Assembly (NCBI RefSeq): GCF_010672525.1
Contig: NZ_JAAHGH010000060.1
Coordinates: 1 to 43,635 of the forward strand
Direction of reading: 5' to 3'
Length of the DNA: 43,635 bases
Source of the DNA: Okeania sp. SIO2B3
Lineage (GTDB): Bacteria; Cyanobacteriota; Cyanobacteriia; Cyanobacteriales; Microcoleaceae
In this document: piece by piece, positions 1 through 43,635 of the stretch
Position numbering within the stretch: the stretch's first letter is position 1
How the letters are laid out: every line of letters begins with the position of its first letter
Notes under the pieces: generated by a model
Told to the model about the DNA's origin: nothing
The model's input: the letters and a program-made list of their open reading frames with translations, nothing else
The model's database searches: none
Position numbers and translations under genes: made by a program

Positions 1-160
1 CAGCTCATCTGGCAACAGGCAACAGAAAGAAATAATTGATAATTTATGGATAATAATTGATTTGATTTTTGATTTTTACCGAATAATTAATAATTAATAA
101 TTAAATAATTCGCGCCTTGAAGCCTCTGTTGTGAAGTAAGATTCAGCTATTAGTGGTCAG

Positions 161-185
161 CTCTTCCTTTGGAATGCTACGCAAA
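161..185 (+). repeat. 25-nt hairpin element, copy 1
   Basis: A TTCC-TTT-GGAA stem-loop is followed by GCTACGCAAA and then CAGC. It belongs to the family with copies at 1424, 3388, 4042, 4373, 9345, 9484, 15479, 19784, 26852, 27435 and 27578. It lies over the 3' end of the four-helix-bundle remnant, whose last in-frame residues and stop codon it supplies. Confidence 0.6.
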
Positions 186-334
186 CAGCTTTTGAATGAA
201 TGAAGTAAGCATTCGTTTAACTTCTACTACATTTTCAACTCTATGAAAAGAAATGTAGATGTGGCTTGATAAACTGTTAAGGTTAAGTGATGGACTTTTT
301 TTGCCCATACTTTTAATTCTTTGAAATTTATCAA
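177..334 (-). pseudogene. Four-helix-bundle protein remnant (23S rRNA intervening-sequence protein family)
   Basis: On the minus strand a TTG at 334, preceded by an AAGGAG-like site, opens a frame reading INFKELKVWAKKVHHLTLT then VYQATSTF. This is the typical start of cyanobacterial four-helix-bundle proteins of the 23S intervening-sequence type. The frame stops at 227-229. A second frame then reads VENVVEVKRMLTSFIQK, which resembles the C-terminus of the same family (an EVKRML helix), and ends in the 25-nt element at 177-179. The middle of the protein, roughly 60 residues including the usual SQIRRA helix, is missing and the two ends are out of frame. I conclude this is an internally deleted, dead gene. 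The family's cellular role is not well defined. The identification rests on remembered consensus, not alignment. Confidence 0.62.
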
Positions 335-446
335 TTGCTTTTTTCTCCTTTTTTGTAAGGTAATAAAGCTGATAGCTGATAGCTGACCGCTGAATGCTTA
401 AGATGAAATATCATTCAAAATAAACAAATCTCTAAAGGAATAAAAA

Positions 447-1064
447 GTGGATTTAGCGCAAGGAGTTCAATTTGTTTCATTTGCTTTATTAAGCATAATG
501 ATGATTGCTGCTGCTTTGGGAGTAGTGTTATTTTCTAATATTGTCTACTCAGCATTTTTGTTGGGTGGAGTATTTATGAGTATTTCTGGTTTATACCTTT
601 TATTAAATGCTGATTTTGTGGCTACTGCCCAAGTTTTGATTTATGTTGGAGCTGTTAATGTCTTGATTTTATTTGCAATTATGCTTGTAAATAAACGAGA
701 AGATTTTAAAGCTTTGCCTAATGCTTGGTTTAGAAAAATAGCTACAGGTTTAGTTTGCGTTGGTTTATTTGCTTTACTAAGTACCATGGTATTATCTACT
801 TCTTGGTCAATTCCTGGTGCTAGTATTGCTAATACAGAAAGTTCAATTGTTTTAATTGGTAGACACTTTTTTAGTGATTTTTTACTTCCTTTTGAACTTG
901 CTTCTGTGTTTTTGTTAATGGCAATGGTGGGTGCTATTATTTTGGCTCGTCGTGATATTTTGCCTGATGAAGTACCGACTGATATTCCTCAAACACCTGT
1001 TTTAAGTTTGCCAGAACGTCCCCGTGAATTAGTGTCTGGTTCTAGCGAAATTTCTAATAATTAA
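447..1064 (+). CDS. ndhG: NAD(P)H-quinone oxidoreductase subunit 6 (NdhG)
   Basis: Membrane subunit of the photosynthetic NDH-1 complex, which takes electrons from ferredoxin to plastoquinone in respiration, cyclic electron flow and CO2 uptake. It corresponds to NuoJ of bacterial complex I. The 205-residue product has about five hydrophobic segments. The conserved third segment region, around YVGAVNVLILFAIMLVN, is clear, and the C-terminus is a hydrophilic, proline-rich tail as in cyanobacterial NdhG. The GTG start at 447 has an AAAGGA site 8-13 bases upstream. ndhE follows after 21 bases, the usual cyanobacterial order within ndhA-I-G-E, so ndhA and ndhI are expected just outside the window to the left. 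About 450 bases of repeat-rich DNA lie before ndhG, which may separate it from ndhI. Confidence 0.96.
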   Translation: MDLAQGVQFVSFALLSIMMIAAALGVVLFSNIVYSAFLLGGVFMSISGLYLLLNADFVATAQVLIYVGAVNVLILFAIMLVNKREDFKALPNAWFRKIATGLVCVGLFALLSTMVLSTSWSIPGASIANTESSIVLIGRHFFSDFLLPFELASVFLLMAMVGAIILARRDILPDEVPTDIPQTPVLSLPERPRELVSGSSEISNN

Positions 1065-1085
1065 ATTCAAAGAGTTGATAAGTTT

Positions 1086-1397
1086 ATGCAATTGCAACTG
1101 GAGTATTTTTTGTTATTAGCCGCAGCACTTTTCTGTATAGGTATTTATGGTTTAATTACCAGTCGCAATGCAGTTAGGGTGCTGATGTCTATTGAGTTAC
1201 TGCTTAATGCTGTAAATCTAAATTTGATGGGTTTTTCTAATTTTCTAGATTCCCAGAATATTAAAGGTCAGGTATTTACTGTATTTGTAATTACTGTTGC
1301 TGCTGCTGAAGCTGCAGTTGGTCTAGCGATAGTTCTTGCAATTTATCGTAACCGTGACACGGTAGATATGGAACAGTTTAATTTATTAAAGTGGTAA
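1086..1397 (+). CDS. ndhE: NAD(P)H-quinone oxidoreductase subunit 4L (NdhE)
   Basis: The NuoK homologue of NDH-1, a small three-helix proton-channel subunit in the thylakoid or plasma membrane arm. The 103-residue length is normal. The two buried glutamates typical of NuoK/NdhE are visible in [14 protein letters not shown] (second helix) and [11 protein letters not shown] (third helix). It starts 21 bases after ndhG stops, so the two are surely co-transcribed. After the stop there is no clear terminator, only a 25-nt hairpin element at 1424 and AT-rich repeats. Confidence 0.97.
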
Positions 1398-1423
1398 TTT
1401 TAAGGTAAGCATTCAGCTATTAG

Positions 1424-1448
1424 CATTTCCTACGGAATGCTCCGCAAA
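1424..1448 (+). repeat. 25-nt hairpin element, copy 2
   Basis: CATTTCC-TAC-GGAATG forms the stem-loop, followed by CTCCGCAAA and CAGC. The stem differs from copy 1 but keeps base pairing, and the 3' end is conserved. Confidence 0.6.
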
Positions 1449-1539
1449 CAGCGTTCAGCTTGAGTTGATAATCTTTGAATGCTTACTTTTTAATACTATA
1501 AAATGTTTTGTTTGAGCAGTTTTAAATATCCCCCTGTGC

Positions 1540-1682
1540 ATCTGGATTTCAATAATTAAGAATTAAGAATTAAGAATTTAGAATTACTTCTCCTTTAAAA
1601 CTGATAGGATTGACTCAAAGGAAATTTTTTCTTTTTATCCTCTTAAAAGAGGAGGATTTAAACCACAATTTTTCGGTAACTA
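1540..1682 (+). repeat. Dispersed A/T-flanked repeat (family R), diverged copy
   Basis: AAGAATT tandem steps lead into a motif close to ACTTCTCC...GATAGGATTGA, a T-rich run, then a TTAAAAGAGGAGG-type stem and AAACCACAATTTTTCGGT. The same order of parts recurs at 11140, 16098, 16420 and 19240. This copy lacks the GGCGAGG hairpin core. The rest of the interval from 1398 to 1841 holds no gene I can recognise. Confidence 0.45.
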
Positions 1683-1841
1683 TTTATTGTCGAAAAATTT
1701 TTTTTTAATACTATGTAAAGAAATATAATTTTATTTACTGAAAAATATTAAGCTTCGTTACTAAGCTGCAACATAAAATAATTTCTGTGCTACCGTTTCT
1801 AATCAGAAACAAGTTCAAATAATTTAGGGGAGGAAAAAACT

Positions 1842-2042
1842 TTGAATTCAGAAATTAAAAAATATCCATCTTGTTCTTTACATCAAGATGTTAGTGAATA
1901 TGTGGCTGATTTACAATTTCACATGACTTTACACGCTCGTAATTTAGTTCCTTCTCTTAATCAAGCAAAAGATGGTCGCGAGGAAATGTTACAACAAACT
2001 CAAGCTCATTTTGAAAAGTTAATTTCTCGACAAACTCTTTAG
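1842..2042 (+). CDS. Small hypothetical protein, 66 residues
   Basis: A short gene supported by a strong ribosome-binding site (GGGGAGG, about 6 bases before a TTG start), in-frame coding-like codon use and a terminator right after the stop. The protein is hydrophilic and mostly helical by eye, with a central LQFHMTLHARNLVPS segment, no membrane segment and a basic/acidic C-terminal helix. I do not recognise the family; it could be a cyanobacteria-specific small protein. A perfect stem-loop (GTTTCT-AATC-AGAAAC, 1795-1810) sits in the leader about 30 bases before the start and may influence expression. It is a single-gene unit, separated from ndhE by about 440 bases. Confidence 0.7.
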   Translation: MNSEIKKYPSCSLHQDVSEYVADLQFHMTLHARNLVPSLNQAKDGREEMLQQTQAHFEKLISRQTL

Positions 2043-2066
2043 TTATTTTTATATTTATTTTTATTC

Positions 2067-2107
2067 AAAAACCCAGTTTCAAGTAGCAAAAGAAATTGGG
2101 TTTTTTA
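2067..2107 (+). terminator. Rho-independent terminator after the 66-residue gene
   Basis: AAAAACCCAGTTT pairs with AAATTGGGTTTTT across a 13-base loop, with one G-U pair, and the 3' arm runs into a T tract. It begins 25 bases after the stop codon at 2042. Confidence 0.8.
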
Positions 2108-3001
2108 ATTTGTTTGAAAACTTCAAGGACTCCACATTCTATAGAACCCTAATCGTATTTTTTACATTAACTTTTTTTCTGCAACCTGAGCGATCGCAAT
2201 CAAAACTATACTATTTTTAGTTGAATAAAAAGTCATGCGCAGGGGCGAACGAACCCTTATAGGTTTTATGATATCACAAAAATTATGAGGATACAACCGA
2301 AAAACCTTTGGCACAATTTTTGGGAAGCTTCATAAAATGAATATGTTGATGATTTCCACTGGGGAGTTATTGATGGAAAGATTTGATGAAAAAAACCACT
2401 ATTTATGGGAGCTTCACAGAATAAAAATGTTTCTGGTATTGCTTCTAGGAAAATTCCTGAAGATTTGATTGTCTCTCAGTTAGGAAAATATGTTGAATAA
2501 AAAAATCATGCGTAGGGGCGAGCAAACCCTTATAAATTTTATGATATCACAAAAATTGTGAGTATGAAACCAAAAAACCTTTGGCACGCCGCATTTTTTA
2601 GGGTGCTTAACAAAATGAATATGTTGATGATTTTTCACTGGGGAGTTATTGATGGAAAGATTTGATGAGAAAAAACCACTATTTATGGAAGCTTCACAGA
2701 ATGAAAATATTTTTGGTATTGCTCCTGGGAAAAATTCCTGAAGATTTGATTGTCTCTCAGTTAGGAAAATATGTTGAATAAAAAATCATGCGTAGGGGCG
2801 AGCAAACCCTTATAAGTTTTATGATATCACAAAAATTGTGAGTATGGAAGCGGAAATCCTTTGACGCGCCGATGATAAGCTTAACAAAATGAAAATGTTG
2901 GCGATCTTCCACTTAGGAGGTATAGATGGAAAGATTTGCAGAAGCTACACAAAATGAAAATATTTCTGTGTTGCCTCTATTCCACTACCGACTCGTAACT
3001 C

Positions 3002-3044
3002 AAAAATTGGCGCTGCTGAGTGGTAATGATTTTTAGATTAAGTA
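3002..3044 (+). repeat. Left copy of a ~43-bp inverted repeat (partner 4854-4898)
   Basis: From TGCTGAGTGGTAATGATT to AAGTA this matches, in inverted orientation, 4854-4884 without a mismatch that I can see; similarity extends outward through AAAAATTGGCG with a few changes. It marks where the plus-oriented arm ends. The partner marks the outer end of the minus-oriented arm, enclosing about 1.8 kb. Confidence 0.8.
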
Positions 3045-3387
3045 GGGTTTGCTGAATATAAGTTTTTCAATTTTACTTTCAGCTACTTACTATTAAATTT
3101 GAGCAACGTTGAAAAAGTTTTTTTCAGAGTGGGAGAAGTTCTTGCTAGACAAGGATTTGACCACGGATACACGGATGATTAATCTGCATTTTGTGAAGCT
3201 TAAAAAAAACGGCAAGGTATTTCTCCTTGAATTCCCCAAAAAATTATGAGACAATTTAATCATTAGGTGTAACTCGTCCCTAAGCATGACTTTTTGTTCA
3301 ACACTAAAACAGCATTTCGCCACTGAATACATATAGAGGAGATACTCACCCCATAAATAGTACCGATATTATTCATTTAGAAGCGAT

Positions 3388-3412
3388 GTAGCTACCGCAC
3401 TTGCTCCGCCAA
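3388..3412 (+). repeat. 25-nt hairpin element inside a HIP1 site, copy 3
   Basis: GCGAT, then 25 bases ending GCTCCGCCAA, then CGCTA. The matching position of a sister unit at 3722-3729 is an intact GCGATCGC, so the element appears as a clean 25-base insertion. The same insertion is present in the sister units at 4042 and 4373. Confidence 0.75.
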
Positions 3413-4041
3413 CGCTACACTCACAAATCCAGAAATTTATCATCCTGTGAAGCTCTAAAAAAACGACAAGGTATTTCCCCTTGAATTCCCCAAAAAATTA
3501 TGAGACAATTTAATCATTGGGTATAACTCGCCCCTGCGGATGACTTTTTATTCAACAAGGAAACAGCATTTCGTTATTGAATATATATATAGAAGAGATA
3601 CTCACACCATCAAAGCACCAGAAAAATTGATCATCCTGTGAAGCACTTGGAGAAAAAAGTAACCACCGGAAAACTTGCCCGCCCCATCAACAATACCGAT
3701 ATTATTATGATTCATCTAGAAGCGATCGCTATACTCACAAATCCAGAAATTTATCATCCTGTGAAGCTCTAAAAAAAACGACAAGGTATTTCCCCTTGAA
3801 TTCCCCAAAAAATTATGAGACAATTTAATCATTAGGTGTAACTCGAACCTATGTATGACTTTTTATTCAACAAGGAAACAGCATTTCGTTATTGAATATA
3901 TATATAGAAGAGATACTCACACCATCAAAGCACCAGAAAAATTGATCATCCTGTGAAGCACTTGGAGAAAAAAGTAACCACCGGAAAACTTGCCCGCCCC
4001 ATCAACAATACCGATATTATTATGATTCATCTAGAAGCGAT

Positions 4042-4066
4042 GTAGCTACCGCACTTGCTCCGCCAA
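4042..4066 (+). repeat. 25-nt hairpin element inside a HIP1 site, copy 4
   Basis: Same sequence and same GCGAT/CGCTA position as 3388-3412, probably copied along with its array unit. Confidence 0.75.
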
Positions 4067-4372
4067 CGCTACACTCACAAATCCAGAAAATCATCATCCT
4101 GTGAAGCTCTAAAAAAAACGACAAGGTATTTCCCCTTGAACTCCCCAAAAAATTATGAGACAATTTAATCATTGGGTGTAACTCGACTCTATGCATGACT
4201 TTTTATTCAACGCAAAAACAGCATTTCGTTGCTGAATATATATAGAGGAGATGCTCACACCATCAAAGCACCAGAAAAGTAATCATTCTGTGAAGCATTT
4301 AGAGAAAAAAGTAACCATCGGAAAACTTGCCCGCCCCATCAACAGTACCGATATTATTCATGTAGAAGCGAT

Positions 4373-4397
4373 GTAGCTACCGCACTTGCTCCGCCAA
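4373..4397 (+). repeat. 25-nt hairpin element inside a HIP1 site, copy 5
   Basis: Same sequence and same GCGAT/CGCTA position as 3388-3412 in a further array unit. Confidence 0.75.
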
Positions 4398-4899
4398 CGC
4401 TATATTCACAAATCCAGAAAAGTAATCATTCTGTGAAGCTCTAAAAAAAATGGCAAGGATTTTCCTCTTGCATCCTCAAAAAAAATTATAATAGTATGTA
4501 ACCATTGGGTGTCACTCGCCCCTACGCATGACTTTTTATTCAACACAAAAACAGCATTCCGCCACTGAATACATATAGAGGAGATAGTCACACCATCAAA
4601 GCATCAGACAAATTATCATTCTGTGGAGCACTCGAAAAAGAACTGGCAACAGGAAAAATTTTCATCCCCATGAATAGATTGAAATTACTTATGCACAAAT
4701 CCAGAAAATCATCATCCTGTGAAGCTCCAAAAAACGGCAAGGTATTTCTCGTTGCATCTCCAAAAAAGTTATGATATGATGTAATCATTGGGTGCTGCTC
4801 GCCCCTAAGCATGACTTTTTATTCAACTAAGAAAAAGTTTATATTTTACGTTGATACTTAATCTAAAAATCATTACCACTCAGCAACGCCCAAAAATTT

Positions 4900-5331
4900 A
4901 ATCGCGGACAAAGATACCAAATAGATGTCTTTTTTTTCTCAAAATCTTTGTCTCAATGGTAGTCAGAGATTTTTAACAAGTTTTAATTATACTTTTCAGG
5001 TTGTGTATTTTAAAATTTAAAACTTTGTTATCAATCTCTGACAATAATATTGGTGAATAAACTAACAAATTTTCAATACTTTCAGCGATTTTTCTCAATT
5101 TCGTGATATGGTAAATTTAATTATAATCCACGGGATTTTTATTGCTTAATGGAAAAATAAACTTGTAAACCCTTATTCTGTCGTTATTTTAGGTAGCGAT
5201 CGCTCTTTATTGTTTGAAGGATGACTAACTAATTTTCTCCAACCTATTTAACTGGCAATTGACAAAAATACATTTATGTGTATTGCATAAATTAGCACTA
5301 CATCAGGAAAAAACTAATAGTAGGAATAAAA
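4900..5331. other. Intergenic, AT-rich, no feature recognised
   Basis: One HIP1 octamer near 5198 and an AT-rich background. No open frame with coding character, RNA gene or repeat copy that I can recognise on either strand. Confidence 0.5.
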
Positions 5332-5366
5332 TTGACGTACTCCCCGGCATAAATGCACGGGGATTC
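5332..5366 (-). repeat. Right end of IS200/IS605-type element with imperfect hairpin
   Basis: On the minus strand, downstream of tnpB, the sequence reads AATCCCCGTGCATTTATG and then CCGGGGAGTACGTCAA. CCCCG and GCAT pair with CGGGG and ATGC with one bulged T (5342-5362). A hairpin of this type followed by GTCAA is typical of the right end of cyanobacterial tnpB-bearing elements, where the end of the guide (omega) RNA usually lies. Confidence 0.7.
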
Positions 5367-5377
5367 TCAGGCGGATG

Positions 5378-6562
5378 TTACGAAGCGGGATAAATCCACC
5401 CTTCTCCACCCTTTTTCCTGTTTCTTAGGCTCTTAACTAGACCGTTTCCAGTCCCCGTCAGACCGCCTCCCCAGGCAACTTCTTTAACGTCCAAGATGCG
5501 CCCCACCTCAGACACCCCTCTATTTCTCACAATCAGCGCGGAGGCCACGTCTCGATGAGTCATATAACCACATTCAGGACAAGAATGAACTCTCTGAGTG
5601 AGTTTTTTCTTCCCTGTATGAGCATTGCAATTGGGACAAATTTGAGAAGTATAATCTTTATTGACTTTCCCGAAATAGACTCCTCGCTTCCAACAAACCC
5701 ATTGCAGAATTGTGACAAACTGACCGAAACCTGCATCTAAGGTATGTTTTCCCAACATTCCTTTTGCCCATGCCTGAAAATTAAGGTCTTCAACAAAAAC
5801 CATTCCTGCTTGGTCGCATAAATGATGGGCTAACTTAAAATGGAAGTCTTTTCGAGTATTGGCAATAGTTTCGTGTAAACGAGCAATAATCTTGCTTAAC
5901 TTTTGCCAGTTATTTGACCCAATCTGTTTCTTCTTGAGTCTGCGTTGCAGTAATTTCATCTGGCGGTGCAAACTGTTAAAGAATCTGGGTCGTTTAATTA
6001 ATTCTCCCTCTGATGTGGCTAGGAATTTATCGAGTCCCAAATCAATCCCAATGGGATAACCATGAGGGGGGACATCGGGAACATCCACATCACACTCTAA
6101 ACAGAGAGCGACAAAGTAACCACTGGCTTTTCGGATGATTCGGGCAAGTTTTACCCGAAACCCTTCAGGAATTTCCCTTGATTTAATATATTCGATTCGC
6201 CCCAATTGAGGGAGTTTCAAATAAATTCCCTGAACGCAGTTTTTTAGCATTTGTGGGAACACAAATGAGCGCATTCGTCGCGCTTTCTTAAACCGAGGGA
6301 AACCCATCCCTTTGCGTTTCATATCGACAAAGGCTGTCTCTAAGGTTTTTAAGACTTGCTGTAAAGCCTGAGCATTAACAGTTTTCAGTTCAGGATAATC
6401 TTTTTTGGCTTTCGTGAGAGCTTGACATTGTCGGGCATAATTGGGATAGGGTTGGTCTGCAGGAATGATGTACTCACCAAATAGGGAACAAGCGTTAATC
6501 GGCGACTTACGAGAGCGAATCCAACTAATAACTAATAACTGAAATGCCATATTACATCTCAC
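5378..6562 (-). pseudogene. tnpB: TnpB of IS200/IS605 family, 5'-truncated
   Basis: RNA-guided nuclease family encoded by IS200/IS605-type elements. The open frame keeps the catalytic core: RuvC Asp in GIDLGLDKF, Glu in VFVEDLNF, final Asp in THRDVASALIV, and a zinc ribbon CPNC...CPEC between them. What is missing is the start. Relatives in cyanobacteria begin with about 40 more residues (a YKxxPTxxQ and CRRVYN region) before the segment that here reads RKSPINACSLFGEYIIPAD. The first ~17 residues of this frame come from foreign DNA: the tail of a TAACTGATAACTGAAATG-type repeat and the first codons of rca in antisense. No tnpA is present, and the left end of the element is gone while the right end at 5332 survives. 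It overlaps rca by 19 bases, an accidental result of truncation. Protein might still be made, but function is doubtful. Confidence 0.85.
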
Positions 6563-7812
6563 CCAGATTCATAGATAAACTAGCAGTTCATATTACCAAA
6601 AATTTCTTAGACTTACCCAGAGTAAGAGTACCTTTAATATTAGGAATACACGGACGAAAAGGAGAAGGAAAAACCTTTCAATGCCAATTAGTCTTTGAAA
6701 AAATGGGAATTGAACCTGTCACAATATCTGGCGGAGAATTAGAAAGTAAAGATGCGGGAGACCCAGCACGTTTATTACGCTTACGTTATCGAGAAGCATC
6801 AGAAAAAATCAAAGTTCAAGGTCGAATGTGTGCTTTATTTATTAATGACTTAGATGCAGGTGCTGGTAGATTTGATGGGGGTACTCAATATACGGTAAAT
6901 ACTCAATTAGTAAATGCTACTTTGATGAATATTGCTGATAATCCTACTAATGTACAATTGCCTGGTAGTTATGATGAAACACCTCTAAATCGAATACCGA
7001 TTATTGTGACTGGAAATGATTTTTCTACTCTCTATGCACCTTTAATTAGAGATGGTCGAATGGAAAAATTTTATTGGGAACCAAACCGAGAAGATAGAGT
7101 TGGTATAGTAGGTGGTATTTTTAAAACTGATCAACTTTCTGCGAGAGATATTGAAAATTTAGTAGATGAATTTTCTGACCAAGCTATAGATTTTTTCAGT
7201 GCATTACGCAGTCGAATATATGATGAACAGATTCGTGATTTTATTCATCAAGTAGGAATAGAAAAAATTTCCAAACGGGTAGTTAATTCTGTAGAAAAAG
7301 TTCCAGATTTTCCCCAACCTAATTTTAATCTCTCCCATCTTCTGGAATACGGAAAAATTATGGTTGGAGAACAACAACGTATTCGAGAATTACGATTAGT
7401 TGAAGAATATAATCAATCTCGATTATTCGGTGGTACTCAGGTAGAGCGTTCCGAAAAAGTTGCGCCAAATTCTAACTATTTATCTCCAGAAACAGCTACA
7501 TCTAATCAGTTAATAGAAAATAGGATTAATCATAACGTTAAAAATAATAATCTCAGTTCAGAAGTTAGAGCAAAAGTGCAACAAATTCTCCAAGATGGTT
7601 TGAAAATTGGAATGGAATATGCAGATAAACGTAGATATAAAACTGGTTCATGGAAAAGTTGTGGGAAAATCGAAAATGAGGGAGAACAAGAGGTGATTAA
7701 TGCTGTAGAAAATTGTTTAGCTGAACATCAAAATGATTATGTGAGGTTGATTGGAATTGACTCTAATGTAAAACGGAGATTAGTCGAGAAAATAATTCAT
7801 AAACCAAATTAG
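6544..7812 (+). CDS. rca: Rubisco activase with C-terminal Rubisco-small-subunit-like domain
   Basis: AAA+ ATPase that remodels inhibited Rubisco. The N-terminus (MPYYISPRFIDKLAVHITKN) matches the conserved start of cyanobacterial Rca. Walker A is GIHGRKGEGKT at residues 34-44 and Walker B is LFINDLDAG near residue 100. After the AAA+ module and a linker of about 50 residues, residues ~338-422 form an SSUL domain (LSSEVRAKVQQIL ... ADKRRYKTGSWKSC ... YVRLIGIDSNVKRR), the type also found in CcmM. In cyanobacteria this domain binds Rubisco and is linked to carboxysome recruitment (family knowledge). Length, 422 residues, is normal. The start has no visible ribosome-binding site: the 20 bases before ATG are TAACTAATAACTGAA, the tail of a dispersed repeat, adjoining the truncated tnpB. 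The promoter may have been replaced when the tnpB element was lost or rearranged. Confidence 0.95.
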   Translation: MPYYISPRFIDKLAVHITKNFLDLPRVRVPLILGIHGRKGEGKTFQCQLVFEKMGIEPVTISGGELESKDAGDPARLLRLRYREASEKIKVQGRMCALFINDLDAGAGRFDGGTQYTVNTQLVNATLMNIADNPTNVQLPGSYDETPLNRIPIIVTGNDFSTLYAPLIRDGRMEKFYWEPNREDRVGIVGGIFKTDQLSARDIENLVDEFSDQAIDFFSALRSRIYDEQIRDFIHQVGIEKISKRVVNSVEKVPDFPQPNFNLSHLLEYGKIMVGEQQRIRELRLVEEYNQSRLFGGTQVERSEKVAPNSNYLSPETATSNQLIENRINHNVKNNNLSSEVRAKVQQILQDGLKIGMEYADKRRYKTGSWKSCGKIENEGEQEVINAVENCLAEHQNDYVRLIGIDSNVKRRLVEKIIHKPN

Positions 7813-7815
7813 ATA

Positions 7816-8366
7816 TTTGAAGGAAGAAGGAAGAAGAAATAAGAAAGAGGGAAGAGGGAAGAAGGAAGACGGGGTAAATATTGAAAACAAGGGATAAACG
7901 ATAGAAATAAATATCTAAAATGAACTGGATAGACTATTTTTCAGCATATCCTCCTGACTCCTGACTACTGACTCCTGACCAAAAAATAAGGTCTCAACCC
8001 TCCCCTTTCAAGCTATCCCTTATAAGGAACTCCTGAAAACCTTGTGGGGAGCAGGGAGCAGGGGAGAAGGGAGAAAGAATCATAGTAGATAGGAAAAACT
8101 ACTTAAGTTATCAAAAAAAATGTACTTTTTAATACACTTTTTCTCTGACAAAAACCTTTTAAAAGCTTGTACATAACTTGTCTATTTTGTCAATTTTTAT
8201 GTTAAGTAAAGATGTTAATAAAGCATAGTCTTTCAAGGGGATGAAAAGCGGTCGAGGGATGGCGAGGTCTCCTCGCCATATCCATGAGACCAAGATCAAA
8301 TAAAGTTCAATATTTAAGCCTTCTGACTTTAACTAGAGGTACTGATAACTGATAACTGAAATGACT
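7816..8366 (+). repeat. Dispersed repeat, copy 1 (interrupted)
   Basis: Runs from a purine-rich GAAGGAAGAAG tract through GGGGTAAATATTGAAAAC, GGATAGACTATTTTT, CTCCTGACTCCTGAC-type steps, CCCTCCCCTTTCAAG and the GGCGAGG hairpin to a TAACTGATAACTGAAATGAC tail. The copy at 8531-8862 has the same parts without the 217-bp insert at 8013-8229. Confidence 0.85.
8013..8229 (+). mobile_element. 217-bp MITE-like insert with 8-bp target duplication
   Basis: Copy 1 of the repeat reads CTTTCAAG at 8005-8012, then this insert, then CTTTCAAG again at 8230-8237. Copy 2 has a single CTTTCAAG at the same place. The ends, CTATCCCTTATAA on the left and the complement of CTATGCTTTATTA on the right, match at 10 of 13 positions. 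There is no open frame. An 8-bp duplication with short imperfect inverted ends fits a non-autonomous DNA transposon; the family is unknown to me. Confidence 0.75.
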
Positions 8367-8377
8367 CCTCCTAAATT

Positions 8378-8530
8378 TTAACTATCTTTCTGCACAGAAC
8401 TTTCATGCCAATCTTTTAATAGAAAATCTGATAAAACCGTAAACAAAACAAAGATAAATATTCCTAAACCTGTAGTTAAAAATAAAGCAGCAAACATTCT
8501 GGGAATTTCTAAGTTGTAACTAGAGATTAA
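8378..8530 (-). pseudogene. 3' end of an ABC transporter permease gene (SsuC/TauC/ThiX-like), remnant
   Basis: On the minus strand an open segment reads LEIPRMFAALFLTTGLGIFI then FVLFTVLSDFLLKDWHESS, ending at a TAA (8378-8380). The pattern of 'P-x-MFAAL', one membrane helix ending in a leucine/aspartate run and a terminal WHES is the usual C-terminus of BPD-type permeases for sulfonates, taurine, nitrate or thiamine precursors. Only about 50 residues remain. Upstream the frame runs straight into dispersed repeat copy 2 (8531), and copy 1 lies just past the stop. The rest of the gene and any partner ATPase are absent. The substrate cannot be told from this piece. Confidence 0.55.
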
Positions 8531-8862
8531 AATTTGAAGGAAGAAGGAAGAAGAAAGAGGGAAGAAAAAAGAGGGAAGAAAAAAGAGGAAAAAAGGAAGA
8601 CGGGGTAAATATTGAAAACAAGGGATAAACGATAGAAATAAATATCTAAAATGAACTGGATAGACTATTTTTAAGCATATCCTCCTGGCTCCTGACCAAA
8701 AAATAAGGTCTCAACCCTCCCCTTTCAAGGGGATGAAAAAGCGGTCGAGGGATGGCGAGGTCTCCTCGCCATATCCATGAGACCAAGATCAAATAAAGTT
8801 CAATATTTAAGCCTTTGACTTTAACTAGAGGTACTGATAACTGATAACTGATAACTGAAATG
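8531..8862 (+). repeat. Dispersed repeat, copy 2 (uninterrupted)
   Basis: Same element as 7816-8366. The hairpin core ATGGCGAGG-TCT-CCTCGCCAT is at 8752-8772 (8259-8279 in copy 1). The 3' tail has three TAACTGA steps against two in copy 1. Confidence 0.85.
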
Positions 8863-9344
8863 ACTGGAGAAAGCGATCGCTCTAATCACAAATCCAGTTT
8901 ACTTGTATTGCTGAAGAAAAAACACAGACATCGTTAACAATTCTAAATCTCTTTTGATATACCGAACTTGATATAATTTTATTTTTATGGGAGATATCCA
9001 AGGGTTTATTGTAAAAAAATAAAAATTAATTTATTATTTTGCTTCTTCCCAGAAAATGTTTGCCTGATTATGTAGAAGTACAATGATATTAGTAGATATT
9101 AGTAGGCTAAGATTAGTTATTACTAAATATTAAGGCCACAAGCTAAGGAGTAAGTATAGTTAAGCATCTCAAACTCTCATCTAGTAAGTATTCAGCCGTC
9201 AGCTATTACTTTTAGTTTAGGATAAAAGCAATATTTAATTGTCTTACTACAAAAGTTGCCTCCCTTGTCCTTAAAGTCTATTTTAATTTAAACACTATCC
9301 TTAAGAAGAGAGTCTTGTTGCTGATAGCTGACAGCTAATAGCTG

Positions 9345-9369
9345 TTTGCGCAGCATTCCACAGGAAATG
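9345..9369 (-). repeat. 25-nt hairpin element, copy 6
   Basis: On the minus strand: CATTTCC-TGT-GGAATG stem-loop, then CTGCGCAAA followed by CAGC. Confidence 0.6.
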
Positions 9370-9483
9370 CTTACCTCATCTAGATTTTATCACCGAAAAA
9401 TTATGGGTATGCGCCTCCTCTTTTAAGGGGATAAAAAAAAGAGAATATTTCAGATTTCAAGCCTCCTTATTGCAGAGGTACTG

Positions 9484-9508
9484 TTAACGCAGTTCCTCCG
9501 GAGGAGGC
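9484..9508 (-). repeat. 25-nt hairpin element, copy 7
   Basis: Interrupts the first TAACTGA step of a repeat tail that is uninterrupted at 8345 and 8830. On the minus strand it has a CCTCCTCCGGAGGA-type stem and the 3' end CTGCGTTAA. It aligns base for base with the 25-mer at 26852 at 18 of 25 positions, and the stem changes largely keep pairing. Confidence 0.65.
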
Positions 9509-9747
9509 TAACTGATAACTGATAACTGAAATGACCTTCCATTCAAGCGCAACAAAGCCCAAAATAACTTTGAAGATAGCTGAATTATTAAAATTACATA
9601 TATAAAATCCACTCACTTTAACAAATAATTTTAAAGTCCTTAAATTATATCAACAATCGAATTACTTTTGCTAGCCTGAAAGAAAGCAATTCTACCCCTC
9701 TTTTCTCTTAAATATCTATATCTCAAGAATTATCTAACAGGAAAAAA

Positions 9748-10959
9748 ATGACTTTATCCTTCAAACAATTGACCTTATATTTTTCTCTATTATCTATTGG
9801 TGGTGGCACAGGATGGTTGGGTCATCGTTATATCGAAGCCAAAGGTTTGACCATAGACTCTGATGTAATACCAGTAGTCAAGCAGCAACCTACAGATTAC
9901 CCATCACATTCAAATTCCCAAAATGCTGTACTTGAGCCAACTAACTATAACTTTATAGCTCAGGCAGTAGAAAAAGTAGGTCCAGCAGTAGTCCGTATAG
10001 ATGCAGCTAAAAAGTTAACAACTCAAGTTCCAGAAGCTTTTCAAAATCCCTTATTTAAACGTTTCTTTGGGGAAAATTTGCCTATTCCAGAAGAGCGTGT
10101 TAAACGTGGTACTGGTTCTGGGGTAATTATTAATTCTAATGGTCGCTTAATTACAAATGCTCATGTAGTTAGTGGAGCTGATACAGTTAAGGTGACACTG
10201 AAAGATGGTCGAGTTTTTGAAGGTCAGGTTAAAGGTGTAGACTCACTAACAGATGTGGCTGTAATTGAAATTGAGGCCACAGGTCTGCCAGAAGTGTCCA
10301 TTGGCAAATCAGAAAAATTAATTCCGGGACAATGGGCGATCGCTATTGGTAATCCTCTCGGTTTAGACAATACTGTAACGGTAGGAATTATCAGTGCTAT
10401 TGGTCGTAGCAGTTCTCAAGTCGGTATTCCAGACAAACGAGTCCGTTTTATTCAAACAGATGCCGCGATTAATCCTGGCAACTCTGGTGGGCCACTTTTG
10501 AATAGTCGTGGTCAAGTAATTGGCATCAATACAGCGATTAGAGCTGATGCCCAAGGATTAGGATTTGCTATTCCGATAGAAACGGCAAAAAGAATTGCGG
10601 ATGAGTTATTTGATAATGGGAAAGTAGAGCATCCATTTTTAGGAATTTCAATGGTCGATTTAACACCGGAAGTCAGAGATGAAATTAATCAACGACTAGA
10701 CACGAATATTCAGCAAAATCAGGGTGTTGTGATTATGCGAATTATAGAAGATTCTCCGGCAGCTAAAGCTGGTTTACGTCAAGGAGATGTAATTCAGAGA
10801 GTAGGTGGAGTGGCAGTTAAAAGTCCATTAGAAGTTCAGCAACAGGTAGAACAAAGTTTAGTTGGAAAAGATTTAGCAGTAGAAGTAATTCGTAATCGTA
10901 AGATTGCTAAAATTCTCGTGAAACCCGATACTTTTCCCCTCTCAGTCGAATCGGAATAA
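9748..10959 (+). CDS. htrA: HtrA/Deg-family serine protease with one PDZ domain
   Basis: ATP-independent periplasmic or thylakoid-lumen protease of the HtrA/HhoA/HhoB group, involved in quality control of exported and photosynthetic proteins. An N-terminal hydrophobic segment (residues ~8-27, LTLYFSLLSIGGGTGWLG) acts as signal or anchor. The trypsin-like domain follows with the catalytic triad His139 (TNAHVV), Asp169 (TDVAV) and Ser246 (GNSGGP). One PDZ domain spans about residues 300-395 (HPFLGISMVDLT ... SPAAKAGLRQGDVIQRVGG). The 403-residue length suits cyanobacterial family members, which have a single PDZ domain. It is transcribed alone, with no neighbour on the same strand within 600 bases. 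Which of the three cyanobacterial paralogues it represents cannot be told without a tree. Confidence 0.95.
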   Translation: MTLSFKQLTLYFSLLSIGGGTGWLGHRYIEAKGLTIDSDVIPVVKQQPTDYPSHSNSQNAVLEPTNYNFIAQAVEKVGPAVVRIDAAKKLTTQVPEAFQNPLFKRFFGENLPIPEERVKRGTGSGVIINSNGRLITNAHVVSGADTVKVTLKDGRVFEGQVKGVDSLTDVAVIEIEATGLPEVSIGKSEKLIPGQWAIAIGNPLGLDNTVTVGIISAIGRSSSQVGIPDKRVRFIQTDAAINPGNSGGPLLNSRGQVIGINTAIRADAQGLGFAIPIETAKRIADELFDNGKVEHPFLGISMVDLTPEVRDEINQRLDTNIQQNQGVVIMRIIEDSPAAKAGLRQGDVIQRVGGVAVKSPLEVQQQVEQSLVGKDLAVEVIRNRKIAKILVKPDTFPLSVESE

Positions 10960-10960
10960 A

Positions 10961-11072
10961 TAGACATCTCTAGAAAAGAGGGAATAGGGAATAGGGAATA
11001 GGTATGGAGGGGGAAATAATTGATGATTTCTGTACGATAACTGATTTTATTTTTTATTTTTGGAGATGTCTA
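10961..11072 (+). mobile_element. 112-bp MITE-like element, TAGACATCTC family, copy 1
   Basis: Begins TAGACATCTCTAGAAAA and ends TTTTTGGAGATGTCTA, giving about 10-bp inverted ends. The inside holds GGGAATA steps and AT-rich DNA. A second copy of similar size in the opposite orientation is at 20081-20191. It lies 2 bases after the protease stop codon, so it also forms the 3' region of that transcript. Confidence 0.65.
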
Positions 11073-11129
11073 ATAGACATCTGGTGAAAAAGAATAGACT
11101 TTTTGCAGAAGTAGACAACAGTTCAATAA

Positions 11130-11315
11130 TTGATAATTGATAATTGATAATTACCTCTCCCTAAAAGAAAGAGGATTGAATAAAAGGAAAAAATTTATTC
11201 TCTTGGTCGATTAGAGATGGCGAGGGGACCTCGCCATCTCTCGACCGCTTTTTTCCCCTTGAAAGGGGAGGATTTTTACCTGAATTATTGAATTATTGAA
11301 TTATTAATTCTTCGC
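11130..11315 (-). repeat. Family-R dispersed repeat with GGCGAGG hairpin
   Basis: The core GATGGCGAGG-GGA-CCTCGCCATC lies at about 11216-11238, followed by TCTCGACCGC, a T run and a CCCCTTGAAAGGGG stem. A TTGATAATTGATAAT run flanks one side and a GAATTATTGAATTATT run the other. The copy at 19240 is oriented oppositely. Confidence 0.7.
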
Positions 11316-11339
11316 TAACAGGCAATAGAGAATAGAGGA

Positions 11340-11578
11340 TAGGGAATATATAGGAAAAAAGTATTTTTGCAAATATGAGATGCACCAAATTCTTCCTTCT
11401 TCAGAGAATAGGGAATATATAGGAAAAAAGTATTTTTGCAAATACTGAGATGCACCAACTTTTTCCTTTTTCCTTCTTCTTTATTCCTTCTTCAGATAAT
11501 AAGGAATATATAGGAAAAGAGTATCTTTGCAAATATGAGATGCACCAACTTTTTCCTTCTTCTTTCTTCCTTCTTCAG
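11340..11578 (+). repeat. Three tandem copies of a ~70-90-bp repeat upstream of the RTX gene
   Basis: GAATATATAGGAAAA starts each copy at 11344, 11413 and 11504. Each continues AGTATYTTTGCAAATA, GAGATGCACCAA and a pyrimidine run of variable length (TTCCTTCTTC). The last copy ends about 25 bases before the start codon at 11604, so the repeats make up the immediate leader of that gene. Confidence 0.85.
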
Positions 11579-11603
11579 CAAATATAAACTAAAACCATAA
11601 ATT

Positions 11604-13229
11604 ATGACAACTATTATTACCAGCTCCCAATTAGAATTAACATTAACAGAAGTCGCAGGAACAATATTTTCTATTACTGGTAATGATACTTTTATTCTGA
11701 CCGCTGACAATGGTCAAAACTTTTTTGTTGACCTCATAGATGAACTCAATACTTCAATCTTAGGCTTACAAATTGGTCAATCAATCACAGTAACAGGATT
11801 TGTAAATGTAGAAAATAATCGATTAAATCTAATCAATACTATTCTGATTAATGATGATTCGACCAGACCTCCACCACCAATTGTCGGACTACAAACTATA
11901 TCTGGAACTGTTGGTTTTGTAGTTGACGATAGCCAATTTATTTTAAATTCTAATGGTCAAATATACTTTGTTAATTTATTAGATGAATTTAATGCTATAG
12001 CTTTAAATTTACAGCCAAATCAACCCATCGCAATTTCTGGAACTGTAACTCTAGAAAATGGCAGAATAGATGTTAATAGTACCAGTATTATTGATGGTGT
12101 AAATATTCCTACTCCACCTCCTTTTATACCAGACGGTCAATTTCCACCAGGTTCCATTATTGGTAATAATACTCCCCAGTTTATTCAAGGTACTCCTAAC
12201 AATGACACCGTTTTTGGACTAGGTGGTAATGATACAATTGATGGGCAAGCAGGTGAAGATAGTTTGTTTGGTAGTCCCGGGAGCGATAGTATTTTTGCGG
12301 GGATAGGCAATGACACCATTTTTGGCAATGAAGGAGCTGATACCATTAATGGCGAAATAGGAGATGATAGTATTCTGGGCAACCAAGATAACGACCTTCT
12401 AGGTGGTGGTGAAGGCAATGATACTGTCCTGGGTAATGAAGGTAGTGATGAGATAGATGGGGGTGGGGGTGATGATAGTCTGGTCGGCAATGTGGGTAGC
12501 GATAGTATTTTTGGTAATGTAGGTAATGATAGTATTGCTGGGAATGAAGAGAGCGATCGCCTTGATGGTGGAATAGGGAATGACAGTATTGCCGGAAATG
12601 AAGGTAATGATAGTATTTTTGGCAATGATGGTAACGATAGTATTTTTGGTAATCAAGATAATGACCGTCTGGAGGGAAATTCAGGTAATGATACTATTCG
12701 TGGAGGAAAGGGTAACGATATAGTTGATGGTGGTTTTGATTTAGATTTCATTTTAGGAGAGTTGGGCAATGATGAATTGAGTGGTGGAGAATCTGAAGAT
12801 TTGATATTTGGCGGTAAAGATAATGATTTTCTTGATGGTGGTGGAGGAAATGATAGCCTAAATGGAGATTTGAGTAATGATACTATTGTTGGTGGTATTG
12901 GTGATGATTTGATTATTGGTGCAGGTCGTCAGTCTGGAGAAAATGAGATTGATTTTTTGACTGGTAGTGCAGGTGCTGATACGTTTGTTTTTGGTAATAG
13001 TGATGTTGCTTTTTATAGTGGTGCAGGTAGTAGTGATTATGGAGTAATTGTTGATTTTAATAATCTCGAAGGTGATGTAGTTATTGCATTTGGTGGTGAT
13101 GGAGTTGTGTTGGGTCCTTCTCCTATAGAGACTCAAGGAGGTACTGGAGTTTTTGTGGATGGGGATCTAATTGCGATTTTTATTGGTGTCACGGAATTGG
13201 AAGTTCAAAATGGATTAATTTTGATTTAG
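11604..13229 (+). CDS. RTX-type (hemolysin-like) calcium-binding protein
   Basis: Predicted secreted, calcium-binding repeat protein. Residues ~5-80 and ~92-165 are two related domains. Each runs through 'G-T-(I/V) ... F-(I/V)-L ... NGQ-x-(Y/F)-FV-(D/N)-L-(I/L)-DE-(L/F)-N' and ends in a beta-rich ITVTG or IAISG segment, so they look like an internal duplication of a small OB-like fold. A short proline-rich linker is followed, from about residue 195 to 445, by a long run of RTX nonapeptides in the variant form GNDSIFGNxGND. A C-terminal region (TGSAGADTFVFG ... VIVDFNN) is typical of type I-secreted RTX proteins, which have no N-terminal signal. The repeat part is oddly rich in GND rather than GGxGxD. 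No secretion genes lie nearby. The function, perhaps surface or matrix, is unknown. Confidence 0.88.
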   Translation: MTTIITSSQLELTLTEVAGTIFSITGNDTFILTADNGQNFFVDLIDELNTSILGLQIGQSITVTGFVNVENNRLNLINTILINDDSTRPPPPIVGLQTISGTVGFVVDDSQFILNSNGQIYFVNLLDEFNAIALNLQPNQPIAISGTVTLENGRIDVNSTSIIDGVNIPTPPPFIPDGQFPPGSIIGNNTPQFIQGTPNNDTVFGLGGNDTIDGQAGEDSLFGSPGSDSIFAGIGNDTIFGNEGADTINGEIGDDSILGNQDNDLLGGGEGNDTVLGNEGSDEIDGGGGDDSLVGNVGSDSIFGNVGNDSIAGNEESDRLDGGIGNDSIAGNEGNDSIFGNDGNDSIFGNQDNDRLEGNSGNDTIRGGKGNDIVDGGFDLDFILGELGNDELSGGESEDLIFGGKDNDFLDGGGGNDSLNGDLSNDTIVGGIGDDLIIGAGRQSGENEIDFLTGSAGADTFVFGNSDVAFYSGAGSSDYGVIVDFNNLEGDVVIAFGGDGVVLGPSPIETQGGTGVFVDGDLIAIFIGVTELEVQNGLILI

Positions 13230-13253
13230 CAAGGAAGAGAGAATAGGGAGTTA

Positions 13254-13771
13254 TATTATGTCCGGTTAAATAGTTAGGGAAGAGTCAGTAGCATTCTTTA
13301 ATGCCGCAACTTATTACTCTATTAACTTGTTATCTGTCAATAGCCATAATTACTTAAGCATTTCTACTTGTCTAAAATTTCTCGTTTTGAGATTATTCAC
13401 CAATGCCCAAAAATGTAAATATTCTGGATGATATTAACGTAAATACTTGCTTGTAGCTTTATTCAAGACAGAATCTTTTACTTTTAAACACAACATTGGC
13501 ACAATACCTTATGTACAAACTATGATACCAAATGCCTAAAATAACGCAAGTGCGTGAAATATTTTGCAATAATTTGGGGAAAATCGGAACTTGTTTGATT
13601 AAAATAAATAATTTTAATTACTGACGTGATAATTTAAACCTATATGTTTCCCTTCTTGTCTAATTTTTAGTTAGAAACTACTTTTGGATTATTGGCGATC
13701 GCATTCCTGACAAAAAAGAGAAAATTAAAGATACACTTAGGGGTTCTATAACTGTTTAACCGGACATGATA
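13254..13771 (+). mobile_element. 518-bp element with TATSATGTCCGG-type inverted ends
   Basis: Left end TATTATGTCCGGTTAAATAG and right end the complement of TATCATGTCCGGTTAAACAG, about 22 of 24 matching with TTA added. It has the same outer ends as the short elements at 23507 and 26844. The interior is AT-rich with one HIP1 octamer and no transposase frame that I can find. It begins 25 bases after the RTX stop codon. Confidence 0.75.
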
Positions 13772-14180
13772 TTAGGTGTGGGTTGACTTCTAAGAAATAA
13801 CCTAGTGCAAGAAGGCAGAAGGCAGGAGGCAGAAGGCAGAAGGGAAGAAAGGTTATTTTACAAGCTTTTGAACCTTTTTTAACTGGTTAGTTATTTCCGC
13901 CATCCTCCACTAGTTATTTGTAGCAAATATTTATCAAATTGGTATCACAAGATGAAATTTTGGTAGTGGTGTATTGTAATTATCGCCAGTGGGAGCATCT
14001 TGCTCCCGTTCTAAGTGTTGCTTGTCTCCACTTACCATTACAGTTGCAGGACTACCAAAATTTGTAAGGACAATCTAGCGTAATGGTGAAAATATATATT
14101 TTTTAATTTCTTCCCAAACTCCCCAAACTCCCCCACTCCCCCACTCCCCCACTCCAGTACTCCCCCACTCCAGTACTCCC
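13772..14180. repeat. Intergenic simple repeats and hairpins, no gene
   Basis: GAAGGCAGAAGGCAGGAGGC steps near 13808; a CTAGTTATTTGTAGCAAA-TATTTATCAAATTGGTA segment at 13911 shared with 19641 and 35747; a GGGAGCATCTTGCTCCC hairpin near 13991. CCCCCACT/CCAGTACT steps from about 14115 run up to and into the 3' end of the minus-strand gene. Confidence 0.6.
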
Positions 14181-15425
14181 CTACTCCAGTACTCCCCTAA
14201 CCTTCATCCCTTGACCTGCTAACCATCCAGTTGTCCATGCACTTTGAAAATTAAAACCCCCTGTAACTCCATCAATATCTAATATTTCACCAGCAAAATA
14301 TAACCCCTGACAACAACGACTTTCCATAGTTTTAAAATTAATTTCTTTCAAATTCACCCCACCACAAGTAACAAACTCTTCCTTAAAAACCCCTTTACCC
14401 TGAATTTGATATTTACCTTGAGTTAATTCTAGAATCAACTTGTTAATTGCTTTTTTTGATAACTCCGCCCAACGTTTTTGCGGGTCAATATCCGCAGCAA
14501 TAATTAAACTTTCCCACAAACGGCGCGCTAGAGAAAACGGACAACTATTAATGATCGCTTTCTTTTCCTGAGTCTTGAGTCCTAATAACTGTGTTCGTAT
14601 ATCTTCTGGGTTAAGCTTAGATAACCAATTAATCAATAAATTAGCTTGATAGTCATTTTCATGGAGAAATCTTGCACCCCAGGCGGACAATTTCAAAACT
14701 GCCGGACCACTTAAACCCCAGTGAGTTACCAGTACAGGTCCGATTTGTTTTAATTTAGCTGTCGGCAGTTGTAAACAGACATTCTCAACCGAAATACCTG
14801 CCAACCCTTGGAAGCGCGGGTCAGAAATCTTGAAAGTAAATAGAGAAGGTACAGGTGCTGCAACCTGATGACCCAATGCTTTTGCCCAACCATAACCAAG
14901 AGGACTACTGCCAGTTGCTAAGAGCAGACGATCGCATTCCACAATTTCTCCCGATTTTAATCTGATTTCAAATAAATTATTATCCTCTATTGTTGACTTT
15001 CGTGTTATAGAAACCACTGCTGCACCCGTGCGAATATTCACACCTCGGTCTAATGCCACCCTAGTTAAACACTCAACAATTGTAGCAGAATCATCGGTAG
15101 TGGGAAACATCCGTCCATCTGCTTCTGTCTTTAACTGTACGCCCCTCGCTGTAAACCATTCCACAGTATCACGAGCCTGAAATTGACTAAATGCACCCCG
15201 AAGTGCTTTACTTCCCCTGGGGTAATTTTGAACAAAAATCCCTGGGTCGAAGCAAGCGTGAGTAACATTACAACGACCACCGCCAGATATACGCACTTTA
15301 GCCAGAGTTTGTCGCCCTGCTTCTAAGATGGTCACATTAGTGTGGGGGGTGCTACAGGCGATCGCTCCAAAAAAACCTGCTGCTCCCCCACCTACAACTA
15401 CAATTTTAAGAGGTGGGAAAAACAT
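14181..15425 (-). CDS. HI0933-family (YhiN-like) NAD(P)/FAD-dependent oxidoreductase
   Basis: Soluble flavoprotein of the HI0933/BaiN family. The FAD-binding Rossmann motif is VVVGGGAAGFFGAI at residues ~9-22, followed by GGGRCNVTH near residue 48, both hallmarks of the family. A second nucleotide-contacting segment is LLLATGSSPLG. The C-terminal signature GGVNLKEINFKTMES and then GLYFAGEILDIDGVTGGFN closes the FAD site. Length 414 is normal. Some relatives act on bile-acid intermediates and others have unknown substrates, so no substrate is assigned. The last codons lie in a CCCCTACTCCAGTACT-type simple repeat. The ATG at 15425 is followed by FFPPLKIVVVGGG, a normal spacing to the Rossmann motif. 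Confidence 0.93.
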   Translation of the reverse strand: MFFPPLKIVVVGGGAAGFFGAIACSTPHTNVTILEAGRQTLAKVRISGGGRCNVTHACFDPGIFVQNYPRGSKALRGAFSQFQARDTVEWFTARGVQLKTEADGRMFPTTDDSATIVECLTRVALDRGVNIRTGAAVVSITRKSTIEDNNLFEIRLKSGEIVECDRLLLATGSSPLGYGWAKALGHQVAAPVPSLFTFKISDPRFQGLAGISVENVCLQLPTAKLKQIGPVLVTHWGLSGPAVLKLSAWGARFLHENDYQANLLINWLSKLNPEDIRTQLLGLKTQEKKAIINSCPFSLARRLWESLIIAADIDPQKRWAELSKKAINKLILELTQGKYQIQGKGVFKEEFVTCGGVNLKEINFKTMESRCCQGLYFAGEILDIDGVTGGFNFQSAWTTGWLAGQGMKVRGVLE

Positions 15426-15478
15426 TTTATATAATATTATAGTAGTTGAAGCATAACTTAAGACATTACTAAATGTTG

Positions 15479-15503
15479 TTTGCGCAGCATTTCCACAGGA
15501 AAA
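15479..15503 (-). repeat. 25-nt hairpin element, copy 8
   Basis: On the minus strand: TTTTCC-TGT-GGAAA stem-loop, then TGCTGCGCAAA. It lies between the flavoprotein and rubredoxin genes. Confidence 0.55.
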
Positions 15504-15590
15504 ACTCAGTTAGACATTACTTCTGACTTCTGACTTCTGTATGTCGCCAATCAAACGACTCCCCTATCTGACTTGCGCGTAGCGCTATAG

Positions 15591-15755
15591 TTACTCTTCA
15601 ACTGGTTCAAAATCATCTTTACCAACCCCGCAAATTGGGCAAGCCCAATCATCGGGAATTTCTTCAAAGGGTGTTCCTGCTGCTATTCCTGAATCTTCAT
15701 CTCCTTCTTCTGGGTCATATATATATCCACAAGCATTACAGACATATTTTTTCAT
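15591..15755 (-). CDS. Rubredoxin, 54 residues
   Basis: Small iron protein with a single Fe(Cys)4 centre, a soluble one-electron carrier. The complete protein reads [19 protein letters not shown] through [20 protein letters not shown]. Both CxxC knuckles (CNACG and CPICG) and the conserved YxYDPxxGD and F-x-x-(I/L)-P-x-DW-x-CP segments are present, as in classical soluble rubredoxins. There is no C-terminal membrane helix, so it is not the RubA type needed for photosystem assembly. It lies about 165 bases upstream of the HI0933 flavoprotein on the same strand, so it could serve that or another flavoprotein as redox partner; this is inference from position only. An AAAGGAAT-like site lies about 10 bases before the ATG. 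Confidence 0.96.
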
Positions 15756-16025
15756 TTTAATCTATTCCTTTCTAATAGTTCACCTGGATTTTACAAGCTT
15801 GTGGGTTAGAGGTTCCACTGTCAGATTGCAAAGTTTTGTTAACTTTTTGGGTTGTCCTGCTCGCGTAATGGTGAAGAGATATATTTTTTAATTTCTTCAC
15901 AAACTCCCCAAATTCTGCTCCCAGGAGGTCTCCAAACTCCCCACATTCTCTCTACCATTACTATGTACCACCACCACTTTTTGATGGTCTTTTACTCACT
16001 TCAGTCAAAGTAGACCAAAGTAAGA

Positions 16026-16100
16026 ATGTTTTCCGGAATGTCTGTACTGTTAATTGTAGTTTTGGCTTTGTGGTTTATCTATCTGAAAAATGGGAGATGA
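16026..16100 (+). CDS. Possible 24-residue single-helix membrane peptide
   Basis: ATG at 16026 opens MFSGMSVLLIVVLALWFIYL plus KNGR and a stop. It has one hydrophobic helix with a positive C-terminal end, the general build of small photosystem, cytochrome b6f or oxidase subunits. The ribosome-binding site is weak (AGTAAG) and I do not recognise the sequence. It may be chance in AT-rich DNA or the remnant of a longer gene; the frame upstream closes at a TAG 12 bases before the ATG. Confidence 0.22.
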   Translation: MFSGMSVLLIVVLALWFIYLKNGR

Positions 16101-16235
16101 AGGTTCAACAATTAATAATTAATAATTACCTCTGCTTGAAAACGGATAGGATTGACGCGGTAGGGAAAATTTTTTCTTTTTTATCCTTGAAAGAAGAAGC
16201 TTTATACCTTAATTATTCAGTAATTTTTACTACTA
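16098..16235 (+). repeat. Family-R dispersed repeat, diverged copy
   Basis: AATTAATAATTACCTCT, then ACGGATAGGATTGACG, a T-rich run and ATTATTCAGTAATTTTTAC. It has the same order of parts as 1540-1682 and lacks the GGCGAGG core. Between the rubredoxin start (15755) and here the DNA also holds a GTAATGGTGAA...CACCATTAC-like inverted pair and CTCCCCAAA steps. Confidence 0.45.
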
Positions 16236-16361
16236 TCTTCTGACTCTTTTTTCCCAGATATCTAAATATGTGTTTTTACAGGCAGATGTATGAATTTAAT
16301 TTTAATTTGCGACAATTATTAATTGTTAAATTAAATCAGCTTTGAGCAGATTTTAATTCTA

Positions 16362-16921
16362 ACAGGACTTATGCAAATTATTAGACAATAGGCTATCCAT
16401 AGGGGTTTATTAATTGATCATTGATAATTACTTCTGGTTAAAACCGTCCTTGATTGAATATAAGGAAATATGATTTCTTCTCTTGGTAGATTGGATATTG
16501 TTAGGAAACCCATCCATCCCACCCTACGGGAAGCTACGAATATCGACCGTTTTTTTCCCCTTTTAAGGGGAGGCTTTAAACCAGAATTATTTAATTAGGC
16601 TTTGCTTAAAAAGTCTCATGGGTAAGGGTAGGATACAGGATAAATGGGAATTATAGAGGAGGTAGGAGGAAGAATAATCAAGGGATTATTCTCCGCAACT
16701 ATGAGCCTAAAATACGCTCCTTTTTGAGCATGAAGAGCTGAAAAGCAGGCACTTTTATCGACCTCAAAAAGGCTAAAACCTTTATCTGTCAATCCTTTGA
16801 TATTTAATCAGCAAACCCTAATTATTAATTATTAATTATTAATTATTAATTATTCGGTAAATGCCTATCTGTAGAGGGCGAATGCCATTCGCTAAATATA
16901 ACGGTTCTGCGTAAGTCCTGT
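16362..16921 (+). mobile_element. 560-bp MITE-like element with ACAGGACTTAYGCA ends
   Basis: Left end ACAGGACTTATGCA (16362-16375), right end TGCGTAAGTCCTGT (16908-16921): a 14-bp inverted repeat with one mismatch. CTA flanks both sides (16359-16361 and 16922-16924), a likely 3-bp target duplication. Inside lies a family-R copy (about 16420-16605) and a TTAATTATTAATTATT run, so the element is composite. There is no transposase. The right end is 33 bases before the RTX-CAP start codon. Confidence 0.75.
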
Positions 16922-16954
16922 CTAAGTAAAAAAAACTAATAAAACAGGTAACAA

Positions 16955-18055
16955 ATGGAAACCGAACTTACGCCTAATGGCAATAACTTGCTCGCCACTG
17001 ATAATGCAGAAGCGATCGCTCTTTCCTCTGGAGAACTCGCTAATTTTCCCGATGGGTTAGCTGCTCTTAGTGGCAACGATACAGTTACGGGGTCTTCAGA
17101 CTCAGAATTCATCCTGGGAAACCGGGGTGAAGATAGTCTTATTGGTGGAGGAGGCAATGATACTTTAATGGGTGGTAAAGACAATGATACAGTAGAAGGT
17201 GGCAATGGTAACGACTTAGTCCGTGGCGATCGCGAAGCTGATGTTGTTAGAGGAGGCAATGGTGGGGATAGTTTATTTGGAGGCAAAAATAACGACCGCC
17301 TCTTTGGCGATGGGGGCAATGATGTTTTATTTGGCGATCGCGATAATGATACTCTCAGTGGTGGTTTGGGACAGGATACTCTCAATGGTGGAGCAGGTAG
17401 CGATGTCTTTGTCTTAGAAAATGGTGCAGGTGTGGATGAAATAGCTGACTTTGAAAATGGTATTGATATAATTCAACTACCCGATGGTTTAAGTTTTGAC
17501 AATATAAGTTTACAAAATAGTCAGCAAAACACTGTGATTATCGATCGCCTCACAGGAGAAACTATAGCGCAAGTAAATAATGTATCTGCGGGGAGTCTCA
17601 GTAGCGCCAATTTTTTATTTGAAGGGGTTCCTCCTACCGAAACAGATAATCAAAATTTCATTAATAGAGTTGTCGATCTGACCAACCAAGAGCGCACCCA
17701 GTTGGGTTTGTCTCCCCTGAGTACAGACCCATTATTAGGTCAGGCAGCGCAAACTCACACAGAGAATATGGCACTACAAGACTTTGTTGAGCATACAGGG
17801 TTAGATGGTTCGTCGGCAGGCGATCGCATTGAAGCTACAGGTTATGATTTTTCAGCTTGGGCAGAAAATATTGCGGCAGGGCAGTTGACACCGGAAGAAG
17901 TAGTAGAAGGATGGATGAATAGTCCAGGACATCGCGCTAACATTCTCGATCCAAATTTGCAGGAAATTGGTGTTGGTTACTATTTCTTGGAAAACGATAC
18001 TGGTAGCGTTAATTTCAATCATTATTGGACACAAGTATTTGGAACGCCTTTGTAG
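16955..18055 (+). CDS. RTX-repeat protein with C-terminal CAP (SCP/PR-1) domain
   Basis: A secreted-type fusion protein. Residues ~35-145 are RTX calcium-binding nonapeptides (GGGGNDTLMGGKDNDTV and similar) ending in GAGSDVFVLENG. Residues ~215-366 are a CAP domain: INRVVDLTNQERTQLGL, HTENMALQDFVEH, AENIAAG, GWMNSPGHRANIL, EIGVGYYF and YWTQVFG. These match bacterial YkwD-like CAP proteins, including the histidines and glutamate of the CAP cavity. There is no N-terminal signal peptide, as expected for type I export of RTX proteins, although here the RTX block is N-terminal rather than next to the C-terminus. CAP domains have varied roles (binding, proteolysis in a few cases), so no activity is claimed. 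The upstream 560-bp MITE supplies almost the entire 5' region. Confidence 0.9.
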   Translation: METELTPNGNNLLATDNAEAIALSSGELANFPDGLAALSGNDTVTGSSDSEFILGNRGEDSLIGGGGNDTLMGGKDNDTVEGGNGNDLVRGDREADVVRGGNGGDSLFGGKNNDRLFGDGGNDVLFGDRDNDTLSGGLGQDTLNGGAGSDVFVLENGAGVDEIADFENGIDIIQLPDGLSFDNISLQNSQQNTVIIDRLTGETIAQVNNVSAGSLSSANFLFEGVPPTETDNQNFINRVVDLTNQERTQLGLSPLSTDPLLGQAAQTHTENMALQDFVEHTGLDGSSAGDRIEATGYDFSAWAENIAAGQLTPEEVVEGWMNSPGHRANILDPNLQEIGVGYYFLENDTGSVNFNHYWTQVFGTPL

Positions 18056-18059
18056 AGGT

Positions 18060-18132
18060 GGAGAGGTGGAGGTGGGGAGGTGGGGAGATGGGGGGATGGG
18101 GAGATGGGGGGATGGGGAGATGGGGAGATGGG
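18060..18132 (+). repeat. G-rich minisatellite (GGGGAGATGGGG steps)
   Basis: GGAGATGGGG / GGGGATGGGG steps right after the RTX-CAP stop codon. The same simple sequence occurs at 35311-35380, before the ethylene-receptor-like kinase. Confidence 0.8.
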
Positions 18133-18217
18133 ATGTCTTGAAGTATTGTCAATTATTGCCTCTATCCCATTTACTGCTGTTTGCCTCTAAACTTTTGACA
18201 CAAATATACCCTTGTAA

Positions 18218-18262
18218 TATCATGTCTGGATAATTAGTGCTCAAAAAAACTTTCTCCTTTTC
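18218..18262 (+). repeat. Single left end of the TATCATGTCCGG element family
   Basis: TATCATGTCTGGATAATTAG followed by CTCAAAAAAACTTTCTCC matches the left half of the element at 23507. No matching right end is found before 18442, so this is probably a partial copy. Confidence 0.5.
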
Positions 18263-18442
18263 CTCATCTTGCTTTTTCCTTCTTGCTTCTTTAAGATATA
18301 ATTTAGAGCAAAATAACTTCCATTTATCAAAATAATTGGGTCTAAAACCCCGCTTTTTAAGGCGAAATATTTTTGGAAGTTTGCTCAAATACCCGTTACA
18401 AAAACAACTTCTGACTTCTGACTTCTAACTTCTGACTTCATT

Positions 18443-19129
18443 ATGGCCCTAGCACCTTTATTTCCTATTTTACATCCAATATTAAAATCGGCTTTTCCTA
18501 ATTGTTTATGGCAAGGAAATACAAAAAAATCAGAAATTACTCTTACTTTTGATGATGGACCACATCCAGAATATACACTTCAATTATTAGAAGTTCTAGA
18601 TAAATATCAGATTAAAGCTAACTTTTTTTGGTTAGGTATATGTATAGATCGTTATCCAGAAATAGCTAAAGCTGTATATGAAAAAGGTCATTGGATTGGT
18701 TTACATGGCTACGAACATATATCATTTCCTAAACTAACCCCTATTCAACTTAAATCTAGTTTAAAAAAAACTGAGCTTTCTATTTATAATGCTTGTGGAT
18801 TAGAAGCAAAATTAGTTTGTGATGTTCGTCCTCCCAATGGTGTATTTCTACCTCAAACTTTAAAGTTATTACAGGAATGGGGATATCGAAATGTTATGTG
18901 GAGTGTAGTACCTGAAGATTGGGTTATACCAGGAATTTCAGTGGTAGTTAATCGAGTAGTTCAACAAACCTCTAATGGTTCTATTATTGTTTTGCATGAT
19001 GGATGTTCTGGCGGTCAAGATGTGGCAACAATAACTGCTGAAATAATTCCGATTTTACTAGAAAAAACTTACAAGTTTATTACTATAGACCAAATGTGGC
19101 AAACAAATAAAACAGATAGAATTAAGTAA
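18443..19129 (+). CDS. Polysaccharide deacetylase (NodB homology domain)
   Basis: Carbohydrate esterase family 4-type enzyme that removes acetyl groups from N-acetylated or O-acetylated polysaccharide. NodB motifs are in order: TFDDGPH (catalytic base and metal Asp), HGYEH (the two metal histidines), RPPNG, SVVPEDW and IIVLHDG. The 228-residue length is little more than the bare domain. The N-terminus (MALAPLFPILHPILKSAFP) is moderately hydrophobic but does not look like a clean signal peptide, so the location is uncertain. The start codon lies right after TTCTGACTTCTAACTTCTGAC simple steps and has no clear ribosome-binding site. It may act on peptidoglycan or exopolysaccharide; the substrate is not evident. 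Confidence 0.9.
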   Translation: MALAPLFPILHPILKSAFPNCLWQGNTKKSEITLTFDDGPHPEYTLQLLEVLDKYQIKANFFWLGICIDRYPEIAKAVYEKGHWIGLHGYEHISFPKLTPIQLKSSLKKTELSIYNACGLEAKLVCDVRPPNGVFLPQTLKLLQEWGYRNVMWSVVPEDWVIPGISVVVNRVVQQTSNGSIIVLHDGCSGGQDVATITAEIIPILLEKTYKFITIDQMWQTNKTDRIK

Positions 19130-19239
19130 CCAAAGATAGACCGATAAATACAGCATACCTCATATTAGTAAGGTACACCATTCGCGGGCAAGATGCCCGC
19201 ACTTGCATTCACTTTGCTCTTCATATTTATACCTCATTT

Positions 19240-19445
19240 ACCGAATTATTAATTATTAATAATTAATAATTAAATAATTCTGGTTTAAAGCCTCCCCTTT
19301 TAAGGGGAAAAAAGCGGTCGAGGGATGGCGAGGTCTCCTCGCCATATCTAATCGACCAAGAGAAGAAATAATATTTCCTGATATTCAATCAAGGACGGTT
19401 TTAACCAGAGGTAATTATCAATTATCCATTATCAATTATCAATTA
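19240..19445 (+). repeat. Family-R dispersed repeat with GGCGAGG hairpin
   Basis: GAATTATTAATTATTAAT, GCCTCCCCTTTTAAGGGG, AGCGGTCGAGGG, the hairpin ATGGCGAGG-TCT-CCTCGCCAT (19325-19345), CTAATCGACCAAGAGAAG, GGACGGTTTTAACCAG, then AATTATCAATTATCC-type steps. This is the most complete copy in the window. Confidence 0.75.
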
Positions 19446-19496
19446 ATGAACTGAAATATCCTGTAGATTTATCATTTTTTTCTTCTTGCTTCTTAT

Positions 19497-19670
19497 ATCA
19501 AGCGTGAAAAAAGAATGTTTAGAATAATCAGGGCTAACAAAAGAGTATACAGGATATTTTTATTCAAAGAAAAATATAAATTACGACCTCAAAAATGGTA
19601 TCAAAGCTATTCATTCTGAATCCTGAATTCTAAGAAATAGCATAGTTATTTGTAGCAAATAATGGCTTTG
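19497..19670 (+). repeat. ~170-bp dispersed repeat, copy 1
   Basis: GTGAAAAAAGAATGTTWMG-AATAA, a variable middle, ATTCATTCTGA, a run of CCTGA steps, then TAGYTATTTGTAGCAAA. Its sister at 35587-35785 has the same order of parts. A third, shorter match is at 13911. The segment GGCTTTGTTGCATGAA that follows at 19664 resembles the end of an IS5/IS903-type element, but no partner end is seen. Confidence 0.6.
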
Positions 19671-19710
19671 TTGCATGAAAGTAGCGTTCTTAACATCCAT
19701 TCCGCAGTTT

Positions 19711-19960
19711 AATCGCTCTGTTTCGCGATTATTGATGTTCTATTTATCTATTGTCCAATAGTTATTGCTCTGCTGAGAAAGCGTTGGCGGAGCCTAGCGG
19801 CAGCTATATCGCTCTGTTTCGCGACTATTGATGTTCTATTTACTATTGTCTTATAGTTAGGGCTGATCGTTCAAACCTCAAAGCTTTTACATATAAAGGT
19901 TTCAGCTTTTTTATTTCCAAGACTGATGTTCTATTTATCTATTGTCCAATAGTTACAGCA
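19711..19960 (+). repeat. Three spaced copies of a ~32-bp repeat
   Basis: TGATGTTCTATTTAYC-TATTGTC and a following AATAGTTA start at 19733, 19829 and 19924 (spacing 96 and 95). The first two are preceded by ATCGCTCTGTTTCGCGA. The DNA between copies is unrelated except for the 24-nt element at 19784. The remaining intergenic DNA up to 20360 holds the MITE at 20081 and no gene. Confidence 0.65.
19784..19807 (-). repeat. 24-nt hairpin-family element inside a HIP1 site
   Basis: On the minus strand: GCGAT, then 24 bases ending GGCTCCGCCAA, then CGC. Removing it restores GCGATCGC. This is the same insertion phase as in the array at 3388, 4042 and 4373, but in unrelated flanking DNA. Confidence 0.7.
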
Positions 19961-20080
19961 GTTTCAGCGCGTTATTGTTGTAGATATAAGGTAATTTTTA
20001 ATTGTTGAAATAAGCCTTTTCTCGTAATCCTGAATAAAACATTCTAAAAAGCACCCATTTTTTGATTGACAAATGTCTAA

Positions 20081-20191
20081 TAGACCTCTCCAAAAATCAA
20101 AAATAAAATCAATTATTATCCATAAATTATTAATTACTTCTCCCTATTGCCCATTGCCTATTCCCTATTCCCTTTTTTCTGTAGATGTCTA
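20081..20191 (-). mobile_element. 111-bp MITE-like element, TAGACATCTC family, copy 2
   Basis: TAGACCTCTCC at one end and the complement of TAGACATCTACAG at the other. The inside has the same parts as 10961-11072 in inverted order: AAAAATAAAATCAATTAT, TCCCTATTGCCCATTGCC and CCTATTCCC steps. Confidence 0.65.
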
Positions 20192-20360
20192 ATGAAAATG
20201 GAACTAAATATAATTTTCTTTGGTCAGAGATAGAATAAACTGGCTAGAATAAGGAATTGTCAGTATGTAATCAAAGCTTTCTTCTCAAGGTATTCTTGAG
20301 TAGTTCAGATGACAAAAGTTGAGCTATTTTTTAGAACTCAAAAGTGGTGGAGGAAAATTA

Positions 20361-23300
20361 ATGATAAAAATTTATAAATGGCATCCTGTAGTTGCTTTAG
20401 TCGTAGCATTAAGTACCATAATCAATTCCAAATTATTTGACCATAAAATTATCAAACCAGCACTTGCTGAAACAACCTTAAAAGATATACAAAATCATTT
20501 TGCTCAAGCTTGTATTGAAGATTTATTAGACCGAAAAATAATATATGGTGACTATGAAAGTCAAACATTTCGCCCTAATGCACCTGTAACTAGAGCGGAA
20601 TTTGCTGCAATGATTACTAGGGCTTTTCCAGATGCAAAATTAGTGCGCGACCCGATTAAGTTTGTAGATATTCCTCAAAATTATTGGGCTTATAATGCAA
20701 TTAAAAAATCTTATGAAATGGGTTTTCTCTCCGGATATATTGGCAAAACTTTTAACCCTACTCTCAAGATTACAAGATGGCAAGTATTAACAGCTTTAAG
20801 TGAAGGATTAAATTATCGAGCAAGTGTATCTGTAGAACGAAATTTAAACGCAATTTTTGAAGATGCAGAAGCAATTCCTGAAGAAGCTAAAAAATCTATT
20901 GCCGCAGCAACAGCAAAAGGTATTGTTGTAAATTATCCAAATGTGAGGAAACTAAATCCTAATCGAGATGCTACTCGCTCAGAGGTGGCTACTTTTCTCT
21001 GTCAATCTATTGCAAATTTTGAAACAAATAATGATAGTTTAGTTTCTAAAGTCCCCTCAGAATACATTGCCAAAATTGATATAGATACTCAATCAACAAC
21101 TACCGCAACTGCACCAGAAACTACTCCAGAATCTACGGCAAATACTAACTCAGAAACTACTCCAGAATCTTCTACAGAAAATACAGAACCACCAGGAATT
21201 GTAGAAAGGTTTGGCAATGGTAATTTACAAGCAGAAATTATTTACGAACAAGCAAATAATACAGATTTAGTAAGTAACTTAAATCTGAAAATTATCAGAG
21301 GTGGAGAAATTATTTTAAATGAACCAATACCAGTTAAATCTTTAGCAGGTGACTCAGAATCTGAGACTGAAATGGAAGTATTAGCAGGTAGATTTGTCAA
21401 AGTACAGTTACTAGACTTAGATGGAAATGGAGAATCAGAAGTATTAGTAGATTTAGTAACTATAAATAATAGTGATGTTGTATTTGATAGTGGTACTTAT
21501 TCATTGATTTATCTCTACGAACCAACACGAAATAAATATTCTATGTTGCGTCATTTCTGGGGAAATGTAAATTATAGACTTACAGATTTAGATCAAGATA
21601 ATATTCCAGAATTTAAAAGTGTTGATGGTAGATTTACCAATGTATTTTCTAATATAAATGATGCTCGATTTCCTATTCGTATTTGGCAGTATCGTCAAGG
21701 AGAAATGTTAGATGTTACTAGGCAATATCCAGTACAAATAAATACTAGCGCTTCAGAACTTTGGCTGGAATTTTATCAGCGTTCTAGTCAAAATCAAAAT
21801 GTCAAAGGAGTTTTGGCAGCTTATCTAGCAAATAAATATTTGTTAGGTCAAAAAGAAGATGGTTGGAAATTAATAGAAAAGGTATATCAAAACAGCGATC
21901 GCGAAGTATATTTTGATAATTTGCGTCAATTTTTAGTAGATAAAGGTTATGATAGCGATCGACAAATTAGAGGAAATGTAGTTGCGCCTGAAAATACTGC
22001 TACAGAAAATAAAGAAACCGTTACCTTTGCGACTAATGATACGGAAGAAATTTCACCTCAAACAACCAGAGAAACAGAAAATACACTGCCACCAAGAACA
22101 CTTACACCAGAAACAACAGAAACAGAAGACAATACTGAAACACAACAACCCGAAATTTCACCTCAAACAACCAGAGAAACAGAAAATACACTGCCACCAA
22201 GAACACTTACACCAGAAACAACAGAAACAGAAGACAATACTGAAACACAACAACCCGAAACTTCACCCCAAACAACCAGAGAAACAGAAAATACACTGCC
22301 GCCAAGAACACTTACACCAGAAACAACAGAAACAGAAGACAATACTGAAACACAACAACCCGAAACTTCACCCCAAACAACCAGAGAAACAGAAAATACA
22401 CTGCCGCCAAGAACACTTACACCAGAAACAACAGAAACAGAAGACAATACTGAAACACAACAACCCGAAACTTCACCCCAAGCAACCAGAGAAACAGAAA
22501 ATACAGAAACTCAGGCAGATATTAATAACGATCTAGTGCTAGCACCAAGGTTAGTTCGCTCTCTATCTAACCCGCAACCAGATTCTGCTTTCTCTGTAAC
22601 CATTAGTTTTGATGGAGAAATATTAGCCAGTAGTCGCGGTCAAGATATCCAACTGTGGAACTTACAAACAGGCAAATTACTAGAGACTTTATCCAGTCAT
22701 CAAGCTAATGTGCGCTCAGTAGCAATTAGTCCAGATGGAAGAACTCTAGCTAGTGGAAGTGGAGATGGCACAGTCAAATTGTGGGATATTCCTACAGGAG
22801 AAATGCTCGTCAGTTTTTTGCATTCTGGCGTAGTCACTGCTGTTGGTTTCACTGCTGATGGCAGAACAGTAATAGGATGCAGCGCCGATCGCGGAATGAA
22901 ATCTTGGGATATTTATACAGGGCGACTACTGCACAGGATGAATGGTACTCAACCTATTGCTTTTGGCGCTGGTGGCCTGCGCATGGCAGCTAGTGGAGGG
23001 CCAAGATTTATTCGACTTTGGAATGCAGAACAAGGGCAACTGCTGAGAAATCTTTCTATACCCAATACAAATAATAATCGTGGCATAGAAGCGATCGCTT
23101 TCAGTGAAGATGGGCAAACTATTGCTCATGCGATGAAAGGAGAAAGTAAGATTTCAGTCTGGGATGTGGAAACCTGGAAAGTACGTTATACTCTAGAAAA
23201 ACATTCTCAGGCAATTAAAGCGATCGCAATTAGTCCAGATGGAAAAATACTTGCTAGTAGCAGTGAGGATGGTAATATTAATCTGTGGGATCTTGGTACG

Positions 23301-23432
23301 GGAAAATTGTTGAGAAGTATCAAAGGTGATGGTGCAATTGTTTTTAGTCCAGATAGCAAACAACTTGTAAGTGTTTCGCAAGATAATCTTATTCAGCTCT
23401 GGCAAATTTATGGGTCTGCGATCGAACAGTAG
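20361..23432 (+). CDS. SLH-domain protein with T/E-rich tandem repeats and C-terminal WD40 domain
   Basis: Large exported surface-type protein, 1023 residues from the ATG at 20361, chosen because GGAGG lies 8 bases upstream; an upstream TTG at 20319 has no such site. A signal peptide (WHPVVALVVALSTIINS ... ALAET) is followed by three SLH modules, residues ~40-215: HFAQACIEDLLDRKIIYG, FRPNAPVTRAEFAAMI, YWAYNAIKKSYEMGFLSGY and NPNRDATRSEVATFL. SLH modules bind cell-wall polymers. A beta-rich middle with an FG-GAP-like LLDLDGNGESEVLVDL segment (~285-520) precedes four near-identical 35-residue repeats. The C-terminal ~290 residues are about six WD40 blades (for example SVAISPDGRTLASGSGDGTV then KLWD). 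WD40 propellers are usually cytoplasmic, so an SLH-anchored one is unusual. It probably serves as a cell-surface binding scaffold; this is inference. Confidence 0.9.
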   Translation: MIKIYKWHPVVALVVALSTIINSKLFDHKIIKPALAETTLKDIQNHFAQACIEDLLDRKIIYGDYESQTFRPNAPVTRAEFAAMITRAFPDAKLVRDPIKFVDIPQNYWAYNAIKKSYEMGFLSGYIGKTFNPTLKITRWQVLTALSEGLNYRASVSVERNLNAIFEDAEAIPEEAKKSIAAATAKGIVVNYPNVRKLNPNRDATRSEVATFLCQSIANFETNNDSLVSKVPSEYIAKIDIDTQSTTTATAPETTPESTANTNSETTPESSTENTEPPGIVERFGNGNLQAEIIYEQANNTDLVSNLNLKIIRGGEIILNEPIPVKSLAGDSESETEMEVLAGRFVKVQLLDLDGNGESEVLVDLVTINNSDVVFDSGTYSLIYLYEPTRNKYSMLRHFWGNVNYRLTDLDQDNIPEFKSVDGRFTNVFSNINDARFPIRIWQYRQGEMLDVTRQYPVQINTSASELWLEFYQRSSQNQNVKGVLAAYLANKYLLGQKEDGWKLIEKVYQNSDREVYFDNLRQFLVDKGYDSDRQIRGNVVAPENTATENKETVTFATNDTEEISPQTTRETENTLPPRTLTPETTETEDNTETQQPEISPQTTRETENTLPPRTLTPETTETEDNTETQQPETSPQTTRETENTLPPRTLTPETTETEDNTETQQPETSPQTTRETENTLPPRTLTPETTETEDNTETQQPETSPQATRETENTETQADINNDLVLAPRLVRSLSNPQPDSAFSVTISFDGEILASSRGQDIQLWNLQTGKLLETLSSHQANVRSVAISPDGRTLASGSGDGTVKLWDIPTGEMLVSFLHSGVVTAVGFTADGRTVIGCSADRGMKSWDIYTGRLLHRMNGTQPIAFGAGGLRMAASGGPRFIRLWNAEQGQLLRNLSIPNTNNNRGIEAIAFSEDGQTIAHAMKGESKISVWDVETWKVRYTLEKHSQAIKAIAISPDGKILASSSEDGNINLWDLGTGKLLRSIKGDGAIVFSPDSKQLVSVSQDNLIQLWQIYGSAIEQ
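22047..22500 (+). repeat. 105-bp in-frame tandem repeats (four full, one partial)
   Basis: The unit TTTCACCTCAAACAACCAG onward starts at 22051, 22156, 22261 and 22366, with a partial fifth from about 22471. It encodes 35 residues beginning SPQTTRETENTLPPRTLTPE. Units differ at very few bases, pointing to recent expansion or gene conversion within the SLH-WD40 gene. Confidence 0.95.
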
Positions 23433-23506
23433 ACATAAGCGTCATTTCAGTTATCAGTTATCAGTTATTAGTTATCAGTAAAAAAGAATGTAGAAACCTT
23501 GAGTTA

Positions 23507-23595
23507 TATCATGTCCGGATAATCAGTTATAAAAAAGCCTTCTCCCTTTGAACCTTTCTTTCCACCAAAGTGTAAGTATTCAAGCGGACATGATA
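23507..23595 (+). mobile_element. 89-bp MITE, TATCATGTCCGG family
   Basis: TATCATGTCCG (23507-23517) and CGGACATGATA (23585-23595) are perfect 11-bp inverted ends. It is followed by TTA and preceded by TTA. Interior: GATAATCAGTTATAAAAAAG and a pyrimidine run. This is the reference short form of the family. The remaining DNA to 23955 has TAACTGA-type repeats on the left (23441-23480) and nothing recognisable on the right. Confidence 0.8.
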
Positions 23596-24042
23596 TTAGG
23601 GAGTGGGGAACAGGGAGCAATAGCAAAGGTTATTTTAACCCTAATTAAAGAGACTGCACATAACCTCTCTACAAGGGTTGCTCGAATAGGAATATTTAAT
23701 TTATGGAAATGTCTAGTAAATTTATATAAGTTTTGATTGGGAGTAGAGTAAACTAAGACGTATTTAGATTTTATGTTCTCTGCTCCCTTTTTCTTTTCAA
23801 AAAAATTGTATAGCAGGGAACCCACACCAAGATAGGCAACAGCTCATCTGTGGGAAAAATATTTCCCTGTTTAAGGTTGATCATCAGTCTATGCCAAACA
23901 CCAACTGGTTTTTTGCTATACTATATATTATATACTTTATTACATACAAAATAGCTTGAAGTCAGAAGTTATGTACTCCAAAATCAAACAATTAACCTCT
24001 ATATTTTCTATATATAATTTGAGTAAACAAATCAATAAAACT

Positions 24043-24936
24043 ATGTTGCGACGCTATTTTATTGGGTATATTCTCCTCTTTGTTGCTGGTTGTACTACAG
24101 TTACAAATAATCAGCCTAGAAACTCTAATAATTCTCTTCTTAAAGATCAAGAAAAACTAAGATTTGCGGTGAGTGGTATTCAAAGTCTAGCAAATTGGCA
24201 GCGTGATTATGCCCCATTTAGAATTGCCTTGGAAGAAGTATTAGAGACAAAAATTGAGTTTGTTCCCATTGATAGTTTGATGGAAGCAACAGCATTACAG
24301 TTGGCTTTAGTAGATATAGTTCTGGCGGGGCCATCAGAATATGCGATTATTAAAGCAAGAACTAATGCAATGCCTATTGTTGCGGTAACACGACCTACTT
24401 ACCGTGCAGTCATCGTCGTCCGTAAAGACAGTGAGATTAAGTCATTAGCTGACTTAAAAGACAAAACAATTGAGTTAGGTAAAATTGGTAGCACGGGGAG
24501 CTATCTTGGACAAATTAAAATGCTGATGGATGCTGGATTAAATATACAATCTGATGTGAACATTCTCAACTCAAAAGAGTATGATTTCAAAGCATTAAAC
24601 AATGGTGAAGCTGATGCGTGGGGAAGAACTTCGCACAGATATGAAAAAACTATGCAAAAAGAAAGTGTCGACCAGAATGATTACCTCCTACTTGCCGAAA
24701 GTCCGCGACTGCCCAATGATGTATTTATTGCTAGTAGCAAACTGGAACCGATGCTGGTGGCAGAAATTCGCGAGCGGATGCTGAAAAATAAGGAAAAAAT
24801 GCTGCAAGCCATCCTATCTATACCACCTTTGCCTTCTAAGTATGAGGGTGGTACCTTGGTTGCTGCTGAAGATAGTGATTACGATATGATTCGCGAGGTG
24901 TATAAAGCTATTGGAGAAGAGAATTTTATTAAGTAA
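24043..24936 (+). CDS. PhnD-like periplasmic binding lipoprotein
   Basis: Solute-binding protein of the phosphate/phosphite/phosphonate (PhnD) type. From the ATG at 24043 the product has 297 residues and starts MLRRYFIGYILLFVAGCTTV, a standard lipoprotein signal with lipobox Cys17. Upstream starts at 23956 (TTG) and 23971 (ATG) stay in frame but would bury the signal behind 24-29 extra residues. The fold shows in LRFAVSGIQSLANWQRDYAPF, KIEFVPIDSLMEATALQL, VDIVLAGPSEYAIIKART, AVIVVRKDSEIKSLADLKDK and KIGSTGSYLGQIKMLMDAG. No transporter permease or ATPase is adjacent. Instead a membrane histidine kinase starts 35 bases later, so the protein more likely feeds a signal to that kinase than an importer. 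The ligand is unknown. Confidence 0.88.
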   Translation: MLRRYFIGYILLFVAGCTTVTNNQPRNSNNSLLKDQEKLRFAVSGIQSLANWQRDYAPFRIALEEVLETKIEFVPIDSLMEATALQLALVDIVLAGPSEYAIIKARTNAMPIVAVTRPTYRAVIVVRKDSEIKSLADLKDKTIELGKIGSTGSYLGQIKMLMDAGLNIQSDVNILNSKEYDFKALNNGEADAWGRTSHRYEKTMQKESVDQNDYLLLAESPRLPNDVFIASSKLEPMLVAEIRERMLKNKEKMLQAILSIPPLPSKYEGGTLVAAEDSDYDMIREVYKAIGEENFIK

Positions 24937-24971
24937 TTAAGAATATATAGTTTACTGATGAGGTACAGAGT

Positions 24972-26741
24972 ATGAAAACAGGGAAACTTTTTTCGGCGAT
25001 CGATAAGTGGAGTAGAGGCTTAAGTATTGCCAAAAAAATTGGCTATGGCTATTCCCTGGTGATTGGTATTTCTGTGCTAGGGACAAGTTTAGGGCTAATG
25101 GTAGGAGACTACTATCAAAGACAGGCCCGAGAGCAGCTAAGATTAGTACAAAAAAATTATAGTCTGTTAAAAGAGTTAGAAAGCGCTATTTGGGAGGCCC
25201 AATCTCATCCCCAACAGCTAGCTGCTGTAGTTGGCAACCCTGTATGGTTTCAGTATGAAACGACTAAATTTTTGGCTCAGAGTAAACAATTAAAACAAGT
25301 AATAAAGTCTCTCAAGAATATAATTGATTTTCAATCAAGTCAATTAGTAGCAGAACCAGAAAAATTTAAGAAAATATTACAAAGTTACACTCAGACATGG
25401 AATTCATACACTCAGTTAATGCAGGGAATTTGGCAGGAGATAAATCCGGCTAATTTGCAACCAGAAGATATCCCAGTTGCCAAGCAAAGAGTGTTGGCAG
25501 CTAACACTGGGAAAAAGGCCATTGAGATTCGCATTGAGTTTGAAAAACTATCAGAAAGCTTAAATCAGTTAATAGATATTGTAGAAAAACAACAAAATCA
25601 AGCTAACAAGCGATTCATACATTCGGAAATATTACGAATCAAAATTATTATTGGTAGTATGACACTATCAGTAGCGATCGCTGCTTTTTTAGCATTCTAT
25701 ACCAGTCGAGCGATCGCCAGTCCACTCAAAACGTTAACTAAGACTGCCCAAAGGGTGACAGCAGAATCTGATTTTAACCTGCAAGCTCAAGTCACCACTA
25801 CTGATGAAGTTGGGTTATTAGCTACATCCCTAAATCAGCTTATACGATGGGTAGGAGAGTATACTCGAGAATTAAAGTTAACTCATCAAAAACTAGAAAA
25901 ACGTAGTACTGAACTCACACAAGCTTTGCAAGACCTAAAACAAGCTCAGACGCAATTAATTCAAACAGAAAAAATGTCTAGTCTTGGGCAAATGGTGGCG
26001 GGAATTGCCCATGAGATTAACAACCCCATCAATTTTATTTATGGTAACATCAACCCACTTCAGGATTATATACAAGAGCTTTTGGATTTAATAAATCTTT
26101 ATCGAAAACTATATCCTGACTTACATCCAGAAATAGAAGATTTGATGAGCGAGATCGATCTTAATTATATAATCAATGATTTGCCCCAGATAATTTCTTC
26201 TATACGGATGAGCACTGACCGGATTAAAAATATTATACTCTCGCTACGGAATTTTTCTCGTCTAGATCAAAAAAATGTGAGGCCAGCAGACCTTCACATA
26301 GGGATTGATAGCACTTTATTAATTCTCAGTCATCGCCTCAAAAAGGGAATTAAAGTTATCAAAAACTATGGAGATTTACCTTTAGTAGAATGTTATCCAG
26401 CTCAATTAAATCAAGTGTTTATGAATATCATTTCTAATGCTATTGATGCGATGCTAGAGTCAGATATTCAACCAAAACAGATTGTGATTCAAACAGAAAA
26501 GGTCCCTGAAGATCAAGTCATGGTGAAAATCAAGGATAATGGTCTTGGAATACCACTAGAAGTCAAAGAAAAGATTTTTGACCCATTTTTTACTACGAAG
26601 TCAGTAGGAAAAGGAACAGGTTTGGGTCTCTCTATTTGTTATCAAATTATTGAAAAGCATAGAGGTAGCATAGAAGTAATTTCCGAACAAGGAAAAGGTA
26701 CAGAGTTTGCGATCGTTCTTCCTATTCATTTTCTTGAGTAG
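24972..26741 (+). CDS. Membrane sensor histidine kinase (HAMP, HisKA, HATPase_c)
   Basis: 589-residue sensor kinase. Membrane helix 1 covers ~residues 19-42 and helix 2 ~225-247, with a ~180-residue helical periplasmic domain between them. A HAMP linker ([20 protein letters not shown]) follows and a coiled coil runs to ~residue 330. The HisKA motif [20 protein letters not shown] carries the phospho-acceptor at about His347. ATP-binding boxes are N ([14 protein letters not shown]), G1 (DNGLGI), F ([13 protein letters not shown]) and G2 ([12 protein letters not shown]). The HEINNP type matches ZraS/NtrB-like kinases. It is very probably an operon with the PhnD-like lipoprotein 35 bases upstream, which may dock on its periplasmic domain. 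GAGGT lies about 7 bases before the ATG. No response regulator is adjacent, so the partner is encoded elsewhere. Confidence 0.94.
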
Positions 26742-26843
26742 GGGAGTGGCTCACACGGATTATGGCACGGATACACGGATACACGGATAGGTCAGGGAGT
26801 AGGGGAGTAGGGGAGATTGAATATTGAAGTAATTATAGAATTA

Positions 26844-26997
26844 TATCATGTTCCCCTTCCAGGGGAGCTGCGCTAACGGATAATCAGTTATAAAAAATTC
26901 TCTGTCTTCTAACCTTGCTCTTTCCCTTCTGCCTTCTGCCCTCAGCTCCCGCTGCCTTCGGTCCACAGATATTATAAGTATTCAACCGAACATGATA
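26844..26997 (+). mobile_element. 154-bp MITE of the TATCATGTCCGG family carrying a 25-nt insert
   Basis: Ends TATCATGT... and CGAACATGATA. After TATCATGT a 25-nt element (26852-26876) is inserted, then CGGATAATCAGTTATAAAAA continues exactly as in the 89-bp sister at 23507. The right part carries extra pyrimidine-rich DNA (CTTCTGCCTTCTGCCC). Confidence 0.78.
26852..26876 (+). repeat. 25-nt hairpin element inside a MITE
   Basis: CCCCTTCCAGGGG stem-loop plus GCTGCGCTAA 3' end. The empty site is the MITE at 23507-23595. Confidence 0.75.
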
Positions 26998-27036
26998 TTA
27001 GGCGTTACATAAATGCGGGATAATTTTAATAGTTTT

Positions 27037-27095
27037 GTGGAATGGGTATCTTGTCCGTTCCTTATATTTTTAGGCAGGCAGGATACCCACCCCAC
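27037..27095. repeat. Inverted repeat element (GTGGAATGGGTATC / GGATACCCACCCCAC)
   Basis: Two arms of about 14 bases separated by about 30 bases, forming a strong potential hairpin. It is probably a small dispersed palindrome; I see no other copy in the window. Confidence 0.55.
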
Positions 27096-27434
27096 TTATA
27101 TTTAGGGTTTGTGGAATAAAGCTAAAAGTCAGGATAGCCAAGGTAATGGAGCTTTTTATATTAAGTTGATCTCCTACGTTTATGGCTGTTATTGGCATCA
27201 ATTTACTGAATTTTTCTGCTTAAATTCAAGAAAATTTCTTCACATAAAATGGCCGAAACCGTTGCCTGTTCCCCCACAAATCGACCCGTCTCCGTGTCTG
27301 GTGCGTCCCCGTGTCCTACCCCCACAACCAATTTTTTCAGCAAAACCCTATTTATCCCGCCCCTCAGCAATGCCTAGAATTATCAACTATAGCGCTGTGC
27401 ACAGGCAACAGGCAACAGGGAGAATAAATTGCCG

Positions 27435-27459
27435 TTTGCGTAAGCATTTCCTAGGGATA
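27435..27459 (-). repeat. 25-nt hairpin element, diverged copy
   Basis: On the minus strand: TCCCTAGGAAATGCTTACGC then AAA. The stem is imperfect and the 3' end is of the conserved type. The rest of 26998-27527 holds no convincing gene. Confidence 0.45.
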
Positions 27460-27527
27460 ATATAAGATTTTAGCGATTGGGCACCTCCTGCAATTTATAA
27501 ATATACCAGCGCACACTGCTATAGCTA

Positions 27528-27622
27528 GTAGGTTGGGTTTCACTGCCGCTTAACCCAACACAACTTTTTTGTTGTGTTGATCCTCCGGATAAGCTACGCT
27601 AACATTCTTCAACCCAACCTAC
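27528..27622. repeat. 95-bp inverted-repeat element (GTAGGTTGGGTT ends) with nested 25-nt element
   Basis: GTAGGTTGGGTT (27528-27539) and AACCCAACCTAC (27611-27622) are a perfect 12-bp inverted pair. Inside is a second pair, AACCCAACACAAC and GTTGTGTT, and a 25-nt element at 27578-27602 (ATCC-TCC-GGAT stem, GCTACGCTAA end). Confidence 0.7.
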
Positions 27623-27691
27623 ACCTAAATCCTCTTTCCTCCTGACTTCTGACTTCTGACTTCTAACTTCTGACTTGCGCGTAGCGCTATA

Positions 27692-29902
27692 TCACCCCTT
27701 CAAAGATATCGCTGACGATCTTTCTACACAATATTCCGACCCCATCAAATCTTCCATAGCAGCAGTTTCAAATTTAATTGGCTTCAACTGCACGGCACAA
27801 GCTTTTAACTCTGGTTGCCCAGACTCAGGACAAACTTGAGGATGAGTCAAAGCATTTGCCTCAGCTTGATTTGCCCATAGTGCGCCCCAGTGCATCGGCA
27901 CAAATACAGTGCCTGGAGTAATAGCTTTAGTCACTTTTGCTGGAAATCTTGCCCAGCCTCGTCGCGATCGCACTTCTACCCAATCATTTTCCTTAATCTC
28001 TAACTTCTGAGCATCCTTTGGATGAATTTCTATAAAAGGCATCGGGTGCATTTTTCTAATTTTATCAATGCGTCCTGTACGTGTTTGAGTATGCCAATGA
28101 GCATATAAGCGCCCTGTTGTCAACACAAAAGGATAATCAAAATTTGGTGGTTCTGCTAAACCTTGGGAGTAAAATGCAGCAAACTTTGCCCTGCCATCAG
28201 GAGTATTAAATCGGAAATTAGTATACAGACGTTCCTGAGATACTCCACTACTATCAGGACAAGGCCACTGGGTCGGACCCTTTTCCCTTAGTCGCTCATA
28301 AGTAATATCCGTCTGGTCACAGGGGCGATCGCGTGTCAACTCAAGAAACTCAGCTCTCACTGCTTCCGAATCAGCAAAATCAAACTGATTTGTAAATCCT
28401 AAACGGCGACCCACCTCTGCAAAAATTTCCCAATCTGCTTTTGCTTCCCCAAGAGGATCGCGGAATGCAGAACACAAAGTCACTACTCGCTCCGAGTTTG
28501 TCATCGTTCCTGTTTTTTCTCCCCACTGAGCAGCAGGTAACAACAGATGAGCATATTCCGCTGTTTCAGTAGGATAATAAGCATCCTGATAAACAGTAAA
28601 AGGCGATCGTAACAAAGCAGCTTTAGTCCGCTCTAAATCTGGCATACTCACAGCCGGATTAGTCGCTGCAATCCACAAACAACCTAATTCCTGGCGTTCC
28701 AAAGCCGTAATCATCTCCCAAGCAGTACGACCAGGAACAGCAGAAATTTGCCCAGGAGTCAATCCCCATAACTTTTCCAAATCAGCCCGATGTTGGGGAT
28801 TTTTCACCACCCGATAACCAGGCAAAATATGAGCCAGTCCACCTGCTTCCCTACCACCCATAGCATTAGGTTGACCAGTCAGTGAAAACGGTCCTGCACC
28901 CGGTTTACTAATATTACCTGTCATCAAATGCAGATTAATCAGAGTCCGGACTTTGGCCGTCCCCTCAGAGGACTGATTCATCCCCATTGACCACAAAGAT
29001 AAAACTTGCTTTGACTCACTCCAATAACGAGCTGCCTTTTCCAACTCATCCAAACGAATACCGCAGTGGCGTGCGACTAGATCGGGTGGGGAATGACGAA
29101 TGACATCAGTGTATTCAGGAAAACCAGTCGTACATTCATCAATGAATGTCGCATCTATCGCTCCCCAACGCATAAGTAGATTAGCAATACCGTTGAGTAG
29201 ATCGATATCAGTACCTGGTCGAATTGCCAAATGCAAATCTGCTGCTTCTGCTGTTTTAGTACGACGGGGGTCTACCACAATCATTTTCACTTTTTTATTT
29301 CTCTTGTGGTGAACCCGCAGACGATTAAATACAATGGGGTGACATTCAGCTGTATTAGTACCGATTAAAAATGCACAGTCCGTTTTTTCTAAGTCATCGT
29401 AGCAACAGGGGGGGCCGTCGGAACCAAAACTTTGAATATACCCCGATACTGCTGAAGACATACAGAGACGAGAGTTCGCATCAAAGTTATTAGTCCCCAG
29501 ACATCCTTTGAGCAATTTCTGAGCTACATAATAATCTTCTGTTTGAAACTGACCAGAACCGTACATACAAATTGCATCTGGTCCTTGAGTGAAGCGTACA
29601 GTTTGAATCCGGTTAACAATCCGATTAAAAGCTTGATCCCAAGTAACCCGACGAAAAGGCTCATCTAGGGTATCGCGCATCATTGGATATTTGAGGCGAC
29701 CTTTATCCAATGCTTCAGCAACAGTGGCACCTTTTACACAAACTTTGCCTTGACTAGAGGGATGAGAGCGATCGCCCACTACTCGCCAAATTGGATTACC
29801 TTTGCTATCTCGATTTGTTGCTTTTCCAGGAATTGCTGGCGGTAATACATCTAAGCCACAGCCAACTCCACAATAAGGGCAAAGAGTTTTTGTAGGTTCC
29901 AT
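27692..29902 (-). CDS. narB: Ferredoxin-nitrate reductase (NarB)
   Basis: Reduces nitrate to nitrite with electrons from reduced ferredoxin; it holds one [4Fe-4S] cluster and a bis-MGD molybdenum cofactor. The N-terminal cluster motif is [12 protein letters not shown] (Cys8, 11, 15) with the fourth Cys in [14 protein letters not shown]. Typical molybdopterin-oxidoreductase segments follow: [70 protein letters not shown] and [18 protein letters not shown]. The C-terminal MGD-binding barrel shows [18 protein letters not shown]. The 736-residue length is normal for cyanobacterial NarB. It is the last gene of the minus-strand nitrate cluster, separated from nrtP by 586 bases that contain repeat insertions, so an additional promoter may exist. 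Confidence 0.97.
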
Positions 29903-30167
29903 AGTTTACTTTAAAAATAATTTTCTTGGCAGACGAATAAGTGAAATTCAAGCGAATATCATTTACACTTAGATGCTAAATCATTTAATTTTGTATTCCA
30001 GCAGAAGTTGTTCTCCTGCTAAACTTTCCCTGATTTATTGTTATTTATAATTAATATAATATAATACTTAATCTCAATGATATAGAATTTAATTTTTGTT
30101 TATTATTGAAGACTTTATGAAAAATTATCTGTCACATTGGATACGTTTTAATACAGTTTTAAAATAA

Positions 30168-30200
30168 TATCATATCCGGTTGAACAGTTATAAATAAACT
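30168..30200 (+). repeat. Single left end of the TATCATGTCCGG element family
   Basis: TATCATATCCGGTTGAACAG then TTATAAATAAAC. No right end follows. Other content of 29903-30304: AT-rich DNA and a GGGGTTAACGGCCGTTAACCCC palindrome at about 30263-30286. Confidence 0.5.
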
Positions 30201-30304
30201 ACTCACGAGTCAGAATTCTGCAATTCAGGAAGAAAGAAGAAGAAAGGCTCTAGATATAGTAGGGGTTAACGGCCGTTAACCCCTACAAATGGTATATAAT
30301 TTCC

Positions 30305-30456
30305 GCCGTTGCTGAATTGAAGTATGAATGCGCGATTATTTGGTTCTCGCCTTCGCCCCCGCACATCCCCCAACTTTGGGGGACTTTTAGAGTTTTATTC
30401 CCCCCCAAAATTGGGGGGTTAGGGGGGCTTGCATCATACCCAGAATCACCAACGCC
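30305..30456 (+). repeat. 152-bp dispersed repeat, copy downstream of nrtP
   Basis: GCCGTTGCTGAATTGAAG, GCGATTATTTGGTTCTCG, CCTTCGCCCCCGC, a CCCCCAA-CTTT-GGGGG stem, GAGTTTTATTCCCCCC, GGGGGGTTAGGGGGGCTTGC and ending CCAACGCC. The ends GGCGTTGYTGA are roughly inverted. The same element in the same orientation is at 32062-32274. Confidence 0.8.
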
Positions 30457-30488
30457 TAATTTCCTGTTTAGCGTAAGTTCTATTAGTA

Positions 30489-32006
30489 TTAGTCTTCAGC
30501 AAATATAGGAGCAGATTCTAGATTCACTTCCTCTTCATCCTCTTCATCCTTATGGTGTTCAGCAAATGAACCCTCTGGCTCTTTCAAGAAGAAAGCACAC
30601 AGGAACGCCACAATTATTGACATTACACCGAGAACTTCAAAGAAAATTCGGTTACCAACAGCACCTTCAGGCAATAAACTAAACGTAGTCAGATAAACTA
30701 CCGCACCTACGTTACCATAAGCACCAACATTACCAGCAATTTGACCTGTCACTCGGCGCTTAATTAAAGGAACTATAGCAAAAGTAGAACCTTCAGCCGC
30801 TTGCACAAAGAAAGAACACATCATAGTAAGTATCACAGCAGCAAATAGCCACCAACCTCCAGTTACACGACCAAATGTGAGATAACCAATTCCCATCCCA
30901 GCAGTCAATACTGTCATTGTCAACTTCCGACTACCAAGTTTGTCTGAAATTAAACCACCACCAGGACGAGATGCGAGGTTCATAAAAGCATAGCTAGCTG
31001 CTATCATCCCTGCCAAGGCTTTATCCAGGCCAAAAGTATTTTCAAAGAAAGCAGGAAGCATAGAAACTACTGCTAGCTCAGAACCAAAATTAACAAAATA
31101 AGTAAGTTCTAAAATTGCTACTTGAGAAAACTGATAGCGGTCAGCAGGAGGATAACGCTTCTCACCTGCTATCAACTCTTTATTAACTGCCCAACAGTTA
31201 TAAGTTTGGAAAGCGTACAAACCTAAGAGCAATAGCCAGACAATATAAAGTTGACCTTGAGATAGGAAACCAACTTTACTCAAGCGCCAAGCTAGTAAAC
31301 AAAGAACCCCTGTTAAAGGAAGGTTCATCAAAATTAGGAAGAGAAAATCTTTCTGGGTGGTAACTTCTAAACCTGTGGCACGCTTAGGCTTTTTATACAC
31401 CTTACCAGGAGGAGTATCTTGAACATTGAAGAAATAAAACGCACCATAAAGCGCAGCTATAATACCTGTCAGAGCGATGGATAACCGCCAGTTCAATATC
31501 TCACCGCCACTAAAAGTTAACACAGCAGCTACAGTAGGAAGGGTAAAAGCAGAAGCAGCAGAACCAAAGTTACCCCAACCGCCATAAATACCTTCTGCCA
31601 AACCTATTTCTTTAGGGGGAAACCATTCAGCGACCATGCGAATACCAATCACAAAACCAGCACCGACAATACTCAGTGCTAGACGGCTGATAACTAACTG
31701 GCTGAAGTTTTGGGCAAGAGCAAAACCTATACAGGGAATAGCTGCATACATTAGTAGCAGCGAATAGGTAATTCTTGGTCCGTATTTATCTAACAACATC
31801 CCAATAATAATTCGGGCAGGTACTGTTAGTGCAACGTTACAAATAGCAATAGTTCTTATTTGAGAAGTTTCTAAACCAAAGTCTGCTTTTATTGATGTTG
31901 CTAATGGAGCTAAATTAAACCACACAACAAACGATAGAAAAAAAGCAAACCAAGTAAAATGGAGGATACGGTAACGGCCCCGAAAAGACCAAAGTTCTGT
32001 TAACAT
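30489..32006 (-). CDS. nrtP: Nitrate/nitrite permease, major facilitator type (NrtP/NapA)
   Basis: Single-protein nitrate/nitrite transporter of the plasma membrane (MFS, NNP group), used by many marine cyanobacteria in place of the NrtABCD ABC system. The 505-residue protein has about 12 hydrophobic segments. Nitrate-signature glycine motifs are visible in [18 protein letters not shown] and in [16 protein letters not shown]. The MFS loop motif appears as [10 protein letters not shown] near residue 70 and [12 protein letters not shown] in the second half. The C-terminus is a long acidic tail ([16 protein letters not shown]), common in NrtP and thought to be regulatory. It sits between the unknown 245-residue gene and narB on the same strand. 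Both flanking gaps, about 560 and 590 bases, contain a copy of one dispersed repeat. Confidence 0.96.
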
Positions 32007-32061
32007 TTTCTGTTGAATTATAATTATTAAGGCGATGTAAGGTCACAAACAAAGATTAATT

Positions 32062-32274
32062 GGCGTTGCTGAATTGAAGTATGAATGAGCGATTATTTTG
32101 TTCTCGCCTTCGCCCCCGCGCATCCCCCGTTCAACAAAAAGCGCAGCATCTTCTGGCTTCCCCCTTTCCAAGGGGGACGGGAGGGGGATAAAACGGGGGA
32201 ATTTTAGAGTTTTATTCCCCCCAATTTTGGGGGGGGTTAGGGGGGCTTGCATTATACCCATAATCAACAACGCC
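32062..32274 (+). repeat. 213-bp dispersed repeat, copy upstream of nrtP
   Basis: Same parts and orientation as 30305-30456, with about 60 extra bases in the middle (CTTCCCCCTTTCCAAGGGGG stem region). It separates nrtP from its upstream neighbour. Confidence 0.8.
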
Positions 32275-32394
32275 GATTAATTTTGCTGACAAGTCTAACT
32301 AAAAATAATCTGAGGCAGTTATGAAATTTGTGAATTAAATTAGTACCAGAGTGAAGTGTTAGTTTAAAGCGAACAATTCAATTTTTTTCTAATA

Positions 32395-32543
32395 ACATAG
32401 TAGGTAGGCCAAAATTATAATTTATGTATTTTGCAGATTTTTCAGCACTTTAGCATCAAAAAGTTTCTTACTTTCATCACTATCAGTGCAATTTTTAGTT
32501 AGTAGTGAATTATATATAAATTTCTACCTAACACCTACTATGT
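32395..32543. mobile_element. 149-bp element with ACATAGTAGGT inverted ends
   Basis: ACATAGTAGGT (32395-32405) and ACCTACTATGT (32533-32543) are a perfect 11-bp inverted pair, extended imperfectly by AGG / CCTAAC. AT-rich interior, no gene. It ends 20 bases beyond the stop of the 245-residue gene. It could be a MITE or a long-range terminator structure. Confidence 0.5.
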
Positions 32544-32562
32544 ATTATCTCAAACCAAAGAC

Positions 32563-33300
32563 CTATTTGGTTAACCATTGGTTAACTTGAAGTACACCAT
32601 TGGGAGTTAGTAGCACTAAATATTCTGCTGTTGGTTTGTTATCATCAAGAATGCTGGAGTTAGTCAATTTGGCTAAAGGAGTTTCTCCAATATACTCGGA
32701 AGCTGCTTTATTGATATGTTCATACTTGGCAACCATTCCAGCAGAGTTCATTGTGACTCGATAGGCTAAATTTTCAGAAAAAGTTGGATATTGTTTCCAA
32801 GCTTGGTCGATCTGGTTGTACAGCATCGAGTTTAATTTCTCAAGAGTATTTGAGTCAGTAATTTTTGGTGCTGCTTGAGTTTCTGGAACTGCCATAGTTA
32901 CTTGAGTTTCTGCAACAGGTACTGTATTGACTGCTGAGACTGACTCGGTAGTATCAACTGCGGAAGAAACAACAGAAGTTGATGGAGCAATAGTAGGTTT
33001 TGATGTGCTGGCTACAATAGGAGCAGTATTAGTAGTTGATGTAGCAACAGTTGATGGAGCAATAGTAGGTTTTGATGTGGGTGCGCTGGCTACAATAGGA
33101 GCAGTATCAGTAGTGGATGTAGCAACTATTGTTTCTTCTGCTTCTTGTTCTTGTTGTTGAGCATATTCTGCTAGAGAACGCTGCCAACTATTAGTATAAA
33201 AACCAGCAAATAGTGTTAACCCAACTACAGATAGAATTTTTAGACCTAGAGATTTTGCTGTTTCGGATGAATTGTTAGAAGTATTAATTGTAGTAGACAT
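32563..33300 (-). CDS. Membrane-anchored protein of unknown function in the nitrate cluster
   Basis: 245 residues. A single membrane helix (~18-36, LGLKILSVVGLTLFAGF) follows a short Ser/Thr/Asn-rich N-terminus. Then comes a low-complexity Thr/Ala/Pro/Val linker (~55-145) with two imperfect copies of an ATSTTxTAPIVAS-TSKPTIAPST unit. A conserved-looking C-terminal domain (~150-245) contains LEKLNSMLYNQIDQAWKQY, FSENLAYRVTMNSAGMVA and YLVLLTPNGVLQVNQW. The C-terminal domain recalls a TonB-C or periplasmic partner fold, but I do not recognise it. AAGGAG lies 9 bases before the ATG. It starts 119 bases after nirA and is followed by nrtP on the same strand, so co-regulation with nitrate assimilation is likely. 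It could assist uptake at the envelope; that is speculation. Confidence 0.85.
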   Translation of the reverse strand: MSTTINTSNNSSETAKSLGLKILSVVGLTLFAGFYTNSWQRSLAEYAQQQEQEAEETIVATSTTDTAPIVASAPTSKPTIAPSTVATSTTNTAPIVASTSKPTIAPSTSVVSSAVDTTESVSAVNTVPVAETQVTMAVPETQAAPKITDSNTLEKLNSMLYNQIDQAWKQYPTFSENLAYRVTMNSAGMVAKYEHINKAASEYIGETPLAKLTNSSILDDNKPTAEYLVLLTPNGVLQVNQWLTK

Positions 33301-33419
33301 TGTTGAAATTCTCCTTGTTGTTTTTTTGCTTTGAGTCTAATAAATAAATTTTTGCTGTGAGACTAAATTTGAGAAACGCTATTTAAGCTTCTCCAGTCTT
33401 TATTTGTAAGATTTACGAT

Positions 33420-34952
33420 TTACTTTGGTTGAGCACCAAAATTTTCAATTAGCAAATTCCGCAAAATAGCTTTGAGGTCTTCACAGGGAATACCTTTTTG
33501 AACGCAATTGCCGAGTTTAGCATCTTTGCCAACTGTGCCTCCCATGTACAGGTCAACACCCTCAACCATTTTACCATCTTTGCGTGCTTTAGTACCCATC
33601 AAACCAATATCTGCAACCTGTGGCTGTCCACAAGAGTTGGGGCAACCAGTCCAGTGAATGCGTACTGGTTTTGGTATTGACAGTTCAGCTTCGAGTTCCT
33701 TTACCATTGCCATGGCACGATTTTTGGTTTCAATGAGAGCAAAGTTACAAAACTGTGCCCCCGTGCATGAAACTACAGCCCGAGTTAATGGTTGAGGATT
33801 AATGGAAAACTTTTCTAGGAGTGCTTCTCCAAGGAATGGTTCTATTCTAGACTCAGGAACATTAGGAATAATAGCATTTTGTTCCACAGTCAGCCTAATT
33901 TCTCCATTTCCATAAACCTCAGCTAGACGAGCCAGGTCAAACATATTGTCAGCATATAGCCTACCAACCGGAATGTGCAACCCAATATAATTTAACCCTG
34001 GTTGTTTTTGTTTGTAAACCCCTATATGGTCACGTTTTTCCCAGATAATTTCGTCTTTTGGAGCTTCTGTTTCTAGAGTTTGCCCCATTTGTTGCTCAAC
34101 TTTTGAGCGGAATTCATCTAAACCCCACTCATCTATCAGCCACATTAGCCTTGATTTTTGGCGATTTGCTCGGAGTCCGTAATCGCGAAATACTTCTAGA
34201 ATAGCTCGACAGATGGCAACAACTTGATTTGGTTCTACCCAAGCATTCAGGGGTATAGCTGCTGCACAACGTTTGGCGGAGAAAAAGCCACCCACCAAAA
34301 CGTTAAAACCAAATTTATCGTTTTTGTAAGCAGGAACAAAAGCAATATCGTTAATTTCAGCATGAACAGAATTATCACGGCATCCGGCGATCGCTATATT
34401 GAATTTCCGTGGTAAATTGGTAAATTCTGGGTTGCCTTTGCTGTTGCCAGTAATCATGTCTTGGACTTGCTGTACTAACTCACGGGTATCGTAAAGTTCG
34501 TCTGCATCTATTCCAGCTACTGGGGAACCTGTGATGTTGCGTACATTATCCATACCTGATTGAACGGTGGTTAAACCTACTTGTTCAAATCGGCGAAAGA
34601 TTTCTGGGATATCTTCTATTCTAATTCCCCGCAGTTGCAAGTTTTGTCTGGTGGTGATGTCGGCGCTGCCGTCTTCCCCGTACCGTTGGACTATTTCTGC
34701 CAAGACTCCCATTTGTTGACTGGTGATGAATCCATTTGGCATCCGCATCCGCAACATAAATTTCCCTGGAGTTACTGGTCGGAAGAATACACCTAACCAT
34801 TTTAGTCTGTGGTCGCGGTCAGTTTTATCTATTGCTTCCCAACCAATATTGGCAAATTTTTCTAGTTCTGTTTTCACTGCCAGACCATCTTTTTCTGCTT
34901 TAAATTTCTCAAATTTATTTAGTTTTTCTTGGCGCTCTACTGTGCCAGTCAT
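33420..34952 (-). CDS. nirA: Ferredoxin-nitrite reductase (NirA)
   Basis: Six-electron reduction of nitrite to ammonium using reduced ferredoxin, with siroheme and a [4Fe-4S] cluster. Cluster ligands are in CTGAQFC and GCPNSCGQ (C-x5-C ... C-x3-C). The nitrite/sulfite reductase half-domains show FMLRMRMPNGFITSQQM, DITTRQNLQLRGI and SGMDNVRNITGSPVAGID. Length 510 is that of plain cyanobacterial NirA without a C-terminal ferredoxin extension. It is the first gene of the minus-strand cluster nirA - 245-residue gene - nrtP - narB. Its promoter at 35130-35171 has a consensus NtcA box, so nitrogen control (activation when ammonium is scarce) is expected. Confidence 0.97.
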   Translation of the reverse strand: MTGTVERQEKLNKFEKFKAEKDGLAVKTELEKFANIGWEAIDKTDRDHRLKWLGVFFRPVTPGKFMLRMRMPNGFITSQQMGVLAEIVQRYGEDGSADITTRQNLQLRGIRIEDIPEIFRRFEQVGLTTVQSGMDNVRNITGSPVAGIDADELYDTRELVQQVQDMITGNSKGNPEFTNLPRKFNIAIAGCRDNSVHAEINDIAFVPAYKNDKFGFNVLVGGFFSAKRCAAAIPLNAWVEPNQVVAICRAILEVFRDYGLRANRQKSRLMWLIDEWGLDEFRSKVEQQMGQTLETEAPKDEIIWEKRDHIGVYKQKQPGLNYIGLHIPVGRLYADNMFDLARLAEVYGNGEIRLTVEQNAIIPNVPESRIEPFLGEALLEKFSINPQPLTRAVVSCTGAQFCNFALIETKNRAMAMVKELEAELSIPKPVRIHWTGCPNSCGQPQVADIGLMGTKARKDGKMVEGVDLYMGGTVGKDAKLGNCVQKGIPCEDLKAILRNLLIENFGAQPK

Positions 34953-35129
34953 CTATATTATCCTCATTTGTAGGCAGTCTCATAAATTTTAGGAAAACTA
35001 ACTGTAAGATGTTTGAATTGACTCAATTACTAATTTTTTTGAGCCGACAACTAGAAAATCAAAATGTTTAAAAATTCTGCATCTGTTGTCACCATCTAAT
35101 GTCAAATTTTTATTAATTTGTTGTTGACT

Positions 35130-35171
35130 AATGTAAATGAGTTTAAATTAAATATTCGTATTTTTTGTTAC
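35130..35171 (-). promoter_or_regulatory. NtcA-activated type promoter of nirA
   Basis: On the minus strand: GTAACAAAAAATAC (35171-35158), a perfect GTA-N8-TAC box. Exactly 22 bases later comes TACATT (35135-35130), a TAN3T -10 box. The 22-23-base spacing is that of classical NtcA-activated promoters. The inferred transcript has a leader of about 170 bases before the nirA ATG at 34952. Confidence 0.85.
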
Positions 35172-35310
35172 AAAATGTATATTTTTATGAATAAAATGTA
35201 TATATAGAATGCGTTTATTGCATTTTAGCTGCAAAAGCATACATAGATATATAGGGACAAGGGCTAATAACTGTTCTATAGAAGCCATTTGAGATCTATT
35301 TAATAAAGAT

Positions 35311-35380
35311 ATGGGGAGATGGGGAGATGGGGGGATGGGGGGATGGGGAGATGGGGGGATGGGGGGATGGGGAGATGGGA
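35311..35380 (+). repeat. G-rich minisatellite (GGGGAGATGGGG steps)
   Basis: Same step sequence as 18060-18132. The stretch 35381-35585 that follows holds GC-richer unknown sequence (GCGTTCCGCAAGCGAGC) with no gene. Confidence 0.8.
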
Positions 35381-35586
35381 GCAAATTTCAACCTGCTTGG
35401 TCAGCATTCCCTCTCTTGGTGCGCGTTCCGCAAGCGAGCTGTCGTCGTCGCGGGGTCGCATCCGCTTTTTCCCCTATTCTCGTTCCTGAATTTCCTGACT
35501 TAACCAGAACTGAGGACTACAGCCAAAAGTACATACCTCCTGCAAAGATACCACTCAGGGGTTCTATATTTTTTGTGCTGTAATAC

Positions 35587-35785
35587 CAAGTGTGAAAAAA
35601 GAATGTTACGAATAATAAGGGTGATAAAAAGACTTTTCAGTAAATGTCCCTTTGACTAAAAAGATGATTTATGGGCTAATAAATGATATCGAAGACATTC
35701 ATTCTGACTCGTGACTCCTGACTCCTGACTCCTAAAAAATACCCTAGCTATTTGTAGCAAACATTTATCAAATTGGTAGAATTCA
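35587..35785 (+). repeat. ~200-bp dispersed repeat, copy 2
   Basis: Sister of 19497-19670: GTGAAAAAAGAATGTTACG, ATTCATTCTGAC, CTCCTGA steps, TAGCTATTTGTAGCAAAC and ATTTATCAAATTGGTA. From 35786 to 35959 the DNA is AT-rich leader for the kinase gene, with no clear promoter boxes. Confidence 0.6.
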
Positions 35786-35959
35786 ATATGTGGGTCAGCT
35801 TAAAATCAAAAAGATACAAGTCAGTAGTCAGCATTTACTAGACAAAAGTTTCAAGTTGCTCAACTGTAAATATACAGAACTTTTTAGAATCGTCAGGCGC
35901 ACTTTAAAATTAATTTCTTTCTCGCTGTTTTCTTTTCTCTATTGCCTTTCACAAAAAAT

Positions 35960-37888
35960 ATGTTTAAATATATTCCTCATGGACACTGTTATCTATGGAA
36001 TCCTAGTTTAGTTAGCTTGCATTTAATCTCAGATATTCTGATTGCTGTTGCTTACTTCTCTATCCCTTTAATGTTGGTTTATTTTATCCAGCAAAGACAA
36101 GATTTACCTTTTCCTTCTATATTCTGGCTATTTAGCGCCTTTATTGTTTCTTGTGGGACAACCCATGTTCTAGATGTGTGGACCTTATGGCATCCCACTT
36201 ACTGGTTTTCAGGAATTTTGAAAGCTATAACTGCCATAATTTCATTGTTTACAGCTTTTGAACTCCGTATTCTCATACCTCAAGCTTTACTATTGCCTAG
36301 TCCAGAAGAACTAGAAAAAGCAAATCAGGAACTACAGAAACAAATAGTAGAACGCCAGCGTATAGAAACTCAATTACGAGAAAGCGAAGTTAAATTTTAT
36401 GCTGCTGCGGAAGCAAGTTTAGATAGTTTATTTATATTTAATAGTCTGCGGGATGAAACTGGACGTATTGTTGATTTTATTTTTGTAGAGCTAAACTCCC
36501 GCGCCGAACAACTCATTTCTATGACTAAATCAGAAGTATTGGGACAAAGACTGTCTGAACTAATTCCTACCAACGATACTAGAGGTTTCTTGGAAAAATA
36601 CGTTCAGGTTGTGGAAACAGGTAAAGTTTTCAAAGAAGAGTTTTCCACAAATCTCTTTACTCCCAATATCTCCTGGTTGCAACATATGGTAGTTCCTCTA
36701 ACAGATGGTATTGCTATTACTACTAGAGATATCACCGAACACAAACAGATGGAAAAAATATTGCAAGAAAGAAAAGAACGTTTCCGTCTAGCTTTCGATC
36801 ATGCACCTATTGGTATTGCCCTGGTATCACCAGATGGAAATTTTATCCGGGTTAACCGTGCTTTGTGTGTAATGCTGGGTTACAGTGAAGTTGAATTGAT
36901 ACAGTTAACCTTCCCAGAAATTACTCATCCTGAGGATCTAACTACTGACCTTGCTTTTGTACAGCAGCTCTTAGAGGGCGAAATCAACTTCTACACGATA
37001 GAGAAGCGATACATTAATCAGGAAGATAATATTGTCTGGACAATTTTGAGTGTTTCTCTAGTAAAAGATCCATCAGGTGAACCTCTGTATTTCATTTCTC
37101 AAATTCAAAATATTACTTCCCGCAAGCAACATGAAGCTGAACAGCAAAGACTCATTACTAAGCTAAAAATCAGTAACCAAGAACTAGAAGATTTTGCTTA
37201 TGTAGCTTCCCACGACTTGCAGGAACCACTGCGGAAAATTCAGACCTTTGGCGATCGCCTCAAAATTAAATATGGGGGAGTGTTAGATGAAAAAGGGCAA
37301 GACTATCTACAAAGAATGCAGAGTGCTGCCAAAAGGATGCAAATTTTAATTAGGGATTTATTAAACTTCTCACGCATTACGACTAAAGCGCAACCCTATG
37401 TACCTGTAACCCTTTCTCAAATAGTGGCAGAAGTTATTGACGACTTGGAAAACCCCATTGAACAAACAAAAGCTCAGGTGGAAGTAGGAGAGTTACTCAC
37501 CATTCAGGCCGACTCAATACAAATGCGACAATTGTTCCAAAATTTAATTGGCAATGCACTTAAATTTCACATACCAGGAAATTGCCCCATTGTCAAGGTA
37601 GAAGCAATTTTACAGTCGGAAATTAATCAAGTTCAAATTATGGTATCCGACAATGGAATAGGTTTTGAGGAAAAATATTTAGACCGAATATTTACTCCTT
37701 TCCAACGACTGCATGGCAAGCAAAAATATCAAGGTACTGGCATAGGTCTGGCAATATGTCGTAAAATAGTAGAGAGACATAATGGTAATATTACTGCTCG
37801 TAGTATCCCCAATCAAGGAACTACTTTTGTGATTACTTTGCCCATTAAACAAACTGTAGAAAAGCAAAAGGAGCATATCTTAAGTTGA
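35960..37888 (+). CDS. Ethylene-receptor-like hybrid-free histidine kinase (ETR1-type membrane domain, two PAS, HisKA, HATPase)
   Basis: 642 residues from the ATG at 35960; a TTG at 35942 is an alternative. Residues ~18-115 form three membrane helices matching the ethylene-binding domain of plant ETR1: LISDILIAVAYFSIPLMLVYF and FIVSCGTTHVLDVWT. With this start the key residues fall at Asp25, Tyr32, Ile35, Pro36, Ile62, Cys65 and His69, the same numbers as in ETR1, where Cys65 and His69 bind the copper cofactor. A coiled coil follows, then two PAS domains (~150-270, ~278-395). The HisKA is of the phytochrome/Rcp-partner type (EDFAYVASHDLQEPLRKI, His418), and the ATPase domain has FQNLIGNALKFH, DNGIGF and GTGIGLAICRKI. 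The stop overlaps the start of an Rcp1-like regulator. The relative with known function is Synechocystis SynEtr1. Sensing of ethylene or a similar signal is a strong inference. Confidence 0.92.
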   Translation: MFKYIPHGHCYLWNPSLVSLHLISDILIAVAYFSIPLMLVYFIQQRQDLPFPSIFWLFSAFIVSCGTTHVLDVWTLWHPTYWFSGILKAITAIISLFTAFELRILIPQALLLPSPEELEKANQELQKQIVERQRIETQLRESEVKFYAAAEASLDSLFIFNSLRDETGRIVDFIFVELNSRAEQLISMTKSEVLGQRLSELIPTNDTRGFLEKYVQVVETGKVFKEEFSTNLFTPNISWLQHMVVPLTDGIAITTRDITEHKQMEKILQERKERFRLAFDHAPIGIALVSPDGNFIRVNRALCVMLGYSEVELIQLTFPEITHPEDLTTDLAFVQQLLEGEINFYTIEKRYINQEDNIVWTILSVSLVKDPSGEPLYFISQIQNITSRKQHEAEQQRLITKLKISNQELEDFAYVASHDLQEPLRKIQTFGDRLKIKYGGVLDEKGQDYLQRMQSAAKRMQILIRDLLNFSRITTKAQPYVPVTLSQIVAEVIDDLENPIEQTKAQVEVGELLTIQADSIQMRQLFQNLIGNALKFHIPGNCPIVKVEAILQSEINQVQIMVSDNGIGFEEKYLDRIFTPFQRLHGKQKYQGTGIGLAICRKIVERHNGNITARSIPNQGTTFVITLPIKQTVEKQKEHILS

Positions 37889-38334
37889 ATAGAAGACCAG
37901 TACCAATTCTCATGGCTGAAGATGATGAGGACGATCGTCTCCTGGCGGTGGAAGCTTTTGAGGAAAGTAAATTACTTAATAAGCTATATCTTGTTGAAGA
38001 TGGGGAAGAATTATTAGATTTTTTATATCATCGAGGTGCTTATACAGACATCAAAACTTCGCCTGAGCCAGGAATAATTTTGTTAGACTTAAATATGCCC
38101 AAAAAAGATGGCCGAGAGGCGATCAAAGAAATTAAAGCTGACCCTCATTTACGTTTAATTCCTGTTGTAGTTTTAACTACTTCTAAAGAAGAAGAAGATA
38201 TCTATACTTCTTATCAATTAGGAATTAGTTCATTTATTGTCAAGCCAGTAACATTTGAGGGATTAATAACAGTCATCCAAAGTTTGAGTAGATATTGGTT
38301 TGAAATTGTTGAACTCCCTGCTAGAGAATATTGA
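37885..38334 (+). CDS. Rcp1-like single-domain response regulator
   Basis: 149-residue receiver with no output domain, of the Rcp1 (cyanobacterial phytochrome partner) subfamily. The acidic pocket is in AEDDEDD, phospho-acceptor Asp68 in ILLDLNMPKKDGREA, the conserved Thr in VVLTTSKEEEDI, and Lys120 in FIVKPVTFEG. The TTG start overlaps the kinase stop (TTGA), with AAGGAG about 12 bases upstream. Starting at the internal ATG (residue 10) would cut the first beta strand, so TTG is preferred. Translational coupling means it is almost certainly the partner of the ethylene-receptor-like kinase. Having no output domain, it must act by protein contact or phosphotransfer. Confidence 0.95.
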   Translation: MNRRPVPILMAEDDEDDRLLAVEAFEESKLLNKLYLVEDGEELLDFLYHRGAYTDIKTSPEPGIILLDLNMPKKDGREAIKEIKADPHLRLIPVVVLTTSKEEEDIYTSYQLGISSFIVKPVTFEGLITVIQSLSRYWFEIVELPAREY

Positions 38335-38467
38335 ATCTACTGGGGAAATTTTCCCTTCTAATTTCTTGGGAAAATTATATGTATTAGATGATTTATGTTG
38401 GTTGCGATGACAATTGTTTACCTGGGTATAACTATGATTCATAGTATATAAAATCAAGCAGACTTTT

Positions 38468-41419
38468 ATGCAAAAATACACTATTAATGTTCTCCTAATA
38501 GAAGATGATGAAGATGATTTTATCATCATTGATGACATCTTGTCAGAAGTAGAATCACCAACAATATCTCTGAATTGGGAAAATACTTATGAAGGGGGAT
38601 TAGCTGCAATAGAAACAGGAAAATATGATGTTTGTTTGCTTGACTATCGTCTAGGAGAAAAAGATGGAATAGAATTACTCAAAACAGCAATAGACTTAAA
38701 TTGTCAGACACCAATTATATTAGTCACAGGTCAAGGCGATCGAGAATTAGACCTACTGGCGATGAAAATTGGAGCAGCAGATTATTTGAATAAATTAGAA
38801 ATTCGAGAATATACATTAGAGCGAGTAATTCGCTATGTCATTGAAAGAAATAAAAATTTAATTGCCCTCAAAGAAAGTCAAGAAAAACTACAAGAAGCTC
38901 AAAAAATTCCCCATTTAGGAAACTGGGAATTAGACTTAAAAACACAGAAAATAACTTGGTCTGATGAAGTATTTCGGATTTTTGGTCTGAGTTCAACTCA
39001 AAAGCAACCAACTTATCCAGAATTCCTCGAAATGTTCCTTCCTGAAAGTCGAAAATTATGGTCTAAAAATATGGCTTTAATCTTAGAGAAAACACAAAAG
39101 TGTGAATGTGAATATGAAATAATTCGCCCGGACGGAACAGTGAGATATCTTTATACTAAGACGACTTTAATCACAAATAGTAACTTAGAATCAATCGGCA
39201 TATTTGGCACAATTCTAGATATTACAAAGCGCCAACTAGCCGAATTAGAAGTCAAAAAAATCAGAAAACAAGAGCATTTATTAAGTCTAGTAATAGACAG
39301 AATTCATCAATCTTTAAACTTAGAGGAAATATTAGAAACGACAGTAGAGTCGGTGCGAGAATTTTTGCAGTGTGACCGGGTACTAATTTACCGTTTCTTA
39401 CCAAATGGTCATGGTGTGGTAGAAAAAGAATCTTTAGCAGCAAATTGTCTTTCACTGTTAGGAATGACAATAGTAGATCCATGTTTTCCCAATAGCAATA
39501 TTTTAGAACGTTACAAACAAGGTTATTTTAGTATTATTAGTAATATTAATCAATCAAAAATTAAATCATGTTATGCAGAACTGCTGACACAATTTCAGGT
39601 GAAAGCAAATATAGTGCTACCTATCTTAATTACAAACGAAACTGAAAACAAAAATCATACAGAAAAATCAGAAATTAATGTATGGGGGTTATTAATAGCT
39701 CATCATTGTCGAGAAAATAGAGAGTGGGAAATATCGGAAACTGACTTATTAAGACGCTTGGCAGCTCAGACAGCGATCGCTATTCAACAAGCTCAACTTT
39801 ATCAATATGTAGAAAGCTTAAACCAAGAATTAACAGATAATAATTTATCTTTACAACAAGAAATTACAGAAAGAAAAAGAGCTGAATCCGAAATCAGATT
39901 TTTATTAGAAACTACTCAATCTATTAATAATGCAGATGATTTTAATTCTGCATTAGCAATTATTCTTCAGTCTTGTTGTCAATTAATTGATTGGGATTTT
40001 AGTGAGGCATGGACTCCGAATCAAGATACTAATTTGCTCGAATGTAGTCAAGGTTGGTGTCCTCAAAAACCAGATTTATTTGAGTGTAGAGACCAGAGCA
40101 TGAAACTAACTTTTAGTCATAATAATGGTTTACCTGGTAGAATTTTTGCATCTCAAAAATCAGAGTGGGTTGAAGATTTTTCAATTGAGTCAAAATTAGC
40201 TGCTATAGCAGATTTAAAAACAGCTTTTGGAGTGCCAATTATTGTCGAAAAAAAAGTGTTGGCAATCTTGATTTTCTTTAACAAAAAAGTACTATCTCGG
40301 CAGCTCCATGTAATGCAATTAATTGAGGTAGTAGCTACTCAATTAGGCTCTCTAGTCCAACATAAGCAAGTAGAAGAATCTCTCAGAATTGCAGAACAAC
40401 TATATCACGAGATAGTAGAAAATGCTGTTGATGGTATTTTTCAGACTACTCCTTCTGGACGTTTTATTAGTGCAAATATGGCATTAGCAAAAATGTGTGG
40501 TTATAGTTCGCCAGAAGAGTTAATCAAGAGTATTCAAGATATTTCTCGCCAGGTTTATTTTGTAGTAAACCGACGGCAAGAATTTATATTGGCAATGAAA
40601 GCAGATAATGCAGTACATAATTTTGAGTCCTTAGTCTATTGCAAAGATGGTAATACAATTTGGATTTCTGAAAATGCTCGCGCTGTCAATGATTCTCAGG
40701 GAAAATTATTGTATTATGAGGGTACTGTTTCCAATATTACCGAGCGAAAAATAGCACAGGAAGCTTTGAAGTTTCAGAAACAACAAATGCAACAATTATT
40801 GCTAAATATTCTGCCAGCTAAAATTGCTCAACGCCTGCAAACAGGAGCAAGATCGATTGCTGATAGTTTTGATGATGTGAGTGTGTTATTTGCTGACTTG
40901 GTAGGATTTACTGAATTTTGCTCAAATGTTTCTGCCATTGAACTTGTAGATTTTCTGAATTTGATTTTTTCGGAGTTTGACCAACTAGCCCAAAAGTATC
41001 GTTTGGAAAAAATTAAAACTATTGGAGATGCTTATATGGTAGTTGGTGGTTTGCTAATACAACAAGAAGACCATTTACAGGCGATCGCTAATATGGCACT
41101 AGAGATGCAAGCTTGTTTAGAGCGTATTTGCGTTCAACAACAAACATCTCTAACTCTACGAATTGGTATTCATGTCGGACCTGTAGTTGCTGGAGTTATT
41201 GGTCAGACTAAATTTATCTACGATCTGTGGGGTGATACTGTAAATATTGCATCTCGAATGGAGTCTAGTGGTATTGATGGTGAAATTCAAGTTACCTCTG
41301 TTATATATCAGCGACTCAAAGAAAAATTTGTCTTTGAAGAGCGAGGTGAAATTTCAATTAAGGGAAAAGGAAATATGACTACCTATCTACTGAAAGAACA
41401 AGTAGAAGTAAGCGTTTAG
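38468..41419 (+). CDS. Receiver-PAS-GAF-GAF-PAS class III nucleotidyl cyclase (predicted adenylate cyclase)
   Basis: 983-residue soluble signalling protein that should make cAMP in response to phosphorylation and small-molecule or light input. Domains in order: receiver (~5-125; IEDDEDDF, phospho-Asp59 in CLLDYRLGEKDG), PAS (~140-260; HLGNWELD ... GTILDITKRQ), GAF (~275-455; FLQCDRVLIYRFLPNGHGVV, similar to phytochrome GAFs but without an obvious bilin Cys at the usual site), GAF (~485-635), PAS (~645-760) and the catalytic domain (~800-975). Metal aspartates are Asp810 (FADLVGFT) and Asp854 (IGDAYM). Substrate-selecting Lys850 and Asp919 (YDLWGD) are the adenine-specific pair, and Asn926/Arg930 complete the transition-state motif. 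It lies 133 bases after the Rcp1-like gene on the same strand. The phosphate could come from the upstream kinase. Confidence 0.93.
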   Translation: MQKYTINVLLIEDDEDDFIIIDDILSEVESPTISLNWENTYEGGLAAIETGKYDVCLLDYRLGEKDGIELLKTAIDLNCQTPIILVTGQGDRELDLLAMKIGAADYLNKLEIREYTLERVIRYVIERNKNLIALKESQEKLQEAQKIPHLGNWELDLKTQKITWSDEVFRIFGLSSTQKQPTYPEFLEMFLPESRKLWSKNMALILEKTQKCECEYEIIRPDGTVRYLYTKTTLITNSNLESIGIFGTILDITKRQLAELEVKKIRKQEHLLSLVIDRIHQSLNLEEILETTVESVREFLQCDRVLIYRFLPNGHGVVEKESLAANCLSLLGMTIVDPCFPNSNILERYKQGYFSIISNINQSKIKSCYAELLTQFQVKANIVLPILITNETENKNHTEKSEINVWGLLIAHHCRENREWEISETDLLRRLAAQTAIAIQQAQLYQYVESLNQELTDNNLSLQQEITERKRAESEIRFLLETTQSINNADDFNSALAIILQSCCQLIDWDFSEAWTPNQDTNLLECSQGWCPQKPDLFECRDQSMKLTFSHNNGLPGRIFASQKSEWVEDFSIESKLAAIADLKTAFGVPIIVEKKVLAILIFFNKKVLSRQLHVMQLIEVVATQLGSLVQHKQVEESLRIAEQLYHEIVENAVDGIFQTTPSGRFISANMALAKMCGYSSPEELIKSIQDISRQVYFVVNRRQEFILAMKADNAVHNFESLVYCKDGNTIWISENARAVNDSQGKLLYYEGTVSNITERKIAQEALKFQKQQMQQLLLNILPAKIAQRLQTGARSIADSFDDVSVLFADLVGFTEFCSNVSAIELVDFLNLIFSEFDQLAQKYRLEKIKTIGDAYMVVGGLLIQQEDHLQAIANMALEMQACLERICVQQQTSLTLRIGIHVGPVVAGVIGQTKFIYDLWGDTVNIASRMESSGIDGEIQVTSVIYQRLKEKFVFEERGEISIKGKGNMTTYLLKEQVEVSV

Positions 41420-41483
41420 CAATTCAGGTATTAACTAGGGTTTGCGTATGGAAAGTCTTTTTGCTCTTTGTATTAGAATTAAT

Positions 41484-42691
41484 CAGCTACTGCTCTATAA
41501 AACCGATACAAAGCGTCATATAGTATGACAATTTGATGTTTACTTCCTGCTTCTTGTGAGGCCGTCGGCGGTTACTCATCCACAGGCATTTACGGTCGAG
41601 CCGACCGCATCTCTCGCTCTTTATACTGGCATTTAAATCTCTATCTATTGACAAGCCACATGACGGGCAGTCATAAGTCCTTACATTTAAGGGCATATCT
41701 TGGACGTGACCGCAGTTTGAGCAAGTCTTTGACGATGGAAAAAATCTATCAACTACTACTAACTCAGAGTCATACCATTGACACTTGTATTTAAGCTGTC
41801 TCCGGAATTCATAAAACCACTATCTGCTAACTGATTTAGCTAGCTTCTGGTTAGCTAACATACCGCGAACATTCAAATCTTCACCCACCCCTCTTGCTCC
41901 CCTCCCAGGAGGGGATGGGGGTGGGTTGTGGTTCAAGGCTTGCGTATGTTGTCAATTTATGAAGTGCGTCTTGACGGATGTTGGCTACTTTTCTATGTAA
42001 TCTCCCTATCTTTAGTTGTGCCGCCCGACCGTTAGCAGAACCTACCTCTTTATGACGATTTAGGTATTGCATTCTAGATAGTTTAGCTTCAAATCTTTGA
42101 TAAGATTTTACACTTTCAAATACTTTAGCGTCACTTAAAGTTGCTAAAGTTTTTACTCCTAAATCTACACCAACAATTTCAGTCTTTTTAGGTGTTGAAG
42201 TCGGAGTAAATTCATAGCTGCAACTTAGATACCAATCACCTGCTTGCCTGCTAATAGTTATTTTTTGAGTTGTAGCTTCAATTGGTTCATAAGTTTTGAC
42301 CCAACCAATAAAAGGTAATTTATGATTCCATCCATTTAATTCTATTGGTTTTCCACTGGTTTTCTATGGTGAATGAATCAGACTTACCTTTCTTTTTAAA
42401 CTTTGGGCGTTTACCTAACCCCTGAAAAAACCTTTTAAATGCCTCACCCAAGTTAATAAAAGCATATTGGTAAACTTTAGATGACAAGTTTTTCATCCAG
42501 GGGTAAAGAGGCTTTGTATAGTTAGTAAAAACCTCTCTAAGTTTACGAGCATTAGGTTTATAACCATCTCTGTAAGCTGCGTTCCACAAACTTAAACCCC
42601 AGTTATAACAGAAACGTGAGTAGCCTGCGTGTTGAGCCATGAGAGTTTTCTGCTTGTTATTGAGTTTGAGCTTGGTTCTAATGGATTTCAT
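41484..42691 (-). pseudogene. tnpB: TnpB (IS200/IS605 family), inactivated by several lesions
   Basis: A second, unrelated tnpB on the minus strand. The N-terminal frame (start 42691) reads YSRFCYNWGLSLWNAAYRDG and RPKFKKKGKSDSFTIENQ, then a frameshift near 42355 leads to KPIELNGWNHKLPFIGWVKT in another frame. The RuvC start VGVDLGVKTLATLSDAKV and RHKEVGSANGRAAQLKIGRL follow. At about 41890-41940 a GC-rich CCCCTCCTGGGAGGGG palindrome and an extra base interrupt the frame just before EDLNVRGMLANQKLAKSVS. A TAG stop lies at 41820-41822. The zinc ribbon (CSNCGHVQDM ... YDCPSCGLSIDRDLNAS) and the end KQEVNIK survive. A typical GSTVNACG segment appears out of frame, showing a further shift. No tnpA. 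Clearly non-functional. Confidence 0.9.
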
Positions 42692-42812
42692 TTACTTGTG
42701 TTTCATGTGCGCAGCAAACATAGTCTGTCTAATAGTACGCTTTATAACTTATTATATCGTTATTATTTGATTAAGTCAATGCTCCCCCACTCCCCTACTC
42801 TCAACTATATAA

Positions 42813-42918
42813 TACAGCGCTTTTCAAATTGATGAACCACATCTTCACAAGCAAAACTCTTTAGGGAGGTTCCATGGAACGTCCCTACTGTGGTCTACCG
42901 TGCAGGAAAACCGCTGTA
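42813..42918. mobile_element. 106-bp MITE, TACAGCG ends
   Basis: TACAGCGCTTTTC (42813-42825) and GAAAACCGCTGTA (42906-42918) are inverted ends with one mismatch, with terminal TA dinucleotides as in Tc1/IS630-type MITEs. A near-perfect 24-bp palindrome centred on GGTTCCATGGAAC lies inside at 42863-42886. Confidence 0.75.
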
Positions 42919-43214
42919 AGTATATTATTTGTGGGTATTTAAAGAGACATGATATAATAGCTGAAGACTTACAAATATATGGATAGTTAGGTGATGTATT
43001 AAAGAACTTTAGCAGCGATCAAATAAGTAAATAAGCAAAATTATTTGTATATTTAATGTTGAGTTATATTTTTTTCCCAGACATAGCTTAAGCCAATTTA
43101 TTTTAGTAAAAAATGCACCGATAATTTGGTATTATATCAAATTAATATAAAGTTGCATAGAATAATATTTTAATCAGAGTCTACTGTAGATCGAGACAGA
43201 CAAATTAATGAATT

Positions 43215-43306
43215 TCATCATTCTGTGCAGCCTCACATAAAATTGGTATAACACCTAACACCTAACACCGAATTCTATGCAGCTTCACATAAAATTGATA
43301 TTAGTA
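43215..43306. repeat. Two short repeats similar to the 2-5 kb array
   Basis: TTCTGTGCAGCCTCACATAA then AATTGGTAT (about 43221), and TTCTATGCAGCTTCACATAA then AATTGATAT (about 43273), separated by CACCTAA steps. On the minus strand the first encodes E-A-A-Q-N-D-E, close to the EASQNEN/GASQDDD phrases of the array. The rest of 42919-43354 is AT-rich with no gene seen. Confidence 0.55.
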
Positions 43307-43354
43307 CTTAAATATTATTCTCAAATTAAAACTTAGTAAATAAATATTTATATC

Positions 43355-43635
43355 ATGGAAAAGCAGATTATTAATGTTCTCCTAATAGAAGATGATCAAG
43401 ATGATTTTATCATCATTGATGACATCTTGTCAGAAGTAGAATCACCAACAATATCTCTGAATTGGGAAAATACTTATGAAGGGGGATTAGCTGCAATAGA
43501 AACAGGAGAATATGATGTTTGTTTGCTTGACTATCGTCTAGGAGAAAAAGATGGAATAGAATTACTCAAAACAGCAATAGACTTAAATTGTCAGACACCA
43601 ATTATATTAGTCACAGGTCAAGGCGATCGAGAATT
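43355..43635 (+). CDS. Response regulator receiver domain, near-identical to the cyclase N-terminus (partial)
   Basis: Open to the right window edge; 93 complete codons are visible. After a diverged start (MEKQIINVLLIEDDQDDF against MQKYTINVLLIEDDEDDF) it matches 38483-38748 over 266 bases (43370-43635) with only two differences that I can find. One changes Glu to Gln in the acidic start and one changes Lys to Glu before YDVCLLDYRL. Receiver residues (EDD, phospho-Asp in CLLDYRLGEKDG) are intact. The upstream DNA is unrelated to that of the cyclase gene. The full gene may be a second PAS/GAF-type kinase or cyclase; only the receiver is visible. Confidence 0.9.
   Translation, partial: MEKQIINVLLIEDDQDDFIIIDDILSEVESPTISLNWENTYEGGLAAIETGEYDVCLLDYRLGEKDGIELLKTAIDLNCQTPIILVTGQGDRE

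Follow-up and report, generated by a model that had tools for sequence, protein, structure and literature searches.

Repeat copies in the window

The window, i.e. the whole analysed stretch of 43,635 nucleotides from Okeania sp. SIO2B3, carries copies of a non-coding repeat of 21-25 nt that is dispersed, at about 1000 copies per Okeania genome, through the genomes of this marine, filamentous host. Each copy consists of two tandem minihairpins, the first with a variable stem of 4-6 bp and the second followed by AA. These two-hairpin repeats are, with high confidence, elements of the SDR (small dispersed repeat) type and are listed as such below.

164-185, + strand: SDR copy, subfamily A (TTCC-TTT-GGAATGCTACGCAAA), then CA (window read-back, tail motif)
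1427-1448, + strand: SDR copy, subfamily A; also present at the corresponding syntenic position of the related genome G004 (tail motif, synteny)
3388-3412, + strand: SDR copy, subfamily C, 25 nt, in a tandem array; splits HIP1 (GCGAT at 3383-3387, CGC at 3413-3415)
3722-3729, + strand: empty site, intact HIP1 GCGATCGC within an array unit
4042-4066, + strand: SDR copy, subfamily C, splits HIP1; no insert in the array units of the related genomes G003 and G004 that align with it, nor at 3722 of this array
4373-4397, + strand: SDR copy, subfamily C, splits HIP1; no insert in the units of the G003 and G004 arrays that align with it
9345-9366, - strand: SDR copy, subfamily A, among heptamer-like repeats
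9484-9508, - strand: SDR copy, subfamily B, 25 nt, hairpin 2 = AAC-TGC-GTT
15479-15502, - strand: SDR copy, CAAAC tail, 5-bp stem 1; syntenic place in G004 filled
19784-19807, - strand: SDR copy, subfamily C, splits HIP1; syntenic place in G004 filled
26852-26876, + strand: SDR copy, subfamily B, within a MITE-like repeat; empty repeat copy at about 23500-23510
27435-27458, - strand: degenerate SDR copy, hairpin-2 loop TTAC
27578-27602, + strand: SDR copy, subfamily B

The preliminary description had placed twelve copies in the window, and all twelve proved to be element-like, ten of them with the exact GCTNCGCNAAC; the other two are a variant with AACTGCGTTAAC (9484) and a degenerate copy whose first stem is poor and which carries GCTTACGCAAAC (27435). 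The exact GCTNCGCNAAC is found ten times in the window against 0.10 expected (100 dinucleotide shuffles, largest 2). As anticipated, the repeats extend beyond the window and into relatives: the tail motif has 1110 matches in the 10-Mb genome of the strain itself (13 for the reversed pattern) and 718-1228 in four genomes of the same genus (7-18 for the reversed pattern). The copies at 15479 and 19784 were also recovered by a model built from other genera (E 0.049 and 5.9e-5, respectively). The idea of a single family has to be given up, because at least four subfamilies are present. Elements of 24-25 nt do exist, but this range is too narrow, as net inserts mostly measure 21, 22, 24 or 25 nt; that the repeat is almost always followed by C holds for 110 of the 118 copies classed as A, B or D. 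Matches were also seen in 48 stretches of viral contigs and, scattered, among the matches listed for unrelated bacteria; chance alone would give single matches to a pattern with 15 fixed letters, and also these scattered ones.

Most copies (114/124) are located outside ORFs of 100 aa or longer, which make up 64% of the sequence. This location would suit a functional RNA or a terminator that is kept by selection at gene ends, but insertions of any kind are expected to avoid genes. Moreover, no orientation preference relative to the flanking genes is apparent (in the element's frame 40 ++, 36 --, 16 -+ and 13 +-), copies reside within repeats and within other SDRs, and no Rfam family matched at its gathering score within the window. 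We regard such a role as highly improbable. On contig C1, 13 copies on the + and 11 on the - strand indicate no strand bias.

Two tandem minihairpins with covarying pairs

The 3' end that the preliminary description regarded as conserved is recurrent, but it is a second hairpin, N-GC-TNC-GC-N', with a covarying closing pair and not a single-stranded tag. This closing pair is of the Watson-Crick type in 130 of 141 copies (shuffled mean 71, largest of 10000 shuffles 87). The same was true of 99 of 113 order-wide sequences (shuffled mean 50, largest 69). For the first hairpin, the claim that pairing is largely kept depends on the subfamily. Stems of copies with a CTAAC tail (n=35) have on average 3.80 bp compared to 1.99 bp with swapped arms, the largest value of 300 shuffles being 2.63. 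No such signal is present in copies with a CAAAC tail (n=92; 3.02 versus 3.02 bp), the commonest subfamily, in which the stem is nearly invariant. In the registers tested, only 59 of these 92 copies and 26 of 49 other copies have a perfect stem 1 of 4 bp, and in 11 of the 92 stem 1 is replaced by CCTAGG[TC], a form that is included in five filled/empty pairs. The predicted covariation withstood a statistical test with a score of 0.392 versus 0.118 and none of 500 shuffles as high; pairs with changes on both sides are in modest excess (6 versus 4.8 in shuffles, 14 of 500 as high).

The loops follow a rule. In hairpin 2, the loop is TNC in 89 of 95 cases with GC/GC stems and a hairpin upstream, and in 10 of 15 cases of the form AC-TNC-GT, which has one G-C pair and falls below the minihairpin rule given below. 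A T...C loop closes stem 1 in 74 of 83 Okeania copies and in 35 of 70 copies from the order, half of which thus do not fit. UNCG RNA tetraloops were considered for stem 1 and rejected, since T...C loops are kept with other closing pairs and hairpin 2 lacks a matching closing pair. To our knowledge, TNC triloops are not among the known stable RNA motifs. On the opposite strand, the mostly TNC or TNNC loops read GNA or GNNA and match the rule for ultra-stable DNA minihairpins, which form when a GNA or GNNA loop is closed by two or more G-C pairs (PMC4686876). The loop rule leans towards a DNA strand; we rate an intermediate of single-stranded DNA rather than RNA at slightly less than even odds. 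Folding energies favour neither DNA nor one of the strands, nor the two-hairpin fold for subfamily A. In a literature survey of titles and abstracts that did not cover the original SDR paper of 2008, neither such repeats in Okeania or Trichodesmium nor GNA loops in SDRs were found; the loop rule is possibly new.

Filled and empty sites define a precise junction

All three empty sites that had been named before are present in the window: HIP1 at 3722 (filled at 4042), CATGT(C)CGGATAATC near 23510 (filled at 26852) and AGAGGTACTG^ATAACTG at 8345/8830 (filled at 9484). Altogether 36 filled/empty pairs were collected: 20 compare copies of a repeat within a single genome, another 15 are without demonstrated synteny and one, in the tandem array, is syntenic. 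The net inserted length is 21 nt in 17 pairs, 25 in seven, 22 in five, 24 in three, 18 in three and 23 in one. In 20 cleanly parsed pairs no target duplication was detected. The consensus of 15 distinct clean empty sites is T^CR: 14 of them have T at -1, 12 have C at +1 and 13 have a purine at +2; deduplicated filled flanks that start with C have a purine at +2 in 60 of 61 cases (expected 0.44). The base before the junction is sometimes changed. One subfamily splits HIP1 as GCGAT^CGC, equivalent to GCG^ATCGC on the other strand; this split pattern has 80 matches in the strain's own genome (control 0), and HIP1 splits were found across the order. SDRs are furthermore nested: copies of subfamily A sit within B, in its T^C loop, and within another A, in GCT^CGC (G003 C57:23405; G000 C5:4255, C13:13450 and C36:10198). 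Precise insertion of SDRs is thus well supported. Insertion into palindromes only was rejected; most sites are not palindromic, and palindromes at the flanks show a mild enrichment, with a score of at least 5 at 14 of 61 sites versus 5.2 expected from swapped flanks (largest of 200: 13).

The same enrichment would agree with repeats that have no mobility of their own and are either passengers of larger repeats such as MITEs, tandem arrays or IS-like repeats, or products of replication slippage or template switching at palindromes, by which the arms are equalised. Template switching could alter both sides of a stem with no need for selection, many of the 35 filled/empty pairs without demonstrated synteny are plain copies of repeats, and wherever single-copy syntenic loci could be aligned, both genomes have the element. 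Passenger copying does not, however, explain an SDR unit at 15 unrelated empty sites with one junction rule, nor the occurrence of SDRs at T^C within further SDRs and, throughout the order, within HIP1. We consider immobility as the general explanation to be quite improbable.

Polymorphism between close relatives, which had been proposed as a check, is weakly supported. Both flanks could be aligned in 13 syntenic comparisons (19 further comparisons did not align), of which seven are filled, one is changed and five are empty, all five in the tandem array 3388-4397, where unit-by-unit orthology is uncertain. Recent movement since the split of Okeania species is therefore weakly indicated, and for this array only. 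Nine gap-free filled comparisons contain two differences, too few for a substitution pattern.

Relation to known repeats and possible routes of spread

In 2008, Elhai et al. (Genome Res 18:1484) reportedly described SDR4, SDR5 and SDR6 of Nostoc punctiforme, with 21-27 nt, a common fold with compensatory changes and nesting, and located in heptamer repeats and mini-transposons. The Okeania repeats resemble these SDRs in size, compensatory changes of the fold, nesting and location in heptamer repeats or mini-transposons. The compensatory changes do not extend to stem 1 of copies with a CAAAC tail. They differ in their host (Okeania and kin) and in that subfamilies A, B and D target T^CR outside HIP1. 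The 2008 study is cited in PMC3116915, PMC3733652, PMC6513891 and PMC4390886; the last of these reports precise insertion of SDR5 into HIP1 between nucleotides 3 and 4, the position at which HIP1 is split in Okeania. Based on size, copy number, nesting, this HIP1 split and the covarying hairpins, the Okeania repeats very probably belong to the already described cyanobacterial SDR kind.

Like MITEs, the repeats are non-coding, dispersed and probably moved in trans, but they lack terminal inverted repeats and target duplication and are shorter than the 70-300 bp given for MITEs in PMC3733652. With REP and REPIN sequences they share the character of short dispersed intergenic hairpins whose mobilisation in trans probably involves single-stranded DNA, although two tandem minihairpins are packed into 21-25 nt. 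A Y1 (HUH) transposase of the REP/RAYT or IS200/IS605 type, which would cut and paste a single-stranded DNA hairpin in trans, is one candidate: Y1-spread short hairpin elements are known, including in Nostoc punctiforme (PMC3116915), and 55 of 59 genomes contain Y1 genes; the Spearman correlation of Y1 with SDR density is 0.31 (p 0.07). However, SDRs show no excess around Y1 genes, with 12 copies in 20 Y1 loci (of 83 Y1 matches in five Okeania genomes) compared to 13.2 expected, and two within 800 bp compared to 3.4 expected. The unpaired GTAG or CGTC tag at one end of REP/RAYT elements (PMC3733652) is absent from subfamilies A, B and D, which have no constant tag; some C copies begin with GTAG. 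Such a transposase appears rather improbable to us.

The original SDR authors are said to have favoured an RNA intermediate, in which a reverse transcriptase makes DNA from an element that is folded within a transcript. Covariation is as compatible with RNA as with DNA, and in 35 genomes of the same family the density of SDRs correlates weakly with that of reverse transcriptase matches (PF00078; Spearman 0.42, p 0.011, uncorrected for kinship and with counts of at least 43 in three genomes). In genus g7, however, the relation is reversed, with 1.4-3.0 matches per Mb in SDR-rich and 2.7-3.5 in SDR-poor genomes. The missing orientation preference relative to neighbouring genes and loops that fit a known DNA motif on the other strand, but are not known as a stable RNA motif, also speak against RNA. 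We judge this route to be unlikely.

No mobilising enzyme was found, and neither the co-occurrence of Y1 nor that of reverse transcriptase genes gave clear support. As an explanation of the whole we give a slight preference to mobile SDRs that insert exactly between T and C of T^CR, without target duplication, and spread via a folded single strand with the help of an enzyme in trans. The folded strand would most likely be the DNA strand whose loops read GNA or GNNA; the enzyme would join it at a nick or a single-stranded T^C. More speculatively, and rather doubtful in our opinion, SDRs could be parasites of single-stranded DNA: with unusually heat- and nuclease-stable GNA/GNNA folds and a 3' end on the GNA strand that is itself a minihairpin, a short exonuclease-resistant oligonucleotide would be captured at T^C nicks or gaps, one flanking base being altered at capture. 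If this is true, SDRs would be among the smallest self-propagating DNAs known, with the fold as their sole trait.

How sequences of 21-25 nt come to spread through a genome is a question as old as the description of SDRs. The T^CR rule, the covarying second hairpin and the strand-specific GNA loops provide concrete oligonucleotide substrates and a testable strand assignment, and Okeania, with its roughly thousand copies per genome, offers a setting in which these substrates can be tested.

Copy number and distribution

The preliminary description had listed twelve copies of a short hairpin element, all of which were present on re-reading the window sequence (those at 9484 and 27435 as variants), and had proposed to look for further copies across the genome, where they proved abundant. 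The element is a small dispersed repeat (SDR) of 21-25 nt with two tandem minihairpins, hairpin 1 (formed by stem 1) and hairpin 2 (N-GC-TNC-GC-N'), followed by AA. Its tail, GCTNCGCNAAC, has 10 matches in the window versus 0.10 expected, and 1110 in the own genome (10.0 Mb, 249 contigs) versus 13 for the reversed pattern; on contig C1 13 matches lie on the + and 11 on the - strand. A survey of 59 genomes, own included, gave 718-1228 matches in each of four same-genus genomes (controls 7-18) and 686-973 in three of seven genomes of another genus, g7 (controls 6-15). The tail reached at least three times its control in 20 of the 59 genomes, several with small counts, and stayed below in the remaining 39. 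Among the matches listed for the core pattern GGAATGCTNCGCAAAC are many from Okeania together with Hydrocoleum CS-953, Trichodesmium MAG_R03 and one Microcoleaceae genome; lone matches in unrelated bacteria are expected at chance level. HIP1 sites split by an SDR tail were found in 103 of 195 genomes of the order (80 matches in the own genome; controls 10 in all).

Of 124 own-genome copies whose tail covaries, 114 fall outside ORFs of 100 aa or longer; ORFs of that length make up 64% of the sequence. No preference in flanking-gene orientation was seen around own-genome copies, and Y1 (HUH) transposase genes were not preferred neighbours. SDR-rich genomes were not singled out by reverse transcriptase or Y1 counts, and these comparisons identified no mobilising enzyme.

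A loose tail, GC[TC]NCG[CT]NAA, had 215 listed matches in 1.16 Mb of own-genome sequence plus 0.385 Mb from relatives. Of the 193 tails kept, regular expressions assigned 78 to subfamily A, 28 to B, 14 to C (splitting HIP1 as GCGAT^CGC) and 12 to D; the 61 unclassed, in which degenerate copies and fragments of larger repeats are mixed with matches due to chance, were left out of the A/B/D counts. Class B is partly defined by the presence of a stem, and covariation was therefore tested on sets picked by tail alone.

The repeats of the window lie among other repetitive features:

3202-4913, a tandem array with roughly six units, each 250-340 nt long; three units hold an SDR within HIP1
18037-18157 and 35284-35404, two G-rich arrays with an 8-nt unit like GAGATGGGG/GGGATGGG
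21942-22571, 105-nt tandem repeats within a long ORF (20319-23432)
38468-38748 and 43355-43635, a direct repeat of 281 nt with 98% identity, its second copy truncated where the window stops

Two hairpins and their loops

Compensatory changes in the stem, as claimed in the preliminary description, hold for stem 1 of copies with a CTAAC tail (3.80 bp versus 1.99 with arms swapped, n=35), for the closing pair of hairpin 2 and for an order-wide set; they do not hold for stem 1 of the CAAAC group, which is nearly constant in sequence and pairs no better than with arms swapped (3.02 versus 3.02, n=92). In 130 of the 141 copies the bases flanking GCTNCGC are Watson-Crick partners, with all four forms represented (mean of shuffles 71, maximum 87 in 10000), and the tail is therefore a second hairpin. 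Of the 113 distinct split-HIP1 sequences among the order matches listed, 99 have Watson-Crick bases at this pair (mean of shuffles 50, maximum 69); across the 113, stem 1 has 3.76 bp on average versus 2.30. A formal covariation count on 53 of them gave 0.392 versus 0.118, with 64 two-sided cells versus 19.4, levels that none of 500 shuffles reached; pairs with two-sided change numbered six versus 4.8, and 14 of the 500 shuffles had as many. The covariance model built from these 53 found 19784 at E 5.9e-5; 15479 (E 0.049) and the three array copies (0.19) are weak hits.

A perfect 4-bp stem 1 occurs, in the registers tested, in 59 of 92 CAAAC and 26 of 49 other copies. CCTAGG[TC] replaces stem 1 in 11 of the 92 (e.g. 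C13:140291 in the own genome and C57:99676 in the Okeania genome G003) and takes part in five filled/empty pairs, i.e. matching flanks with and without the element. Imperfect stems and such paired CCTAGG[TC] copies count against the reading of SDRs as folded elements; hairpin 1 may be dispensable, or these copies may have been moved by a partner.

When any triloop on any 3-bp stem was allowed, an upstream hairpin being required, hairpin 2 read GC-TNC-GC in 89 of 95 GC/GC cases, and the AC..GT set had a TNC loop in 10 of 15. On stem 1, a T...C loop is carried by 74 of 83 Okeania copies whose stem reaches 4 bp or more, and by 35 of 70 sequences taken from the order. On the opposite strand T...C and TNC loops are GNA or GNNA. 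According to passages of PMC4686876, loops of this kind make DNA minihairpins extraordinarily stable and resistant to nucleases when they sit on two or more G-C pairs. Because the opposite-strand loops match this rule, the folded molecule would preferably be a DNA strand rather than RNA. Folding-energy models showed no preference for the DNA strand and fold the subfamily A example otherwise than as two hairpins.

Insertion and movement

An all-against-all comparison found 36 filled/empty pairs at SDR tails, with net inserts of 21 nt (17), 25 (7), 22 (5), 24 (3), 18 (3) and 23 nt (1). Twenty parsed cleanly, at 15 distinct sites, of which 14 have T at -1, 12 have C at +1 and 13 have a purine at +2. 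None of these 20 pairs showed a target duplication. The pre-junction base differs between filled and empty copy at C1:131595, C2:67683, G004 C77:139660 (G004 being another Okeania genome), 9484 and 26852. SDRs also nest, A within the T^C loop of B (G003 C57:23405; C5:4255 in the own genome) or within GCT^CGC of a second A (C13:13450, C36:10198). Precise insertion of SDRs into pre-existing sequence is well supported.

An unguided scan for indels of 18-40 nt between the own genome and relatives returned 47 rows, and an SDR tail was present in 10 of them. Relative to G004 C77, the own genome carries two 24-nt insertions at HIP1 without SDR tail (C1:126977 and C1:127142; AAAACTACGTTTCGCTGGCACGAT and GATAGCGGAACGGAGTTCTATCGC), perhaps further SDR-like families, and a 21-nt near-perfect palindrome (C1:204992; GGGCGAATGGCATTCGCCCGT).

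Polymorphism between relatives, likewise expected in the preliminary description, found weak support. Thirty-two syntenic-interval comparisons gave 7 filled, 1 changed and 5 empty cases, both-flank alignment failing in 19. All five empty cases concern the tandem array, at the G004 and G003 counterparts of its units at 3388, 4042 and 4373, and the orthology of these units is uncertain; at 1424, 15479 and 19784 the corresponding place in G004 is filled. The filled/empty pairs comprise 20 within one genome, 15 intergenomic without demonstrated synteny and 1 syntenic. Movement since these species split is therefore weakly supported, inside the tandem array only, and unsupported outside it.

Relation to known elements

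Among the papers listed in literature searches, none was recognised as describing these repeats in this host group. The Okeania repeats are abundant and of an already known kind, the SDR; two structural points, the second covarying hairpin and the strand-specific GNA loops, may be new relative to the 2008 description of the Nostoc punctiforme SDRs by Elhai et al.
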